From an uncultured Geobacteraceae bacterium (GTDB taxonomy: Bacteria; Desulfobacterota; Desulfuromonadia; Geobacterales; Pseudopelobacteraceae): a stretch of 64,000 nt of DNA. Below, piece by piece: positions 1 to 64,000 of the stretch. Location of the stretch: NCBI GenBank assembly GCA_903845365.1, contig CAIMXI010000222.1, positions 1 through 64,000 of the forward strand, read 5' to 3'. Both the position numbers and the translations under genes were made by a program. How positions within the stretch are numbered: position 1 is the first letter of the stretch; the number at the start of each line of letters is the position of its first letter. The notes below the pieces were generated by a model. The model saw nothing but the letters and a program-made list of their open reading frames with translations, was not told the DNA's origin and did not search any database.

Positions 1-591
1 GCGGCGCTGACGCCAGACATAAACCGCTATGAGAGCGGCACTGAACAGAACCACCCAGAGCAGCGCCTTATGTGAATACTGCATGATCAACTGCTGATTT
101 TCGCCGATAGCGTAGCCGATAAGTGTCAGAATGGTACACCATATGCCGGCTCCGAGCAGTGTATACAAGGTGAACTTGAAATGATTCATTCCTGCTACAC
201 CGGCCGGTATTGAGATCAAGTGACGGATCACCGGGAGGAGTCGCCCGATAAAGGTGGATATTTCGCCATGCTTCAGAAAGAACTGCTCCACCCTGATAAA
301 TTTATCGGGTGGGATCAGTACGTATTTCCCATATTTAAGGATCAGCGGGCGACCAAGATAGCGGGAAACAAAATAATTGGCATACGCACCAATTAGACTG
401 CCGACAGTGCCGCTAAGTATGACAAGCGCCATGTTCATTTTGCCCTGATGGACAAGATATCCGGCAGGCGGCATTACCAGCTCGCTTGGCACAGGAATAA
501 CAGAGCTTTCCATGGCCATCAGCAGCAGTATGCCGGGGTAGCCCATTGCTCCGATCGTGCTCAACAGCCACTGTATGATGGTGTGTACCAT
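1..591 (-). CDS. DedA family inner-membrane protein (3' end missing)
   Basis: My own translation of the minus strand from an ATG at 589-591 stays open for 197 codons to the window edge, so the C-terminus is missing. A GGAGG-like site lies just upstream. The protein begins MVHTIIQWLLSTIG and shows DedA/SNARE-associated hallmarks: an early E-S-x-x-x-P-x-P-x-E segment, a G-x-x-x-G-A-Y region, an F-x-x-x-G pattern and the R-x-x-P-x-x-R-H motif ('GRLLPVIRH') near residue 108. Several hydrophobic helices follow. DedA proteins are membrane proteins linked to proton-motive-force homeostasis and lipid-carrier flipping; which role applies here cannot be told. It is divergent from the lipoprotein gene at 659. 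Confidence 0.88.
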   Translation of the reverse strand, partial: MVHTIIQWLLSTIGAMGYPGILLLMAMESSVIPVPSELVMPPAGYLVHQGKMNMALVILSGTVGSLIGAYANYFVSRYLGRPLILKYGKYVLIPPDKFIRVEQFFLKHGEISTFIGRLLPVIRHLISIPAGVAGMNHFKFTLYTLLGAGIWCTILTLIGYAIGENQQLIMQYSHKALLWVVLFSAALIAVYVWRQRR

Positions 592-658
592 ATCTCCTCC
601 TTCGGAAATGCAAGACTGCCCCTTATAACATATTCGTACAGAGTAAAAAGGAGAAAAA

Positions 659-1078
659 ATGATCCGATGGCTAACAAATGGAATGGCGCTGTTTTCATGC
701 GTTATGCTGACCGGTTGTGCATCGGTTACTCATACCGGTTTGTGTGCAGAATTTGACCAGAGCGTGAAAGCCTATAACCGGATGCTCCGATGGCATGAAA
801 TTGAAAATGCCGGTACGACCTACATTGATCCGGAATTGCGGGACCATTACTTGAAACAGGCCGAGTCGCTAAAAAAACGGGGGTTTACCGTTGCCGATTT
901 TCGTATACTTTCCTCGAAATGTCTCCCGAAAAATAAATCAGGTGATGTGATTGCGGAGTTTGACTATTACATTATGCCGTCAAACAGGGTCAAAACGCTT
1001 TCCTATCGTCAGGAGTGGGTCTACCAGGAGAGCATCAAGAGCTGGATACTAAAAACCGGGCTACCGGTTATTGAGTAG
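659..1078 (+). CDS. small lipoprotein, function unknown
   Basis: This 139-residue protein has an AAGGAG site at 648-653. It begins with a short basic, hydrophobic leader ending in a lipobox (LTGC, Cys20), so it should be exported and lipidated. The mature part is mostly soluble, with charged and aromatic residues (for example RMLRWHEIENAG and a region rich in Tyr/Asp near 'AEFDYYIMPSNR'). I recognise no named domain. The gene is followed after 17 bases by a fragment of xerC, so its original downstream neighbour may have been xerC. Confidence 0.7.
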   Translation: MIRWLTNGMALFSCVMLTGCASVTHTGLCAEFDQSVKAYNRMLRWHEIENAGTTYIDPELRDHYLKQAESLKKRGFTVADFRILSSKCLPKNKSGDVIAEFDYYIMPSNRVKTLSYRQEWVYQESIKSWILKTGLPVIE

Positions 1079-1095
1079 TTCTGCGAGATTCAGGT

Positions 1096-1218
1096 ATGAC
1101 GCCATTAGCGCAACAGATACGGCAGTTTGAACTCTACCTCGAAACCGAGCGTGCCGTCTCCCCGCATACCTCGGCGGCATATCGCAGTGATCTGGCGCAA
1201 CTGTTGAAAATGTCGTAA
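1096..1218 (+). pseudogene. truncated 5' copy of xerC
   Basis: An ATG at 1096 opens a 40-codon frame whose first ~38 residues are nearly the same as the N-terminus of the intact xerC at 6575 (shared [27 protein letters not shown]). The DNA match runs from about 1107 to 1209 with only scattered changes; after CTGTTGAA the frame diverges and stops at TAA 1216-1218. It lacks the catalytic domain and cannot be a recombinase. The two copies bracket the 5.4-kb segment carrying the large secreted protein, so this is most likely the scar of an insertion or partial duplication at the xerC locus. Confidence 0.85.
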
Positions 1219-1773
1219 TAAGGGAGTAAACAGACATGAGCTACTTTATCCAGTTTCTACGCCCCCGCAGAGAGGCATTCCAAATGTTTTCTGTGATGGC
1301 GATACGGTTTGTAAAGAGAAATTTTACCGGTTGATCACCTGGTAAGGAGTCTAGCAAAAATAACTTGAACATATACCGTTCGCCCTGAGCTTGTCGAAGG
1401 GTGGGCGGGCTTTAGCTGAAGATTATCACTAATCCAGAAAAAATATTATTCTCGTTCCCACGCGATTATCGTTCCCACGCTCCAGCGTGGGAACGAAGCC
1501 TGTGACGCTCCAGCGTCGCGTCATCCTGAAACCGGGACGCTGGAGCGTCCGGGGATACATTCCCACGCTGGAGCGTGGGAACGATGATACGCCGGGATCG
1601 GAGCAAAATAGTCATTTCGTCACGTACGTGACGACTGAATTGTGGCATTTGAATCCGGGGAATGAATTCCCCGGCTACAATCAGTCTGTCCCTACGGGAC
1701 GCAAACGTAATGTGACAATGTAGAACTAAATCAAATAAACTACAGCAATTATGTCACCGCAGGAGGTTCAACA
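1219..1773. other. repeat-rich gap without a convincing gene
   Basis: This 555-base gap holds palindromic repeats rather than genes. A short frame at 1236-1334 (32 codons, starting MSYFIQFLRP, with a GGGAG upstream) is too short to call. A dispersed-repeat-like word (GTTCGCCCTGAGCTTGTCG and following bases) lies at 1378-1402. A REPIN-like block occupies 1470-1583. CGTCACGTACGTGACG at 1618-1633 and CCGGGGAATGAATTCCCCGG at 1655-1674 are perfect palindromes. A good ribosome site (AGGAGG, about 1761-1766) precedes the next gene. No promoter could be assigned. Confidence 0.6.
1470..1583. repeat. REPIN-like inverted array of palindromes
   Basis: A perfect palindrome, CGTTCCCACGCTCC and its complement, spans 1470-1495. 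It is followed by a smaller palindrome GACGCTCCAGCGTC (1504-1517), then the complementary orientation GACGCTGGAGCGTC (1536-1549), then the long palindrome again with the central CTCCAG inverted to CTGGAG (1560-1583). The block is therefore an inverted pair of two-palindrome units, the architecture of REP doublets mobilised by RAYT transposases. A half copy of the first unit (CTCGTTCCCACGCG) sits just upstream at 1451-1464. Confidence 0.75.
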
Positions 1774-4700
1774 ATGAAACACCTAATCACCACGCTGTTC
1801 CTTTTCACCCTTCTTACTTCACCGTTCACCCTGCAATCTCAAGCAGCCATTCCACCAGCACAACTTCCTAAGACCAGCCAGACCACCTGTTACGATGCCA
1901 CTGGCACAGCCATTGCCTGCACAGGAACTGGTCAGGATGGCGAGCTGAAGATGGGAGTCGCCTGGCCCAGCCCGCGCTTTGTGGATAATGGCGATCAAAG
2001 CGTCACCGATAAATTGACCGGCCTGATCTGGAGCAAAGACGCCAACCCGGCTGGAGCATCCAAAACCTGGCAAGAGGCGCTGGATTACATCAAGACTCTC
2101 AACAGTAGTAAATATCTGGGGTACAGCGACTGGCGGCTTCCAAACATCAACGAACTGGCAAGTCTTGTTAACAAAGGACAGTCCTATCCTGCCTCTTGGC
2201 TAAATACACAAGACTTTTATAACCTCCAGCCAGATCACTATTGGTCCGGCACTACCAACGCAAACCATACCGGGGTAGCCTGGTACGTCAACTTGAACGA
2301 TGGCGTCGAGGGCTACGGCAGTAAGTTCGATAGTTATTCCGTTTGGCCCGTGCGTTTGGGTCAGTCTGGATCCTTTGGTTCTTTGACCCTTTCAAAAACA
2401 GGCCAAATCAAATGCTATAATACAAGTGGAGCTACCATAAGTTGTAGCGGCACTGGGCAGGATGGAGAACTGCAGACTGGAGCAAGCTGGCCAAACCCCC
2501 GTTTTGCGGACAACGGAGATCTGAGCGTGACCGACAAGCTGACCGGGTTGATCTGGACCAATGACGTTAATAACCCCGCAGCCGGATATAAAACCTGGCA
2601 AGGGGCTCTGGATTACATCAAGACTCTGAACAGCAGCAACTACCTGGGTTACAACGACTGGCGTCTTCCAAACATAAACGAACTGGCAAGCTTGGGCAAC
2701 AAAGCGCAAACCAACTCAGCAACCTGGCTGAATACACAAGGCTTTTCAAATGTCCAGTCCTATAACTATTGGTCTGCTACTAGCTACGTGTACAGTACCA
2801 ATAGCGCCTGGTGTGTCCGCATGGGCGGCTTCAGTGACGGCTACGTGAACGGCAACGATAAGACCTACGTCAGCTATGTCTGGCCCGTGCGTTCCGGACA
2901 GTTTTGGTACTTTGACTCTTTGATTCTTTATGCTACGCCGCAATTTGGAACTCTGCTGGTTGGCACAGCACAAACAGCACGCCAAATCGAAATCGGCAAT
3001 CGCGGTACAGCTTCGCAGAGTATAAGCTCAATCGCTTTGTCCGGTGCAAACTCTTCCGAATTTTCCATTACCAGCGGTGGCAGTAAGCCATGCCCAACAG
3101 GCTCATTTACGCAAGCGGCAGCCGAAAGCTGTACAATGATGCTCGGTTTTTCAAATGCCATTAGTGGCTCAAAAAACGCTTCGATAGATATCACCGCCAA
3201 CGGAACAACCAACAGCATCTCGCTCACCGGCACAGCCGTCTCCACAGTTTATGGGGTTGTAACCGACCAATCCACCGGTCACCCAATATCCGGCTCAACA
3301 GTCACCCTCAACACCTCTGCTATAGCCACAACCAATACTGACGGTAGTTACACTTTTGGCGATCTCCCAGCTGCAACCTACAGCATCACCATTAGCAAAA
3401 CCGGCTATCAAACCACTAGCAAAAGCGGCCTTGTCGTTACCTCAACATCATCGGCAAAAGCTGACATCTTTCTCCCAACGGTCGGCACACTGAACTTTAC
3501 ATCAACAGCCCTCCCCTGGGCGTCTCCGAATATCTCCTACAGCAGTCGCGTGATGGTAGCCGGAGGTACTGCACCATATACATTCAGTAAATCTACCGGA
3601 ACACTCCCGACGGGACTCACCCTGGATACAGCAACCGGTATCATCAGTGGCACACCAACCGGAATTGGAAACTCTACTTTTGCAATCAGAGTAACCGACA
3701 ATAATGCTGGCCATGCTGAAAAGCAGTTTATAATTGAGCTGTTTTCACCATTGCAGATAACAACAGCATCACTCCCCACTGGACAGCAGGGGGGTACCTA
3801 CAGCAGCAACATTGCTGCTACTGGCGGAAAACTGGCATATAGTTATTCTCTTTTATCAGAGACTCTGCCAACTGGTCTGACACTTGCTGCAAGTGGTGCA
3901 ATCACGGGTACGCCGAGAGAATCCGGTTCGTTCAATATCAGCGTTAAACTGTCTGATTCAACAGGTGTTACGACCAACAAAGCGATTACTCTGACTGTGA
4001 CGGTAGCCGATTCACTGGCATGGAACACAACAACTTTGCCGGAAGGGAATGTAGGGACATATTACACAACCACACTAACTGCATCCGGCGGAGTACCTGC
4101 CCGAACATTCAGCGTCACCGGGACGCTTCCGGCAGGGCTGTCGCTGAACAGTTCTACCGGAATAATCAGTGGCACACCTTCTGCTGCCGGTCTTACAAGC
4201 CTGACCTTTACCGTAACCGACTATTCATATCCGACTGCTCAAACTGCAAGCGTAACTCTGCCTCTTCGTATCTGGTCACCAATAAACGGTGCTTGCGGAA
4301 CCAGCAACAGCAGTGCATTCACCATAGCTCCTACAACCAGCCTTTGTACCACCGGCACTGAATCAACGGTTTCCGGAACCGGCCCGTGGAGCTGGACGTG
4401 TACCGGAACCAACGGCGGAACAACGGCTACCTGTTCGGCCTCGATAGCCACCTTGATAAGTAAACCGGGCGACTGCGACAACAGCGGCACCGTAACCATC
4501 GCCGAAGTGCAGAGTGCAATCAACATGTTCTTGGGATTGAAAACGGTGGAAGCCTGCGTGGATCTTGATGGATCTGGAGGGGTGTCTATAGCGGAGGTAC
4601 AGAAGAGTATAAATGCTTTTCTTGGTTTGATAACATCACCGACAAATCGGCTTGCCAAACCGGCCAACAGCGGCGAACTTGAAACCTGGCTCAAGGCAGA

Positions 4701-6564
4701 ACTGGTTAAATTTTACCAGAACCGGGATACCCGCAATTACTATACAGCCATGGGGGTGCCGGTTGGTACGGCCTTTCCTGCCGCAATCGCCAGTGCCACT
4801 GACTTAAAGACCTCCACTTCATATTCGACCACCAACGTCCAGGAACAGGGAGTAGATGAAGGTGATCTGGTGAAAACCGACGGGAATTACATCTATCTGG
4901 CCACCGGGAGCCATTTCATCGTCTTGAAGGGACAGCCGTCTGAACAGACCGGGATAGTGAGTGACATCGACCTGAAGGATCCGATCAGGGAACTTCACCT
5001 ATCCGGAGCGGAGGTCACGGTTGTAACCTCGTCATATAGCGCCATCGGCCAGTCTACCGCTCCTTCGTTCAAAGCCGGCCTGTTTCTGCCCACGACCTCG
5101 GTTACACGGACGTATACCTATAATGTTACTGTTCCGGCAAAACCGGTGCTGTCGGCCAAATACGATTTCCCCGGTTCACTCCAGGGAACCAGGAGAATCA
5201 ACAGCACCATTTACCTGATGATCAATTATCACGTTGATCTCCCGAATCCGGTCTATGCCGACAGTTATCTTGCAACAGGTAATTACACCTACACCATTGA
5301 ATCATACCGAGAGGCCAGCGCTAAGGCCCTGGCGGAAAATCAGCGACGCATCGGCCTCCTTACCCTTGACCAGATGATTCCTTCATACACCAGAACAATC
5401 TACACAGATGGTATTGCCGGATCGGCTACCACTGCGCCGATGGTATCCAGCGATGATGTATATATTCCGCAAACCGGAAACGGCACCGATATTACCATCG
5501 TCATCGCCCTGGACGGTGCTTCGCCATCTCCTGGCGTAACTAGCAGCGGGGTCATCAGTTCCTGGTGCCAGCTCTACATGACAACGGAAAGTCTGTACCT
5601 TGCCTCCAGCAACGACTGGGCCTGGATCGAACCGGTTCAGGGGGTGTCCCTGCAGACCGCAAATCCGGAACCCTGGACCGCCCTTCACAAATTTGCCCTG
5701 TCCAACGGAGTGGGCAAGCCAATCTACAAAGGAAGTGGACAGGTTCCAGGCTGGGTGAACAACCAGTTCAGCATGGGGGAGTACAATGGGTATCTCCGGG
5801 TCGGCACTACCCGCGGCGGCTGGTGGGGTGAAGCGATCAGCAACCGTCTCGCCATTCTTACAGAGAAGGACGGAGCTCTTGCTGAAACCGGGAGTATTAA
5901 TGGCCTGGCCCAAAGCGAAAAAATCTATTCCATGCGCTTTGACAAGGATCGCGGCTACATGGTGACTTTTCGTCAGACCGACCCACTGTTCACGTTTGAC
6001 CTGACCGATCCTGCCAACCCGAAGAAGGCAGGAGAACTCAAAGTGAGCGGATTTTCCACCTATATTCATCTTGTAGGGCAGAATAATAACCGGCTGCTGA
6101 CCGTCGGACGGTCGGCCGATGCCACGGGTCGCGTCACCGGCAATAAACTCCAGCTTTTTGATGTCACTAGCCTTGCGGCACCCACTCTTCTGGGGGATTA
6201 TGACCTGGGGGACGGCTGGTCGGCGGCAACCTACGATCCACATGCCTTCCTTTACTACGAACCGCTGGGAATTCTGGCCATTCCGTATTACAGTTACGGC
6301 AGTACCACGACGCCTTACAGTTCGGGGTTACGGGTATTTGATATCGGTGACAAGGCTATTAAACAACGGGGAGTCATCCCGGCCCAGGCGGTCAGTAGCG
6401 GCTACGGCTCCTACGCAGACACCGTAGATCGTTCTCTTGTTATCGGTACGGATATCTTTGCCATAGCCCGCAGGTCAGTGACTGTGGCCGGAGCGGCCGG
6501 TCTGGACATCAAGAAAGTGGTCGGTCTGCCGGAAGGTTTCAGTTACATGGTTTATGCGTACTGA
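1774..6564 (+). CDS. large secreted mosaic protein: two DUF1566 domains, Ig-like domains, dockerin-like repeat, C-terminal beta-propeller
   Basis: The 1596-residue protein starts with a Sec signal peptide ending near AAIPPAQ. Two homologous DUF1566 (Lcl C-terminal) modules follow (about 35-200 and 205-375), each with the GLIW, W-x-x-AL-x-YI-x-x-LN, DWRLPNINELASL and VWPVR blocks. Next come an ASH-like choice-of-anchor region (about 380-485), a carboxypeptidase-regulatory-like Ig fold (about 490-575), three putative-Ig repeats with LPTGLTLD/GIISGTP signatures (about 575-830), a Cys-rich linker, and a dockerin-like pair of calcium loops (DCDNSGTVTIAEVQ and DLDGSGGVSIAEVQ, about 900-960). From about 970 the sequence matches the secreted beta-propeller family (Beta_propel), with an early QEQGVDEGDLVKTDG motif. 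It is probably an extracellular or cell-surface protein; substrate unknown. It lies between the xerC fragment and intact xerC. Confidence 0.88.
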   Translation: MKHLITTLFLFTLLTSPFTLQSQAAIPPAQLPKTSQTTCYDATGTAIACTGTGQDGELKMGVAWPSPRFVDNGDQSVTDKLTGLIWSKDANPAGASKTWQEALDYIKTLNSSKYLGYSDWRLPNINELASLVNKGQSYPASWLNTQDFYNLQPDHYWSGTTNANHTGVAWYVNLNDGVEGYGSKFDSYSVWPVRLGQSGSFGSLTLSKTGQIKCYNTSGATISCSGTGQDGELQTGASWPNPRFADNGDLSVTDKLTGLIWTNDVNNPAAGYKTWQGALDYIKTLNSSNYLGYNDWRLPNINELASLGNKAQTNSATWLNTQGFSNVQSYNYWSATSYVYSTNSAWCVRMGGFSDGYVNGNDKTYVSYVWPVRSGQFWYFDSLILYATPQFGTLLVGTAQTARQIEIGNRGTASQSISSIALSGANSSEFSITSGGSKPCPTGSFTQAAAESCTMMLGFSNAISGSKNASIDITANGTTNSISLTGTAVSTVYGVVTDQSTGHPISGSTVTLNTSAIATTNTDGSYTFGDLPAATYSITISKTGYQTTSKSGLVVTSTSSAKADIFLPTVGTLNFTSTALPWASPNISYSSRVMVAGGTAPYTFSKSTGTLPTGLTLDTATGIISGTPTGIGNSTFAIRVTDNNAGHAEKQFIIELFSPLQITTASLPTGQQGGTYSSNIAATGGKLAYSYSLLSETLPTGLTLAASGAITGTPRESGSFNISVKLSDSTGVTTNKAITLTVTVADSLAWNTTTLPEGNVGTYYTTTLTASGGVPARTFSVTGTLPAGLSLNSSTGIISGTPSAAGLTSLTFTVTDYSYPTAQTASVTLPLRIWSPINGACGTSNSSAFTIAPTTSLCTTGTESTVSGTGPWSWTCTGTNGGTTATCSASIATLISKPGDCDNSGTVTIAEVQSAINMFLGLKTVEACVDLDGSGGVSIAEVQKSINAFLGLITSPTNRLAKPANSGELETWLKAELVKFYQNRDTRNYYTAMGVPVGTAFPAAIASATDLKTSTSYSTTNVQEQGVDEGDLVKTDGNYIYLATGSHFIVLKGQPSEQTGIVSDIDLKDPIRELHLSGAEVTVVTSSYSAIGQSTAPSFKAGLFLPTTSVTRTYTYNVTVPAKPVLSAKYDFPGSLQGTRRINSTIYLMINYHVDLPNPVYADSYLATGNYTYTIESYREASAKALAENQRRIGLLTLDQMIPSYTRTIYTDGIAGSATTAPMVSSDDVYIPQTGNGTDITIVIALDGASPSPGVTSSGVISSWCQLYMTTESLYLASSNDWAWIEPVQGVSLQTANPEPWTALHKFALSNGVGKPIYKGSGQVPGWVNNQFSMGEYNGYLRVGTTRGGWWGEAISNRLAILTEKDGALAETGSINGLAQSEKIYSMRFDKDRGYMVTFRQTDPLFTFDLTDPANPKKAGELKVSGFSTYIHLVGQNNNRLLTVGRSADATGRVTGNKLQLFDVTSLAAPTLLGDYDLGDGWSAATYDPHAFLYYEPLGILAIPYYSYGSTTTPYSSGLRVFDIGDKAIKQRGVIPAQAVSSGYGSYADTVDRSLVIGTDIFAIARRSVTVAGAAGLDIKKVVGLPEGFSYMVYAY

Positions 6565-6574
6565 ACAGTGAGTT

Positions 6575-7483
6575 ATGCAATACACCTTACTACAACAGAT
6601 ACAGCAGTTTGAACTCTACCTTGAAACCGAGCGTGCTGTCTCCCCGCATACTTCGTCAGCATATCGCAGTGATCTGGCGCAACTGTTGAATTTTGCCGTG
6701 GCAGAGAAAGGGGAAGGGGTCTCGGCAGATGATGTTGACCACCTGCTCCTCAGGCGCTACCTGGCTGGACTGGCAAAAACTAGCAAAAAAAGCTCCATCG
6801 GCCGTAAGCTGGCCGCAATCCGCTCCTTTTTCAGGTTTCTGGTGCGCCGTGGCATACTGGCCAAAAATCCTGCTGAACTGATAGCTACTCCCAAGAAAGA
6901 ACAACGTCTTCCGTTTCATCTCGATATAGACCAGACTACTACTTTAATGGAGGCCCCTGGCATCGATCAAAAATACGCCCTGCGTGACCGGGCTATTTTA
7001 GAGTTGCTCTACTCAAGCGGCCTCCGTGTTTCTGAGTTGACAGGTCTCAATATCGGTGAGCTTGATCTGGCAGCCGGCATGGTCAGGGTAACCGGCAAGG
7101 GGGGGAAAGAGCGCATCGTACCGGTAGGAAGCAGAGCTCTGGAGGCGGTAACGGAATATCTTGAAGAGCGGAGGGAGTACCCCATCAGCGAGGCGCTTTT
7201 TCTTAACAGCAGAGGTGATAGAATTAACCGGCGCAGCGTGGCGCGAATTGTAGACACTCACGTCATGAGGATTGCTGCCTTTAAAAGGATCTCACCGCAT
7301 ACGCTCAGGCATACGTTTGCCACCCATCTGCTGGAAGGGGGCGCTGATTTGCGCGCTATTCAGGAACTACTTGGCCACGCTTCTCTCTCCACAACCCAGA
7401 AATACACCCATGTCAGCATTGATCGCCTGATGGAGGTCTACGATAAAGCTCATCCCAAGGCCCATACAAAAAGCGGGGAATGA
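6575..7483 (+). CDS. xerC: tyrosine recombinase XerC
   Basis: This 302-residue tyrosine recombinase has the usual Xer length and two-domain layout. The SAM-like core-binding domain spans about 1-95. The catalytic domain carries Arg151 (SSGLRVSEL), Lys175 (GKGGKER), His242-x-x-Arg245 ([12 protein letters not shown]), His268 (LLGHASL) and the nucleophile Tyr277 (QKYTHV). XerC with XerD resolves chromosome dimers at dif during division. The XerC rather than XerD assignment rests on overall resemblance and is less certain than the family. It starts 10 bases after the upstream gene and ends inside the terminator hairpin it shares with the opposing gene. Confidence 0.9.
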
Positions 7484-7501
7484 GTCTCCTCATTCCCCGC
7501 T
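7472..7501 (-). terminator. rho-independent terminator of the CoA-transferase gene
   Basis: A 13-bp perfect stem, AGCGGGGAATGAG with its complement, encloses a 4-base loop. On the minus strand it is followed by a T run (TTTTTG), so it should end transcription of the CoA-transferase. It overlaps the last codons of xerC and may also slow plus-strand transcription. Confidence 0.85.
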
Positions 7502-7526
7502 CCTCAGTTAACGCTAATTTTGAATC

Positions 7527-9125
7527 TTACCCTTCGCAGAGATCAACTTTGATGTCCCAATTTTTCAGTTTCATCGTGCCGTTTTTCTCAAGGTTGAGGT
7601 GCATTTTGAAAGCGAGATCCCACAACTGCGGCTCATGACCGACCTTGCGCTTGAGGCAGTCAGCTTCAGCAATATTGAGATATTCGGTCAGTTGATCCTT
7701 GTAGTCCGGATGAGCACACTTCTCAATGATCCTACGTGCACGGTCTTTTGGAGCCAAACCGCGAAGGTCAGCAAGCCCCTGCTCGGTTATTACACAGTCA
7801 AGGTCATGCTCGGTGTGGTCGATGTGGGAGCAGTGCGGCACAACACAGGAGATACCGTTCGGGTCGGTTTTGGATGGACGGGACGACGGGGTGTGCATCA
7901 TTTTCAGATAGCCGTTGCGCAGGAAGTCTCCGGAACCGCCGAGGCCGTTGATCATGCGGGTACCGCCAACCAGAGTGGAGTTGGCGTGTGCATAAATATC
8001 AATTTCAACAGGGGTATTCATGGCGATACAACCCAAACGGCGGATCGGCTCCGGTGCATTCGAGATCGAGAGCGGGCGGAGAGTTATCTTATCGAAATAT
8101 TTATCCATGTTGGCGAAGAATTTTGGGAAGCCCGGCTCTGCTGAGAGCGAGAGCGAACAGGAGGATGCACAATCCAGTTTACCAGAGTCGAAAAGGTCAA
8201 GCATGGTATCCTGAAGAACTTCCGTGTATACCGATAAATTGGAAAACGGCCCTTTTGCCAGACCACCTATAACTGCATTTGCGATGGAACCAACACCTGA
8301 CTGGATCGGTAGCAGGTTTTTCGGCAGACGACCGGCTTTAACTTCCTGAGAGAAAAAATCGATTACATGTCCTGCAATCGCATCTGAAGTGTCGTCCAAC
8401 TCGGCAAATGCACGTCCCTGGTCTCGAAGCTTGGATTCGACGACAGCGATAATCTTGCTTGGATCACACGGGATGGAGGTTGCGCCGATTCTGGAGTTAG
8501 CCTTGGTGATGTTTAATATCTGCCGGTTTGGCGGGGGCTGCTGGGTAAGAAGGTCATGGATTCCTTCAAAGGAAGGCTGTCCGGTGTTTACCTCGACGAT
8601 AACACGATCACAGATCATCAGGATTTCAGGAATAACGCCGCAGGAGGAGGTTGGCACCAGACTGCCGTCTTCCTTGATAGCGGACACTTCGATGATAGCC
8701 AGATCGAGCTTGCCGCTTGGGGAATCCTTAGTGTAGAAGCCGTAGCCAAGATCCTGGGCAAACAGGGAGAGGTGTTTGTCACCCATGCGGATACGACCCT
8801 GATTGATGCCTGCAGCGATATTCTTGCCGGTCTGGTATGGCCAGCGACGGTCGATCATGTCATTAACGGCCCAGCGATCCTCTGTCTCGGCTCCCACGGA
8901 AGCTCCAATGAACAAATTGAACTTAAGTTTGCCCTGAAGGTTGTTCTTCTCAACATGTTCCGCCAAGGCGATAGGTACAACTTTTGGATATCCAGCCGGG
9001 GTAAAACCTGACCAACCCAGATTCATACCATCTTTAAAGAACTGGACTGTCTGTTCTGCGGTCATAACCTTGCTCATAAGGGACTTACACTGTACACGGT
9101 CTTGAAGAGTTCCGTAATCTGACAT
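7527..9125 (-). CDS. acetyl-CoA hydrolase/transferase family; succinyl-CoA:acetate CoA-transferase type
   Basis: The 532-residue protein belongs to the class I Cat1/Ach1 CoA-transferase family. The likely catalytic glutamate that forms the glutamyl-CoA thioester is Glu302 in SVYTEVLQD. Glycine-rich CoA-binding motifs are seen at GVGSIANAVIGGL (about 277-289) and GLGGSGDF. In Geobacter-type bacteria such enzymes activate acetate with succinyl-CoA, coupling acetate uptake to the TCA cycle; an acetyl-CoA hydrolase role cannot be excluded from sequence alone. A strong AGGAGG precedes the start by 6 bases, consistent with high expression, and a strong terminator follows. Confidence 0.88.
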   Translation of the reverse strand: MSDYGTLQDRVQCKSLMSKVMTAEQTVQFFKDGMNLGWSGFTPAGYPKVVPIALAEHVEKNNLQGKLKFNLFIGASVGAETEDRWAVNDMIDRRWPYQTGKNIAAGINQGRIRMGDKHLSLFAQDLGYGFYTKDSPSGKLDLAIIEVSAIKEDGSLVPTSSCGVIPEILMICDRVIVEVNTGQPSFEGIHDLLTQQPPPNRQILNITKANSRIGATSIPCDPSKIIAVVESKLRDQGRAFAELDDTSDAIAGHVIDFFSQEVKAGRLPKNLLPIQSGVGSIANAVIGGLAKGPFSNLSVYTEVLQDTMLDLFDSGKLDCASSCSLSLSAEPGFPKFFANMDKYFDKITLRPLSISNAPEPIRRLGCIAMNTPVEIDIYAHANSTLVGGTRMINGLGGSGDFLRNGYLKMMHTPSSRPSKTDPNGISCVVPHCSHIDHTEHDLDCVITEQGLADLRGLAPKDRARRIIEKCAHPDYKDQLTEYLNIAEADCLKRKVGHEPQLWDLAFKMHLNLEKNGTMKLKNWDIKVDLCEG

Positions 9126-9313
9126 CTACTACCTCCTATTCGTTTTAGTTTTTACAGGTAAATAACCTGCGTTTGATAAGCGCTTTAAGCATTATTTGCT
9201 AAGACAGGCAGTCTATAATCATATTAGAGAGTTGCGGATGGTGGCGTACGCCCCTCCAAGTAGAACCGGATTCTACTCATGCAGCCATGCTTCGTCAAGC
9301 TAAAAAGTATACA

Positions 9314-9604
9314 TCAGCAATTATAATCGACGGCAGCAATGGCTGAACAGACCGCCTTCATATGCGGAACGACCTCTCCGGCGTGATAGGGGTGCACCTG
9401 ATATGCCTGCAGCTCTTCAAGCGAATCAAATTTAGTCGTAAGAGCGATATCGAATGAACGCTCTGATCTGATCACATCTACCCCAACGTCGATGTGCCGG
9501 AGCAGGTCTATTTTGCCTGCCATACTGAGCAGCTTGTTTTTGGTAGCCTCTATATTTTCCGTGGTGGGCTCAGACAGTTTGAATAATACGATATGTGTGA
9601 TCAT
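9314..9604 (-). CDS. Dabb (stress-responsive alpha/beta barrel) domain protein
   Basis: This 96-residue protein matches the Dabb family across its full length: the opening HIVLFKL strand, the helix ending in LLSMAGKIDLLRHIDVGVD, the FDIALTTKFDSLEELQAYQVHPYH block and the C-terminal strand ending AVDYNC. Dabb proteins form ferredoxin-like dimeric barrels; most bacterial members have no assigned reaction. It stands alone, with about 190 bases to the CoA-transferase start and about 65 to the Smr gene. Confidence 0.85.
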   Translation of the reverse strand: MITHIVLFKLSEPTTENIEATKNKLLSMAGKIDLLRHIDVGVDVIRSERSFDIALTTKFDSLEELQAYQVHPYHAGEVVPHMKAVCSAIAAVDYNC

Positions 9605-9671
9605 GGCACTGTTCCTTTCATTATTGAGATTATGTTTTGTGAATATTATGCCTTGGATGAAGGGTTAAAAT

Positions 9672-10379
9672 TTATTTCAAGCCTGTTGGCGGCATCTGCC
9701 GCAAAAAGACCACGTACGCACCGCTCCCCCCCATTTCCCGGGGAGCCGGCGCAAATTCAAGCACTGTTGCGCGCCCTGTATCGCGCAGCCATGAAGCAAC
9801 GGCCTGGTGAAGCACCGGCTCTTTAGAAGAGTGGTTTCCCTTTCCGGTGATGATCAGAACGGCTTTCTGGGCATTCTTTTGCGCAGAGTGCAAAAAACCG
9901 GGTAAAGCATCCAGAGCCTCCTCCCGTGTCAGACCGTGGAGATCGAGTTGGTGGCTGACGGAAATGACTCCCCGCTTCGCCTGCCGAAGACGATTACCGG
10001 CCAGCGGCTGAAGTTCCCCGTCATCCTGGGCAGAATCGGCAAATTTTGTATCCAGCTTCAGCCTGCCGACCTCCTCCAGAAAAGCATTTTCTTCAACAGG
10101 AAGAAGGTCTGCAGCATTTTTCTTCGGTACTTTCCGCACGAAGGGAGAATCTTCTTGAAGCGTCTTTTTGGTGGCTCTTTGTATAGGCCTCACCCCCTCC
10201 ACCGCCTGAAGAAACAGCTCTACCTCCTCTTCCAGGCTCTCCGTTTTTTTTTGTACCAGAGACTGTGGCGGTAACACCTGTTCAGTTTCAGAAACGGCAA
10301 CACCTTTTAGAGCGCCAAACGGAGTGACATGAAATTCCTTCGGCTTAAGTGCATGTTGCTGCCGCTGTTTTTTTGCCAT
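9672..10379 (-). CDS. Smr domain protein (MutS2-type C-terminal domain)
   Basis: This 235-residue protein has a low-complexity, charged N-terminal half and a C-terminal Smr domain (about 140-230). The diagnostic LDLHGLT-x-x-EA motif, the hydrophobic strand with a TGKG motif (VLIITGKGNHS) and a late GGSGAYVVFLR are all present. Smr domains bind or nick DNA or RNA; stand-alone versions have been linked to branched-DNA or ribosome-quality-control cleavage, which I cannot tell apart here. The start lies 3 bases after the stop of the OmpA-like gene, so the two are probably cotranscribed. Confidence 0.85.
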   Translation of the reverse strand: MAKKQRQQHALKPKEFHVTPFGALKGVAVSETEQVLPPQSLVQKKTESLEEEVELFLQAVEGVRPIQRATKKTLQEDSPFVRKVPKKNAADLLPVEENAFLEEVGRLKLDTKFADSAQDDGELQPLAGNRLRQAKRGVISVSHQLDLHGLTREEALDALPGFLHSAQKNAQKAVLIITGKGNHSSKEPVLHQAVASWLRDTGRATVLEFAPAPREMGGSGAYVVFLRQMPPTGLK

Positions 10380-10382
10380 TCG

Positions 10383-11225
10383 TCAATCCCTTGATACCAG
10401 CGTTATTTCAATGCGACGATTCTTGGCGCGCCCCTCTTTTGTGCTATTATCAGCAACCGGTTTATGTTCAGCAAAAGCCGCTGCAGACAGATTTACAGGA
10501 TCAATGGCATTCTCCTGCAGAAATCTGGTAACATTAATGGCTCGGGCTGCAGATAGTTCCCAGTTGGTCGGAAAAGTTCTCGTCAAAACACCGGTAATTT
10601 GCACGTTGTCAGTATGCCCCTCGATCATTATGGCTTTATCTTTGACATTTTTTAATGTTTCAACCATCTTGCCCAGAATATCAAGCCCCTCCGGCTTGAC
10701 ATCGGCTTTGCCGGAATCAAACAGGATGGCAGCCTCCATATTTACCGTCAGCTTGCCCTTCAATTCTGAAATCGTCACCTGCCCCTTTGCGATCTCGTTC
10801 TTCATGTTGGCAAGCAGTTGTTCATAAGTGCTGCTGACTTCTTTAACCTTCTCCTCTTTGGCCTTCTGGATTTCGGTAATATCATCGTTTAATTTACTGT
10901 TTTCGACTTTCAACTCCGCCACCAGTTGGCGCATCTCACTGATGTTTTTAGATAATACATCAGATTTCGCTTTAAGAATCCCCTCCAACTGCTTTTTGTC
11001 ATCCACCAAAACAGCGGCATCCTCAGTAAGCCGTTTAAAACGGCTTTTCAGCGCACTGTTTTCCAGAGACAGTTTTTTGTGAAGTGACCGCTGCTCGGAA
11101 AGTTCTTTAGAGAGGCCATCGGCCTCCTCCACTTTTTTCAAGTAGGTACTTTCTGCAACCAGGCAGCCGCTTGCAGTCAGCATAAACATGGTACCAATTA
11201 CTAAAACAAGCAGACGCTTGATCAT
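10383..11225 (-). CDS. OmpA-family lipoprotein with a coiled coil
   Basis: The 280-residue protein starts with a lipoprotein signal ending in TASGC (Cys21). A long heptad-rich coiled coil follows (about 30-155). The C-terminal OmpA/MotB domain (about 160-280) has the peptidoglycan-binding signature IEGHTDNVQ..., later NWELSAARAINVTRFL and AKNRRIEI. It should be anchored in the outer membrane, with the OmpA domain binding peptidoglycan across a periplasmic spacer. A promoter-like sequence lies about 38 bases upstream. Smr follows immediately in the same transcript. Confidence 0.9.
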   Translation of the reverse strand: MIKRLLVLVIGTMFMLTASGCLVAESTYLKKVEEADGLSKELSEQRSLHKKLSLENSALKSRFKRLTEDAAVLVDDKKQLEGILKAKSDVLSKNISEMRQLVAELKVENSKLNDDITEIQKAKEEKVKEVSSTYEQLLANMKNEIAKGQVTISELKGKLTVNMEAAILFDSGKADVKPEGLDILGKMVETLKNVKDKAIMIEGHTDNVQITGVLTRTFPTNWELSAARAINVTRFLQENAIDPVNLSAAAFAEHKPVADNSTKEGRAKNRRIEITLVSRD

Positions 11226-11262
11226 GTTAAACCTCCAGTGTAAATATTCTGCTTTGTCTTAT

Positions 11263-11291
11263 ATCATATTTATCGCAGTTTGGAAGTGCAA
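11263..11291 (-). promoter_or_regulatory. candidate sigma-70 promoter of the OmpA-like gene
   Basis: On the minus strand TATGAT (11263-11268) matches the -10 box at five of six bases. TTGCAC at 11286-11291 lies 17 bases upstream but matches the -35 box at only three. Placement about 38 bases before the start codon is sensible. Confidence 0.4.
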
Positions 11292-11318
11292 TTACAGCCT
11301 CAAAACTGTCTCACAAAC

Positions 11319-11347
11319 TTGACATGCCGCAACTTTCCTACTACAAG
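11319..11347 (+). promoter_or_regulatory. candidate sigma-70 promoter of cobM-cbiG
   Basis: A perfect TTGACA (11319-11324) is followed after 17 bases by TACAAG (11342-11347), four of six to TATAAT, 45 bases before the cobM start. I looked for a cobalamin riboswitch in the short leader and there is no room for one. Confidence 0.5.
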
Positions 11348-11391
11348 AGAAATATACAATTCAGCAAAAAAAATAAATCGACGGGGAGCGG

Positions 11392-12171
11392 ATGACAGCC
11401 AGAATATCTTTTGTAGGAGCCGGACCGGGGGCAGCTGATCTGATAACCATCAGAGGAGCAAGGCTCCTGCGTCATGCAGATGTCGTCATTTTTGCCGGTA
11501 GCCTGGTGGATCTAAAGCTTGTACAACTCTACGCAACAAGAGCCGATATCTTTGATTCTGCAGGAATGACCCTTGAAGAGGTTATTGCGGTAATGATTGA
11601 TGCCGTTGCATCTGGTCGTGATGTCGTCCGACTGCATACCGGTGATCCGTCTATATATGGTGCCATTCAGGAGCAGATGGACGCACTTGACCGCCTCGGG
11701 ATCGACTATCAGGTGGTTCCGGGAGTGACAAGCGCCTTTGCGGCAGCAGCGACGCTCAAGCAGGAACTTACACTGCCGGAAGTCTCCCAGACAGTCATCA
11801 TTACGCGTATTGAAGGACGTACTCCGGTACCGGAGCGGGAGCAGTTGAGTGCAATTGCCCGCCTCGGCGCAACGATGGTGATTTATCTTTCTGTCGGCAT
11901 GGTCGAAAAGGTTGTCGCCCAACTGCTGAAAGGTGCCTATACGTCTACCACCCCCGCCGCTGTTGTCTGCCGGGCCTCATGGGAAGATGAACTTATTATT
12001 CAATGCACCCTGGCAGAACTTGCCGAAAAAGTGCATGAGGCCGGGATAGACAGGCAGGCGTTAATTATAGTCGGCGATGTACTGGCTGCCCGCCGCGAAG
12101 GTGTCAGGGCAAAGTCAATGCTCTACGACAGCGAGTTCTCACACGGGTTCCGGGAAGTGCATGTTGCCTGA
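11392..12171 (+). CDS. cobM: cobalt-precorrin-4 C11-methyltransferase
   Basis: This 259-residue protein is an SAM-dependent tetrapyrrole methylase of the CbiF/CobM type. It starts ISFVGAGPGAADLITIRG and has the central VRLHTGDPSIYGAIQEQMDAL and VVPGVTSAFAAAA motifs that identify the C11 methyltransferase. It methylates C-11 of the corrin macrocycle in the anaerobic cobalamin pathway, producing the CbiG substrate. Its 3' end overlaps cbiG by 11 bases. GGGGAG lies just before the ATG. CbiF is the equivalent name in the anaerobic pathway. Confidence 0.93.
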   Translation: MTARISFVGAGPGAADLITIRGARLLRHADVVIFAGSLVDLKLVQLYATRADIFDSAGMTLEEVIAVMIDAVASGRDVVRLHTGDPSIYGAIQEQMDALDRLGIDYQVVPGVTSAFAAAATLKQELTLPEVSQTVIITRIEGRTPVPEREQLSAIARLGATMVIYLSVGMVEKVVAQLLKGAYTSTTPAAVVCRASWEDELIIQCTLAELAEKVHEAGIDRQALIIVGDVLAARREGVRAKSMLYDSEFSHGFREVHVA

Positions 12172-13228
12172 AATGAAAATAGCGGTTATTGCAATTACCA
12201 AGGGTGGCGTCCGGACAGGCCGGATGCTCTGCGAAAGCGGCTCCGGGCTGCAGTTGTACGTATCTGGCCGCTATGCCGACCGGGTCGATAACCGATGCAC
12301 TGTTTTTGAGCCACACGAATTGAAGAGACTGATCGCCTCTCTCTGGAAAATAAAAGATGGTTTAGTGCTGATCATGGCAACCGGTATCGTGGTACGGATG
12401 ATCGCGCCGCTGCTTGAGTCGAAGGATAAGGATCCTGCCATTGTGGTTATGGATGATGCCGGGAGGTTTGCTGTTTCGCTCCTCTCCGGTCACCTTGGCG
12501 GTGCGAACGGATTGGCCGAACGCTGCGCCTGCGCAGTCGGAGCTCAAGCTGTAATCACCACCGCCACCGATGCCAATAACCTTCCCTCATTTGATATGCT
12601 GGCAAAAGAAAATGGGTGGTTCATCGATGATATCAGCCGGGTTAAGACACTTAACACTCTACTTCTTGATGACGAGGAGATCGCTGTCGCAGATCAGACC
12701 GGCCAGACGCGAACCTGGCTGCATGGCCGTGGCAGAATCACTTTTTATGATACCTTTGCCGAGGCGGCTAAAAGTAACGCTCGTGGATTTTTGTACGTAA
12801 CCAATGGGCACCTTCCGCCGCAGCTCGCTCCGGAAAGAGTGCTTATCCTGCGTCCACGCAACATTGTGCTCGGTATCGGCTGCAATCGCGGCACAGCGGC
12901 TGATGAAATCGAAGCATTTGTTACTCATCATTTGAAAAATTTGTCTCTCTCAATAAAAAGTGTCTGTACGGTTGCCTCGGTAGTGGCCAAGCAAGATGAG
13001 GCGGGGCTGATAGAGTTTGCTGATCGCCTCGGTGTTCCGCTACGCTGTTTTGACAGCAGTGAACTGAGCCGGGTTGCCTTCCCCTCCCCTCCTTCGGAAC
13101 ATGCTATGGCTGCGGTAGGTGTCGCCGGCGTTGCCGAACCGGCAGCAATTCTCGCCTCCGATGGAGGACGACTGCTGCTGAATAAAGTCAAGTCAGGAAA
13201 TGTTACCCTGGCGGTGGCGGAGATTTGA
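12161..13228 (+). CDS. cbiG: cobalt-precorrin-5A hydrolase
   Basis: CbiG opens the delta-lactone ring of cobalt-precorrin-5A, losing acetaldehyde. The protein has the N-terminal CbiG domain (VIAITKGGVRTGR and a central GHLGGAN motif) and the C-terminal CbiG_C domain with VLGIGCNRGT and VAKQDEAGLIEFA. I place the start at ATG 12161 (MLPEMKIAV), behind a GGGAAG site; ATG 12173 is the alternative, and the longer frame from 12077 has no support. The presence of cbiG indicates the oxygen-independent B12 route. Only these two corrin-ring genes lie here; the rest of the pathway is not in the window. Confidence 0.92.
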   Translation: MLPEMKIAVIAITKGGVRTGRMLCESGSGLQLYVSGRYADRVDNRCTVFEPHELKRLIASLWKIKDGLVLIMATGIVVRMIAPLLESKDKDPAIVVMDDAGRFAVSLLSGHLGGANGLAERCACAVGAQAVITTATDANNLPSFDMLAKENGWFIDDISRVKTLNTLLLDDEEIAVADQTGQTRTWLHGRGRITFYDTFAEAAKSNARGFLYVTNGHLPPQLAPERVLILRPRNIVLGIGCNRGTAADEIEAFVTHHLKNLSLSIKSVCTVASVVAKQDEAGLIEFADRLGVPLRCFDSSELSRVAFPSPPSEHAMAAVGVAGVAEPAAILASDGGRLLLNKVKSGNVTLAVAEI

Positions 13229-13323
13229 GGGAAATAGCTACCCCCTCATATTTCATTAAGCTTTATGTGTAATAATTTAGGAAATGAACCCATAGTTGTG
13301 ATTAAGAAGGAGCCTGCACACCA

Positions 13324-14589
13324 ATGAAAATGATCCTGATCTACCCATGTTGGCCCAAACTCGATCGGCAGACGGAATTTCACCTGCCTCCCCACGGTCC
13401 GGTCGTCTTTGCCGCCTGTGTTCCACCTGAGGTGGAGCTGACATTCATCGATGAGAACCTCGAGCTGATCGACTTTGACGCACCCTGCGATCTGATAGGT
13501 ATTTCTGTCATGCTCACCTGTCAGCTCCCGCGTGCTTTTGAAATCTCGGCTCGGTTCCGTTCACGCGGAGTCTCTGTCATCTTTGGCGGCATCGCCGCCA
13601 TGCTGCATGCGGAGGAGGTCGCACTGCATGCCGATGCGCTCTTTCTTGGCGAAGCAGAGGGGCGCTTTGCCGCCGTACTGGACGACTTCAGGGCCGGCTC
13701 CATGAAAAAGGTCTACAACTACATGGACAACCCTCCGGAGGCCGCTCTTATCGGCACCGCCCGCCGGGAAGTTCTCAATCGGGAACTCTACAATTATCGT
13801 GGCGTACAGATGCTCGACCTCGTACACGCCTCGCGCGGTTGCAAGTTTGATTGTTTCCCCTGCTGCACCGGTTTCCTTGGCGGAAAAAGTTTCCGGCCAC
13901 GCCCGATCAGCAATGTGATTGAAGAGATGGAGGCGATTCGAAACAACCGCATGTTCATCGTAGACAACTCTCTGGCTCAGGATCGTCAATGGCTGATAGA
14001 CCTCTTCACCGCCATGGAACCGCTGAAGAAGAAATGGGTCTCTCATCCGATCATGGATGACGATAAAATTCTGAAACTGGCTGCTGATGCCGGAGCCTGG
14101 TACGTTTACCAGGCGGTATTCGACACCTCCGAGGTGATTCGTAACCGTATCAAACGCTTGAAAGATCATGGCATCGGGGTGGAAGGGACGATTCTGCTCG
14201 GAACCGACGAGCAGAACGAAGACGGTATCAAGCGACTGGTTGACTTCCTTTTGGAGGTCGAACTGGATGTGGCGGAATTTACCATTTTGACACCGTTTCC
14301 TCACTCTCCCTGCCGCACACAACTGGAGAAAGAAGGGAGGCTCCTGAGCAGCGACTGGAAAAACTACTCTGCAGACAAGGTGCTCTTTCAGCCGAAGCAG
14401 ATGACCCCTGAAAAACTGCAGGAGATGTACTACTATGCGTGGGACACCTTTTATGCCGACGGCGGGCACCAGCTAAAGATGGGAGATCTCTTTAAAAAAG
14501 TGATTCAGCGGGAGATGGCGGATGATACCTACTACCGCTATAATCCACGCCGGAAACGCTCTTTCACCAAAGGGCCGAACAAGGCATGA
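13324..14589 (+). CDS. B12-binding-type radical SAM protein 1
   Basis: This 421-residue protein has an N-terminal Rossmann-like cobalamin-binding-type domain (about 1-130, with VIFGGIAA and the FLGEAEGRF variant of the GEGE motif) and a radical SAM core starting at about 165. The 4Fe-4S cysteines are Cys173, Cys177 and Cys180 (CKFDCFPC). No D-x-H-x-x-G cobalamin-tail motif is visible, as in many class B enzymes, so cobalamin binding is inferred from architecture. Such enzymes catalyse methylations, ring formations or other C-H chemistry. As the first gene of the operon it may act on the ACP-bound chain; the substrate is unknown. Its 3' end overlaps the next gene by 4 bases. Confidence 0.87.
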   Translation: MKMILIYPCWPKLDRQTEFHLPPHGPVVFAACVPPEVELTFIDENLELIDFDAPCDLIGISVMLTCQLPRAFEISARFRSRGVSVIFGGIAAMLHAEEVALHADALFLGEAEGRFAAVLDDFRAGSMKKVYNYMDNPPEAALIGTARREVLNRELYNYRGVQMLDLVHASRGCKFDCFPCCTGFLGGKSFRPRPISNVIEEMEAIRNNRMFIVDNSLAQDRQWLIDLFTAMEPLKKKWVSHPIMDDDKILKLAADAGAWYVYQAVFDTSEVIRNRIKRLKDHGIGVEGTILLGTDEQNEDGIKRLVDFLLEVELDVAEFTILTPFPHSPCRTQLEKEGRLLSSDWKNYSADKVLFQPKQMTPEKLQEMYYYAWDTFYADGGHQLKMGDLFKKVIQREMADDTYYRYNPRRKRSFTKGPNKA

Positions 14590-15938
14590 AGCGAATTTTC
14601 CTGGCATCCTCTAACATAACAACGGAGCCGTATCCGGTCTATCCGCTCGGGCTCGCTGTCATTGCAGCCGCACTGACAGAAGCCGGACACATGGTGGAAC
14701 AGTTCGATTTCCTGGCTTCCGGAGAGTCAGAAGAGCTTCTGGCAGAACGGATAACCGCCTTTGTACCGGATTACGTCTGCGTCTCCATCAGGAATCTTGA
14801 CAACTGCGACTCTCTGACGGTCACGGCCTATCCTGAGATTGCCAGGCGCCTCATTGAAGTGATCCGAAAACAATCCAGAGCACCGGTCATTATCGGGGGA
14901 CCGGCGTTTTCAATCATGCCGGAAGAACTTCTGGCCTTCACCGGCGCAGACTACGGCATCGTTGGTGAGGGGGAGCGTCTGCTCTGCGAGTTGATACGTG
15001 ATCTTCGGGAAGGAAAAACGCCGCCCCGCATACTGCGCGGCACGGGAGTTCTCCCAGGCAATGAGATGATATCGCCGCTTTATTCGGAAAACCTGATAGA
15101 GTTTTACCGGGAAAAAAGCGGCATGATCAATCTGCAAACAAAGCGCGGCTGCCCTCACGCCTGCATCTACTGCAGTTACCCATCACTTGAGGGAGCGCAT
15201 TATCGCTGCCGTGATTCGAAATCGGTCGTAGACGACCTTGAACGGCTCAAGGCCGTCCACGGGGTTGAGCGTGTTTTTTTTACCGACTCGGTTTTCAACG
15301 ACAGCGATGGGCACTATCTCGAAGTCGTCGAGGAACTCATCCGGCGCGATCTTTCCCTCCGCTGGTGCTGCTATATGCGCCCGGAAGGTGTGGGAAGACG
15401 CGAGATAGCACTGATGAAACGGGCGGGCCTCTACGCCGTCGAACTCGGTACCGATGCTGCGAGTGACACGACACTGCTCGCGCTCGGCAAGGGCTTCACC
15501 TTTGCCGATGCTCTGGAGGCGAACCGTGCCTGCGTCGCAGAGCGGCTTCCGTGCGCTCATTTCGTTATGTTCGGCGGGCCTGGCGAAACAATGGCGACGG
15601 TCACGGAGGGGCTCAGAAACCTGGATCAGCTTGAGCATACTGTAGTCTTTGCCTTCTCCGGCATACGGATACTCCCCGGGACACCCCTTCTGGCTCGCGC
15701 CGTCAGAGATCGGGTTCTGGCTGAAGGCGCCTCGCTGCGCGATTCCGTCTATTATATGTCACCCGACGTCGATGCAGAGGCAATGAATGACATTATTCTT
15801 ACGGCCTTCAGGGGCAGGCGTGACCGGATTTTTCCACCATCCGAAGGTCAGGAGAGGCTTTCCATCATGTACCGATTTGGCTACCGTGGACTGCTCTGGG
15901 ATTCGTTAATCAGGTTTCCCAAGGAATTACCGTGCTGA
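14586..15938 (+). CDS. B12-binding-type radical SAM protein 2
   Basis: This 450-residue protein has a cobalamin-binding-type N-terminal domain (about 1-140: PLGLAVIAAAL, VIIGGPAFS, YGIVGEGE) followed by a radical SAM core whose cluster ligands are Cys189, Cys193 and Cys196 (CPHACIYC). The core also shows FFTDSVFND and FVMFGGPGET, typical SAM- and substrate-region motifs of Elp3/MiaB-like radical SAM proteins. The start ATG overlaps the upstream stop. It differs clearly in sequence from the first and third radical SAM genes, so the three are not recent duplicates and probably do different steps. Confidence 0.87.
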   Translation: MKRIFLASSNITTEPYPVYPLGLAVIAAALTEAGHMVEQFDFLASGESEELLAERITAFVPDYVCVSIRNLDNCDSLTVTAYPEIARRLIEVIRKQSRAPVIIGGPAFSIMPEELLAFTGADYGIVGEGERLLCELIRDLREGKTPPRILRGTGVLPGNEMISPLYSENLIEFYREKSGMINLQTKRGCPHACIYCSYPSLEGAHYRCRDSKSVVDDLERLKAVHGVERVFFTDSVFNDSDGHYLEVVEELIRRDLSLRWCCYMRPEGVGRREIALMKRAGLYAVELGTDAASDTTLLALGKGFTFADALEANRACVAERLPCAHFVMFGGPGETMATVTEGLRNLDQLEHTVVFAFSGIRILPGTPLLARAVRDRVLAEGASLRDSVYYMSPDVDAEAMNDIILTAFRGRRDRIFPPSEGQERLSIMYRFGYRGLLWDSLIRFPKELPC

Positions 15939-17383
15939 GCGATAAAAAAATCCTTCTGGTTCATCCACTCGGCTACAGGGCGGATGCGGCCGGACGCGAT
16001 ATCTCCCGCATCGCCAACATCATGCCCCCTCTGGGGCTGGCAAGTATCGCGGCCTACCTGGAACAGCGCGGCAGATCGGTTGATATCATCGACTGCTATG
16101 CGCGCCCTGATTCAGACCGGGCGATTCGCGATTTCCTGCTCGCTGAAAAACCGGCTTTCATCGGATTAAGCTGCACCACCTCCAGCTTTCTTGACGGCAT
16201 CAGGATAGCGGAGATGGCGCGCACAGTTGTTCCCAGCATCCGCACAGTTTTCGGCGGTCCTCACGTTTCGGCACTCAAAGAGCAGCTCTTTGCCCGCTTC
16301 CCTGCCATGGATTTTGCCGTCATCGGCGAAGGGGAAGAGACCATGGAAGAGCTTGTCCGCGCTGGCCGGGACGACCCGGAGTCGGTCAGGGGAATTATCT
16401 GCCGCTGCGGGGGAGAGGCGCACTTCACCGGATACAGGGATAAAGGAGTCGTGCTGGACGATCTCCCCTTTCCTGCCTACGAGAAACTGGCTGGGTTTCC
16501 ATCATCCTACATGCTGCCGATCTTCAATTACCCGAAGACACCGAATACGAGCTGCATCTCAAGCCGCGGCTGCCCATATACCTGCAGTTACTGCGACCGC
16601 TCGGTCTTTCGCCGCAGTTTCCGATATAATTCGGCCGCCTACCTTTACGAACATCTTCGCTACCTGAAGGAGCGTTTCGGCATACGCCACATCAACTTCT
16701 ACGACGATCAATTCACCTTCAACCGGCAGCGGGTTGAAGAGTTCACCGGCATGATGATTGACCGTCCGCTTGACATGACTTTCAACTGTGCGGTTCGGGC
16801 GGAGCATATCGATCGAGAACTGCTGACCCGGATGCGGAGCGCAGGCTGCTGGATGATGAGCCTCGGCGTAGAGACGGGCGATGCGGAACTCCTTGCACAA
16901 CATCGCCAGAACGCCGATCTGAATCATCTAGCCGAAAAAATCAGGCTGATAAAAGATACCGGAATCAGAACCAAGGGGCTTCTCATGATGGGGCTGCCGG
17001 GTGAGACCGAGGCAAGTATCCGCCGGAGCATGAAGTACGTCTTCTCTCTGCCGATAGACGATTTCAACCTGGCCAAATTCACCCCGTTTCCCGGCTCTCC
17101 GATTTACGAAAATATCCACGAACTGGGTGAGTTTGAAGAGGATTGGGAAAAGATGGACTGCATGAACTTTCTATTCGTCGCCAGGGGAATGACACGGGAG
17201 CGGCTGGAGCAGCTTTTCAACGAGTTTTACTGCAGCCATTTCAAGCGTTCCAAAGTACTCTGGGGCTATGTCACCATGCTGTGGCGCTCACCGGACAGTT
17301 GGCTCCGCTTTCTCAAAAATCTTGCCGGTTTTGTCAGGTTCACCCGTGGTACATCGCGCCATATTGGGAAAAACACCGGATGA
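15932..17383 (+). CDS. B12-binding-type radical SAM protein 3
   Basis: This 483-residue protein starts at GTG 15932, overlapping the upstream gene by 7 bases. The B12-binding-type domain (about 1-145) contains PPLGLASIAAYL, VFGGPHVS and VIGEGEETMEEL. The radical SAM core has Cys214, Cys218 and Cys221 (CPYTCSYC), a NFYDDQFTFN strand, LGVETGD and LLMMGLPGET. This arrangement is the BchE/HpnP-like class B layout, whose members include methylases and cyclases. A C-terminal extension of about 70 residues is rich in aromatic and basic residues. The end overlaps the acyltransferase start by 4 bases. Confidence 0.88.
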   Translation: MLSDKKILLVHPLGYRADAAGRDISRIANIMPPLGLASIAAYLEQRGRSVDIIDCYARPDSDRAIRDFLLAEKPAFIGLSCTTSSFLDGIRIAEMARTVVPSIRTVFGGPHVSALKEQLFARFPAMDFAVIGEGEETMEELVRAGRDDPESVRGIICRCGGEAHFTGYRDKGVVLDDLPFPAYEKLAGFPSSYMLPIFNYPKTPNTSCISSRGCPYTCSYCDRSVFRRSFRYNSAAYLYEHLRYLKERFGIRHINFYDDQFTFNRQRVEEFTGMMIDRPLDMTFNCAVRAEHIDRELLTRMRSAGCWMMSLGVETGDAELLAQHRQNADLNHLAEKIRLIKDTGIRTKGLLMMGLPGETEASIRRSMKYVFSLPIDDFNLAKFTPFPGSPIYENIHELGEFEEDWEKMDCMNFLFVARGMTRERLEQLFNEFYCSHFKRSKVLWGYVTMLWRSPDSWLRFLKNLAGFVRFTRGTSRHIGKNTG

Positions 17384-18297
17384 GCGCAACAAGCAAACCA
17401 TGGTCCAGCCGTAGTATCGGCTCGACCTGGCAGCACAATGTTTTTTACACCCTGATCCGTTGTGGCGGCAAGCAGGCTGCGTACACCCTGCTGCTCTTTG
17501 TGGTGCTCTATTATACCCTGTTTCGTCCTGAAGTAAGGAATCGTTCCAGGCCTTATCTCAAAAGGCGCTTTCCGGGACGCAGTTCGCTGCCGCTGCTCCG
17601 GGACAGTTATCTTCTCACTCTCGGCATCGGCAGGACTCTTGTTGACCGGGCCATACTCGGAATTTCAGGCCCAGACAACATCAACGTCAGCCTTGAGGGT
17701 ACATCTATGCTGGCAAAGCTGTTGGCAGAGGGGCGCGGACTGATCCTGATTACCGCTCACGTAGGCTGCTGGCAGCTTGCCATGTCGAGCCTTACAGCCC
17801 TTGACACTCAGGTTAACCTCCTTATCCATCGAGAAGAGGGGGATCTGGATCGACACTTTTTTGAACATGGCAGTGATAAACCGCCGTACCGTATTATTGA
17901 TCCGGCAGGCTATCTAGGCGGAACGCTGGAGATGCTTCAGGTCTTGAAAAACAGAGAACTCCTCTGTATTATGGGCGACCGCAGCATGGGTTCGGAAAGG
18001 AGCACCGTCAGCGTCGCCTTTCTTGGCGGGTCGGTAAAGCTGCCGATCAGCCCGTATAAAATCGCCTCGGCGACCGGCGCTCCGGTGGCGGTCATTTTCC
18101 CTCATAGAAGCAAGTCCGGTGTCTATGAGCTGCAGGTGGCAAAAATCATGCGGATACCGGGGAATCTCGGCAGATCAGAACGAGCCTATCTCCCCTTCGC
18201 CCGGGAATTTATCACCGTTCTGGAAGCTTTTGTAGCTGAAAACCCGTACCAGTTTTTCAATTTTTATGACATGTGGGCAAAGCAGGGTGAGGGATGA
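17380..18297 (+). CDS. lysophospholipid/LpxL-type acyltransferase
   Basis: I take the ATG at 17380, which overlaps the upstream TGA; the open frame extends upstream from 17143 but only inside the radical SAM gene. The 305-residue product has one N-terminal hydrophobic helix (about 34-48) and an LpxL/HtrB-like acyltransferase domain with AHVGCWQLA at about 126 and a later MGDRS motif. The family's H-x4-D/E dyad reads His127 followed by Gln132, so the usual acidic partner is missing or shifted. The family moves acyl chains from ACP to lipid or sugar acceptors at the inner membrane; the ACP gene follows directly. Confidence 0.82.
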   Translation: MSATSKPWSSRSIGSTWQHNVFYTLIRCGGKQAAYTLLLFVVLYYTLFRPEVRNRSRPYLKRRFPGRSSLPLLRDSYLLTLGIGRTLVDRAILGISGPDNINVSLEGTSMLAKLLAEGRGLILITAHVGCWQLAMSSLTALDTQVNLLIHREEGDLDRHFFEHGSDKPPYRIIDPAGYLGGTLEMLQVLKNRELLCIMGDRSMGSERSTVSVAFLGGSVKLPISPYKIASATGAPVAVIFPHRSKSGVYELQVAKIMRIPGNLGRSERAYLPFAREFITVLEAFVAENPYQFFNFYDMWAKQGEG

Positions 18298-18328
18298 GGG
18301 AAAATGACGTTTTCAAGGAGAATGTGAG

Positions 18329-18586
18329 ATGAATACAAAAGAAAAACTGAAAAAGATTCTCATCGAGGATCTGAACCTGGAAGAGCTGACCCCGGAGGAT
18401 ATCGATGATAACGCGCCGCTCTTCGGCGAAGGGCTCGGCCTCGATTCACTTGATGCGGTAGAGCTGGTCGTAATTATCCAGAAGCATTTCGGTATCGAGA
18501 TCAAGAATATGGAGGAGGGGCGCGAGGCATTCCGGTCGGTTGAAGCCCTGGCCGCATATGTTGATCAGCGCCTGGCGACCACGTGA
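18329..18586 (+). CDS. acyl carrier protein 1
   Basis: This 85-residue acidic protein has the carrier-protein four-helix pattern and the phosphopantetheine site LGLDSLDAVEL, with Ser40 as the attachment residue. AAGGAG lies 8 bases before the start. It presumably carries the chain made by the ketosynthase pair encoded immediately downstream. The KS start codon GTG overlaps its stop. It differs clearly from the second ACP at 25173, so the two may serve separate steps or enzymes. Confidence 0.93.
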   Translation: MNTKEKLKKILIEDLNLEELTPEDIDDNAPLFGEGLGLDSLDAVELVVIIQKHFGIEIKNMEEGREAFRSVEALAAYVDQRLATT

Positions 18587-19764
18587 CCTCCGCTCCGGTT
18601 GCCATCACCGGAATGGGATGTATCTGTGCGGCCGGCATCAATCTGAACGACACCATGGCGGCGCTTTTCAGCGGGTGCCGCGCCCCGGCTCCACCGGTCA
18701 GCTTTACCTGCAGCCACCTGATCAACTATCCTGTCTTCGAGGTTCAGGGTTTTACTCCCCCTCCCGATCTGCTCCGCACCTGCTCCCTCGGCTTGCACGC
18801 CGCACGGGAGGCGCTGGCTGATGCCGGGCTTGACCGGGAATTTCTGGACAGCATCAGGGTCGGCGTCTCTGTTGGAACCACTGTCGGTTCTGCTATGAGT
18901 AACGAGACTTTCTGCAGAGAGTTACGCTTCGGACAGCAACCAGACATGACAATGCTGGAAAGAATCCAGAGGAGTAACCCGGCTGCGGTCATCGCCCGTG
19001 AATTCGGGTTCAACGGCCCCTGTCAAACCATTGTAAATGCCTGCTCATCAGGAACTGACGCGGTCGGTCTGGCGGCATCATGGATCCGCTCCGGAATCTG
19101 TGATGTTGCCCTCGCAGGTGGAGCAGACGAGTTGGGCCGAATCACCTACATCGGCTTCATCGCCCTGCAGATAACCGATGACTCCCCTTGCAAGCCGTTC
19201 GATCTCAACCGGAAAGGGTTGAATCTCGGAGAGGCTGGGGCGATGATGGTTCTCGAATCTGAACAGGTCCGAGCAATGCGCAACAAAAGAGCCCGGTCGT
19301 TTCTGCTCGGATATGGCTCTGCCTGCGACGCCTATCACCTGACCGCTCCAAAACCGGACGGAGCCGGCCTGAAAAGCGCCATCGCCGAGGCTCTTGCCTG
19401 CAGTAATACCGATCCGGGAGCGGTTGCCTTTGTTAATGCCCACGGCACCGGAACTCCGGATAATGACCGGGTCGAAACACAGGTACTGGCCGAACTGCTT
19501 CCCGGAGTCCCCTTTCTCTCCACCAAGGGGTACACGGGTCACACGCTTGGAGCCGCCGGCGCGATCGAGGCGGTCTTTACCGCTGCCTGTCTCGAACGGG
19601 GAGAAATTCCGGCCAGCATCGGTTTCTCAACAGCGGATCCAGCCCTGAGGGGAAACCCGCTTACCCGGAATACCACGTTCAGCGGCACGATCGCCCTTTC
19701 CGAATCGCTCGCTTTCGGCGGCAACAACTCTGTGGTCATACTCGGCAAGGGGGGAGTGACATAA
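18583..19764 (+). CDS. beta-ketoacyl-ACP synthase, FabF/KS-alpha type
   Basis: This 393-residue thiolase-fold enzyme retains the full condensing triad: Cys154 (VNACSSGTDA), His287 (NAHGTGTPDND) and His320 (KGYTGHTLGAAG, with Lys315). It should elongate an ACP-bound chain by decarboxylative Claisen condensation with malonyl-ACP. It starts at GTG 18583, overlapping the ACP stop, and ends in TAATG with the next ketosynthase-like gene. Pairing with an active-site-less partner is the arrangement of type II polyketide KS/chain-length-factor pairs rather than of primary fatty acid synthesis. Confidence 0.92.
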   Translation: MTSAPVAITGMGCICAAGINLNDTMAALFSGCRAPAPPVSFTCSHLINYPVFEVQGFTPPPDLLRTCSLGLHAAREALADAGLDREFLDSIRVGVSVGTTVGSAMSNETFCRELRFGQQPDMTMLERIQRSNPAAVIAREFGFNGPCQTIVNACSSGTDAVGLAASWIRSGICDVALAGGADELGRITYIGFIALQITDDSPCKPFDLNRKGLNLGEAGAMMVLESEQVRAMRNKRARSFLLGYGSACDAYHLTAPKPDGAGLKSAIAEALACSNTDPGAVAFVNAHGTGTPDNDRVETQVLAELLPGVPFLSTKGYTGHTLGAAGAIEAVFTAACLERGEIPASIGFSTADPALRGNPLTRNTTFSGTIALSESLAFGGNNSVVILGKGGVT

Positions 19765-20858
19765 TGCAGATTGCCGTTCAAGGAATAGGCGTTGTCGGCT
19801 GTTTCGGAGCCGGAGTGGCGAAGATGCGACAGGCACTGCTGACAGGAGCCGTCTCCCCTGCTGCTTTCGATCTTCCGGGCTGTGGCACTCCGCTCGCCAT
19901 CTCCGCCTTTCGTGCAGACACCTCATCTCTTGCTGATTTCGTGCCGTTGAAGGCTCTGCGTAGGATCGACAATTTTTCCCGACTGGGACTCCTGGGAGCG
20001 TATCTTGCGCTGCAAGATGCCGGAGTTCCTGCCGCAGAAAAACAGGAACGGCTTGGAGTCGTCATCGCCTCCGGATATGGTGCCACCGGTAGTACCTTTG
20101 CCTTTCTCGACTCATTCATAAACGATGGCGATATCTGTGCGTCCCCAACCTACTTCGCCAACTCCGTCCATAATTCGGCGGCCGCCTACATCTCAATAAT
20201 GCTCGGGGCAACAGGTCCTAGCAGCACGGTCAGCCAGTTTCACCATTCTGTCCCCTCGGCTCTCCAGACCGCATGCCTCTGGCTGGCTGAGGGACGTGTC
20301 GATCGCGTCCTCTTTGGTGCGATTGAAGAGTTGTCCGAGCTGATCGGCTACGCTTGGCATCGCCAGCGCGGCAGAGCGGATATACCGGAAATGACTCCGC
20401 TCCTTACCGGGGCAGAGTCCGCTATTCCTGGCGAAGGAGCGGCCTTTCTGCTCCTGACGCGCAGGGAAGAGTCTCAGGGGGGGTATTGCCTGCTTGATCG
20501 GGTGATTACGGGAAGACACCTGAAGCCGGGGTTCCTCCCCTCCCCTCTAGATCTTTTGGTGCTGGGAGCCGATGGACGTATTGAAAAAGGGGGCGACTAT
20601 GCGAAGCTTGCGAAAAAAGCTACCGTCGCCTGCTTCACCTCTCTGTATGGCAGTATGCCGGGCAGCCCCGCTTTCGATATAGCCATTGCCGCCTTGATGC
20701 TCAAAGAGGGGAAAACATTCGATTCCCCAGGCAGTGCGGTGTGCGACTTTCCGGCAACCGTGGCAACTGGTGGCGAGAGCCTCAAAGGGTGCTGCGTCTC
20801 ATGCCTCTCCCTGAGCGATGATGACGGGTTCGGCCTGATAAACCTCTCAAAAGGATGA
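19764..20858 (+). CDS. ketosynthase-like chain-length-factor analogue (active-site Cys replaced)
   Basis: This 364-residue protein follows the ketosynthase N-terminal fold (GIGVVGCFG..., SRLGLLGAYLALQDAG, GVVIASGYGATGS). The nucleophile region reads STVSQFHHS, which puts Phe159 where the active partner has Cys154. The HGTGT and K-x-x-x-GH motifs are also lost, and the C-terminal half is shortened. It cannot condense by itself. As in KS-beta/CLF proteins it most likely forms a heterodimer with the adjacent KS and sets chain length, but it is more degenerate than classical CLFs. Its start overlaps the KS stop. Confidence 0.82.
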   Translation: MQIAVQGIGVVGCFGAGVAKMRQALLTGAVSPAAFDLPGCGTPLAISAFRADTSSLADFVPLKALRRIDNFSRLGLLGAYLALQDAGVPAAEKQERLGVVIASGYGATGSTFAFLDSFINDGDICASPTYFANSVHNSAAAYISIMLGATGPSSTVSQFHHSVPSALQTACLWLAEGRVDRVLFGAIEELSELIGYAWHRQRGRADIPEMTPLLTGAESAIPGEGAAFLLLTRREESQGGYCLLDRVITGRHLKPGFLPSPLDLLVLGADGRIEKGGDYAKLAKKATVACFTSLYGSMPGSPAFDIAIAALMLKEGKTFDSPGSAVCDFPATVATGGESLKGCCVSCLSLSDDDGFGLINLSKG

Positions 20859-21454
20859 GACGGCATGCGAATAACGCATTCCAGGTGCTTCTGCTGTTAC
20901 TGCTCTCGGGCTGCTTCTTGTTTCCATACCGGAGCGGAGCGGTAGAGTTTGCTGCTCCTCTTGAGGATCGGGCTCCAGACCGCTTTGGCATATCTCTTGA
21001 GGTTGCCAATGTCTACGATCCGGGACATGACATCGGCTTTGCCCTTGTAACAGGGTTCGGGCTGTTCGATTACGGCAAAATATGGCATCAGGATCGCCCA
21101 AAAGAGCTCTGTTTCAAGGTGGAGGGGGCGCTTGGCTCAACATTCAGGCCTGAAGCACGTACGGTTGCCTCGCTCGGGATGCTGGTACTCTATTATTTTG
21201 ACCGATTGGCCACCCCGCAGATTCGTCCCTATTTCGAGGCCGGCATCGGAGCAATCTATACCGATTTCAGGGTCGAAGGTCAGGGACTGCGGATAAATTT
21301 CAATCCGCAACTGGGAATCGGCGCAGAACTGGTTCAAAAGGATGACCCCGGCAGTTTTGTGACTTTCAGGATGCACCATCTGTCAAACGGGAATCTCTTT
21401 CACGATAATCGGGGAGTTAACTCCCTGGTTCTGCAGGTTGGCAGGTTTTTTTGA
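20855..21454 (+). CDS. PagL-like outer-membrane acyl hydrolase (acyloxyacyl hydrolase family)
   Basis: This 199-residue protein has an N-terminal hydrophobic signal and then alternating strands of an eight-stranded barrel ending in a C-terminal Phe (VGRFF). The closing region carries the PagL H-x-S-N motif (HHLSNGN). In PagL a Glu completes the Ser-His-Glu triad 14 residues after the His; here that position is Asn (RGVNS). PagL removes the 3-O acyl chain of lipid A. In this operon it may trim or modify a lipid in the outer membrane, or be a non-catalytic barrel. It overlaps the upstream gene by 4 bases. Confidence 0.75.
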   Translation: MRRHANNAFQVLLLLLLSGCFLFPYRSGAVEFAAPLEDRAPDRFGISLEVANVYDPGHDIGFALVTGFGLFDYGKIWHQDRPKELCFKVEGALGSTFRPEARTVASLGMLVLYYFDRLATPQIRPYFEAGIGAIYTDFRVEGQGLRINFNPQLGIGAELVQKDDPGSFVTFRMHHLSNGNLFHDNRGVNSLVLQVGRFF

Positions 21455-21497
21455 GGAGAGCTGTCACGGTGTGACCAAATAGATTCTGGGAGCAGCA

Positions 21498-21920
21498 ATG
21501 CTGAAAACGGAAGTTCCACAAGATAAAGAGCTCTTTGGCGACCAGCGGGAGGTCTGCTACGCGGTCGATGAAAACGGACGCTATGTCCTTGCTGAATCTT
21601 CCGGATGGGAGCCGGCCAATGTTGCAAATAGTCAGGCATGGGACGTAATCCGGTCTGAAGTGGAAGCGGTCCTTGCGAAGATTCGTGCGGGTGAACTGAG
21701 CCCACTTGCCTATTATATGGCGCGAAATCAGATGGATGCGAAGCTTCTCGCCGGTTATGCCGGGCTTTTCTGCTGGCAGGTGCGGCGACATTTGAAGCCC
21801 GGACCGTTTCGCTCGCTGAAGCCGTCACAGGTGGCCCGCTACGCAACTATCTTCAAAACCACGCCGGAAGAGATCACCCGCATCCCGGACGTTTTTGAAA
21901 TCAGCGACGTCCAGAGCTAA
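21498..21920 (+). CDS. small protein with a helix-turn-helix-like C-terminal half
   Basis: I do not recognise this 140-residue protein by name. The first half is acidic with a short strand pattern (EVCYAVDENGRYVLAESSGWEP) and then a helical segment. From about residue 75 the pattern resembles Cro/C1-type HTH domains: LSPLAYYMARNQMDAKLLAGYAGL, then WQVRRHLKP, then QVARYATIFKTTPEEI. A role as a cluster regulator or an ACP-interacting accessory is possible but unproven. It lies between the PagL-like and BtrH-like genes with 43- and 35-base gaps, and a GGGAG site precedes the ATG. Confidence 0.65.
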   Translation: MLKTEVPQDKELFGDQREVCYAVDENGRYVLAESSGWEPANVANSQAWDVIRSEVEAVLAKIRAGELSPLAYYMARNQMDAKLLAGYAGLFCWQVRRHLKPGPFRSLKPSQVARYATIFKTTPEEITRIPDVFEISDVQS

Positions 21921-21955
21921 CAATCAAACCATCAGTCTTAACAAAGGATCCTTAC

Positions 21956-22963
21956 GTGAATCCGGCTTTCCCCCACCGCCAGACGGCCCATTGCGAAAGC
22001 GGTGTTATCGCAAACCTTCTCACCTACCACGGGCTTCCACTGTCCGAGGCGATGGCTTTCGGCATCGGTGGCGGACTTTTTTTCGGCTACCTGCCGTTCA
22101 TCCGGATCAACGGCCTGCCGCTCACGACCTTCCGCACCACGCCTGGCGGCATTTTCAACCGGGTAACCAAACGACTCGGTATAGGAGTAACCAGCAGCAC
22201 GTTTAAAGATCAGAGTCGTGCGATGGCAGAACTGGATCTCCTTCTCCGGATGGGCATCCCGGTTGGGATGCAGACAGGTGTCTACTGGCTCCCCTACTTC
22301 CCACCGGCATTGCGCTTCCATTTCAACGCCCATAATCTGATAGCGTACGGTAAAGAGGGAGACAACTACCTGATCAGCGATCCGGTGATAGGTGAACCGG
22401 TTGTCTGTGCCGCAGCAGACCTGGTAAGAGCCCGTTTTGCCCAGGGTGCACTCGCTCCAAAGGGGAAGATGTACTGCATCACTGCCGTTCCGAAGAATAT
22501 TGACCTGGCGCCGGCGATCAGAGAGGGAATCCGCGAAGTCTGCCGGGTTATGGTATCAGTGCCATTTCCACTGATCGGAACGTGGGGCATACGGTATCTC
22601 GCAAACCAGGTTGAGCGCTGGCCAGCCAGGCTTGGTGAAAAACGGGCGATTCTCTATCTCGGCAATCTGATACGGATGCAGGAGGAGATCGGTACCGGTG
22701 GTGCGGGATTCCGCTTTATTTTTGCCGCATTTCTTCAGGAATCGGCTGCTGTTCTGGGAAACAGCAACTTCCTTGAAATGTCACAGCGAATGACCGGGAT
22801 TGGCGATGTCTGGCGCGAATTCGCTCTGGCCGGAGCCAGACACTGCAAGGGGCGCGCCGAACAGAGCGGGGATTTCACTGATCTGGCTCGCATACTGCGG
22901 CGCTGCGCCGAATTGGAAAACGGTTTTTTCCGCGAGCTTTCCTCGCTGGTACGGAAGCCGTAA
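21956..22963 (+). CDS. BtrH-like ACP-acyltransferase (BtrH N-terminal domain)
   Basis: This 335-residue protein starts at GTG 21956 and matches the BtrH N-terminal cysteine-protease-like domain. The visible catalytic set is Cys13 (AHCESG), His126 (FNAHNLIAYG) and Asp142 (YLISDPV). In butirosin synthesis BtrH transfers an acyl group from an ACP to an amine of the aminoglycoside. By analogy this enzyme could release the finished chain from one of the two ACPs onto an amine or hydroxyl acceptor. The C-terminal half (about 170-335) is helical and matches nothing I can name. Its end touches the ABC ATPase start. Confidence 0.8.
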   Translation: MNPAFPHRQTAHCESGVIANLLTYHGLPLSEAMAFGIGGGLFFGYLPFIRINGLPLTTFRTTPGGIFNRVTKRLGIGVTSSTFKDQSRAMAELDLLLRMGIPVGMQTGVYWLPYFPPALRFHFNAHNLIAYGKEGDNYLISDPVIGEPVVCAAADLVRARFAQGALAPKGKMYCITAVPKNIDLAPAIREGIREVCRVMVSVPFPLIGTWGIRYLANQVERWPARLGEKRAILYLGNLIRMQEEIGTGGAGFRFIFAAFLQESAAVLGNSNFLEMSQRMTGIGDVWREFALAGARHCKGRAEQSGDFTDLARILRRCAELENGFFRELSSLVRKP

Positions 22964-23742
22964 TGGCGATGAGTCAAAATCAACCATCAGCTCCGGGCGC
23001 GGTCGTTCTGCGGGTGGAAAATCTGGTAAAATTCTACCGTGGATCGACCGTTCCTGCACTAAATGGCCTGGACTTTGCTGTTTTTTCCGGCGAAATATTT
23101 GGCCTTCTCGGCCCTAACGGAGCCGGTAAGACGACCGCTATCTCCATCATCTGCACCCTGCTCCGGCAGAGCGGAGGCCAGGTCACTCTCTGTTCAGAGA
23201 ATACCGTCACAAACCCAACCGCTGTACGTGCTCTGTTCGGCCTTGCTCCCCAGGAAATAGCCCTTTACCCAACTCTGACCGCAAGAGAAAACCTCCGCTA
23301 TTTTGGCAGGCTTCATGGGCTGACTGGCCGCACACTAGCGACTCGCCTCGACGAATGCCTGGAGCTCACGGGGCTTTCCGATAAAGCAGACATGCGTATC
23401 GATTGCTACTCCGGCGGCATGAAACGGCGGGCAAACCTTGCGGCTGCGATTCTCCATACTCCACGTTTGCTGGTTCTGGATGAGCCTACGGCAGGAATCG
23501 ATACCCAGTCACGCAACATGCTGCTTGAAAATCTCAAAGGGCTCCGCGATGTCGGCATGACGATCCTCTATACCACCCACTATATGGAAGAAGCGGAGCA
23601 TCTCTGCAGCCGGGTCGCCATTATGGATCGGGGGAGCATAATTGCTGCCGCTCCCCCCGCCGAATTGATCAGTCAGGTGGCGGGATGCAGCAATCTGGAG
23701 GATATATTTCTCCATCTGACCGGCAGACAACTGCGCGACTGA
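22963..23742 (+). CDS. ABC transporter ATP-binding protein (DrrA/NodI type)
   Basis: This 259-residue ATPase has a Walker A motif GPNGAGKTT (from about residue 50), a Q-loop (GLAPQEIALYP), the signature YSGGMKRR, a Walker B with LLVLDEPTAGID, and an H-loop (YTTHYMEE). It belongs to the ABC-2 exporter ATPases related to DrrA and NodI. It pairs with the permease encoded 16 bases downstream and should power export of the cluster product. The ATG sits 1 base before the upstream stop region, consistent with coupling. Confidence 0.93.
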   Translation: MAMSQNQPSAPGAVVLRVENLVKFYRGSTVPALNGLDFAVFSGEIFGLLGPNGAGKTTAISIICTLLRQSGGQVTLCSENTVTNPTAVRALFGLAPQEIALYPTLTARENLRYFGRLHGLTGRTLATRLDECLELTGLSDKADMRIDCYSGGMKRRANLAAAILHTPRLLVLDEPTAGIDTQSRNMLLENLKGLRDVGMTILYTTHYMEEAEHLCSRVAIMDRGSIIAAAPPAELISQVAGCSNLEDIFLHLTGRQLRD

Positions 23743-23758
23743 CCGGTAAAATACGACT

Positions 23759-25126
23759 GTGAGTAGACCGAGGCCGATGCTTACCATCAGGGCAACCATA
23801 ATTAAAGAACTTCTCGAGCTCGCCAGGGATCGTGCCGGGCTGCTTGTGCTCCTCGTCATGCCGATGGCTCTGGTTCTGATCATCTCTCTGGTACAGGACA
23901 ATGTTATGCAGGCAACGGGTGAGGCACCAATCCGTGTGCTCTTTGTCGACATTGACAGGAGTTTCCTCGGGGAGGCGATCGCCCGGCAGCTCAAAAACAG
24001 CGGGGGAATTGAACTTGTCACTCAGATAATGGGAACCACCGTATCCGAGGAGACCGCTAAAAAATCGGTAGTGAAGGGAGATTACCAGTTTTCAATCATC
24101 ATCCCTGCCGGTACCGGCGCCGCCTTTAAGGAAAAAATCAGGAGCAGGGCAAAGAGTACCATCATCATAAAGGGGAAAGCCGCGTCAAAAGCTCTGCCGT
24201 CAGACGGAGAACGACAGGCCGGCGTGACTGTCTATTTTGATCCCGCAGTGCAGGGCACATTCCGCACTGCAGTTATCAACGCTCTGCGGATGGTAGTCCT
24301 TGGCATCGAGTTTCAGGAACAGGCTGCGGCACTATCTGTAGTTTTCCCGGTTGAACTTGAAAAAGCAGTGTCTGAAATGATGAGGCCTTTAATGGGGGAG
24401 TCGTCGGCTCCAATTCCGCCACCGGAATTGAACTTCAGCATGGATACTGCTCCGGTGCTGAGACTCACCGAGGAGTCGGCCATAAACAGCCGCCTGCTGA
24501 AAAGGCCGACTGCCGCACAGCAAAACGTCCCGGCCTGGGCGCTTTTTGGTATGTTCTTCATTGTGGTACCGCTTTCCGGCTCCTTGATCAGAGAGAGACA
24601 GAGCGGTTCGCTGGCGAGATTGATGACGATGCCGGTTTCTCCGGTAACTATATTGATCGGGAAAATCTGCGCCTATCTGTTCGTCTGTCTGGTTCAGTTT
24701 GCGCTGATGTTGCTGGCTGGAGCTTACCTGCTCCCATTATTGGGGCCGTCAGGGCTGGAGATAGGGCCAGAACTGGTATCCATAATTCCTGTTGTTCTGG
24801 CTGCATCACTGGCGGCAAGCGGGTATGGTTTGATGGTAGGAACTCTGGCTAAAACATACGAACAGGCGTCCATGTTTGGAGCGGTGTCTATTGTGATTGC
24901 GGCGGCTTTGGGCGGGATTATGGTTCCGGTCTATGTCATGCCCCGCTATATGCAGGAATTAAGCAACTGTTCACCACTCGCCTGGGGATTGACCGCATTT
25001 CAGGATATTTTGGTCAGAGGAGGCAGTCTACGTACGGTACTGCCGGAAATGTCGTATTTGATGCTCTTTTTTACTGTTACAGTAACAATTTCCGGGCTGG
25101 CAATGCGGAATAACCGTAACCTGTGA
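23759..25126 (+). CDS. ABC-2 type transporter permease
   Basis: This 455-residue protein starts at GTG 23759. The topology is that of the long ABC-2 (YhbR/DrrB-like) permeases: one N-terminal membrane segment (about 27-45), a large extracytoplasmic domain (about 46-255), and five or six membrane segments in the C-terminal third, including a PVSPVTILIGK cytoplasmic loop and an YVMPRYMQELS-x-x-SPLAW motif. It should form the export channel with the preceding ATPase. Drugs, lipids and glycolipids are typical substrates of this class. Confidence 0.9.
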   Translation: MSRPRPMLTIRATIIKELLELARDRAGLLVLLVMPMALVLIISLVQDNVMQATGEAPIRVLFVDIDRSFLGEAIARQLKNSGGIELVTQIMGTTVSEETAKKSVVKGDYQFSIIIPAGTGAAFKEKIRSRAKSTIIIKGKAASKALPSDGERQAGVTVYFDPAVQGTFRTAVINALRMVVLGIEFQEQAAALSVVFPVELEKAVSEMMRPLMGESSAPIPPPELNFSMDTAPVLRLTEESAINSRLLKRPTAAQQNVPAWALFGMFFIVVPLSGSLIRERQSGSLARLMTMPVSPVTILIGKICAYLFVCLVQFALMLLAGAYLLPLLGPSGLEIGPELVSIIPVVLAASLAASGYGLMVGTLAKTYEQASMFGAVSIVIAAALGGIMVPVYVMPRYMQELSNCSPLAWGLTAFQDILVRGGSLRTVLPEMSYLMLFFTVTVTISGLAMRNNRNL

Positions 25127-25172
25127 CCCGGCAGGTGCCGTAGAGCATTATATACCGCTGAAGGAGAATATT

Positions 25173-25436
25173 GTGGAAGATAATTTAGAGCAGGAACTGA
25201 TAGAAATGTTGATTGAAACATGCAGGGTTGCCGGCCCCATTCCGACCGACCTCTCTCTGGACGCGCCGTTGATCGGCCCCGACTCTCCGTTCGGCCTCGA
25301 CTCTCTCGACGCAGTGGAGGTAGTTGTGGCTGTGCAGAGAACATTCAATGTCAGGATTGAAAGTACGGAGTCGAGCCGCCAGGTACTCCAGTCGCTCCGA
25401 ACCCTGGCCGACTACATCCGCCGCAACCGTGTATGA
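25173..25436 (+). CDS. acyl carrier protein 2
   Basis: This 87-residue carrier protein starts at GTG 25173 behind AAGGAG. Ser44 in FGLDSLDAVEVVV is the phosphopantetheine site. It is the last gene of the plus-strand arm and ends 8 bases from the opposing membrane-protein gene. A decayed sequence at 28290-28345 preserves a very similar SLF-x-LDSLDAV stretch, so a relative or duplicate of this gene once existed nearer the second arm. Confidence 0.92.
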   Translation: MEDNLEQELIEMLIETCRVAGPIPTDLSLDAPLIGPDSPFGLDSLDAVEVVVAVQRTFNVRIESTESSRQVLQSLRTLADYIRRNRV

Positions 25437-25444
25437 CCGGCGAG

Positions 25445-25633
25445 TTATGATAACTGCGCAATAATTCCAATTATTCCATGAATCAGTGCGGTTACAAACA
25501 GGGCGATACCGGTTTTTCGATGTACTCCGTAGGGGAGCTTGATCCAGCGGAGTCCTGAACTGAGCTGTAGTGACAGCAGCAGTAGATTTATCAGGCCGAG
25601 AATCAGGATGATGCTGACGCCGCCGATTTTCAT
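25445..25633 (-). CDS. small two-helix membrane protein with a haem-type His pair
   Basis: This 62-residue protein has two hydrophobic helices (about 6-24 and 42-60). His38 and His52 are 14 residues apart in the sequence VHRKTGIALFVTALIHG, the spacing of bis-His haem b sites in cytochrome-b561/ferric-reductase-like helices, though with only two His a single protomer could offer just one pair. The gene starts 7 bases after the SOR-like gene, with a GGAG inside that gene's end, so the two form an operon. A membrane electron donor to the exported SOR-like protein is a reasonable guess. Confidence 0.6.
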   Translation of the reverse strand: MKIGGVSIILILGLINLLLLSLQLSSGLRWIKLPYGVHRKTGIALFVTALIHGIIGIIAQLS

Positions 25634-25640
25634 ATCAGGA

Positions 25641-26027
25641 TTACTCCGTAACTTTAATCTGAATCTTCACCGCTCCGTTGCTGCCATGAATATTGCAGTC
25701 TGCCTGAGCGGACACTTCAATCGGGACGGTCACAATCTGCTTGATCTCTCGTTCAAAGGTGCCTGCCTCAGGAGTGCTGCCCCATGAATAATCCCAGCGC
25801 TTCACCTCTTTTCTATCCACGCTGATCTCTGCCCAATCGACATGATGGATAAAATTGTTGCCGCTGTGAACCACCTTTATTTTTATGGTGACCTCAGTTC
25901 CCGCCTTGACACTTTCGGGAGCGGTTATCGTGACAGACGCCTTATCGGCGAAGGCGGAAGTTGCAGTGACTAGCATAAACAGCAGTAACGCGATTAATGT
26001 CGATTGAATCCGAGTGAATGCAGGCAT
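25641..26027 (-). CDS. exported superoxide-reductase-like (desulfoferrodoxin family) protein
   Basis: I start at ATG 26027, behind an AGGAG; an upstream in-frame Met at 26075 would add 16 residues before the signal peptide. Residues 1-27 form a Sec signal (ending TSAFA). The 100-residue mature part has an SOR/neelaredoxin fold signature: VVHSGNNFIHHVDW (His54, His61, His62) and ADCNIHG (Cys111, His114). The N-terminal HVP ligand of classical SOR is not seen, so the iron site may be incomplete or different. Classical SOR reduces superoxide in the cytoplasm of anaerobes; this one should act in the periplasm. Confidence 0.8.
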   Translation of the reverse strand: MPAFTRIQSTLIALLLFMLVTATSAFADKASVTITAPESVKAGTEVTIKIKVVHSGNNFIHHVDWAEISVDRKEVKRWDYSWGSTPEAGTFEREIKQIVTVPIEVSAQADCNIHGSNGAVKIQIKVTE

Positions 26028-26238
26028 GTGCGTATCTCCTTTTTGGTTTGGTTTAAAGTAGGCCAGAGTTATCATAATAAAGTCAACAGCAGATCCTCAT
26101 TTCATTCAGAATGTCAGATATTACTATGCTAATGAATAGCTATTTTCGTGCATTAGTGGTTATTCTTATTGACAACTTATTTATCTTGTGCTTATTGGCA
26201 TCAGAGTTGGTATATTTTATACGTTAGGGGGAGATTAA

Positions 26239-26835
26239 ATGCAAAGTAAAATGATTACAACGTTGTTTACTGGGGTTCTCGTCTGCTTGTTTGCTGTAGC
26301 TGCTCATGCTGGAGAAAACTGGCACTTTCCTGTCGGGCTTGCGTATGTCAGCGGCTTTAGCGATGTTAAGGATCGGTATGAGAAAAATGTCGTGGCTGAG
26401 GGATACGGTGTTAGTTCAGCCGAGGGGCCACCGATTGGCTTGATGTTCCAGCCATACTATCAGTTTCCATCTGGACTTGGGATCGGTGTAGGACTTGGTC
26501 CGATAATGATTGTTATGGGAGATCGCTCCTTTCTTGACGTGCCGGTCTCCGTTGACGCCAGGTATGCCTTCATTACTGATGGCAGCACCTCCCCATACAT
26601 TCGAGCAGGGGTGAAAAAGCATATTGCCAACGGGGATTATGTAAATAGCTCATCTATTGGTGTTTTCGGCGGAGCTGGTGTGGAGTTTTTTCGCAAAAAA
26701 CGTGTAGGAATGGGTATTGAATTGCTCATAGACAAATCAAACGTTGAATTTGAGGCCAAAACCCCAATGAGAGCTACAGGCAAAGAGACAATAGAGCCGT
26801 CCAAATTTCTGCTAAGCGTATCCGCTATTTTCTAA
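26239..26835 (+). CDS. outer-membrane beta-barrel protein
   Basis: This 198-residue protein has a signal peptide ending in AAHAG and alternating amphipathic strands rich in Gly and aromatic residues (GLGIGVGLGPIMIV, FGGAGVEFF) up to a C-terminal Phe (LLSVSAIF), the usual barrel-assembly signature. It resembles OmpW/OprF-like eight-stranded porin-fold proteins but I cannot assign a family. The leader is AT-rich; a GGGGGAG site lies 6 bases before ATG. It is followed by a perfect inverted repeat. Confidence 0.72.
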   Translation: MQSKMITTLFTGVLVCLFAVAAHAGENWHFPVGLAYVSGFSDVKDRYEKNVVAEGYGVSSAEGPPIGLMFQPYYQFPSGLGIGVGLGPIMIVMGDRSFLDVPVSVDARYAFITDGSTSPYIRAGVKKHIANGDYVNSSSIGVFGGAGVEFFRKKRVGMGIELLIDKSNVEFEAKTPMRATGKETIEPSKFLLSVSAIF

Positions 26836-26884
26836 CCATGAATAAGTGGTAACTTTCAATAAAAACCAGAAGGGCAAGTTATAT

Positions 26885-26933
26885 GGTGTCAAACCTACAC
26901 TCTTGATAATGTAAAATGTGTAGGTTTGACACC
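26885..26933. repeat. perfect 16-bp inverted repeat, possible bidirectional terminator
   Basis: GGTGTCAAACCTACAC at 26885-26900 is repeated in inverse at 26918-26933 with a 17-base AT-rich loop. It lies between two convergent genes (stops at 26835 and 26941). There is no T run, so termination would be non-canonical; a mobile palindromic repeat is the alternative. Confidence 0.7.
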
Positions 26934-26940
26934 AGAGGTT

Positions 26941-27828
26941 TTATTTCGCTGGATTTATTGCTGCGATATATTCGCCGATTATTCTTCCCATATCTTCCGG
27001 CAATGAACGGTCGTTACTGCCTAGCGTCCATGCTGCTCCAAAAGGGTTGTTGGCGGACGATATAAGTTTTTCATTTACTACAGTACCGCTGTCTGCATCT
27101 CTAAACGTCAACTTAACACTCATATCCGAAGAGCCCGCCATCGCACCAATCCAAAAGCGTGCACCAAAGCTGACAATCCTCATATTGACAACGGTACCTT
27201 TAACCAGGAGAGCGTTATTGTACCTAGCGCCGTCCTTTTCCTTTTCAACATAGTCGAATATTTTTTTCGACAGAATTGAACTTATTGCGGAGCTTTCACA
27301 TTCGGATACTGCCGTCGGATAATCCGTCATAGTTTGTGAATCAGCGGTAAATCCCTGAAAGACAACCTTGGTATATTTCTTGGTAAGTTGCTGAATCTGC
27401 AAGGACTGTTCCGAACTTTCGTTGGGCACTGATTCCTTTCGTCCTGCTTCTTTTATATTTCCGGTATCACCAGTCACTGAAAAGGCAGCGCGAGCGGCAA
27501 CGACGTAACCGACCTTGTGGTAATTGTAATACGCCCGTACTTCATATTTGCCGGGTACAGGCGGATCAAAAGTAAGGGTGCCGACATTCGATCCCCTAAG
27601 CAGGTACTTATAGTTACCAGCATCAGTCTCAGGCGAAGCAGCCGGTACAATGCATATCCAGTCACTGTCTAAACCAGATGCTCCGGAATAAGTCACCTTT
27701 ATCGTTTCTCCACCTTGGTATACCTCCTTGTCGGTTTTCACCTCGCCCAAACTTGCGTGACACAATATTGAGCCACTAAATAAAACACCCATAGCCACCA
27801 AAAAAAACATCCGACATTTTCTAATCAT
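26941..27828 (-). CDS. exported protein with an N-terminal Ig-like domain and C-terminal DUF4410-like domain
   Basis: I start at ATG 27828, behind AAGGGGG; the longer frame to 27867 lacks a ribosome site. Of about 295 residues, the first 25 are a signal peptide ending near CHAS. An Ig-like domain (about 25-120) carries the pattern KEVYQGGETIKVTYSGASG, DWICIVPA and PGKYEVRAYYNY, seen in many secreted Geobacter-type proteins. After a linker the C-terminal domain (about 155-295) has the DUF4410 pattern: an opening strand, then a helix, VVNMRIVSFGARFWIGAMAG and a final EYIAAINPAK helix. The function is unknown; it should be periplasmic or surface-exposed. Confidence 0.72.
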   Translation of the reverse strand: MIRKCRMFFLVAMGVLFSGSILCHASLGEVKTDKEVYQGGETIKVTYSGASGLDSDWICIVPAASPETDAGNYKYLLRGSNVGTLTFDPPVPGKYEVRAYYNYHKVGYVVAARAAFSVTGDTGNIKEAGRKESVPNESSEQSLQIQQLTKKYTKVVFQGFTADSQTMTDYPTAVSECESSAISSILSKKIFDYVEKEKDGARYNNALLVKGTVVNMRIVSFGARFWIGAMAGSSDMSVKLTFRDADSGTVVNEKLISSANNPFGAAWTLGSNDRSLPEDMGRIIGEYIAAINPAK

Positions 27829-27857
27829 ACGCTTTTCCCCCTTGTTGAAATAAATAT

Positions 27858-27880
27858 CCCCCGGCACAGCCGGGGGTTTT
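27858..27880 (+). terminator. terminator-like hairpin, plus orientation
   Basis: CCCCCGGC and GCCGGGGG pair around an ACA loop and are followed by TTTT on the plus strand. No plus-strand gene ends just upstream, so it is either a remnant or it sits in the leader of the minus-strand gene at 27828. Confidence 0.5.
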
Positions 27881-28018
27881 ACTTAGATAAAATTATATTT
27901 GACACCCCTTCGGCAGTTTTCATTACCCACCGGCTTCCGTTGCCAGTTCCAGTCGTTTACTTTGCACAGCATCCATCGAGAGCCATCTGCACAAAGCCTG
28001 ACTTACAGGCCGCTTTGA

Positions 28019-28348
28019 CGCCATTGTAGATTATCCGTCCATCTTCGGCAAGGGACAAGATACCTATCTCAGCTCAATATCTTCCAGTGCTATCCAAATG
28101 GTGACGAGGTCATCTTTACAATTTTCACTGATGGCAAAAGATGGGCCAATCAGTCCGAACTGAATGGCGGCACCGCCAAGAAAGCAGTTAGAGAGTATGC
28201 ATCGAACAGGTTCGGGCTCGCAAGCCAGTCGGCATCCAGGAGCACAGTCTTGTGGTACTCCAAGTCGGTGGTGAGACAGTGCTTCGTGTACTCCGACTCT
28301 CTGTTCGATCTAGATTCACTCGACGCGGTTGATGGAGTTGTGTTCTGA
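28019..28348 (+). pseudogene. decayed reading frame ending in an ACP signature
   Basis: A 110-codon stretch is open on the plus strand but has no ATG, GTG or TTG at its upstream end. Its last residues read SDSLFDLDSLDAVDGVVF before TGA, very close to the phosphopantetheine region of ACP2 (DSPFGLDSLDAVEVVV), and the DNA of this part is also similar. The rest (for example NIFQCYPNGDEVIF, KAVREYASNRFGL) I cannot assign. It is probably a remnant in which a carrier-protein end has been joined to another degraded sequence. Apart from this the 552 bases from 27829 to 28380 contain only the hairpin at 27858. Confidence 0.55.
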
Positions 28349-28380
28349 CTCATCCCTCAGCAGCCTATGATCGTAGGGAA

Positions 28381-30081
28381 CTATCTAAAAACCATGTATT
28401 CACCTATAAAGAGATAGTCGAGCGGGGTCTTGGCAAAGCAGATGAGAGCATCTTCTGGAGAACAGACGATCGGCTCCTGGAGATTGAAACTAGTGTTGAT
28501 AAGAACTGCATGTCCGGTCAACGCCTCAAACGCCATGAGGAGCCGGTGAAGCTCTGGATTCAGCTCCGTCGAAACGACCTGAATCCTGGCTGTTCCATCC
28601 ACGTGGGTGATGCCGGGAAGTATCTCGCGGAATTCACTTTTAACTTTGGTAGTTAACAACATATAGCGGGTCAGTTCCGATAGCGGCTCTTGAAGCTCAA
28701 AATATTTCAGAGCGGCTTCTTTGGTAGTCACGGGGGCAAACGGCCTGAAATACTCCCGTTTTTTTACCTGCAAATTCAGATATTCACTGATTCCCGGTGA
28801 AAATGGACTGGCAAGGATCGACCTGTTACCGAGCGCTCGGGGACCACTTTCCATCCTGCCTTGAAACCAGCCAATTAATTTATTCTCGGCAAGAACTTTG
28901 GCTGCCTCGTCACAAGGCCTAGCGATATTGCGGTAGACCACGCCACTCCTTTTAAGAGACGCGATGATCTCTTCGTTACTGTATTCCGGTCCCAGAAATG
29001 GTGAGAAGCAACGAGCATCACTCGGGACTTCACCGCAACAGGCAAAGGCGGCATATAGTCCGGCTCCGGCAGCACCTCCGCTGTCCGAAGGGAACGGAGG
29101 TGCAAACACCTTTCTGTAGGCACCACTCTGCAGAATTTCTCTGTTGATGTCGCAGTTCAGGAAAAGCCCACCAGCCAGGCAGAGATTATTGTGACCGGAA
29201 GCGCTCTGAGCATGGCTAACAACATGCAGTATCGCCTCCTTAACCCGGTTCTGCATGCTGAAAGCAATATCGAAATGCCGCTGCACAAGAGGTTCGCCCC
29301 GCTCCCTTTTGGGGCCGAATTCCCGACCGAGCCCAGTTTCGCTGTAGTACCAGAGCCCAAGATATTTCTGGTTCGGTATGATAAACTGTCCGTCAGGCTT
29401 TAACTCAATTATCTGCTTAAATTGCTCACAGTAAATGTCCCTCCCGTATGCGGCCAGAGCCATAGTTTTTCCTTCCTGATACGTATCAAAGCCGAGGAAG
29501 CAGGTGAAGGTAGAGTAGAGGATGCCGAGAGAGTCCCATATTGGAGCTCTCCACTTCCGTTCAAAGATGTTGTTCTTCACTGAGTAGACAGAAGTCGAAC
29601 AGTCCTCGCCATGGCCGTCAGCAACGATTATATCTGTGTTTTCACGATTGAAGGGCGATATATAGTAGCTTGAAGCGGCGTGTGCCAAGTGATGATTGAC
29701 ATATATGACCCTTCCTCTAAATTCTCCCGGGTAAATCTTGTTGATAGCCTTTTTGAGCATCAGAGAAGAAATAATAGAGCGAAAATTTTTCGGCGGTCGG
29801 GAATGCTTTAGTATCTTGTAATAGATTATTGGAGCGATTATTACCTTGATGACTTCAACTGCTGCAGCTTTGTACGGATTCCAGTTGTAAGCGATAACAT
29901 CTACATCGGTCAACCGGATATTCCCATGTTTCAGCACATAGTTAATGGAATTGACAGGAAAGGAGCGGGTATGTTTCATCCGGTCAAACCGTTCCTCTTC
30001 AACATTTGCTACCATTTTCCCATTTACGATGAGACAGGCTGCAGAGTCATGGACAAAAGCCGATATGCCGAGAATCACCAT
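28381..30081 (-). CDS. carbamoyltransferase (NodU/CmcH family)
   Basis: This 566-residue protein is a complete NodU/CmcH-type O-carbamoyltransferase. The N-terminal Kae1-like domain has GISAFVHDSAACLI, VEEERF, the metal-binding NHHLAHAASSYY motif and an AADGHGED-type loop (IIVADGHGEDCS). The C-terminal YrdC-like part contains GWFQGRMESGPRALGNRSILASP and FAPVTTKEAA. The enzymes form carbamoyl-AMP from carbamoyl phosphate and ATP and transfer the carbamoyl group to a hydroxyl, for example on Nod factors, cephamycin or novobiocin sugars. It is the last gene of this arm, 7 bases after the KAS III-like gene, and points to a carbamoylated product. Confidence 0.93.
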   Translation of the reverse strand: MVILGISAFVHDSAACLIVNGKMVANVEEERFDRMKHTRSFPVNSINYVLKHGNIRLTDVDVIAYNWNPYKAAAVEVIKVIIAPIIYYKILKHSRPPKNFRSIISSLMLKKAINKIYPGEFRGRVIYVNHHLAHAASSYYISPFNRENTDIIVADGHGEDCSTSVYSVKNNIFERKWRAPIWDSLGILYSTFTCFLGFDTYQEGKTMALAAYGRDIYCEQFKQIIELKPDGQFIIPNQKYLGLWYYSETGLGREFGPKRERGEPLVQRHFDIAFSMQNRVKEAILHVVSHAQSASGHNNLCLAGGLFLNCDINREILQSGAYRKVFAPPFPSDSGGAAGAGLYAAFACCGEVPSDARCFSPFLGPEYSNEEIIASLKRSGVVYRNIARPCDEAAKVLAENKLIGWFQGRMESGPRALGNRSILASPFSPGISEYLNLQVKKREYFRPFAPVTTKEAALKYFELQEPLSELTRYMLLTTKVKSEFREILPGITHVDGTARIQVVSTELNPELHRLLMAFEALTGHAVLINTSFNLQEPIVCSPEDALICFAKTPLDYLFIGEYMVFR

Positions 30082-30088
30082 AGTCTAC

Positions 30089-31225
30089 CTACACAACTTT
30101 TAAGAGCATATAGGCTACCGAAAAGCGACCGCTTTCCGGAATCATACAGAGGATGGCATCGCCCTCTGTGAGACGACCCGAGTGGAACAGCTCCTCCAGC
30201 ATTATATAGATTGAAGCGGATCCGGTGTTTCCCTTTGTTGCCAGATTCGAAAACCAGCGCTCCTGCGGAATCGAAAAACCGATTTCACCCATCCGGTCGT
30301 GGAGGGGCAGGCGAAAATAATCCGAAGAATAATGGGGAAGAAACCAGTTGATCTGTCCTGGGGAGAGGTCGTGTTTGGCTACCACCCGGGTAAGGGTTCT
30401 GTTCACAATGGTGCTAATGATCTCGCGGTTCAGGAGCTTTACGTCCTGCTTTACCAAAAAGGCGGCAGCGGATTCTTCCGGCAGTGAGCGCCAGCCGGTG
30501 ATACTGCCGTCATCATTTTTAATTGCGCCGCTGTACATGCATGTTTCCAGCTCTCCTGCAAATGACAGAAGCTCAATCCAATCTATCTTTAACGCCAGCC
30601 TGCCTGGTAACACACTCCTGCTGACAAAGGCAGCGCCTGCACCATCCGAGAGCATCCAGCGCAAAAAATCGGCATCAAATGAAATGCACGGGGATGATTC
30701 CAGCTCTGCAGCCCGCTCGGGCGATACGGCGTCAAACAGTTCCGATCTCATGAAGGTGGAGGCAAGCTCGGATCCGGTCGCCACAGCGTTGCGGGTAATC
30801 CCGGCGGCGACGTTCAGTGCGGCATATTTGAGGGCGCTTATCCCGGAGAGGCAGATACCCGATGTACTCACAACTTCACAGGGGGGGCTTGCCAGTTCGC
30901 CATGAACCATCAGGCCATGCCCCGGCATGAGCTGATCGGGAGAGGATGTACCGCAGGCTAGACACTCTATCTGATCCGTAGAAAAACCGGCATGAGGTTG
31001 CAACCGACGAACCGCCTCGGCGGCTAGTTGAGCGTTGCTATGGGTACATCTGCCGCTGTCTGGGTCGATTGCATAGTAACGCTCCCGGATTTTATTATTC
31101 CTGAGGATAATGGCCCGAGTTCGAGAGGGGATTTGATGAACCATACCAAGAATCTTCTCAATGTTCTGATTATCAACCGGTTTATTGGGAAGAAATGATG
31201 CAATATCGGTTATATATGCTTCCAC
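30089..31225 (-). CDS. 3-oxoacyl-ACP synthase III-like enzyme
   Basis: This 378-residue protein is a KAS III-like thiolase-fold enzyme with an apparently complete Cys-His-Asn triad: Cys125 (STSGICLSG), His298 (WFLPHYSSDYF) and Asn333 (TKGNTGSAS). The N-terminal stretch (SFLPNKPVDNQ..., RNNKIRERYYAID) is unlike housekeeping FabH and fits secondary-metabolite KAS III-like enzymes. It may prime the chain from an acyl-CoA or join two acyl units, while the FabF-like KS in the other arm elongates. The radical SAM gene ends 13 bases upstream. Confidence 0.88.
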   Translation of the reverse strand: MEAYITDIASFLPNKPVDNQNIEKILGMVHQIPSRTRAIILRNNKIRERYYAIDPDSGRCTHSNAQLAAEAVRRLQPHAGFSTDQIECLACGTSSPDQLMPGHGLMVHGELASPPCEVVSTSGICLSGISALKYAALNVAAGITRNAVATGSELASTFMRSELFDAVSPERAAELESSPCISFDADFLRWMLSDGAGAAFVSRSVLPGRLALKIDWIELLSFAGELETCMYSGAIKNDDGSITGWRSLPEESAAAFLVKQDVKLLNREIISTIVNRTLTRVVAKHDLSPGQINWFLPHYSSDYFRLPLHDRMGEIGFSIPQERWFSNLATKGNTGSASIYIMLEELFHSGRLTEGDAILCMIPESGRFSVAYMLLKVV

Positions 31226-31238
31226 TGCTGAAATCCTC

Positions 31239-32534
31239 CTACAGTTTTGCTCTGGCGTGGAATTGCTTCATAAGTCTTGCGTACTGCTGATAAAAGCGTT
31301 TTTCCCCGAGTCGGGTAGCGGTCACCGCATTAGTGAGCGTATAATAGTCAAGATCCCTGATGGTTATACGTTCGTGAAGTTCGCTGTAGAGTGCAGTTCC
31401 GGGCAGCGGCGTCAGTACTGTCAGTATGGGAAGCTCGATAGCCCGGCTGATAACGTACTCCTCCAGCACTTCAAATCGGGCATCGTCATAATCGGGCGAG
31501 ACGATGAAGTCGCCAACAATAGTGATCCCTAGTTCGTGCAGTATGGAGATCGCTTCGTTGTTGATGGCAACCTTGTTTTCCTTGTTGAAAAAGGTAAGGT
31601 CGTTGTCGGCAATTTCCTCAAAACCGATTACTACGGAGCGCAACCCCGCTTCCTGCCACTGCCGCATAAGTTCCGGATGCCTGACAACCGTGTCGGAGCG
31701 GACATCGGCGATGAAATTCGTCCTGATCCCCGCAGCAGCAATCGCCTCCACCAGCAGGCGGGCATGTCCGATATTTCCGAAAGTGTTGGCATCAACCAGG
31801 CGGATAACCGGGAGAGTGCCAAGCAGCCGGATGTCCCTGATAACCGCCTCGACCGAGTGGGTCAGATAGCGCCCCCCCGCCTGAGAGCTGATACAGCAGA
31901 AGGAGCATCTGAACGGACAGCCGAAAGCGGATGCCACCATACCGATCTGTGAACCTATTGATGAAAGGGTGTAACCGGCGCGGTAGGCGGCGACCAGATC
32001 GTAGCGGGGAGGGACTTGCTCAACTAGATCAGGTAACCCGAAATTTCGCGGCGTAAAGAGAAGCGCCTCCCCCGGTCTGGTCGTGGCTACACCGGGTATC
32101 CCCCCCGTCGTGGTGCCTGCCTCGATCGCCGCCGTCAGCTCGGCAAAGCTGGCCTTGCCGAGACCGATAATGACATAATCTATCTCCGGTCGATTAAAGA
32201 AGGACGGATCACTGCTCGCATGAATGCCCCCCACCACTACCACTGCGCCGCAACTCTCTTTTACCTCTCCCGCCAGTCGCAGGACGGTATTTGCTTCGCA
32301 GGTAACCGCCGTGAAACCGACCAACTGCGGCCTGAATACATCAAGAGTCGAGTGCAGGCTCTCCGGCTCTGCCTTCAGATCCAGAATGCGGACTTCATGA
32401 TCGGCGAGATTGCCTGCGAGCACTTCAAGTGCTAACGGCTCTCCGCGAAAGATCTGACGTATAGAATTGATACCGTAGCGCTCTTCCGGAATGCTCCGAC
32501 CGCAGTTAGGCGGATTGACAAGCAGAATTTTCAT
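31239..32534 (-). CDS. B12-binding-type radical SAM protein 4
   Basis: This 431-residue protein has the same layout as the three radical SAM proteins of the other arm. An N-terminal B12-binding-type domain (about 1-140; VVVVGGIHASSDP) uses IIGLGKASF in place of the usual GEGE. The radical SAM core has Cys206, Cys210 and Cys213 (CPFRCSFC), a LVDANTFGN strand, and VVIGFEEI. The role is unknown; in this arm it could methylate or rearrange the acyl or sugar part. The four copies are too divergent to be recent duplicates. Confidence 0.87.
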   Translation of the reverse strand: MKILLVNPPNCGRSIPEERYGINSIRQIFRGEPLALEVLAGNLADHEVRILDLKAEPESLHSTLDVFRPQLVGFTAVTCEANTVLRLAGEVKESCGAVVVVGGIHASSDPSFFNRPEIDYVIIGLGKASFAELTAAIEAGTTTGGIPGVATTRPGEALLFTPRNFGLPDLVEQVPPRYDLVAAYRAGYTLSSIGSQIGMVASAFGCPFRCSFCCISSQAGGRYLTHSVEAVIRDIRLLGTLPVIRLVDANTFGNIGHARLLVEAIAAAGIRTNFIADVRSDTVVRHPELMRQWQEAGLRSVVIGFEEIADNDLTFFNKENKVAINNEAISILHELGITIVGDFIVSPDYDDARFEVLEEYVISRAIELPILTVLTPLPGTALYSELHERITIRDLDYYTLTNAVTATRLGEKRFYQQYARLMKQFHARAKL

Positions 32535-32584
32535 AGCGCCTCCATCTTATTTGTCAGTTCATTCTGCTCTGGCAAAATACCGCG

Positions 32585-33793
32585 TCACGCTCTATTACGA
32601 AACCGCTTCACCATAAAATAGGTAAGAAGCGCCCCCGCCACGCCGAGCAGCGGCCCGAGCAGAAGTGCCCCGATCAGCCATTCCCGCAGCCGGAGATGGA
32701 TCTCCATCAAAAGAGTCTGTCGATTGAATTCGTACCAAAACGCACCATACAAAAAGTAATGACCAAGTTCAATGCAGAGAAACGGCACAAAGGGAGCAAC
32801 ACAGATATTGCTGGCAGCGACCGCAACGAGTTTGTTGAGATGAAGCCGGAGACACGCGTAGATAATGACCGCAATTCCAAACGGAATAATCGGCAGCGAC
32901 CCGATGCAGATGCCGACCCAGACCGCTGCGGCGAGCTCCCCTGGCGCTGAGTGCTCCCGAGTCAGCGCTTTAATAAAATGTATCGGCTGAAAAATACTGG
33001 GCAAGCGCTCCGCATCAATTTTCCCCTGAAACAGTCGGCGATGCGGCCAGGGGAGCAGCGATCGAGTCACCAGAAATGTGTGCAGGCAGCTTAGGCGGAA
33101 ATTATCCTTTAATTTGTGAAAATGCGAAATCCGCTCGTCGCCCGGCGGATAGTAAACCGACACCGGAGTTGACAGCAGCGGCAATCCTGCCCAGCTTCCC
33201 CTTACTAGCACCTCGATCTCAAAGGTATAGCGCCGGGAAAGGAATCTGTCGCTCACCAGAAATTCAACCGGGTAGAGCCGGTAACCACTCTGGGTGTCCG
33301 GCAGCGTCTTGCCGCACTCTAGCCGCACCCAAAAGTTGGAAAAATCACGGCCGAAAAGGCTCGAACGCGGTACGTTCCGGGTTTCCATAATGCGAGCACC
33401 GATGACAATACAGGGCCAGGAGGAGCCGGCCTTTTCCAGCAGCAGCCCCGCATCGGCAGGATCATGCTGGCCGTCCGCATCGATCGTTATGATCGCCTGA
33501 TAGCCAGAACCGAGAGCCAGGCGCGCCGCAGCAAGAATGGCTCCCCCCTTGCCCACATTTACCGGCAGCCGGTGACGCTCTATCTGAAGATCGATAACGC
33601 TGTCGAGAGAGCCGTCACTGCTGCCGTCATCGACAACCAGGACGGGAAACCCTTGAGCCAGTGATGCTTCAACCACCGCTCGCAACGTATTGACGTGGTT
33701 GTATACCGGTATTACCACCAGCGCTTTTGGGTCTGCAGCCGCCTCTGCCACCCCCTGGGCAGGAAGCGGTATGGCAGCGTCTGTCTTGTTCAC
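32585..33793 (-). CDS. glycosyltransferase family 2 - DUF2062 fusion
   Basis: This 402-residue protein joins a GT2 domain (about 24-235) to a membrane-embedded DUF2062 domain (about 265-400). The GT2 part shows VVIPVYNHVNTL, VVDDGSSDGS, a TIDADGQHDP metal-binding motif, and TQSGYRLYP, resembling dolichyl-phosphate mannose synthase-like enzymes that load a sugar onto a polyprenyl phosphate. DUF2062 has three or four membrane helices. It is not a processive chitin-synthase type. The start overlaps the end of the deacetylase gene by 4 bases. It likely activates or transfers the sugar part of the product at the membrane. Confidence 0.88.
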   Translation of the reverse strand: MNKTDAAIPLPAQGVAEAAADPKALVVIPVYNHVNTLRAVVEASLAQGFPVLVVDDGSSDGSLDSVIDLQIERHRLPVNVGKGGAILAAARLALGSGYQAIITIDADGQHDPADAGLLLEKAGSSWPCIVIGARIMETRNVPRSSLFGRDFSNFWVRLECGKTLPDTQSGYRLYPVEFLVSDRFLSRRYTFEIEVLVRGSWAGLPLLSTPVSVYYPPGDERISHFHKLKDNFRLSCLHTFLVTRSLLPWPHRRLFQGKIDAERLPSIFQPIHFIKALTREHSAPGELAAAVWVGICIGSLPIIPFGIAVIIYACLRLHLNKLVAVAASNICVAPFVPFLCIELGHYFLYGAFWYEFNRQTLLMEIHLRLREWLIGALLLGPLLGVAGALLTYFMVKRFRNRA

Positions 33794-35262
33794 TTCCCCT
33801 CCGATACCACTGCAGCGACCGGTCTGCGGGCAACCACCTCAAGCAGCATACCACCTGACACGCATGACTTGAGAAGATGGCTGGAAATTGCAATCCGCTC
33901 AAACCCGGCAGCCGTCAGCATCGCTTCAATTTCCCGATGGCTGTGGGCTTTCAGCCATAGCCCCTGCCGCATGGCGTTGCCAATCTGGGTAATAAACCGG
34001 AACAGTGAGCTGCGGGCAGTAATGAAATACAGGGTGCCTCCCGGTTCGATATGGCGCGCGACACGGGTAAAAAATGCGGGGAGGTCGGAAAGATATTCCA
34101 GTGCCGAAAAGGCACAAATTACAGTAAAAGTGCCGTTAATGTCCATAGTTTCTACGTTCTCATTCACCGTTCTGATGTTGGCAATCCCCGCGTCTCCCGC
34201 TTTCTTTTCGAGCAGCTTTAACATATTTCCGGATATATCTGCGGCTATTACTTCAGTGCAGTTACGGGCAATTTCCAACGTGAATATGCCGGTTCCGGCA
34301 CCTAATTCAAGCACACGGCTGACTCCAGCGAATATAGCAGGAATTTGCGCAGAAAACAGTCGGAGTTCCGTGGATCGTGAAAGCGACACCTTGGTATTAA
34401 ATTGCTCCTGATCATATTTTTCAGCCAAACCGTTGTAGAATAGTGCTACTGGATCAGTTTTTAAATCATCGGAGATCGTTGTTTGCATTACTTCTCTACC
34501 AATGAGATGACTGAGTGGAACAATCTCAAGCCCTTTATCTTTCAGTCCACTTATAAGGGCAGAGAACTCTTGTAGCAGGTATTTTGTGTCGTTATCTCCC
34601 GGAGCAACGTCGTGCATCAAAATAATATCGCCAGGAGTTACTTTTGCAAGTAATCTTCCTGCAAGATTCTTTACTCGTCTGTTACCAAAGTCTCGAGCAC
34701 GGCAGCTAAAATTAACGCAGAACATACCATTTTCAATTAAAGCCCTCCAGAGGTCTGGATTTGTTATTCCAACCGGAGGGCGAAAGGCAAGAGGCTTGAT
34801 ACCAAACTTCAGCAAGGTATTTTGTGCTGTTGCTATCTCGCTATGTAGTATGCCGGGGCTCTTTAACATAAGAATCGGCGAGTGGTTGTAAGTGTGGTTT
34901 CCTATCGTGTGGCCACCGGTTATGATGGCTTTAATTATTTCCGGATATTGCTCGGCACGCATACCAGTTACGAAAAATGTTGCCGTTATACCTTGTTGTG
35001 CCAGGAGTTCGAGTAGCAACGGGGTCACCTTGGGATCGGGACCGTCGTCGAAAGTTATTGAAACTCTTTTAACGGTTCTATTTCCACAACTGATAATCGG
35101 AAGAAAAAAACTGATGCGAGGAAAGAACGGAGCGGCACAACAGGTAAGGACAAATATAAGGAGAGGTATTGGTGCAAAATTTATATTTATAAACAGCAGT
35201 AATATAAAAAATTGATAAGCTCCCAGTGCCACTAAATGGGCTGGGGTCAATAGACAGGGCAT
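33790..35262 (-). CDS. polysaccharide deacetylase - SAM methyltransferase fusion
   Basis: The 490-residue protein has two N-terminal membrane segments (about 10-55), a NodB-homology deacetylase (about 65-255) and a class I methyltransferase (about 270-475). The deacetylase keeps SITFDDGPDP (catalytic and metal Asp), the H-x3-H pair GNHTYNHS, RPPVG and LMHDVAPGD. The methyltransferase has VLELGAGTGIFTLEIA, an acidic end of strand 2 (VIAADIS) and a later CAFSALEYL. It could N-deacetylate a sugar and methylate the same product. The fusion is unusual and suggests consecutive steps. It is the first gene of this arm. Confidence 0.9.
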   Translation of the reverse strand: MPCLLTPAHLVALGAYQFFILLLFININFAPIPLLIFVLTCCAAPFFPRISFFLPIISCGNRTVKRVSITFDDGPDPKVTPLLLELLAQQGITATFFVTGMRAEQYPEIIKAIITGGHTIGNHTYNHSPILMLKSPGILHSEIATAQNTLLKFGIKPLAFRPPVGITNPDLWRALIENGMFCVNFSCRARDFGNRRVKNLAGRLLAKVTPGDIILMHDVAPGDNDTKYLLQEFSALISGLKDKGLEIVPLSHLIGREVMQTTISDDLKTDPVALFYNGLAEKYDQEQFNTKVSLSRSTELRLFSAQIPAIFAGVSRVLELGAGTGIFTLEIARNCTEVIAADISGNMLKLLEKKAGDAGIANIRTVNENVETMDINGTFTVICAFSALEYLSDLPAFFTRVARHIEPGGTLYFITARSSLFRFITQIGNAMRQGLWLKAHSHREIEAMLTAAGFERIAISSHLLKSCVSGGMLLEVVARRPVAAVVSEGK

Positions 35263-35351
35263 TAACTTTCCTTTTATTGCGGGTGGTTTATATGTAATAG
35301 CTCATACAGCCAAATTACCAAAACCTATCTACGCCGCAAGCGGCGGGGAAA

Positions 35352-35450
35352 TTACCCGAAGGGATTAATAAATACCGGTTGACCTGCGTTACAGCGAAGG
35401 ATTACGTGATAGAGTGCGCCGGGGAAACGTATACGTGGTTTGTGTGCCAT
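35352..35450 (-). pseudogene. 5' fragment of a REP-type (Y1) transposase
   Basis: From ATG 35450 the minus strand reads MAHKPRIRFPGALYHVILRCNAG and then stops after 32 residues. This is the characteristic N-terminus of REP-associated/IS200-like Y1 transposases (R-x-x-FPGALYHV-x-x-R-x-N). The H-x-H and catalytic Tyr parts are missing. A small palindrome, GCCGCAAGCGGC (35333-35344), follows the break. It belongs to a different subgroup from the intact RAYT at 56295. It marks the outer edge of the biosynthetic cluster. The rest of 35263-35479 shows nothing. Confidence 0.75.
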
Positions 35451-35479
35451 AGAGAGAGTGTAGTCAGTAATATTTAAAA

Positions 35480-36295
35480 TCAACCGCTGTATGCTGCATA
35501 CAGTTGCTTGACACGCACCAGATAGTCGCGTGTTTCGCGAGGAAGATGATCCGGGCGTTTATCGACGTTGCCCGGACCCCAGTTATAAGCGGCTAAAGCA
35601 GCATCTACATTGCCATTGTATCGTTGCAGCATATCCTTGAGGAAGCGGGTACCTGCCATGACATTCTGTTCCGGGTCAAATGAGTCGCTGACTCCAAGGG
35701 AGCGTGCCGTAGCCGGCATAAGTTGCATCAGCCCACGTGCACCGGCATGTGACTCCGCCTGCGGGTTAAAGTTACTTTCAGTTTTAATGACCGCTTTTAT
35801 AAGCCCGGCGTCAACACCATATTTCTGGGACGCCTCAGAAATAAGTGGGTCAAGCCATGACGAAATATTACCCTGTGCTTTGGATGACTTTACAGTAGGG
35901 GCGCTCTCAGGCAGGCCGCCAGTAATATCCTTTTGTTGTGACGAGGCAGATTGTGGTGGAGGTGGGGCTATTTCTGCGCCTGCAGCCAGATTGGCTCGAT
36001 ATGCATCCAAATACGCCTGTATTAATGGAAGTTTCGATGTGCCGACGGGAACGGCAGCATTTACCGGGTAATCACCGCCCAGAGAGAGAGAGCTCTCCAG
36101 CATTTGCATGGAGAGGGATTGCGCCAACTCTTTGGCCTTGACTGTAGCGGTCGAAACCGGAGTGTTTCCGCCATCAAGCACCTTATCTAATTTGTCTGCA
36201 AAAGCCCCCCCCGACGGGGTATTATTGGTGTCAGTAATTTGCCGGGGTGGAGTCAAAGATGCCAATAATGAAAGTTTGTCTATTGTTAGTGACAT
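35480..36295 (-). CDS. lytic transglycosylase (SLT domain)
   Basis: I start at ATG 36295 (MSLTIDKL), behind GGGGAG inside the upstream gene's end. The N-terminal ~140 residues are low-complexity and Ser/Ala/Pro-rich. The C-terminal SLT domain (about 150-270) has ETESNFNP with the catalytic Glu in VIKTESNF, then HAGARGLMQLMPATA, and AYNWGPGNV. It cleaves peptidoglycan glycan strands with 1,6-anhydro product formation. No signal peptide is obvious, which resembles flagellar-type (FlgJ-like/rod) transglycosylases. The sigma-54 regulator lies directly upstream in the same orientation. Confidence 0.87.
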   Translation of the reverse strand: MSLTIDKLSLLASLTPPRQITDTNNTPSGGAFADKLDKVLDGGNTPVSTATVKAKELAQSLSMQMLESSLSLGGDYPVNAAVPVGTSKLPLIQAYLDAYRANLAAGAEIAPPPPQSASSQQKDITGGLPESAPTVKSSKAQGNISSWLDPLISEASQKYGVDAGLIKAVIKTESNFNPQAESHAGARGLMQLMPATARSLGVSDSFDPEQNVMAGTRFLKDMLQRYNGNVDAALAAYNWGPGNVDKRPDHLPRETRDYLVRVKQLYAAYSG

Positions 36296-36299
36296 AAAA

Positions 36300-37706
36300 T
36301 CACTCCCCGCCAAAGGTCATATTTTTTTTCTTCAGCTTTTCAATCAGAGTAGTTCGCTTCAAATTCAGGAGCAGCGCTGCTTCCTTTTTATTTCCCCCTG
36401 AACGGGAAAGTGCCTGCATGATAAGGTTGTTTTCAAAATCTTCAACGGCTGAGTTAAGACAAATTCCATCTTCTGGAAGTATGTCGTCTGCCGGTGGCAC
36501 CAACGTCTGAACCGGTGCGGAGCAAAAAACTTTCCCGGAAAGATATTTCTCCGGCAGATCCTCCGGAACGATCAGGCCGTTCCCTTTCAGAATCACAAGT
36601 CGTTCAACCAGATTTTCCAACTCTCTTACATTTCCAGGCCATTCATAATTGCAGAGAATATCAAGCGAATCACGGGAAAAGCCTTTTACTGAGTGACGTT
36701 TATCGGCATTAAATCGAGCCAGAAACGTATGAATCAGCACCGGAATATCTTCCTTCCGCTCACGAAGCGGCGGGATCGTGATAGGAATAACCGACAACCG
36801 ATAATACAGGTCTTCACGAAAATCATGATCTGCAACCAATTTTTCAAGATTCTTATTTGTTGCAGCAATGATGCGAACATCAACTTTTTGTGATTTTGAC
36901 GCCCCGACCGGCTCAAATTCTCTATTTTGGAGAACCCTCAACAGCTTTACCTGTAAATTGGCTTTCATATCGCCAATTTCATCAAGGAACAGTGTGCCCC
37001 TGTCGGCTATTTCAAAACGACCGGCACGGTTGGCATATGCGCCGGTGAACGAGCCCTTGACATGACCGAACAGCTCACTTTCCAGCAAGTCGTCCGGAAT
37101 TGCGGCACAATTGACCGGGACAAAGCTTTTTCCCTGCCTGTCGCTAAGCTGATGAATGGCTCTTGCTGCAAGTTCTTTGCCAGTTCCGGATTCACCTTGG
37201 ATCAGCACGGTTGCATTCGAAGCTGCAACCTTTATAATCATTTCAAACAGTGTCTGCAACGGAGCGCTTGAGCCGATCATTGTTGAAGAAAGAAGCTTTT
37301 TTTGAGCAGATCCTCCGGTTGAACGGTCGTACAATTTCATCGCTTGGTACTCGCGAGCCCGCATTACAAGGCTTTCAAGCTCATCCAGATTCAACGGCTT
37401 CGGAAGAGTAAATATGCAGTCACTGGAGGATTTTATAAGCTCTGAACCAGATGCCTCTCCATACCCGATGAGCACCAGCAGCGGGTTGCGATCTAATATA
37501 CGCTCTTTAAAATCGGGAGCAACTATCTGTAGATACGTTAAATCTGCTATGACAATATCGACGTTCTTTTTATGTATAGTGTCAAAAAAAGACGAATTGC
37601 CATCGGCAACCGTAAGATTATACCCCTGATAAGTCAAAAAAGCCGACACGAGATCGCGAGTTTTAACATTTTTGTCAGCAATATATATAGAGCCGTTCTC
37701 AACCAT
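36300..37706 (-). CDS. sigma-54-dependent response regulator (NtrC family)
   Basis: The start is ATG 37706 (MVENGSIY), 10 bases after AAGGAG; an upstream TTG is too close to the ribosome site. The receiver domain (about 1-115) has one conserved Asp in VIADLTYLQ but lacks the usual acidic pair at the first strand (IYIADKN), so phosphorylation is uncertain. The AAA+ domain (about 140-365) has GESGTGKE, GSFTGA (Ser instead of Ala in the sigma-54 contact loop), and LDEIGDM. A Fis-type HTH ends the protein (NKKEAALLLNLKRTTLIEKL). Neighbours (SLT, CheR, HDOD) suggest motility or surface control. Confidence 0.9.
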   Translation of the reverse strand: MVENGSIYIADKNVKTRDLVSAFLTYQGYNLTVADGNSSFFDTIHKKNVDIVIADLTYLQIVAPDFKERILDRNPLLVLIGYGEASGSELIKSSSDCIFTLPKPLNLDELESLVMRAREYQAMKLYDRSTGGSAQKKLLSSTMIGSSAPLQTLFEMIIKVAASNATVLIQGESGTGKELAARAIHQLSDRQGKSFVPVNCAAIPDDLLESELFGHVKGSFTGAYANRAGRFEIADRGTLFLDEIGDMKANLQVKLLRVLQNREFEPVGASKSQKVDVRIIAATNKNLEKLVADHDFREDLYYRLSVIPITIPPLRERKEDIPVLIHTFLARFNADKRHSVKGFSRDSLDILCNYEWPGNVRELENLVERLVILKGNGLIVPEDLPEKYLSGKVFCSAPVQTLVPPADDILPEDGICLNSAVEDFENNLIMQALSRSGGNKKEAALLLNLKRTTLIEKLKKKNMTFGGE

Positions 37707-37928
37707 TCGCTGCAAACTCCTTGAATTCTGTTGTACATTCGCTATAAACCATACAATTTACTGAATGTCAATATAATGACTTTTATTCGGTGAAATTTTA
37801 TATAGATACAATTTCCCTGACAAAATAACTCTCTTTGATTTTGATTGTATGGCGCTTGTAATAGATCGCTAATGCATGGTAGAGTGCCGGGGTAATATTG
37901 ATTAGGACTCTGCTAATAAGGAGTGAGC

Positions 37929-38756
37929 GTGGCAATAAGCGATAATGAATTTGAACAACTCCGCGATTTTATTTACAACATTTGCGGCATGTATTTCCAC
38001 ACTTCCAAAAAATATTTCCTGGAAAACAGGTTCTCGCGCCGTATGGAAGCAACCGGCACAAAAGCCTTTCAGGACTACTTTCTATTGTTGCAATCTACGC
38101 AAGGTTCGGAAGAATTAACTTATCTGATGGATGAAATAACAACTAATGAAACGTATTTTTTCAGAAATGTCTCTCAATTAGCGGCAATTGAGAACAAGCT
38201 GCTCCCGGAACTTGTTGAAATCAAGAAAAAGATGGGATCCAGCACGCTGAGGATCTGGAGTGCGGCGTCATCTTCCGGGGAAGAAGCCTACACTTTGGCA
38301 ATGATTCTCCTTGAAAAGCGGTCAAAGCTCCTGAAAGAGTGGAACATTGAAATTGTAGGCACTGACATCAATGAAACGGTCATAGCTCAGGCCAACGAAG
38401 GTATTTACAACGCATATTCCGTCAGAAATATCCCTGACGCCTACAGAGACAAATACATCCGGGAGGATAACGGCAAATTTATACTCTCTCCCGAGATCAA
38501 GGAATTTGTCACATTCAACAAGCTCAACCTGTATGAGGATGCAAAAATGGTTTTCATGGAGAACTTTGACCTCATCTTCTGCGCCAATGTTTTGATCTAT
38601 TTTGACGTCGCTTCAAAATCAAAAGTTGTCCGGCACTTTTATAACAACCTGCAACCCAACGGTTACTTCTTTGTTGGCCAGTCAGAGTCCCTGCACGGGG
38701 TTAACGATAAATTCAAGACAGTTCATTTTCCCGGTTGTTTCGGCTACAAAAAATAG
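37929..38756 (+). CDS. CheR-type protein-glutamate methyltransferase
   Basis: The start is taken as GTG 37929, 5 bases after AAGGAG; the GTG at 37923 lies inside that site. The 275-residue protein has the N-terminal CheR helical domain, the NETYFFR motif (about residue 75), the SAM-binding stretch RIWSAASSSGEEAYT, and a late FCANVLIYFD and GYFFVGQSES. CheR methylates chemoreceptor glutamates. No receptor or other che gene lies near, so it may belong to an alternative chemosensory pathway encoded elsewhere. It is divergent from the sigma-54 regulator, with a 222-base shared control region, and is followed by an HDOD gene. Confidence 0.9.
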   Translation: MAISDNEFEQLRDFIYNICGMYFHTSKKYFLENRFSRRMEATGTKAFQDYFLLLQSTQGSEELTYLMDEITTNETYFFRNVSQLAAIENKLLPELVEIKKKMGSSTLRIWSAASSSGEEAYTLAMILLEKRSKLLKEWNIEIVGTDINETVIAQANEGIYNAYSVRNIPDAYRDKYIREDNGKFILSPEIKEFVTFNKLNLYEDAKMVFMENFDLIFCANVLIYFDVASKSKVVRHFYNNLQPNGYFFVGQSESLHGVNDKFKTVHFPGCFGYKK

Positions 38757-38773
38757 CCCGAGAGGTTTTTAAT

Positions 38774-39667
38774 ATGGATAAGAATCTGATGATGGAGCGA
38801 GCAGAAATAGTGGTGGGAGCCGTTGATGATCTGCCAACCATACCGATTATCGCAACAAAAGTGCTGCAACTCCTCAACAACCCGGATGTCAGAGTCGAGG
38901 AGATCGCCGATCTGATGCTGACAGATCAGGTTATGACAGCACGGGTTATGAAGTTGCTGAACTCCCCTGTTTACAAGCCGACACAGGAGATATCATCTCT
39001 AAAACGCGCTCTGGTATACCTTGGATTACGCCATATACGAGAGCTGGCTCTGACCACGTCTGTTATACACGCATTTGATACAACAACCGGGGCTTTGGAG
39101 CTGAATGCGTTCTGGGAACACTCCTTTGGTGTCGGCATGGTATCAAAAATCATAGCAAAAAAAATTGGCTTTCTGGATTCGGAAAAAGCCTACATTTCCG
39201 GAATATTGCATGATTTGGGTGAAGTTTTTTTGAGCAGTTTCCTCCGCGAACCGTTTATGAAGGTGCTGGAGTACGTTGAAACTCACTCGGTTAAACTTGT
39301 GGATGCTGAAGAAGAGTTGCTCGGCACAACCCACTGCGAGATTGGACTCAGTATGGCCCGAAAATGGAATTTCCCCGATTCCTACTGTGATGTCATTTCC
39401 TATCACCATAATCCGGGTCGAGCCAAAGTGGATCCGATGCTCTGTTCCATTGTTAATCTTGCCGACCTTTTCTGTGCTGTGCGCGGCTTAAACTATGGGG
39501 GGCGGGTTTTGATCAGCTTCAATTTATGCGAAGAAGAAGCGTGGGGTATACTTATGCATGCATATCCCAGGCTTGCACAGATGGACGTAGAGCGTTTCTG
39601 CTATGAACTGGATGACGCAATTCCCGATGTAACAGCGTTGGTATCCTCAATGTTTGCCACATCGTGA
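38774..39667 (+). CDS. HDOD domain protein
   Basis: I use ATG 38774 (MDKNLMMERAE), behind GAGAGG; the open frame reaches upstream into cheR. Of the 297 residues, about 20-215 form the HDOD domain: LPTIPIIATKVLQLLNNPDV, LMLTDQVMTARVMKLLNSPVY, a HSFGVGM-type segment, and ILHDLGEVFLS. Residues HD are present as in HD-hydrolases, but HDOD proteins are usually non-catalytic signalling adaptors. It follows cheR by 17 bases and is likely cotranscribed, as often seen with chemotaxis-like and sigma-54-linked modules. Confidence 0.9.
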   Translation: MDKNLMMERAEIVVGAVDDLPTIPIIATKVLQLLNNPDVRVEEIADLMLTDQVMTARVMKLLNSPVYKPTQEISSLKRALVYLGLRHIRELALTTSVIHAFDTTTGALELNAFWEHSFGVGMVSKIIAKKIGFLDSEKAYISGILHDLGEVFLSSFLREPFMKVLEYVETHSVKLVDAEEELLGTTHCEIGLSMARKWNFPDSYCDVISYHHNPGRAKVDPMLCSIVNLADLFCAVRGLNYGGRVLISFNLCEEEAWGILMHAYPRLAQMDVERFCYELDDAIPDVTALVSSMFATS

Positions 39668-39679
39668 CGTACAATGGTT

Positions 39680-39889
39680 TCAGCGGTCTGCATAAACAAT
39701 CAGCCCGGATTCGGCAGCTTCAACCCGACAGTTTGAATAACCTCGTCTTTTCAGGCGAAACATAATGAGCGGTGCCACAAGGGGGTGAACTCCCTGCAAA
39801 ATTTGCGGAAAATGGAGAAATGACATACCAAGAAGCGCATCTACTGTTGCTTTCAGGTTGCTTTGTCGTGCCCCTCCGGTCGAACCCAT
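39680..39889 (-). CDS. possible small protein after RF3 (doubtful)
   Basis: A 69-codon frame starts at ATG 39889, 3 bases after the prfC stop. The protein (MGSTGGARQSN..., LHFPQILQGVHPLVAPLIMF, ending LIVYADR) matches nothing I know and has only a weak ribosome site. Its coding status is doubtful; it may be a non-coding tail of the prfC transcript. Confidence 0.25.
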   Translation of the reverse strand: MGSTGGARQSNLKATVDALLGMSFLHFPQILQGVHPLVAPLIMFRLKRRGYSNCRVEAAESGLIVYADR

Positions 39890-39891
39890 AC

Positions 39892-41475
39892 TCAACTGTG
39901 CTCGCTTGTTTCATGGAATTCCAGCATCTTCCAGCTTTCCATGGTGTTATCGAGACGCCATTGGCTTCCGGCCATGTAGGTCAGCTTACCTTCGCCATCA
40001 ATATAAACGTGCATTGCCTCTTTCTTCTCAAAATCCTCAATAGGCTTCTTTTCACCGGTTACCCAGCGGGCTGTGACATAACTGACCGGTTCAAATGCCA
40101 CTTTTACGCTATATTCATGTTCCAGACGGTGCATGACGACCTCAAACTGCAGCAGACCTACCGCGCCGATAACCCAGTCCGACCCCATAAGCGGCTTGAA
40201 TACCTGCGTCGCTCCCTCTTCAGCCAACTGCACCAGCCCCTTTTCCAGTGCCTTTGACTTCATCGGATTGAGCAGACGCACCTTCCGAAAATGTTCCGGG
40301 GCAAAGCTGGGTATTCCGGTAAACTTGAGCTCTTCACCGGTGGTAAAAGTATCACCGATCTTGATCGTACCATGATTGTGAATGCCGATAATATCTCCCG
40401 GCCAGGCCTCTTCAATATTAGTTCGATCCTGAGCCATGAATATTGTGGCATTGGCAATCTGAACATCGCGGCCGAGGCGGACATGGCGGACTTTCATACC
40501 ACGGGTGAATTTGCCGGAACATATCCTGAAGAACGCAATCCGATCCCGATGTGCCGGGTCCATATTCGCTTGGATTTTGAAAGTGAAACCGCTAAAGGCC
40601 TCTTCATACGGTGAGACATCACGGGTCGCACTTTCACGCGGCAGCGGATGCGGAGCGTACTGGACAAAGGCGTCCAGCAACTGCTGCACCCCAAAGGTGT
40701 TAATGGCACTGCCGAAGAACACCGGTGTTTGCCGCCCTGCAAGATAGGCTGTCATGTCGAAGGGGTGACCAGCCCCCTCCAGCAGTTCTATATCACCCCG
40801 CAACTCTTCAACCTGACTTCCCAGCAGCTCATCAAGACGGGGATCATCAAGACCATTTACCGTTATTATTTCTCCGGTTCCGTTATCCGCCTCTGCATCA
40901 AAGAACGTCAGTTCTTTGGTATACAGGTGATAAGTGCCACGGAAGCGCTTGCCCATGCCAATCGGCCAGGTGATAGGAGCTGTCTGCATTTGGAGGTTTT
41001 TTTCAATATCGTCCAGCAGGTCAAACGGCTCCTGTCCTTCGCGGTCAAGCTTGTTCATGAAGGTCATTATCGGAGTGTGGCGTAATCGACAGACCTCAAG
41101 CAGTTTTCTTGTTTGACTTTCGACGCCTTTGACTGAGTCAATCACCATCAGCACCGAGTCTACGGCGGTCAAGACCCGGTAGGTATCCTCTGAAAAGTCA
41201 TTGTGACCAGGAGTATCGAGGAGATTAATTTCACACTGATCGTAGGTAAATTTCATAACCGATGAGGTTACGGAAATCCCGCGCTGTTTTTCAAGCTCCA
41301 TCCAGTCAGACGTGGCATGACGGGCGCTCTTGCGGGCTCTGACTTCACCCGCCTGCTGAATTGCCCCACCGAAAAGGAGCAGTTTTTCAGTAATTGTGGT
41401 TTTTCCGGCATCAGGGTGGCTGATAATGGCAAACGTACGGCGTTTCTCGACTTCTATCTGGTTGAACAGTTCCAC
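39892..41475 (-). CDS. prfC: peptide chain release factor 3
   Basis: RF3 is the GTPase that recycles RF1/RF2 from the ribosome. I place the start at GTG 41475 ([14 protein letters not shown]), 10 bases after AGGAG, giving 527 residues, the normal RF3 length; the frame reaches upstream to 41538 but overlaps the DoxX gene. The GTPase motifs are [21 protein letters not shown] and MNKLDREG. Later regions ([27 protein letters not shown]) match RF3 domains II and III. The start region lies 29 bases after the DoxX stop. Confidence 0.94.
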
Positions 41476-41504
41476 AGGGGTGTAACTCCTTCGTACTTCG
41501 TAAA

Positions 41505-41951
41505 TTAAGATCGGAACACTAACCGGTCGAGGCACCAACGTCCTCCTCCGGCAATCATCAGATAGAGAGCCATACCCAGGAGGGCGATGTTGTATTCGAT
41601 GCCATGCCCGCGACCGGCTACGCCACCCATATTAAGGAAGAAACCGTGTATCCAGTGGATTTTATAGATTGCGACCAGCATGACTGCTGAAATAGCGGCT
41701 GCTGAGAGGCGCGTTAGAAAACCTGACAGTATACCAAAACCACCGCCAAACTCAGCGATGATTGCCAACAGGGTAAAAATAGGGGGGATTCCCATTTTTT
41801 CCTCAAAGGTCTTAAAGGTGCCGGTCAATCCCTGACCACCGAAGGCTCCAAAGAGCTTCTGCGAACCGTGTGCAAGGAAGATCAAGCCAAGAGGTATGCG
41901 GATCATTAACGGTGCAATCAGTTCCGTTGCATCAAAACTTCCTTTAGCCAT
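41505..41951 (-). CDS. DoxX family membrane protein
   Basis: This 148-residue protein has four hydrophobic helices and the DoxX motifs [39 protein letters not shown] and a [12 protein letters not shown] segment. DoxX-like proteins are small inner-membrane proteins linked variously to thiosulfate:quinone oxidation, redox stress responses and phospholipid-related roles; no specific activity can be assigned. GAGAG lies about 10 bases before ATG. Confidence 0.87.
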
Positions 41952-42112
41952 TGTAGTCTCTCCAATTATCTTATGAAAATGTACAGCAGTGTAATCACGG
42001 GAGAACTGAGGCGGCGACTATATCAGCTAACACGGCAATTTTCAATCAGATAGAAGAAAACGAAGCGAAGGAAGAGTATTATGGGCGCGATAAAAGGGAC
42101 TTATTTCAGACA

Positions 42113-42138
42113 AAAAAAACGAGGTGGTTGCCCACCCC
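42113..42138 (-). terminator. terminator of the hydrogenase operon
   Basis: On the minus strand the sequence GGGGTGG-GCAA-CCACCTC folds into a short stem and is followed by a run of seven or more T residues. It lies 25 bases after the cytochrome b stop codon. Confidence 0.8.
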
Positions 42139-42163
42139 GTCTTAATGCCTCTATTCAATTCGG

Positions 42164-42886
42164 CTATTTCTTGACCTTGATAAAACAGCCGTTCTCATCA
42201 CATTCCTTGCCTTCAGAAAAAACATGTACCCTGGAAGTATATTTATAACCACTGAAAATACTGGTTATCTCGCCCCCCTTTTCCTTGATGTCTATCAGCC
42301 AGACACTGTAGATATGATTGATGATAAAGCAGATTATCAGCCACATTCCCAGATGGTGATACTGGCGCATTATCTGGGTGGACATAAGCATGTAAGCCGG
42401 TTTTAGCATGGCATACATGGTGCCGCCCGGGGCATGTTCGGCATACAGCGCAAATCCGCTGACAAACATCCCGAAGAAGATCAGGAAGAGTCCGACATAC
42501 GCCGTTACCGCAAGCGGGTTATGCCCGACTGAATCCGGCGTTTTCCGATCGATGAAAAAATAATATTTCAGCATCACCAGCATCTCCTTCCTTCCCTCTC
42601 CGGTGAGGAAGGGGAAGTACTCCCGCCACCCCGAGAAGCAGTGATCGTTAAGCGACCAGAGCAGGCGAGCGATGACACTGATGATGAGGGCATAGCCGGC
42701 AACAAAGTGAATGAAGCGCACCCACCCCATCAGAAAGGATTCCGGTGAACTGCCGGCAATAACCGGATACCCGATCAGAAAACCGCTAATCGCCAGCAGA
42801 AAGACAGACAGTGCGCTGATCCAGTGACAGATACGGACCGGCAGTTGCCATACGTAATATCGTTTAAAGACTAAAGGTTCGCTCAT
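42164..42886 (-). CDS. NiFe-hydrogenase b-type cytochrome subunit
   Basis: The start is ATG 42886 (MSEPLVFKRYYVW), preceded by AAAGGGGGCGG; the longer frame begins inside the large-subunit gene. The 240-residue protein has four or more membrane helices and His residues typical of the HyaC/HupC family: RICHWISALSVF near the N-terminus, IHFVAGYALI and RQYHHLGMWLIICFIINHIYSVW later. These bind two haem b groups and pass electrons from the hydrogenase to the menaquinone pool. It is the third gene of the operon. No maturation protease follows, unlike in many hya operons. Confidence 0.9.
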   Translation of the reverse strand: MSEPLVFKRYYVWQLPVRICHWISALSVFLLAISGFLIGYPVIAGSSPESFLMGWVRFIHFVAGYALIISVIARLLWSLNDHCFSGWREYFPFLTGEGRKEMLVMLKYYFFIDRKTPDSVGHNPLAVTAYVGLFLIFFGMFVSGFALYAEHAPGGTMYAMLKPAYMLMSTQIMRQYHHLGMWLIICFIINHIYSVWLIDIKEKGGEITSIFSGYKYTSRVHVFSEGKECDENGCFIKVKK

Positions 42887-42899
42887 GACCGCCCCCTTT

Positions 42900-44597
42900 C
42901 TAGGATACCTTGACCCTGACCACTTCATTGCCGTCAACATCCATCACATGGACTGCGCAGGCCATACAGGGGTCAAATGAATGAATAGTGCGCAGTATTT
43001 CAAGCGGCTTATTGGCGTCAGCTACCGGTGTACCGACGAGAGCGGCTTCATACGCGCCGCGCTGACCTTTGGCATCACGCGGAGACGAGTTCCAGGTTGA
43101 AGGAACAACAGCCTGATAGTTGAGAATTTTTTGATCCTTGATCTTGATCCAGTGACCAAGAGCGCCACGGGGGGCTTCGTGGAAGCCGTACCCTTTCGCT
43201 TCAGCAGGCCAGGTGGAGGGATCCCAGCTCTCATTATTGTGGATGCGATAATCACCTTTGGAGATATTGCCGATTAATTCATCGAGCCACTTCGGTGTCT
43301 GCTGGGCAATAAGCAGGGCATCAATCCCGCGGGCAGCGGTACGTCCCAGCGTTGAGAAGAGTGCCGGAGCACCGACACCGAGCTTGCCGAGCACCAGATC
43401 GACGACCGCCTTGGTCTCTTTGTGACCGGACGCATAGGCCACCAGAATGCGGGCCAGAGGACCAACCTCCATCGCCTTCTCTTCATAGCGCGGCGACTTG
43501 GCAAATGAATATTTGGCATTGGTATCAAGATTTGTGTACGGAGGTTTCGGACCGGTATAGCGCACTTCGGTTTCACCTTCATACGGGTGCAGACCTTTTC
43601 CGGCGCCAGCGCTGTTTTCAAACCAGGAGTGATCGACATATTCGGCAATTTTGCCCTGATCAACCTTGATGACTTTAGAAAGATCCTTGTTGAGCAGTGC
43701 ACCGGAAGGAAACCAGAGATTGCCGTTGGCATCCGGGAATTCACCGTACGACATATAATTGCCGAGACCACCACCGATTGCCGCCCACTCCTTATAGAAG
43801 GAGGCGACTGCCAGCAGATCCGGGATGTACACCTTCTCGACAAAATCTTGCGCCTTTTTCAGCAGACGCTTGATCTCGATCAGCTTGTCAGCATTGAGAG
43901 CATTCTGAGAATCAGGATCGATCGGGATTGACATGCCGCCAACGAGGAACGATTGAGGATGCGGGTTCTTGCTCCCAAGGATTGCGTGAATCTTGATGAC
44001 GTCTTTTTGCCATTCAAGCGCCTCAAGGTAATGTGCCGTCGCCATAAGGTTTGCTTCTGGCGGCAGTTTATAGGCAGGGTGTCCCCAGTACGCGTTGGCA
44101 AAAGGTCCGAGGCGACCTGATGCGACAAAAGCCTTTACCTTGTCCTGTATCGCCTTAAAGTAGGTGGGCGAGTTATTGGGCCAATCGGAGAGTGATGCGG
44201 CAAGAGCCGCTGTCTTGGCCGGGTCGGCCTTCAGGCCGGAAGTGATATCAACCCAGTCGAGTGCATGGAGGTGATAGAAATGGATGACATGATCCTGCAC
44301 ATTCTGGATACCCATGATGATGTTGCGAATAAGCTGGGCATTGGGTGGAATCTTGATTTTAAGTGCATCTTCAACAGCCCGGACAGAAGCGATCGAATGA
44401 ACGGTGGTACAGACGCCGCAGAAACGCTGGGTCCAGAACCAGGCATCACGCGGGTCGCGCCCTTTAAGAATCTTTTCAATGCCACGAAACATAGTGGCTG
44501 AACTCCAGGCGTCTTTTATGAAGCCCCCTTCGATCTCGGCTTCAATGCGGAGATGCCCCTCAATGCGGGTAATCGGATCTACGACAATCCTTGCCAT
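42900..44597 (-). CDS. NiFe hydrogenase large subunit
   Basis: The 565-residue catalytic subunit has both NiFe site motifs: RFCGVCTTVHS (Cys60, Cys63) and DPCMACAVH (Cys544, Cys547). The C-terminal tail after His550 (VMDVDGNEVVRVKVS) is the peptide removed by a dedicated endopeptidase on Ni insertion. The family is group 1 membrane-bound uptake hydrogenase, cooperating with the small subunit encoded just upstream (3-base gap) and the cytochrome b downstream. Location is periplasmic, exported with the small subunit by Tat. Exact subgroup (Hya or Hyb) cannot be settled here. Confidence 0.95.
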   Translation of the reverse strand: MARIVVDPITRIEGHLRIEAEIEGGFIKDAWSSATMFRGIEKILKGRDPRDAWFWTQRFCGVCTTVHSIASVRAVEDALKIKIPPNAQLIRNIIMGIQNVQDHVIHFYHLHALDWVDITSGLKADPAKTAALAASLSDWPNNSPTYFKAIQDKVKAFVASGRLGPFANAYWGHPAYKLPPEANLMATAHYLEALEWQKDVIKIHAILGSKNPHPQSFLVGGMSIPIDPDSQNALNADKLIEIKRLLKKAQDFVEKVYIPDLLAVASFYKEWAAIGGGLGNYMSYGEFPDANGNLWFPSGALLNKDLSKVIKVDQGKIAEYVDHSWFENSAGAGKGLHPYEGETEVRYTGPKPPYTNLDTNAKYSFAKSPRYEEKAMEVGPLARILVAYASGHKETKAVVDLVLGKLGVGAPALFSTLGRTAARGIDALLIAQQTPKWLDELIGNISKGDYRIHNNESWDPSTWPAEAKGYGFHEAPRGALGHWIKIKDQKILNYQAVVPSTWNSSPRDAKGQRGAYEAALVGTPVADANKPLEILRTIHSFDPCMACAVHVMDVDGNEVVRVKVS

Positions 44598-44600
44598 ATA

Positions 44601-45737
44601 TTATCCCTCCTTAGTTTCTTCAGGTTTTTTGTCTCTACGCAGAGCAGTAACGACACCATGCACCGCAAACGCCGAAGCTACTCCGACCGCCATGCCCAGC
44701 CCGATTTGATCGGCGGTATGTTCAATGCCGAAGCCCGGAACGTTAGGCAGACGTTTGTACATCGGCCCCATGGAATCCCAGAATTGCGGTTCAGAACAGC
44801 CAGCACAACCGTGCCCGGAAGCGACCGGCCAACTTGTTTTTTCGTTGTACCGCTGGGTCGGGCAGTTATGAAACGTACCAGGCCCCTTGCATCCCATCTT
44901 GTAGAGACAGAAACCTTTGCGATGGGCATCATCGCCCCAATGTTCAACATACTGGCCGGCATCGAAATGAGGACGGCGCTCACAATTGTCATGGATGCGC
45001 TTTCCATATGCAAAGAGCGGACGACCTTTGCTGTCCATGGCGGGTATTTTACCGAAGACCAGATAATGTACGATTGTCGCGGTCAGGTTATCAGCGTTGC
45101 AGGGACAACCGGGCAGATTGATGACGGTGGCGCCAGGGACTGCATCTTTTACACCGACAGCGCCGGTCGGATTGGGGACAGCAGCGGCAATACCGCCATA
45201 CGCGGCACAGGTGCCGATGGCTATGGTCGCTGCGGCGCTGCCGCAAACCCGGCGAGCGATTTCAAGGTGTGTCTTCCCACTGGTGCAGCCGTACACACCA
45301 TCATCTTTCATTGAAATGGAGCCTTCAACAACACAGATATACTTCCCTTTGTACTTCGTTATGGTGGACTCAAGAGCCTCATCAGCCTGGTGACCGGCAG
45401 CGGCCATAATCGTCTCGTGATAATCCACCGAAAGAATATCAAGGATAATTTCACCGACGGTCGGGTTCGCTGCACGTAGCAGGGCTTCTGAATCACCGGT
45501 GCAGTCCTGGAAGTTCAGCCAGACCAGTGTCGGTCGCTTCACCTCGTCCAATGCCTGCGCAACGGATGGAGCAAATGATGCAGGCAGAGACATCGCCGCC
45601 GTCATCACTGTGCAGAACTTGAGGAAGTCACGCCTGGACACCCCTCGTTGCTTGAGAATTTCACCAACCGAGAATCCAGGCGTTTCTAAACCATGTTCTG
45701 CTGTTTCCGCGACTTCACTCTTCTTGTGTATACTCAT
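44601..45737 (-). CDS. NiFe hydrogenase small subunit (Tat-exported)
   Basis: I start at ATG 45737 (MSIHKKSEV) after AAAGGGGG. The long signal includes the twin-arginine motif SRRDFLKFC and ends after PSVAQA. The iron-sulfur ligands are visible: NFQDCTGDSEALL for the proximal cluster, GTCAAYGG, LPGCPCNADN, and a C-terminal series of Cys (NCER..., GFCLYKMGCKGP, NCPTQRYN, GHGCAGCSE) for the medial and distal clusters. A C-terminal membrane anchor (about 355-375) fits a membrane-bound uptake hydrogenase. It is first in the operon. Confidence 0.94.
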   Translation of the reverse strand: MSIHKKSEVAETAEHGLETPGFSVGEILKQRGVSRRDFLKFCTVMTAAMSLPASFAPSVAQALDEVKRPTLVWLNFQDCTGDSEALLRAANPTVGEIILDILSVDYHETIMAAAGHQADEALESTITKYKGKYICVVEGSISMKDDGVYGCTSGKTHLEIARRVCGSAAATIAIGTCAAYGGIAAAVPNPTGAVGVKDAVPGATVINLPGCPCNADNLTATIVHYLVFGKIPAMDSKGRPLFAYGKRIHDNCERRPHFDAGQYVEHWGDDAHRKGFCLYKMGCKGPGTFHNCPTQRYNEKTSWPVASGHGCAGCSEPQFWDSMGPMYKRLPNVPGFGIEHTADQIGLGMAVGVASAFAVHGVVTALRRDKKPEETKEG

Positions 45738-45921
45738 TCCCAACCCCCTTTCAGAAGTTTCTGCTGATGTAAATTTATATCTCTACCTTATGTTTTATGG
45801 CTGCACTTCATATAAATAAAAAAAGGTTATATAGCAACTGTTTTTTCATTATACAGACGCGTGTTACAAAATAAATTTCTTTTAGTGCGCCAGATAGAAA
45901 TAAAACGCATGTTCAAACTTT

Positions 45922-48189
45922 CTATTTCATGATTTTCTTAACTTTCTTCTTTTCCAGATTCTCTTTGACCCTTTTTTGCGCTCTCGCTATCAATAAGCGG
46001 TGGCTTCCGTCTCCATCTCCATCAGCAGGTCTGCGCTGAGTATAAGTACCGTCCGGAAGCATATCCCACGCAGAGCGCTGATCCGCAAGTTGCGTATCCA
46101 GTATATGGCGCACTTCTCTGGTCAGTTCCGCTGACTCCACTGGGCAGAGAATTTCTACACGGGCTTCCAGATTGCGCTTCATGGCATCGGCAGAAGCAAT
46201 AAAATATTGATCGGCACCACCGTTGTGAAAATAATAGATTCGTGCGTGCTCCAGAAAGCGGCCTACAATACTTATCACAGTGATCGTTTCGGAAAGCCCG
46301 GGTATCCCCGGTCGCAATCTACAGGAATCACGTACAATGAGGTCAATCTTTACACCGGCCATGGAGGCCCGATAGAGCGCCCTCACAACATCACCATCTT
46401 CAAGTGCATTAATTTTAAACTGAATGAGTCCGCCGCCAGCAGTACGATGAAGATCAATCTCACGTTCTATTTTCTCAATAAGCGCTTTTTTAAGCATGCG
46501 TGGAGCAAGGGCTAGTTTTGAATATTTCCGTTTCAGCATAAAACCGGTTGTGAGAAAATTGAATAGCTCAGTAACATCCTCCGCTATGAGCTGATCGCAG
46601 GAGAGAATCCCTACATCACTGTACAACCGGGCGGTATCAGCATGATAATTGCCGGTGCCGATATGCAGATAGCGACGCAGGCCATTGTAATCCTGACGGA
46701 CGACAAGAATAACCTTGCAGTGGGTTTTCAACCCGACTACGCCGTATGTAACGTGTACTCCGGCCTCTTCCATCCGCTCCGCGAGGCTGATATTGGTCGC
46801 CTCATCAAAACGCGCCTTCAGCTCGACAACGACGGCAACCTGCTTGCCGTTGTTAGCGGCCAGAATCAGGGCATCAATAATCCGGCTCTGCCGGGAAGTG
46901 CGGTAGAGGGTCATTTTAATCCCGCGCACCTTGGGATCTGTTGCCGCCTCACGCAGAAAGCGTTCAACAGAGGTAGAAAAAGATTCATATGGGTGCTGCA
47001 GTAGAATAGCACCGGCATCCCGAATGATATGAAATATGTTACGCTGCGTTTGCAGTTGAGGATGGTCAATCGGGTAGTGCGGCGCGTCATGCAGGCGGGG
47101 AAAATCGAGCCGGGTCAACTCAAAAAGATCCCTCATCGCAAGCAGGCCGGGTACTTCAAAGACGTCAGTCGCTTCATCGAGCTCTAATTCGGCGGCAAGG
47201 CGGCCACGATGAACCGTGTCCATACCGGCAACTATCTCCAGTCGGACAATCGGGGCAAATTTACGCTCCTTCAGCTCCGATTCGATCATCTCCATCAGAT
47301 CATCGGCCTCTTCTTCGTCCTTTTCGGTATTGGCATTTCTGGTTACACGAAAGAGTTCGCAGGAAATTATCTGCATACCGGGAAACAGCATATCCAGGTT
47401 GTTCATCATTACGTCTTCAAGCCTGACAAAATGTTCCCCCTTCCCTACCCTGATGAAGCGCGGTGTTCCGGCATTAACCGGCACCTTGATCCGTACCAGT
47501 GAGTTATGTTTGGCCTTGGGATAGTGCAACAAAACCAACAGATTGAGCGACAAGTTTGAAATAAAGGGAAATGGATGGGCCGGGTCTATCGATTGCGGCG
47601 TTAACAGCGGAAAAATGTTTGCATAATAAAATTCTCTCAACAGCTTCTTTTCTTTTGGTGTCAATTCATCATAATGCTCAATCAGGATATTTTTTTCTTC
47701 CAGCAGGGTGCATATTTTTTGAAACGCCTGCTCCTTGCGAGCCTCAATTTCGCGTACCTCGGCATGGCATTCTATCACCTGTTGACGGGCGCTGCGGCCA
47801 TCAAGTGACAGCTCTCGCATCCCGGCGCCGATCTGCTGCTTCAGGCCGCCGATACGCTTCATGAAAAATTCGTCCAGATTGGCACTGACAATAGCTATGA
47901 ATTTGAGTCGCTCAAGCAATGGCGTACGCTCATCTTCAGCTTCATGCAGTACCCGCCGGTTGAAGGAGAGCCAGGTCAGCTCGCGGTTTAAAAACCATTG
48001 GCTGTCGTGCAGATCAAATTGCGGGGCAGACGGTATCTGCTCGGATAACGGCTCAGCGGGTTTAGTGGGTTTATCTGGTTTTACCGCTTTAACTTTTTTG
48101 ATTTTGGCTGGCTTTGCTGCAGCCGTTGCGACCGATGCTTTTTTAATTTTTTTTGCGGGTTGTTTCTTTTTGATTTGGGGTACTTTCAT
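45922..48189 (-). CDS. ppk1: polyphosphate kinase 1
   Basis: This 755-residue enzyme makes long-chain polyphosphate from ATP reversibly. The core follows a 55-residue Lys/Ala/Pro-rich N-terminal tail that is not found in most Ppk1 proteins. Family motifs are NRELTWLSFNRRVLHEA, LLLQHPYESF-type (ILLQHPYESFSTSVERF), the first catalytic His region (LKTHCKVILVVR), GTGNYHADTARLYSD and KINALEDGDVV. The C-terminus again ends with a Lys-rich stretch. The tail may bind nucleic acid or polyphosphate, which is speculation. Confidence 0.94.
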   Translation of the reverse strand: MKVPQIKKKQPAKKIKKASVATAAAKPAKIKKVKAVKPDKPTKPAEPLSEQIPSAPQFDLHDSQWFLNRELTWLSFNRRVLHEAEDERTPLLERLKFIAIVSANLDEFFMKRIGGLKQQIGAGMRELSLDGRSARQQVIECHAEVREIEARKEQAFQKICTLLEEKNILIEHYDELTPKEKKLLREFYYANIFPLLTPQSIDPAHPFPFISNLSLNLLVLLHYPKAKHNSLVRIKVPVNAGTPRFIRVGKGEHFVRLEDVMMNNLDMLFPGMQIISCELFRVTRNANTEKDEEEADDLMEMIESELKERKFAPIVRLEIVAGMDTVHRGRLAAELELDEATDVFEVPGLLAMRDLFELTRLDFPRLHDAPHYPIDHPQLQTQRNIFHIIRDAGAILLQHPYESFSTSVERFLREAATDPKVRGIKMTLYRTSRQSRIIDALILAANNGKQVAVVVELKARFDEATNISLAERMEEAGVHVTYGVVGLKTHCKVILVVRQDYNGLRRYLHIGTGNYHADTARLYSDVGILSCDQLIAEDVTELFNFLTTGFMLKRKYSKLALAPRMLKKALIEKIEREIDLHRTAGGGLIQFKINALEDGDVVRALYRASMAGVKIDLIVRDSCRLRPGIPGLSETITVISIVGRFLEHARIYYFHNGGADQYFIASADAMKRNLEARVEILCPVESAELTREVRHILDTQLADQRSAWDMLPDGTYTQRRPADGDGDGSHRLLIARAQKRVKENLEKKKVKKIMK

Positions 48190-48400
48190 AGAAGCTCCAT
48201 GTGAGGGTCAGGAAGTGAGACATTACCCTCCGGTTTTAGTTGTAAATATCCAACCGCGCTGCTGGATATTTTTTTATGTTATCTGATGATTTGCTATCTG
48301 TTTCATAACAGAAAATGAGACTAAATAACACGGGATTTCAATGCATGAGATTCAAAAACAAAATTGCCTCAGTTCTCCCCTTCGTGCTACACCTTGCGAT

Positions 48401-50407
48401 ATGAAAAAACTTAATCCTCCTCAACAACGCGCCGTCAACACGGTTGACGGCCCTCTACTGATTCTGGCCGGTGCCGGTTCGGGCAAGACCCAGGTTATTA
48501 CAACCCGCATTGTTCACTTTTTGAAAAATCTGCACATCCCGGCGAAAAATATCCTGGCGGTCACCTTTACCAACAAGGCGGCCCGGGAGATGAACGAACG
48601 CGTGCACAGCATGGCCGGATCATTGGCAAAGGATATCATAATTTCAACATTCCATTCGCTTGGCGTACGTATCCTTCGGCGTGACATCCGCTCGCTCGGC
48701 TTCAAAGCGAATTTCTCGATCTACTCAACCTCCGACCAGGCCGGGGTCATTCGTCAGGCGGTGCGGGAGCGTGACATAGACCCTAAGAAGATAGATCCGG
48801 ACCGGATTCTCTGGAAAATATCCGGCCTGAAAAACCGGCTGATAGCTCCAAAAGCGTTTACTCCTGACCGGAATGATCCGTTGGAAATAGCGACCGCCGC
48901 AGTATACCCACGCTATCAGGAGCTGCTGAAGGGCTTCAATGCCATAGATTTCGACGATATTATCATGCTCTCCGTACACCTGCTGCAGACCGCACCAGCG
49001 ATACTTGAGCATTGGCAACAGCGTTTTCGCTACATCATGGTGGATGAATATCAAGACACCAACGCCTCACAATACCTGCTGATTTCTCTGTTGGCGCAGA
49101 AACATGGCAACATCTGTGTCGTCGGCGATGACGACCAGTCCATCTACGGCTGGCGCGGCGCAGAGGTGCAGAATATCCTCAATTTTGCAAAAGATCACCC
49201 CGGTTGCGTGACCATCAAGCTTGAACAGAATTTTCGCTCCACCGGGGCGATTCTGGACGCCGCCAACAGTGTCATCAAGAACAATAAGGTGCGGACGGAT
49301 AAGGCGCTCTGGACGGCAGACGGCAAAGGGCGTGAAATCGATCTGATTGTGGCGGAGAGCGAAGAGGACGAAGCATCAAAAGTCGTCGAACAGATCATGC
49401 TGGAGCAGTATCGCGAAAAACTGCGCTGGGCGGATCTGGCAATCCTGTATCGCTCCAACGCGCAAAGCAGAGCTTTTGAAGAGAAGCTGCGTCTTGAACG
49501 AATTCCATATATCGTCATTGGTGGCCAACAGTTTTATGAGCGTAAAGAGGTCAAAGACGCCATCGCCTATCTCAAGGTAATTGACAACCCAAGCGATGAG
49601 GCATCTTTGCTGCGTATCATCAACTTTCCCCGCCGGGGCATTGGCGACACGACGATGATAAAACTGAACCAGTGGTCAATGAATAATGACGTGCCGCTCT
49701 TTGAGACGCTTGGCCGAGTGGGAGAAATTGAAGAGATCTCCCCTTCATGCCGAAAAACGGTACTCGGGTTTCACACCATGATGAAAGAAATTATGACAGG
49801 CTTCACCAATTTCAACATGGGTGCGCAGGTCAACACCCTCTTCAACCGTTTGCGGATTGAGGACGAGCTTTATCGCACCCTGAATGACGCCCCCCAGGCA
49901 CGCAAACGGATCGAAAATATCGAGCAGGTAGTCAACTCGCTGGCGGCTTATGAAGCAGCGACCCCACGGGCAACCCTCTCGGCTTTTCTGGAAAGGATCT
50001 CGTTGATGGATGAGGATAAACCGGCGGAGGATGGCAAAGAACATGGGACTAATGCTGTCACTCTCATGTCGCTGCATTCCAGCAAGGGGCTGGAATTCAG
50101 CCATGTCTGGCTGGTCGGTATGGAGGAGAACCTGCTGCCGCACAAACGCTCGATTGAAGAAGACCCGACCGTAGCCGAAGAGCGCCGCCTCTGTTACGTC
50201 GGCATTACGCGCGCAAGGAAATTCCTGACTATCTCACGCTGCATGACGCGGCGCAAATATGGCGCGGTGGTGGAGCAAAAGCCGAGTCGCTTCCTTGCCG
50301 AGATACCGGGGCACCTGCTGAATGGTTCAGCAGGCGGTGCTGACAGCGAAACTGCTGTTCCGATAGATCTTGCTGAGGATTTTTTTGCACGGATGCTTGG
50401 AGAGTAG
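48401..50407 (+). CDS. UvrD/Rep-type ATP-dependent DNA helicase
   Basis: I take ATG 48401 (MKKLNPPQQRAV), where the conserved N-terminus of Rep/PcrA helicases begins; a frame start at 48341 adds 20 unconserved residues. The 668-residue protein carries the SF1A motifs: Q motif LNPPQQRAV, Walker A GAGSGKT, Ia TFTNKAAREM, II VDEYQDTN, III GDDDQSIYGWRGA, IV EQNFRSTG, V TLMSLHSSKGLEF and VI YVGITRARK. Length and sequence fit Rep or PcrA. It unwinds DNA 3' to 5' in replication restart or repair. Confidence 0.92.
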   Translation: MKKLNPPQQRAVNTVDGPLLILAGAGSGKTQVITTRIVHFLKNLHIPAKNILAVTFTNKAAREMNERVHSMAGSLAKDIIISTFHSLGVRILRRDIRSLGFKANFSIYSTSDQAGVIRQAVRERDIDPKKIDPDRILWKISGLKNRLIAPKAFTPDRNDPLEIATAAVYPRYQELLKGFNAIDFDDIIMLSVHLLQTAPAILEHWQQRFRYIMVDEYQDTNASQYLLISLLAQKHGNICVVGDDDQSIYGWRGAEVQNILNFAKDHPGCVTIKLEQNFRSTGAILDAANSVIKNNKVRTDKALWTADGKGREIDLIVAESEEDEASKVVEQIMLEQYREKLRWADLAILYRSNAQSRAFEEKLRLERIPYIVIGGQQFYERKEVKDAIAYLKVIDNPSDEASLLRIINFPRRGIGDTTMIKLNQWSMNNDVPLFETLGRVGEIEEISPSCRKTVLGFHTMMKEIMTGFTNFNMGAQVNTLFNRLRIEDELYRTLNDAPQARKRIENIEQVVNSLAAYEAATPRATLSAFLERISLMDEDKPAEDGKEHGTNAVTLMSLHSSKGLEFSHVWLVGMEENLLPHKRSIEEDPTVAEERRLCYVGITRARKFLTISRCMTRRKYGAVVEQKPSRFLAEIPGHLLNGSAGGADSETAVPIDLAEDFFARMLGE

Positions 50408-50462
50408 GAGGCTCTGCTTACCCACCAATTCCGTTAATCTTTGAACCTAAAAAAGCATTTGA

Positions 50463-50621
50463 AACACGGAGCAACTGCCAAAAGTAGGTGCCTCCAGGCA
50501 AGCAACGGAGTAAAAACAAAGAAGAATCTTCTTGAAAAAGCCTTTTTGAGACTCACCTTTATGGTGAATGCAGTTTCTCATGTAAGATATTGATTTCTCT
50601 GTTGCTCCGTTGCTCCGTGTT
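50463..50621. repeat. inverted repeat in the gap before the DUF255 gene
   Basis: AACACGGAGCAAC at 50463-50475 recurs inverted at 50609-50621 (GTTGCTCCGTGTT), about 133 bases apart; the CAACGGAG word also occurs in both arms (50502, and GTTGCTCC at 50601). The 200-base gap has no gene. A small non-autonomous element or a degraded repeat is likely. Confidence 0.55.
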
Positions 50622-50672
50622 ATTCGAACTTCCGTTTCTAGGTTGAGCGGAGTCAAAAGGAGAAACCAACAA

Positions 50673-52793
50673 ATGTCACAATCATCGCATGACACCGCTG
50701 CCTATGTCGCCAGCCTGATGGCGATTGACAAGGCCACCATCCCTGCCGACGGCGGCGAGCTTTTCAACCGCCTGATTTTCGCCCGCTCCCCCTACTTGCT
50801 GCAGCACGCGGAAAATCCTGTGGCCTGGTATGAATGGGGTCCGCCAGCATTTGATAAGGCTCACAGTGAAAACATTCCGATCCTGCTTTCAATCGGCTAT
50901 GCCACCTGCCACTGGTGCCATGTCATGGCTCATGAATCGTTCGAGGATGAAGAGGTTGCCAGGCTCCTGAACCGTTATTTTGTCTGCATCAAAGTAGATC
51001 GGGAGGAGCGCCCCGACATCGATGATTTTTATATGGCTGTCTCGCAGGCGTTGACAGGGAGTGGCGGCTGGCCGCTGAATATTTTTATGACACCGGATAA
51101 ACGCCCGTTTATGGCGATCACCTACCTCCCCAAACGTGGAGGCAACGGAATGAGCGGCCTGATGGAGCTGCTCGGCAACATTGCTGCGCTCTGGCGGCAA
51201 CGACCGGATATGATCGAAAAGAACTGCCGGGGAATCATGGAGGCTCTGGAGAGTGGACGTAAGCAACGGGTAAATGAAACTGCGCCCGACATAACGGCCA
51301 TTACAGAAAAAGCGCTGCAGACTCTGAGGAGAATCTATGACCCGAAACACGGCGGCTTCGGGAGTGCCCCTAAATTCCCGATGCCGATTTATCTTAGTTG
51401 GCTGATCTGGCAGAATCTACCCCATCCCCACCCTAACACTCTCTTTATGCCCCAGAGGGTACTTGAAGGGGAGGGAACTCTTCAAATGGCTCTCTATACT
51501 CTGCGGAAGATGCGGGAAGGCGGCATCTGGGATCAACTTGGCGGAGGAGTGCATCGCTACTCCGTCGATAAGTTCTGGCTGGCACCTCACTTTGAGAAGA
51601 TGCTGTACGATCAGGCCATGCTGTCCAGAGTGGCGACCGAAGCTTTCCTGGCAACGGGAGATCCTTTTTACCGTGCGATGACGGAAGATATTTTCACCTT
51701 TGTCATGCGAGAGCTTCAAACTGCTGAAGGAGCCTTTTGTTCGGCTCTTGATGCCGATTCAGAAGGGGTTGAAGGCAAATTCTATGTCTGGGACAAGAGC
51801 CAGGTTGATACCTGCCTCGGAGTGGATGCCGAGCTGTTCTGCCGCTACCACGCGGTGACGGACAAGGGAAATTTTGAAGGTGAAAACATACTTACAGCTC
51901 CGCTCACCCTGGACGAGTTTTGCCAAAAGCATCAGTTGAATCTTGATGAAACTCAAGAGGTCTTGCTTCGAGGCCGGGCGAGACTGCTGAAGCTGCGCGA
52001 GGAGCGTATCCGCCCGCTCAGGGATGACAAGGTCATCACCTCCTGGAACGGCCTGATGATTTCGGCACTTGCGAATGCATCGGTGATATTCAACAATCCG
52101 GAGTACGCCGCCTCTGCCGCACTTGCTGCAACATTTATCATCAACAAACTCCGCCGTGAAGACGGCAGAGTCCTGCGCAGCTACCTGAACGGGGCATCGG
52201 AAGTTCCCGGCTTTCTGGAGGATTACGCCTTTCTGGCCGGTGGAATGCTGGATCTGTTTGAAGCGACTCTTGAGCAGAAGTGGCTGAAAGAGGCACGAAC
52301 CCTTGCCGGGGACATCCTGCATCTTTTTCGAGATCCCGACTCAGGAGAATTCACCCTCATCGGTCACGATGCCGAGCAAATGCCGTCCCGCGTATCGTCC
52401 GACCACGACGGCGTCACGCCATCAGCATTTGCCCGCACAGCTCATCTGCTCTATCGCCTGGCCTGGATCGATAACAGGCCGGATCTATTTGGCTTCGCGC
52501 ATTCGGCACTGGACGGGATCCGGAGCGAAATAGAGCAGAACCCGCTTGGACATCTGGGCGCCTTGCAACTCCTGACACTTATGGCTGCTGAACCGGCAAC
52601 CGCAACATTCTCGGGTGATACCAGCAGCCCTGAATCATTTGTACTTAATGCGGAGCTGCACAGGCACGCCATCAAGAACCTGGTTATACGGAGCGAGAAA
52701 CAGCACGCTCCTCTCTCACTGACTCTCTGCGTACCAGGTACCTGTTACCCCGCCGTTACCACGGTCGATGAATTGAACCGGCTGTTGTCATAA
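50673..52793 (+). CDS. DUF255/thioredoxin-like YyaL family protein
   Basis: The start is ATG 50673 ([11 protein letters not shown]), behind AAGGAG. The 706-residue protein has the N-terminal thioredoxin-like DUF255 domain (about 35-200: [25 protein letters not shown], then [20 protein letters not shown] with a CHWC active-site-like motif) and an (alpha/alpha)6 glycosidase-like C-terminal region with [24 protein letters not shown] and [12 protein letters not shown]. The family is widespread; its reaction is not established to my knowledge. It stands alone. Confidence 0.9.
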
Positions 52794-52795
52794 TC

Positions 52796-52879
52796 GTAGG
52801 AGCGGCATCCTGCCGCGATTGCCTCAGTGGCCTGAAATAAGTGACTATCGCGACATTCGCGTCTGCAAGACGCTCCTAC
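52796..52879. repeat. REP palindrome pair
   Basis: GTAGGAGCGGCATCCTGCCG (from 52796) and the inverted form ending GACGCTCCTAC (52879) form an inverted pair around an unrelated 20-base centre. Each arm folds into its own hairpin. The same GTAGGAGCG head recurs around the RAYT gene at 56295. Confidence 0.8.
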
Positions 52880-52967
52880 AAATAAATTTTGTCATTTGCC
52901 AGCAGCTCACCCGATATGATATAGCTTCACACACTTTATCGTTACACCATGAGGAGATGACAAACGT

Positions 52968-53264
52968 ATGTTGACCGGAAAACAGAAGCGCCACCTGCGT
53001 GCCCTTGGGCATAAACTGAAACCTCTTGTCCAGATTGGTAAAAAGGAGATTGAGCCGGCGTTAATTGCTGAAGTAAACGTTTCTCTTGACCATCACGAAC
53101 TGATCAAGGTGAAGCTTCTTGAGAGCTGCATGCTCGACAAACATGAAGCTTCCGCTGCTCTGGCCGAGGCCTGCGAAGCCGACATTGCACAACTGCTTGG
53201 CAAGACGATTCTCCTCTACCGGGCTGCTAAAACACCTGTGATAGTTCTTCCGAAATCGGTATGA
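52968..53264 (+). CDS. yhbY: YhbY/CRS1 RNA-binding ribosome-assembly protein
   Basis: This 98-residue protein matches the CRM/YhbY domain over its full length: LTGKQKRHLRALGHKLKPLVQIGK near the start, LDHHELIKVKLLES, and LLGKTILLYRAAK before the end. YhbY binds pre-50S rRNA and helps late large-subunit assembly. A GAGGAG site lies about 14 bases upstream. Its stop overlaps the phosphatase start (ATGA), so the two are coupled. Confidence 0.92.
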   Translation: MLTGKQKRHLRALGHKLKPLVQIGKKEIEPALIAEVNVSLDHHELIKVKLLESCMLDKHEASAALAEACEADIAQLLGKTILLYRAAKTPVIVLPKSV

Positions 53265-53923
53265 CAATCCGCGCTGCTCTCTTTGACCTCGACGGCACAC
53301 TGGTTGACTCGCTCGGAGATTTGACCGATGCTGTCAATCATGTCCGCAAGCAATTTTCCCTCTCTCTTCTAAGCGAGAATGATGTCCGCTTGCAAATAGG
53401 CAAGGGCGCTCGCAATCTTATACAGCAGTCACTGCCGGGCTTTTCCGAATCTGAAATTTCTCGTGCCCTTGCCATATTTCTCGATTACAACAAAGAGCAC
53501 ATCGCAGAGAAAACCGCTCTCTACCCCGGAATACTGAATACCCTCCATGACCTTGCAGCAATGCACACCAAGATGGCTGTTATTACCAACAAAAATGAAG
53601 AGTTGTGCCTTCTGCTTCTGCGTGAACTTGGGATTTATAATCTCTTTGATTGTGCGTGTGGTGGAGATACCTACTCCGAGAGAAAGCCTTCCCCCGTCCC
53701 CTTGCTGAAAATAGCTGAAAAGTTTGGAGTTTCGCCTTGTGAGTGCGTAATGATTGGTGACAGCATCAACGACATAGAATCTGGTCAGCGAGCCAAGATG
53801 ATGACGATTGCCTGCAGTTGGGGGTATGGCGATATTAGCGAACTGAGCGGAGCCGATATTATCATAGATACGCCGACAGAACTGGTTGGAGCCATAACAC
53901 GCCTCTCCGGACAGGTAACATGA
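53261..53923 (+). CDS. phosphoglycolate phosphatase-like HAD hydrolase
   Basis: This 220-residue HAD protein has motif I FDLDGTLVDS (Asp nucleophile), motif II VITNKNEE, motif III Lys in GGDTYSERKPSP and motif IV MIGDSINDIE. The helical cap and the LDGTLVDSLGDL start resemble Gph, which removes phosphate from 2-phosphoglycolate. Substrate assignment within HAD subfamily IA is tentative. It overlaps genes on both sides by 4 bases, forming yhbY-gph-AOR. Confidence 0.85.
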   Translation: MTIRAALFDLDGTLVDSLGDLTDAVNHVRKQFSLSLLSENDVRLQIGKGARNLIQQSLPGFSESEISRALAIFLDYNKEHIAEKTALYPGILNTLHDLAAMHTKMAVITNKNEELCLLLLRELGIYNLFDCACGGDTYSERKPSPVPLLKIAEKFGVSPCECVMIGDSINDIESGQRAKMMTIACSWGYGDISELSGADIIIDTPTELVGAITRLSGQVT

Positions 53924-55659
53924 ACGGCTGGAGCGGCACACTACTCAGGGTTGATTTGACAACTAGAACTTCATGTCGTGAAGAGATCCCCTCTCAGTTA
54001 CTTGAGGAGTATCTTGGCGGTCGCGGACTCGGCGTACGGCTGATGCGCGACTATTTTAAACTAGACCCGTTCGATCCTGAGATGCCGCTTATTTTCGCCG
54101 TCGGCCCGTTATGTGGTACTCCTGCGCCAACATCCGCACGGCTTTCCGTAGTTTCCAGATCACCTTTGACCGGCACCATTTACGACTGTTCAGCAGGTGG
54201 CCGTTTTGCCTGGCGCCTGAAGGCTGCTGGTGCTGATGCTCTCTTCATCACAGGGAAAAGCCGCCTGCCAGTAGTGATAACCATAACAACGGATAGCGTT
54301 GAAATTCTTCCCGCAGACCACCTCTGGGGTTGTGATATCCCATCTACAGTCTCCGCCCTGAAAGGGCACGGCAGCGTCGCCGCTATCGGCCCGGCCGGTG
54401 AAAACGGCGTCCTTTTTGCGAATATCATGATGAGTGAGGGAAATTCTGTCGGACGTGGCGGTCTTGGCGCTGTCATGGGGAGTAAAAACCTTAAAGCGGT
54501 GACGGTAAATGGAGACAGAAAAGTCGCTATCGCCGACTCGGCTCTGTTTGGACATACCCGTCAGGACATTATGCGGCTTTTCAAGGCCTCTCCTGTTATC
54601 TTCGGCCCGCTTGGTATTTCTGAGTTCGGCACCCCAGTGCTGGTGGATCTGATGGCACAGCGCCGCATGGCTCCGACAGCAAATTTCAGCAAAACTTTTT
54701 ATGAGCATTCCGGCAACTACTCCGGTCCAACCCTTAAACGGCTCTGCGGAGCAAAAAAAGATGGCTGCTACGGCTGTCCGATCCAATGTAAAAAATCATC
54801 TCAATCCGGTAAACCTCTTCCCGAGTACGAAACAGTTTCCCATTTCGGCGCGCTCAACAATGTCCATGATCTGCACGCAATTGTTGCTGCAAACGACCTC
54901 TGCAACGAACTCGGCATGGACACCATTACTGCGGCGGCCTCGCTTTCCGCCTGGGGAGAAATCAGAGGAGCATTTCCGACAGCAACGGAAATATCGGGGC
55001 TGCTGAATGATATTGCCCATCGGCGTGGAGACGGTGACCTGCTCTCAATGGGATCTCGTCACCTGGCAGAACAGTTGGGAAACTCTGGGCTTTCCATGAG
55101 CGTTAAATCTCTTGAACTTCCGGCGTATGATCCGCGTGGAGCCTACGGCATGGCGCTGGCTTACTGCACGAGCAATCGCGGCGGCTGCCACCTCCGCGCC
55201 TATCCGATCTCTCACGAAATTCTGCGCAAACCGGTGCCGACCGACCGTTTTTCTTTTTCCGGCAAAGCCCGTATCATAAGCATCGCTGAGGACACCAATG
55301 CCGCAGTAGATTCACTGGTCGCCTGCAAGTTTGCCTTCTTTGGCGCCAGCCTGGAAGAGTATGCAGAGATTCTGACCGCTGTCACCGGAGTGGTGTATTC
55401 ACCACAACGTCTAAAGGAGATCGGCAGGCGGATCGTACTGACTGAACGCTACTACAACTGTACCAATGGTTTTTCACGGAAGGACGATATGTTGCCGGAG
55501 CGTTTTTTCACAGAGCCGGGGAGCAGCGGGGATGGCATTGATATTCATCCGATAGACAAGGTTCGCTTCGAGGAGGAGCTGGACAAATATTACCGGATTC
55601 GCGGGTTGAATCTGAATGGCTGTTTTGATGACGCCGGTTTTCTGGGAAAGCAGCCGTGA
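53920..55659 (+). CDS. aldehyde:ferredoxin oxidoreductase family protein
   Basis: This 579-residue tungsten-pterin enzyme has the AOR N-terminal domain (GTLLRVDLTT, EYLGGRGLGVRLM, VGPLCGTPAPTSARLSVVSRSPLTG) and a cluster-binding set GCYGCPIQC plus a distant Cys in NRGGCHLRAYP. It is slightly shorter than the archetype of about 605. AORs oxidise aldehydes to acids with ferredoxin, or reduce acids; substrate unknown. No ferredoxin or pterin gene lies beside it. The start overlaps the phosphatase stop. Confidence 0.9.
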   Translation: MNGWSGTLLRVDLTTRTSCREEIPSQLLEEYLGGRGLGVRLMRDYFKLDPFDPEMPLIFAVGPLCGTPAPTSARLSVVSRSPLTGTIYDCSAGGRFAWRLKAAGADALFITGKSRLPVVITITTDSVEILPADHLWGCDIPSTVSALKGHGSVAAIGPAGENGVLFANIMMSEGNSVGRGGLGAVMGSKNLKAVTVNGDRKVAIADSALFGHTRQDIMRLFKASPVIFGPLGISEFGTPVLVDLMAQRRMAPTANFSKTFYEHSGNYSGPTLKRLCGAKKDGCYGCPIQCKKSSQSGKPLPEYETVSHFGALNNVHDLHAIVAANDLCNELGMDTITAAASLSAWGEIRGAFPTATEISGLLNDIAHRRGDGDLLSMGSRHLAEQLGNSGLSMSVKSLELPAYDPRGAYGMALAYCTSNRGGCHLRAYPISHEILRKPVPTDRFSFSGKARIISIAEDTNAAVDSLVACKFAFFGASLEEYAEILTAVTGVVYSPQRLKEIGRRIVLTERYYNCTNGFSRKDDMLPERFFTEPGSSGDGIDIHPIDKVRFEEELDKYYRIRGLNLNGCFDDAGFLGKQP

Positions 55660-55725
55660 TTCTTTTCGGGGCTATAACATCGATACCATGCCGTACTTCG
55701 CACAATTTAATAACTTGCTTTTGTT

Positions 55726-55750
55726 GTAGGAGCGGCTTCCAGCCGCGATG
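55726..55750 (+). repeat. REP palindrome
   Basis: GTAGGAGCGGCTTCCAGCCG and a few following bases form one REP unit with the same head as at 52796 and 56258. It lies between the AOR stop and the RHH gene. Confidence 0.75.
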
Positions 55751-55783
55751 CCTTTAAAACAACAATCACTATTCGGAGGTGTT

Positions 55784-56167
55784 ATGCGCTCAGTTGTGTC
55801 GGTTAGCTTACCAGAGCATATTTCACAGGAGCTTAAGTCTTTTGCATTGGAAACGGGACGCAGCAAGAGCAATATCATCAAGGAGTCGGTTGCACTTTAC
55901 CTCTGGGATGTTCGATTCAATTCTTTAAAAAAGAGCATAAACAACCGGGCAAATAAGGTTGGTCTCGTCACCGAAGAAACTGTTTTCATGTCGCTAAACA
56001 ATGATCATAAAGATCCTCAGCAACCGGAGCAGTATGAGGAAATGCAAAATGCTTTGAAGATCAGCTTCGGTGCATGGAAAGACGAAGACCATCCAGAACT
56101 CAGAGTTAGCGTTGAGCATTATGTTCGAAACCAGCGAAAATCTTCCAGGGCTAAACATAATGCATGA
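55784..56167 (+). CDS. ribbon-helix-helix protein, orphan antitoxin-like
   Basis: The start is ATG 55784 (MRSVVSVSLPE), 5 bases after GGAGG. The 127-residue protein has an N-terminal ribbon-helix-helix (VVSVSLPEHISQELKSFA, then GRSKSNIIKESVALYL). The C-terminal segment (SFGAWKDEDHPEL..., VEHYVRNQRKSSR) resembles VapB-type antitoxins that neutralise PIN toxins. No toxin gene follows; REP repeats begin 13 bases after the stop. It may be an orphan antitoxin or a stand-alone regulator. Confidence 0.75.
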   Translation: MRSVVSVSLPEHISQELKSFALETGRSKSNIIKESVALYLWDVRFNSLKKSINNRANKVGLVTEETVFMSLNNDHKDPQQPEQYEEMQNALKISFGAWKDEDHPELRVSVEHYVRNQRKSSRAKHNA

Positions 56168-56180
56168 GCAGTCAAAATCA

Positions 56181-56281
56181 ATCGCGGCAACATGCCGCTC
56201 CTACGAGTGTGTAATTTACCTGTAGGAGCGTTCTGTGAAAGCGAAGTTTTGGTTTTCGTAGGAGCGGTTGCCAGCCGCGAT
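56181..56281. repeat. REP cluster left of the RAYT gene
   Basis: Three units: an inverted one (ATCGCGGCAACATGCCGCTC..., 56181-56204), a direct GTAGGAGCGTTCTGTGAAAG (56222-56246) and a direct GTAGGAGCGGTTGCCAGCCG (56258-56281). The first two form a doublet that recurs almost unchanged at 56823-56888 on the other side of the transposase. Confidence 0.88.
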
Positions 56282-56294
56282 ATTGGTATGGAAA

Positions 56295-56780
56295 ATGACA
56301 AATCCTAAACAACATGGCAAAAGCCTGCGCACCGGAAGAGTATCCATTCCCGGCCAAGTGTATGCAATAACCAGCGTTACCAATAAAAGAGCCAGAATCT
56401 TCACAGACATTTACCTGGCCAGAATAGTCATCAATGCCATGCGGTTTCACCATGACAAAGGCAATGTTGAGAGTTACGCATTTGTTGTCATGCCGGATCA
56501 TTTTCACTGGATGTTCGCACTGACTGAAAAAATTGACCTTTCCCGTCTGATGCAGTCGGTCAAAGGGTTTTCCGCACGTGAGATTAAACGGGTAACCGGT
56601 AAAGGTGATGGCGCAATATGGCAGGAAGGATATTTTGATCACGCTTTACGTAAAGATGAGGATGTAAAAGCATTTGCGCGATATTTGATCATGAATCCGG
56701 TTCGTGCCGGGTTAGTAGAGAACATTTGGTTGTACCCGTTGTGGGACGCTATGTGGGTAGAAGGTGATGATGGGTTATAA
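56295..56780 (+). CDS. REP-associated tyrosine transposase (RAYT)
   Basis: I take ATG 56295 (MTNPKQHGKS); an upstream TTG frame starts inside a REP unit. The 161-residue protein is a Y1 (HUH) transposase: GQVYAITSVTNKR..., MPDHFHWMF with the metal-binding His69/His71, MQSVKGFSAREI, WQEGYFDHALRKDED and ARYLIMNPVRAGL containing the probable nucleophile Tyr130. RAYTs recognise REP hairpins and are thought to spread them. The gene is bracketed by REP doublets on both sides, so it looks like an intact source of the GTAGGAGCG repeats in this window. Confidence 0.92.
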   Translation: MTNPKQHGKSLRTGRVSIPGQVYAITSVTNKRARIFTDIYLARIVINAMRFHHDKGNVESYAFVVMPDHFHWMFALTEKIDLSRLMQSVKGFSAREIKRVTGKGDGAIWQEGYFDHALRKDEDVKAFARYLIMNPVRAGLVENIWLYPLWDAMWVEGDDGL

Positions 56781-56798
56781 ACATTTGCACGAGGCTTT

Positions 56799-56888
56799 GT
56801 AGGAGCGTCTTGCAGACGCGATAATCGCGGCAACATGCCGCTCCTACGAGTGTGTTACTTACTGTAGGAGCGTTCTGTGAACGCGAAG
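56799..56888. repeat. REP cluster right of the RAYT gene
   Basis: GTAGGAGCGTCTTGCAGACG (56799-56822), an inverted ATCGCGGCAACATGCCGCTC (56824-56847) and GTAGGAGCGTTCTGTGAACG (56864-56888). The last two repeat the left-side doublet with few changes, giving ~65-base direct repeats around the transposase. Confidence 0.88.
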
Positions 56889-56918
56889 TTTGGAAATATT
56901 TCCGATAAGGAGCGCGCC

Positions 56919-58754
56919 ATGAATTTCAAATTCCTGCTCATAATTCAAATCATCTCTTCTCTCATTATCTCATTTCCCGCTTTTGCCGAGATCAAAACCG
57001 TCACACATACATTGAAACAGCCTTTCGGTGGCAGCCAGTCTCCTGATGATGCCCGCATTGCCGGTATTGCCAGAGCAAAGCGGGAAGCACTTGAGCAGTT
57101 CGGCACTTACATCGAAAGCACGACCGTTGTAAAAAATGCACAGGTTGACAGCGACGAGATACTGGCACTTACCGCCGGAGTCACCAAAGCAGAAGTGATC
57201 AAACAGAATAACTATGCGGATGGTGATGCTTTTGGTATTGAGATCACTGTTAAGGTAGAATTGGATACTGACATACTCGAAAAGAGTTTGAAGAGGTTGC
57301 TTGCTGACAGAAACCATCTGAAGAATCTAATTGATAGCCGTGAGCGAGAGAAGAAACTACTGGCAAGAATTGTAGAATTGGAAAAAGAAAATAAGCAAAA
57401 AGGGAAAACCAAGAAACAGTCAACAAAATTGAAGAAAGAGTTTCAGGAAGTCAGTCAAGGACTTACTGCGGTTGAATGGTTTATCAAAGCTTATGACTTG
57501 TGGGATGGTGCAATCTTTACTGACCCGCAAAAAGCTATTAAATACCTCGGAGAGTCTATTCGCCTTAATCCAAATGATTCCATAGTTTATATGGTTCGAG
57601 GGACTGCTTATTCTGAACTCAAGATGTTTGATCGTGCAATAGCTGACTATGACCAGGCAATCCGCCTTGATCCGAAGCATCATGCTATAGCTTATAGCAA
57701 ACGAGGACTTGCATATCAGAAGCTAGAAAAGCATGATCGTGCTATATTTGACTTTGATCAGGTAATCCGTCTTGATCCCAATGATTCCTTAGCTTATTTG
57801 GTTCGGGCGGGTTCTTATTCTGAACTCAAGATGTTTGATCGTGCAATAGCTGACTATGACCAGGCAATCCGCCTTGATCTGAAGAATTCAATGGCTTATG
57901 TCGCCCGGGGGGCTACTTATTCTGTACTCAATCAGTTTGATCGTGCCATAGCAGACTATGACCAGGCAATCCGACTTGATACTAATAATTCACTTACTTA
58001 TATCGGTCGGGGGAAAGCCTATTCAAAACTCATGCAGTTTGATCGTGCCATAGCCGATTGTAATCAAGCAATCCGCATTGATCCGAAGAATTCAATGGCT
58101 TATACTACCAGAGGGACTGCATATTGGAGTCTCCAGCAGTTTGATCGTGCCATAGCTGATTGTGACCAGGCAATACGTATTGATCCGAAGAATTCAATGG
58201 CGGGTTATATCACCCGAGGGAACGCTTATGCAGAACTCAAGATGTTTGATCGTGCAATAGCTGACTATGACCAGGCAATCCGTATTGATCCGAATGAGGC
58301 AATGACTTATTACAACCGAGGTACGTTATATATGAAGTCCGCGAAGTATGATCGTGCCATAGCTGATTGTGATCAGGCAATCCGTATTAATCCGATGCTT
58401 GCTCCGGCTTATACTACCAGAGGGACTGCATATTGGAGTCTCCAGCAGTTTGATCGTGCAATAGCTGACTATGACCAGGCAATCCGCCTTGATCCGAATG
58501 TAGCAATGACTTATTACAACCGAGGAACTTTATTTATGAGGTCCGAGCAGTTTGATCGTGCCATAGCTGATTGTGACCAGGCAATCCGCCTTAATCCGAC
58601 GCTTGCTCAGGCTTATAACACTCGCGGGTCAAGTCTATTATTGTCAAAAACTCCTAATTATAAAAAGGCCTGTGATGACCTGACAACAGCCTGCCAATTA
58701 GGCATTTGCGAACACTATGAATATACTAAGAAACTTGGACTTTGTGCCAATTAA
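56919..58754 (+). CDS. exported TPR-repeat protein
   Basis: The start is ATG 56919 (MNFKFLLIIQ), after ATAAGGAGCG; the frame extends back to 56877 without support. A signal peptide ends near FPAFA. Residues about 25-130 resemble the N-terminal domain of FlgT/secreted TPR proteins (RAKREALEQFGTYIES, AGVTKAEVIKQ). A coiled-coil linker follows, then about 12 TPR units of 34 residues (FDRAIADYDQAIRLDP-x-N). The units are nearly identical, with one extra residue in one copy (SMAGYITRG). It should be a periplasmic scaffold; partner unknown. Confidence 0.85.
   Translation: MNFKFLLIIQIISSLIISFPAFAEIKTVTHTLKQPFGGSQSPDDARIAGIARAKREALEQFGTYIESTTVVKNAQVDSDEILALTAGVTKAEVIKQNNYADGDAFGIEITVKVELDTDILEKSLKRLLADRNHLKNLIDSREREKKLLARIVELEKENKQKGKTKKQSTKLKKEFQEVSQGLTAVEWFIKAYDLWDGAIFTDPQKAIKYLGESIRLNPNDSIVYMVRGTAYSELKMFDRAIADYDQAIRLDPKHHAIAYSKRGLAYQKLEKHDRAIFDFDQVIRLDPNDSLAYLVRAGSYSELKMFDRAIADYDQAIRLDLKNSMAYVARGATYSVLNQFDRAIADYDQAIRLDTNNSLTYIGRGKAYSKLMQFDRAIADCNQAIRIDPKNSMAYTTRGTAYWSLQQFDRAIADCDQAIRIDPKNSMAGYITRGNAYAELKMFDRAIADYDQAIRIDPNEAMTYYNRGTLYMKSAKYDRAIADCDQAIRINPMLAPAYTTRGTAYWSLQQFDRAIADYDQAIRLDPNVAMTYYNRGTLFMRSEQFDRAIADCDQAIRLNPTLAQAYNTRGSSLLLSKTPNYKKACDDLTTACQLGICEHYEYTKKLGLCAN
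57590..58640 (+). repeat. near-identical 102-base tandem repeats in the TPR gene
   Basis: About ten copies share blocks such as TTTGATCGTGCCATAGC and GACCAGGCAATCCG at 102-base spacing. DNA identity between copies is high even at third codon positions, so copy number probably changes by recombination. Confidence 0.85.
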
Positions 58755-58827
58755 TAAAGGGATCTCTGCATTGATAAGTACAACAGGAGCTGGTCAACAA
58801 CAGGTTGGGCAAATAAGGAATAGAATA

Positions 58828-59403
58828 ATGAAGATTGCAATTCTGGGTTGGGGCTCCTTGTTGTGGGACAAGCGCCCTGAATTTGATGAACAGCATGAAG
58901 ATTGGCAGCCCGACGGCCCATTTTTGAAAATCGAGTTCTCCCGTGTATCCAAGACTAGAAACGATGCGTTGACCCTGGTTCTGGATGCTAAGAATGGAAC
59001 GTCATGCCAAGTAGCATATGCACTCAGTAAACGCAAAAAACCAGATGACGCCATCTGTGATCTACGAAGCAGAGAAGGAACTATACTGAAAAATATTGGT
59101 TACTACTTTGCCGACGATTCTCGAAAACAGTCCCACGAAGAAGAAAATCTAAAATCCATCCAAGGTTGGGCGATAGAAAAGAAAATAGATGTTGTTGCTT
59201 GGGCTGACCTTGAAAGCAACTTTCAGGAAAAGAGCAAATGCAATAAGCCTTTTTCGGTCGAAAATGCACTTAATCATATCCAGGCTCTGAACAGTGAAGG
59301 GAAAGCAAAGGCGGCGGAGTATGTGTGGCGCGCCCCTGCATTTGTTAACACGCCGCTCCGTATGGCATTGGAGTCACAGCCATGGTTTCGTGAATGCGGC
59401 TAA
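58828..59403 (+). CDS. gamma-glutamylcyclotransferase-like fold protein
   Basis: The start is ATG 58828 (MKIAILGWGSLLWD), 8 bases after AAGGAA; the upstream frame overlaps the TPR gene. The 191-residue protein has the GWGSLLWD opening and FLKIEFSRVSKTRNDALTLVL, similar to GGCT-like (AIG2-fold) hypothetical proteins with a Y/W-G-S-L loop. The catalytic Glu of that fold cannot be placed with confidence. The rest (about 120-191) ends with a helical segment. Function unknown. Confidence 0.65.
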   Translation: MKIAILGWGSLLWDKRPEFDEQHEDWQPDGPFLKIEFSRVSKTRNDALTLVLDAKNGTSCQVAYALSKRKKPDDAICDLRSREGTILKNIGYYFADDSRKQSHEEENLKSIQGWAIEKKIDVVAWADLESNFQEKSKCNKPFSVENALNHIQALNSEGKAKAAEYVWRAPAFVNTPLRMALESQPWFRECG

Positions 59404-59582
59404 CATCGAATTCTTGTTATTGGAAAAGTCCAACTTGCGCTTGATCCTACCCCTGTAAAAACTTGTCGGTCACCCTTGTGATGTTCACGCGAGTGGACAG
59501 GTCCGTTGGACAGGAAAAAAATCTATAAGATAGCAGCTTATTTTTATTGCATACCTACTATTAACTCATTGGGAGGGCAAAC

Positions 59583-59927
59583 ATGGAAATACACCGCTCG
59601 GGAGGATATCGACACTGTGGTTGGACAAGTTTACTGAGAGACAAGAAAGTATCCACAATGCATTGGGACGCTGATTGTGATTCGTTGACAATATATTCAG
59701 GTATTGGTAATGATCCACATAATGAAAGCACATTCAAATACAAAATTAGTTTATCAATAAATGAAGTTGCCGAAATAATTAGTACTTTGGCAAACACTGA
59801 AGATTTTGTTAATATTTTTTCTAGTTATGACGTATGTAAAATAAATAAGAATAATTTAAAGTCTCTTTCAAATAACCTAATTGTATTTCTTGCAGCAGTT
59901 AATGGCTTTGAAGCAAAAAAATATTAA
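59583..59927 (+). CDS. small AT-rich hypothetical protein
   Basis: This 114-residue protein is unrecognised. It starts after GGGAGGGC and reads as soluble, with a possible strand-helix order (TMHWDADCDSLTIYSG, then INEVAEIISTLANTEDF). It is markedly AT-rich (third positions A/T, for example the ATAAATAAGAATAATTTA run), unlike its neighbours, which suggests recent acquisition. A terminator hairpin follows. Confidence 0.55.
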   Translation: MEIHRSGGYRHCGWTSLLRDKKVSTMHWDADCDSLTIYSGIGNDPHNESTFKYKISLSINEVAEIISTLANTEDFVNIFSSYDVCKINKNNLKSLSNNLIVFLAAVNGFEAKKY

Positions 59928-59964
59928 TTACAAGAAATTAGGGGACACCGCCCAATTACAGTTC

Positions 59965-59986
59965 TGGCCGGCCCCCCGGCCATTTT
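59965..59986 (+). terminator. rho-independent terminator
   Basis: TGGCCGG and CCGGCCA pair around CCCC and are followed by TTTT. It ends the small hypothetical gene's transcript and separates it from the toxin-antitoxin pair. Confidence 0.75.
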
Positions 59987-60024
59987 CTTGTTGAATACTG
60001 CACCAATTATGGTACACTACTGAA

Positions 60025-60381
60025 ATGGAACAGACCAATTTTATCCTTACGGTGAACTTTTATCGCAGCGATGCCGGAAATGAGCCTGTACGAGACTGGC
60101 TTAAAGAGCTTCCACGAGATGATAAGCGAATTATTGGCGAAGACATCAAAACAGCTCAACTTGGCTCGCCGCTTGGAATGCCGCTTATCAGAAAGATGGA
60201 CAAGAACCTGTGGGAAGTCCGCACATCCTTACCGGACGGCATAGCGCGGGTTTTATTCACTGTCGATGGAAACCAGATGATTCTGCTTCATGGATTCATA
60301 AAGAAGTCAAATAAAACATCACAAAACGAACTCAAAACGGCAACAGCAAGACTTTGTAATTATTGGAGGAAAAACCCATGA
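60025..60381 (+). CDS. RelE/HigB-type toxin (Gp49-like)
   Basis: This 118-residue protein matches the phage-derived Gp49-like/HigB family: VRDWLKELPRDDKRIIGEDI, a GMPLIRKMDKNLWEVRTSLPDGIARVLF core, and ILLHGFIKKSNKTSQNEL. These toxins cleave mRNA on the ribosome and their order toxin-then-antitoxin is typical of higBA. Its stop overlaps the antitoxin start (ATGA). Catalytic activity is inferred. Confidence 0.88.
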   Translation: MEQTNFILTVNFYRSDAGNEPVRDWLKELPRDDKRIIGEDIKTAQLGSPLGMPLIRKMDKNLWEVRTSLPDGIARVLFTVDGNQMILLHGFIKKSNKTSQNELKTATARLCNYWRKNP

Positions 60382-60659
60382 AAAACATTCATTCTGGATC
60401 AAATTTTGACGATTTTCTGAAAGAGGAAGGCTTACTGGCTGATGTGGAGGCCACTGCAATCAAGAGGGTTGTCGCTTATCAGATTGAACAGGAAATGCAA
60501 AAAACAAATCTCTCAAAAACAGCACTTGCACACAAAATGCATACAAGCCGCTCCGCACTGGACAGGTTGCTCGACCCTGGTAATGTTTCCGTAACACTAC
60601 AGACTCTTGAAAGGGCAGCGTTGGCGCTAGGCAAACGGTTAAAAGTGGAACTGGCATGA
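60378..60659 (+). CDS. HigA-type XRE antitoxin
   Basis: The start is ATG 60378 with GGAGG 9 bases upstream and a 4-base overlap with the toxin. The 93-residue protein has a Cro/C1-type HTH (QEMQKTNLSKTALAHKMHTSRSALDRLLDP, then LQTLERAALALGKRLKVEL). It should neutralise the toxin and repress the pair's promoter; the short gap before the toxin (TATGGTACACTAC) may hold the operator. Confidence 0.87.
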   Translation: MKNIHSGSNFDDFLKEEGLLADVEATAIKRVVAYQIEQEMQKTNLSKTALAHKMHTSRSALDRLLDPGNVSVTLQTLERAALALGKRLKVELA

Positions 60660-60710
60660 CATATCCTAACAAGAGGCTGGAGAAACACTACAGTGCTTGC
60701 TATCACAGCA

Positions 60711-60735
60711 ATCGCGGCTATAAGCCGCTTCTACC
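60711..60735 (-). repeat. degenerate REP palindrome
   Basis: ATCGCGGCTATAAGCCGCTT followed by CTACC is an inverted relative of the GTAGGAGCGGC REP unit, with one change (GTAGAAGCGG). It lies between higA and yraN. Confidence 0.6.
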
Positions 60736-60768
60736 AAATACATTGTTACACTGTGCGAAGGCAGCACC

Positions 60769-61191
60769 ATGAACTTCTTGAAAAAACTCCTCTCAAGAAA
60801 TCCTCCCGCTCTCCCAGCCACCGGCAACAAAGGCACCGGCGCACTTGGCGAGGAGGTGGCCACCAATTTCCTGATTGCCGCCGGCTACCGGATTCTGGAG
60901 CGCAATTTTCGCTGCAAGGGGGGCGAAGTTGATGTTATAGCCCGTGATCCGGTAGATAAAAGCCTTGTCTTTATCGAAGTAAAAGCCCGCCGGGGGCTTT
61001 CCTACGGCGTACCGCAACTGGCGGTGACTCTTTTCAAGCAACGACAGATTTCTAAAGCGGCATTGACCTGGCTTTCAAAAAACCGGCTGCACGACACGAA
61101 CGCAAGATTTGACGTTATTGCTATTCTTCTGCATACTGACGGCCAGCATACTATCGATCACATCATAAACGCTTTTGATCTGGCATATTGA
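60769..61191 (+). CDS. YraN/UPF0102 nuclease-fold protein
   Basis: This 140-residue protein has the YraN signature: GALGEEVATNFLIAAGYRILERNFR, then GEVDVIARD...LVFIEVKARR, the PD-(D/E)xK-type endonuclease core, and a C-terminal RFDVIAI strand. Members are predicted Holliday-junction-type or Mrr-like nucleases; activity is not shown for most. The first 20 residues are a variable Pro-rich lead. Confidence 0.9.
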   Translation: MNFLKKLLSRNPPALPATGNKGTGALGEEVATNFLIAAGYRILERNFRCKGGEVDVIARDPVDKSLVFIEVKARRGLSYGVPQLAVTLFKQRQISKAALTWLSKNRLHDTNARFDVIAILLHTDGQHTIDHIINAFDLAY

Positions 61192-61211
61192 CACGTTATA
61201 AAGGAGTCACA

Positions 61212-62060
61212 ATGGATTTTACTGCCGTACTGGCACAGATTAAGCCGAAGCTTGGCTGCACTGCCGATAACCTGACGCTCATCGAAATGCAGATAACAAA
61301 AGCCAGAGAAGCGGGTGCCGACCTAATTGTCTTCCCCGAACTGGCTATTTCCGGCTATTTCCTGAAAGACCTCGTACCGGAAGTGGCGCTCAGATTGGAC
61401 TCTGCTGAAATCCTGCGCCTGACTGAGCTATCCTGTGGAATATCTATTGTCATCGGCTTTGTCGAAGAGAGTGATGACTACCATTTTTATAACTCGGCTC
61501 TCTACCTTGAAGATGGAGCTATCCGCCATCTGCACCGTAAAGTGTATCTTCCGACCTACGGACTTTTTGACGAGCAGCGCTACCTCGCCCGCGGCGAATC
61601 ATTTCGTGCTTTCGATACTAAATTCGGTCGATTCGGCATGCTGATTTGTGAAGATATGTGGCACCTGTCAGCTTCATATATTCTGGCGATGGATGGAGCC
61701 ACGACACTGATCTGCCTCTCAAGCAGTCCTGCGCGCGGTATTGAAGGTGATTCGCCAGGTTCAGCCACCGCCTGGCAAAAGCTGGTGTCAACCACTGCGA
61801 TGTTCCTAAACTGCCGTGTACTCTACAGCAACCGGGTCGGCTATGAGGATGGCGTCAACTTCTGGGGCGGCTCGGAATATGTTGCAGCATCGGGAGAATC
61901 AATTGTTCGCGCTCCCCTTCTGGAAGAGGATGTCATCACAGCGCGTGTTACAGAAGGGGCGCTGCGCCGTGAACGCACCATTTCACCGCTGATGCGTGAT
62001 GAAAATCTTTTTGTGACGTTACAGGAATTGCGGCGAATCGCAGATAAGAGGTGCGGCTGA
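61212..62060 (+). CDS. glutaminase (nitrilase-superfamily) half of NAD synthetase
   Basis: The start is ATG 61212 ([10 protein letters not shown]), after AAAGGAG. The 282-residue protein is a carbon-nitrogen hydrolase with Glu ([11 protein letters not shown]), Lys ([10 protein letters not shown]) and Cys (MLICEDMW) of the catalytic triad. Its fold region and [10 protein letters not shown] match the N-terminal glutaminase domain of glutamine-dependent NAD synthetases, which feeds NH3 to the synthetase. Here the domain is a separate gene that overlaps nadE by one base. Confidence 0.88.
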
Positions 62061-62881
62061 TGTCAGCATTACACGCAAACATGGAGCTACTTAGAAAGCT
62101 CCTGGTCGGTTTTGTTCGGGATGAAGTCGGTAAAGTCGGCATCAGCAAGGTAGTGCTCGGCCTTTCAGGCGGAATTGATTCGGCACTGGTGGCGTTTATC
62201 GCTGCTGAAGCGTTGGGGCCTGAAAACGTTCACGCACTCTGCATGCCCTACAAGACTAGCAATCCGGAAAGCGAGGCACATGCCCGGTTGGTTGCAACCG
62301 CATGCGGCGTAAATTTTTCGGTGCTGCCGATAACCGCAATGGTGGATGCCTATTTCGACAAATTCCCCGATGCTGACAATATGCGGCGTGGTAATAAAAT
62401 GGCCCGCGAACGGATGACAATTCTTTTCGACCATTCTGCTCTGCTGCGGGCGCTGGTACTTGGCACCAGCAACAAAACCGAGCTGCTGCTCGGCTACGGC
62501 ACACTCTACGGCGATATGGCATCGGCACTCAATCCGATCGGTGACATTTACAAAAGCCAGGTCTGGCAGCTCTCTGCTGCGATGGGAATACCGGCTGAGG
62601 TCATCGAAAAACAGCCATCGGCTGACCTCTGGGCTGGACAGACCGACGAAGAAGAACTGGGATTCTCATACCGCCAGGTAGATGAACTTCTCTACCGCAT
62701 GGTAGATCAGCGCCTGACCAAACTGGAACTGGTTGCAGACGGTTTTGAGAGTGAGTTTATCGATACCATTTACGCTAAGATTCAGAATTCTCATTTTAAA
62801 CGCCGCCTGCCGGTAATTGCCAAGGTTTCCAACCGTACAATTGACAGGGATTTCAGGTATGCACGGGACTGGGGCAAATGA
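62060..62881 (+). CDS. nadE: NAD+ synthetase, synthetase half
   Basis: This 273-residue protein starts at ATG 62060, overlapping the glutaminase stop; the GTG at 62051 is an alternative. It has the ATP-PPase loop [24 protein letters not shown], and [17 protein letters not shown]. It amidates nicotinic acid adenine dinucleotide. Together with the preceding gene it equals the two domains of the usual ~540-residue glutamine-dependent enzyme, split into two coupled genes. It overlaps the SUI1-like gene by 4 bases. Confidence 0.93.
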
Positions 62882-63213
62882 CAAACTGGGCTGACAGTAT
62901 CCCGGTCTACTCAACAGAAACCGGGCGTATAAAGCAGAACAACCCCGCACAGAAACCGGCTACTCAAAAAAGTGACGGCATCGTACGTTTGCGACGAGAA
63001 GTGAAGGGTCGTGGTGGCGGCACGGTTATTGTCATCAGCGGTATCCCGCTTTCTGCACCGGAGATCAAAGAACTGGCAGGAGTGCTTAAGAAAAAATGCG
63101 GCTGCGGTGGAACCGTAAAAGATGGTGTTATCGAAATCCAGGGAGATCATCGTGATTCATTATTCGCAGAGCTGCAGGCTCGCGGCTTCAAGGTAAAACT
63201 GGCTGGCGGATAA
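62878..63213 (+). CDS. SUI1/YciH-type translation factor homologue
   Basis: The 111-residue protein has a short variable lead and a SUI1/eIF1 domain (about 38-110): [45 protein letters not shown] and a C-terminal [13 protein letters not shown]. Bacterial YciH proteins are non-essential factors that influence start-site fidelity. It ends the NAD synthetase operon. Confidence 0.92.
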
Positions 63214-63251
63214 CAAAAACGCCGCGTATGCCTCGTTTTTTTAATAATTCC

Positions 63252-63278
63252 TTGACCTGAGTGTCATCATCATATAGT
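63252..63278 (+). promoter_or_regulatory. candidate promoter of tRNA-Leu
   Basis: TTGACC (63252-63257) and TATAGT (63273-63278) are 15 bases apart, shorter than ideal, and about 65 bases before the tRNA. Weak but well placed. Confidence 0.35.
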
Positions 63279-63342
63279 GTCAAAAATCTTTTATCACAAT
63301 AGAAAGCGACCATGATCAATCGTTTCATGGCTCAAGACAGAT

Positions 63343-63427
63343 GCGAGAGTGGCGGAATTGGCAGACGCACCAGACTTAGGATCTGGCACCGTAAGGTATA
63401 GGAGTTCAAGTCTCCTCTCTCGCACCA
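63343..63427 (+). tRNA. tRNA-Leu (anticodon UAG)
   Basis: A 7-bp acceptor stem (GCGAGAG with CTCTCGC, 63343-63349 and 63417-63423), the anticodon stem CCAGA/TCTGG, loop CTTAGGA with anticodon TAG at 63377-63379, a long variable arm as in class II tRNAs, T-arm AGGAG-TTCAAGT-CTCCT and an encoded CCA (63425-63427). It decodes CUA and probably other CUN codons. Confidence 0.97.
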
Positions 63428-63506
63428 TCCAGAGTTCCCAATGCTTGTGTCACTGTTCTACCAAATACAGAGATTACATATTCAACAATAGAAAAGGATA
63501 GATACC

Positions 63507-64000
63507 ATGCAGGTTCACGTAGAAGAGATCAGTCCGGTTCAAAAAAAATTAACTATCGAAATCCCGGTTGAGCGGGTTAACAAAGAGATCGACAAAGCTT
63601 TTGCCGCGATCCAGAAAAAAGCCAAGCACCAGGGGTTCCGTCCCGGCAAAGTTCCAATGCAGTTAATTAAACGCACGTACAGTGATGCCATGCGGGATGA
63701 CGTCATGCGGCGTTTATGTCAGGAGACTCTGTACAAGGCACTGGAGGAGCACAAAGTTGAACCGATTGATACCCCTTCTATTGAATGCGATATTCTTGAG
63801 CATGGCATAGCTTTTAAATACAGTGCCATTTTTGGTGTCATGCCGAAGATACTGTTAAGCGAATATACCGGTCTGATTGTCAGTAAAGAAAAGTACGATG
63901 CAAAACCTGAAGACGTTGAAGATGAATTGAAACGTATGCAGGAGAATATGGCACAGTTGATTCCGCTTGACGAAGATGCCTTTATTGAGAATGGTCACAC
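63507..64000 (+). CDS. tig: trigger factor (3' end missing)
   Basis: The frame begins at ATG 63507 behind AAAAGGA and runs off the window after 164 codons. The protein has the trigger-factor ribosome-binding domain with VERVNKEIDKAFAAIQKKAKHQGFRPGKVP (GFRxGKxP signature at about 43-50) and the start of the PPIase region (ILLSEYTGLIVSKEKYDA). It binds L23 at the exit tunnel and folds nascent chains. In many bacteria clpP and clpX follow, outside this window. Confidence 0.95.
   Translation, partial: MQVHVEEISPVQKKLTIEIPVERVNKEIDKAFAAIQKKAKHQGFRPGKVPMQLIKRTYSDAMRDDVMRRLCQETLYKALEEHKVEPIDTPSIECDILEHGIAFKYSAIFGVMPKILLSEYTGLIVSKEKYDAKPEDVEDELKRMQENMAQLIPLDEDAFIENGH

Follow-up and report, generated by a model that had tools for sequence, protein, structure and literature searches.

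What does a Geobacter relative make with a locus in which genes for acyl-chain synthesis are coupled to four radical SAM genes? The locus occupies positions 13324-35262 of a 64,000-nucleotide stretch of DNA (GCA_903845365.1, contig CAIMXI010000222.1, positions 1-64,000; hereafter the window) from a genome labelled G000. The original prediction was an exported lipid or lipoglycan, carbamoylated and radically modified, that has nothing to do with aryl polyenes. We instead assign a probability of roughly 0.7 to the reading that the two arms of the locus are half of a flexirubin-like pathway, in an anaerobic form rich in B12 and radical SAM enzymes, with the other half on a second contig of the same genome (C35). 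This would link the flexirubin and dialkylresorcinol pigments of aerobes with the unexplained radical SAM lipid clusters of Geobacter-type anaerobes and, if true, means that Geobacter relatives make outer-membrane pigment-like lipids. In these anaerobic Geobacter relatives a radical SAM gene, rSAM4, stands at the position of darA.

Gene content of the two arms

Domains were assigned by Pfam and NCBIfam profile searches, and the start of the LpxL-type gene was set at 17380 by its ATGA overlap with P0003. The 18 genes are as follows (scores in bits, against the model cut-off).

13324..14589, plus: P1 (P0001), radical SAM protein with a weak B12-binding domain (Pfam below gathering score; CxxxCxxC)
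14586..15938, plus: P2 (P0002), B12-binding radical SAM protein, TIGR04072 rSAM_ladder_B12 (678.6 against 360)
15932..17383, plus: P3 (P0003), B12-binding radical SAM protein, BchE/HpnJ-like (Pfam B12-binding and Radical_SAM over cut-off)
17380..18297, plus: LpxL-type (Lip_A_acyltrans) acyltransferase (PF03279)
18329..18586, plus: acyl carrier protein 1, PRK09184 family (NF006617, 78.7 against 70; DSL serine)
18583..19764, plus: ketosynthase, FabF/PRK09185-like (Cys154-His287-His320 intact)
19764..20858, plus: inactive ketosynthase partner, chain-length-factor-like (all three triad residues gone)
20855..21454, plus: PagL-like outer-membrane beta-barrel (PF09411, 61.6; kept in relatives' clusters)
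21498..21920, plus: DarG family protein (NF053536, 146.4 against 70)
21956..22963, plus: DarH, BtrH-related acyltransferase (NF053550, 469.3 against 300; PF14399, PF16169)
22963..23742, plus: ABC-2 exporter ATPase (PF00005)
23759..25126, plus: ABC-2 exporter permease (PF12698)
25173..25436, plus: acyl carrier protein 2 (DSL serine; position conserved in relatives)
28381..30081, minus: NodU/CmcH-type carbamoyltransferase, accessory (PF16861, PF02543)
30089..31225, minus: DarB, StlD/DarB ketosynthase-cyclase (NF005293, 566 against 450; PDB 5gk0 alignment)
31239..32534, minus: rSAM4 (P0017), B12-binding radical SAM protein at the darA position (13 bp upstream of darB)
32585..33793, minus: GT2 glycosyltransferase-DUF2062 (domain profiles)
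33790..35262, minus: polysaccharide deacetylase-methyltransferase fusion (PF01522, PF13649)

The predicted anatomy of 13 plus-strand and 5 minus-strand genes, four of them for radical SAM proteins, is borne out at these coordinates. Within each run the genes are closely packed, with intergenic gaps of -7 to +46 bp on the plus strand and -4 to +50 bp on the minus strand. The arms had also been predicted to belong together, a view that their separation in relatives would have undermined; both arms co-occur in six other loci of the Geobacter type, and the same holds for additional Desulfobacterota genomes, hence the arrangement is far beyond chance. The GT2-DUF2062 gene sits between LpxL and P3 in several relatives. 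Likewise supported is the idea of an ACP-bound acyl or polyketide chain built by a ketosynthase (KS) and chain-length factor (CLF), tailored by radical SAM enzymes and exported. The ketosynthase partner was rightly called inactive, since it lacks all three residues of the Cys-His-His triad that the ketosynthase itself possesses, and the DSL serine is retained in both acyl carrier proteins. The LpxL-type acyltransferase carries HX4Q in place of HX4D/E.

Three labels have to be revised. The gene described as KAS III-like is there, as is the BtrH-related one, yet their dar identity had been missed: by profile score they are DarB and DarH, and DarG family fits the supposed HTH-like protein better. 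DarB aligns with StlD (PDB 5gk0) at 429 bits over its full length, with C125, H298 and N333 matching the Cys-His-Asn catalytic residues, although its partner is rSAM4 and not a DarA/StlC-type aromatase. DarB, DarG and DarH are familiar members of dialkylresorcinol and flexirubin clusters. As points against the reading, DarB stays under the stricter resorcinol_DarB model NF053539 (460 against 550 bits) and DarG under the flexirubin_DarG cut-off (142 against 170).

The remaining half on a second contig

The lack of dehydratases and of an MMPL exporter had been taken as an argument against an aryl-polyene-type pathway. These genes are present on C35, together with LolA and further ketosynthases (locus L018 = G000:C35, L018:3891-15830), so their absence from the window is no sign of a non-polyene pathway. 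The MMPL protein of L018 shares 87% identity with the one encoded inside the cluster of a relative, G031. The C35-type half is contiguous with the plus arm in six genomes (G031, G017, G068, G397, G414, G190); in the last three it is contiguous with both arms, and almost the same arrangement is seen in G294 and G288. In relatives the two halves make up a single cluster with some 27 genes, most of which are shared with Flavobacteriia flexirubin clusters. A contig-end artefact is unlikely to have caused the split in G000, since the window runs 13 kb past P1 into cbiG/cbiF and C35 extends on both sides of its block.

Between the window and L018, the polyene-building KS/CLF, dehydratases, LolA and MMPL exporter are all present, as are DarG, DarH and the ABC-2 exporter of the flexirubin-type set. 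Flavobacteriia loci share in one run TAL, FabG, KS4, ACP3, LpxL, DarB, DHp, DarG, DarH, both ABC genes, TE, KS2, ACP1 and KS, and in most of them also CLF. The clusters of Flavobacteriia and Chitinophaga, which make flexirubin (an aryl polyene-dialkylresorcinol ester), resemble the present one in KS/CLF, ACPs, dehydratases, thioesterase, LpxL-type acyltransferase, DarB, DarG, DarH and ABC-2 exporter, and in LolA2 and the MMPL exporter, here on the second contig. Unlike them, the anaerobic form has rSAM4 at the darA position and adds P1-P3, CrtD-like flavoenzymes, PagL and NodU, whereas a FAD monooxygenase/halogenase-type gene of one flavobacterial locus (L046) has no counterpart in the anaerobic clusters. 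G000 differs further in that neither an ammonia-lyase (TAL, PF00221) nor a FlxY-group ligase was found in the genome (best ligase match 200 bits, against 375-467 in carriers); with lyase and ligase both missing, coumaroyl is an unlikely starter unit in this case.

In favour of the original prediction stand the NodU, GT2, deacetylase, PagL and LpxL-type genes, all of which are present. However, the polyene genes supposed to be lacking are there on C35, and deacetylase, glycosyltransferase, acyltransferase, LolA and exporter are standard components of published flexirubin clusters (PMC3992019), so that a lipoglycan is not specifically indicated. Carbamoylation is best seen as an accessory feature: most relatives' clusters lack NodU, which adjoins DarB in the window and in only two of the seven other Geobacter-type loci (L026, L029). 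We consider this explanation very improbable.

Other systems were compared with the flexirubin-like reading. The dar cluster for arcuflavin, a xanthomonadin-dialkylresorcinol hybrid of Azoarcus BH72, shares DAR-cyclase, ACP, ketosynthase, BtrH-like protein and ABC transporter, but has a DarA aromatase and, in the gene table excerpted from PMC3949708, no radical SAM entry. Celluxanthenes, a candidate precedent for anaerobic aryl polyenes, are different, being described as type I PKS products with no mention of radical SAM or DarB. A plasmid search for DarB neighbours returned no useful dar clusters, a search of one paper collection for aryl polyene, radical SAM and Geobacter gave no match, and the abstracts matching radical SAM and dialkylresorcinol dealt with cyanobacterial alkylating enzymes.

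A radical SAM gene at the darA position

Directly upstream of darB, 79 loci have darA (45) or rSAM4 (33), never both, and the sole locus with neither ends at a contig end and holds a DarA remnant of 20.6 bits. Genome-wide, no full-length DarA was found in the rSAM4 genomes searched, G000 included, and no rSAM4 ortholog in DarA genomes; orthologs were also absent from all 79 genomes tested that lack darB (best match 294 bits, against 600+). Identities of DarB and rSAM4 correlate (r=0.87 over 30 loci), and one family, f104, is mixed, with darA in G447 and G429 and rSAM4 in G465. Given that the DarB tree requires just 1-2 changes to the rSAM4 type, the pairing goes back to a single ancient event and is no record of many independent swaps, which counts against the reading.

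PMC3949708 names DarA as the DAR-aromatase and DarB as the DAR-cyclase, and the intermediates of the DAR pathway are cyclohexanediones (PMC4414361). The natural reading of the pairing is that rSAM4 replaces the DarA aromatase, which makes it a concrete candidate for the enzyme step after DarB, open to a two-gene test. That it oxidises the ring to the resorcinol, this exact chemistry, is a tentative proposal to which we give somewhat less than an even chance. The replacement of an oxygen-dependent cyclase by BchE offers a parallel. Since darA occurs in probable anaerobes too (a digester Bacteroidales, L045, and several Desulfobacterota), the swap cannot be put down to anoxia by itself, and we reject the idea that rSAM4 is simply an oxygen-free DarA.

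The main alternative, possible although the odds are against it, is that rSAM4 is a cobalamin-dependent C-methylase or another ring- or chain-tailoring enzyme, the ring staying a cyclohexanedione or being oxidised by a CrtD-like flavoenzyme. Characterised B12 radical SAM enzymes are mostly methylases, and the closest NCBIfam model to rSAM4 is the HpnR hopanoid C-3 methylase, though at 170 against a cut-off of 650. The nearest folds include the non-methylating AprD4 as well as the methylase TsrM, the latter ranked third, and do not decide the chemistry. CrtD-like genes occur in rSAM4-type clusters (G397, G414, G190) and in L018, but a CrtD-like match in the darA-type cluster of G447 means that CrtD does not track the loss of darA, which speaks against it as the ring dehydrogenase. 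Moreover, C-methylation leaves unexplained why, in the rSAM4 genomes searched, darA is missing exactly where rSAM4 stands.

P1 to P3 and the proposed route

All four radical SAM proteins possess the CxxxCxxC motif, conserved across the orthologs examined. The prediction that all four are of the B12 type holds less firmly for P1, which scores below Pfam gathering for both B12-binding (24.5 against 32.1 bits) and radical SAM (19.1 against 29.5), so that B12 binding by all four is a family inference. P1 orthologs are found in 33 of 37 darB-positive and 3 of 29 darB-negative genomes of the phylum, and in none of the 10 aerobic Flavobacteriia checked; P1 hence tracks darB in the phylum and belongs to the core of the anaerobic form of the cluster. 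P3 falls below all NCBIfam equivalog cut-offs.

P2, by its TIGR04072 match, raises the explanation that the product is a ladderane-like or polyunsaturated lipid, such as has been proposed for the related clusters of anammox bacteria and Desulfotalea. The part of Rattray et al. 2009 (PMC2649909) that bears on this describes radical SAM genes, divergent inactive FabF paralogs, phytoene-desaturase-like genes and a ligase in Kuenenia and Desulfotalea, and mentions similar Geobacter and Pelobacter clusters as ladderane-like; a dar character (DarB, DarG, DarH) does not figure in that part. The same source reports that Desulfotalea yields C31 polyunsaturated hydrocarbons and no ladderanes. Against this explanation, which we regard as unlikely, P2 orthologs above 560 bits are confined to darB-positive genomes in the phylum sample (21/37, against 0/43 without darB), and DarB, DarG, DarH and the exporters fit the flexirubin set, not fatty acid synthesis. 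Nor are ladderanes known from outside the anammox bacteria. A broader proposal, held well short of even odds, is that rSAM4 is a B12-dependent radical SAM enzyme oxidising the DarB cyclohexanedione to the resorcinol in place of the flavodoxin-like DarA, that P1 and P2 are anaerobe-specific enzymes of the same pigment pathway, and that the 'ladderane-like' clusters of Desulfobacterota are flexirubin-type. If the flexirubin-like reading is right, the 'ladderane' radical SAM family gains a pathway context testable without anammox cultures.

From the gene identities, catalytic residues, conserved clustering and pairing rules, we infer a route in which KS/CLF make a polyene or acyl chain that is linked to a ring of dialkylresorcinol type. 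KS/CLF, the ACPs, the thioesterase and the ketosynthases and dehydratases of C35 would supply the acyl chains. StlD and DarB form 2,5-dialkylcyclohexane-1,3-diones by condensing a beta-ketoacyl with an alpha,beta-unsaturated chain and cyclising the product, as DarB would do here. In DarA's place, rSAM4 would perform the next ring step, most likely oxidation to the resorcinol, and DarH may then move an ACP-bound acyl chain to a ring hydroxyl. P1-P3, the methyltransferase, GT2 and NodU would tailor the product, which the ABC-2, MMPL and LolA-like proteins would export to the outer membrane.

Gene content of the two arms and of a second block

The two arms are convergent, with intergenic gaps of -7 to +50 bp inside both:

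13324-25436, plus strand: plus arm, 13 genes, convergent with the minus arm
35262-28381, minus strand: minus arm, 5 genes, convergent with the plus arm
30089-31225, minus strand: DarB, StlD/DarB family (566 bits against a family cut-off of 450)

Domain searches bore out and refined the gene list of the original prediction, whose observation holds and whose interpretation, an exported, radically modified and carbamoylated lipid or lipoglycan, is only partly supported. The gene labelled KAS III-like is DarB, which aligns over its full length with the solved structure of StlD and retains the catalytic residues Cys, His and Asn; the BtrH-like gene can be specified as DarH (469 vs. 300 bits), and the supposed HTH-like gene belongs instead to the DarG family (146 vs. 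70 bits). All four radical SAM proteins of the window carry CxxxCxxC, the second plus-arm one (P2) being TIGR04072 "rSAM_ladder_B12" (679 vs. 360 bits) and both domains of the first (P1, P0001) scoring under the Pfam cut-offs. Cys154, His287 and His320 are intact in the ketosynthase (KS) and all lost in its partner (CLF). Just downstream of NodU, 50 nt (28293-28342, plus strand) share 80% identity with the ACP2 phosphopantetheine core (25279-25328), and this stretch looks like an ACP relic, because an intact ACP2 faces NodU at the equivalent position in two other loci (L026, L029).

In three relatives (G031, G017, G068), the plus arm continues into a second block holding KS/CLF and additional KSs, a third ACP, dehydratases similar to ApeI and ApeP, a PlsC acyltransferase, a LolA2-like protein and an MMPL exporter, to which some add a phytoene-desaturase-like flavoenzyme (CrtD) and a thioesterase (TE). 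A search with the MMPL protein as query found the same block in the window's own genome, on contig C35 (L018:3891-15830), its MMPL being 87% identical to the in-cluster copy of G031; the supposed absence of these genes is therefore no argument against a polyene pathway. In G397, G414 and G190, which belong to other families of the phylum, the entire gene set is one run, where rSAM4 (the minus-arm radical SAM gene) and DarB adjoin ACP2-ABC-DarH-DarG-PagL-CLF-KS-ACP1-LpxL-GT2-P3-P2-P1, followed by CLF2-KS2-TE-DH-MMPL-LolA2-DH-PlsC-ACP3-KS3-CrtD-KS4-FabG; G415 has the first part as far as P1 within the stretch examined. The separation seen in the window genome is local, and P1 follows cbiF-cbiG there. 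These cobalamin biosynthesis genes (11392-13228) lie directly upstream on the same strand, 95 bp apart from P1, and the relocation leaves a trio of radical SAM genes downstream of genes for B12. In G031 (L006:8397-10726), the two ABC transporter genes are separated by an insertion that encodes a CrtD-like flavoenzyme and an unknown protein of 271 aa. Outside the cluster, NiFe-hydrogenase genes for cytochrome b and for the large and the small subunit occupy 42164-45743 on the minus strand.

The gene upstream of darB

DarA is the DAR-aromatase and DarB the DAR-cyclase (PMC3949708), and the DAR pathway passes through cyclohexanediones as intermediates (PMC4414361). The likeness of DarA to flavodoxin-type proteins was weak. 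The gene directly upstream of darB was classified in 79 loci, 49 from a DarB search of named genomes and 30 from 395 sampled genomes of the phylum to which the window belongs, 32 of these genomes passing the DarB cut-off; the 79 include genomes counted twice (L023 is G031, L024 is G028, L028 is G068, L084 is the window, and L036 is probably L101). This gene was darA in 45, rSAM4 in 33, both in 0 and neither in 1 (G142, at a contig end, with a short DarA-like remnant of 20.6 bits). The sample's other two DarB genomes conform, G183 with rSAM4 and G139 with DarA, and in G390 a partial DarB is accompanied by DarA. Genome-wide search found no full-length DarA in rSAM4 genomes, five of which (G288, G332, G352, G391, G465) hold short flavodoxin-like relatives at 65-80 bits, one of these being present in darA-type G447 too. 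Conversely, rSAM4 orthologs were found neither in darA genomes (best non-orthologous match 243 bits vs. >600 for orthologs) nor in 79 darB-negative genomes (best 294 bits). The genetic rule of darA or rSAM4, never both, beside darB is well supported.

Identities of DarB and rSAM4 are correlated (r = 0.87, 30 loci), and family f104 is mixed, with darA in G447 and G429 and rSAM4 in G465. One or two changes on the DarB tree suffice for the rSAM4 type, the pattern of a single old replacement retained across many families and not of repeated independent swaps. The LpxL-type acyltransferase (17380-18297) has HX4Q in place of HX4D/E, with Q retained in rSAM4-type full clusters and E found in Flavobacteriia, in G447 (darA-type), and also in G183 and G465.

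P1 orthologs occur in 33/37 darB-positive vs. 3/29 darB-negative phylum genomes (Fisher p = 5e-11, overstating independence as the genomes are related). P1 is likewise present in G503 (L045), a Bacteroidales genome from a digester, and the count for Flavobacteriia genomes is 0/10. For P2 (orthologs at >560 bits) the counts are 21/37 darB-positive vs. 0/43 darB-negative genomes (Fisher p = 1e-9, likewise inflated by kinship). Both are hallmarks of the pathway in its anaerobic form, the aerobic comparison for P2 covering the 21-kb flavobacterial loci. Since both are found alongside darA as well as rSAM4, neither is a darA substitute.

Flexirubin clusters and earlier sightings

In Flavobacteriia, among them Maribacter, Aequorivita and Arenibacter, a single run holds TAL (an ammonia-lyase), FabG, KS4, ACP3, the LpxL-type acyltransferase, DarA, DarB, dehydratases, DarG, DarH, ABC-2 genes, TE, KS2, ACP1, KS and, in the majority, CLF; flexirubin clusters have this same composition. 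Polysaccharide deacetylase, acyltransferase, LolA, glycosyltransferase and exporter also occur in published flexirubin clusters (PMC3992019). The G017 and G068 clusters carry TAL and a FlxY-like ligase (G017: 466 vs. 520 bits); whole-genome search of the window genome, G028 and G031 found no PF00221 protein, and these three have no FlxY-group ligase (best ~200 bits vs. 375-467 in carriers).

Rattray et al. (2009; PMC2649909) described Kuenenia and Desulfotalea clusters that combine radical SAM enzymes with inactive FabF paralogs and phytoene-desaturase-like genes. They also mentioned Geobacter and Pelobacter as having clusters of this kind, and discussed ladderane or PUFA synthesis as the pathway; the cluster type itself is therefore not newly seen. 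Among openly accessible papers, we found none naming it as a dar/flexirubin-type pathway and no report of the darA/rSAM4 exchange.

Proposed pathway and rSAM4

Gene identities, catalytic residues, conserved clustering and the pairing rule are shown by the sequences, and the pathway proposed on them would run as follows. Acyl chains would be assembled on ACPs, DarB would form a cyclohexane-1,3-dione on which rSAM4 would be the next enzyme, and DarH would take an acyl chain off ACP and attach it to the ring; tailoring by P1-P3, the methyltransferase, GT2 and NodU and export via ABC-2, MMPL and LolA2 would complete it. An AlphaFold model of rSAM4 (pLDDT 73.6) matches AprD4, TsrM, MgmA, CysS, TokK and OxsB, which confirms a B12-radical-SAM fold, and these matches are compatible with oxidation and methylation alike; its chemical role on the ring is a prediction. 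BchE is a known parallel of a B12 radical SAM enzyme replacing an oxygen-dependent one. As darA is present in probable anaerobes too, oxygen does not fully explain the exchange. In the flavobacterial flexirubin locus L046 (1415-2653), a FAD monooxygenase/halogenase-like gene adjoins TAL and is without match in the anaerobic clusters; it may carry out with oxygen a step that falls to a radical SAM enzyme in those clusters.
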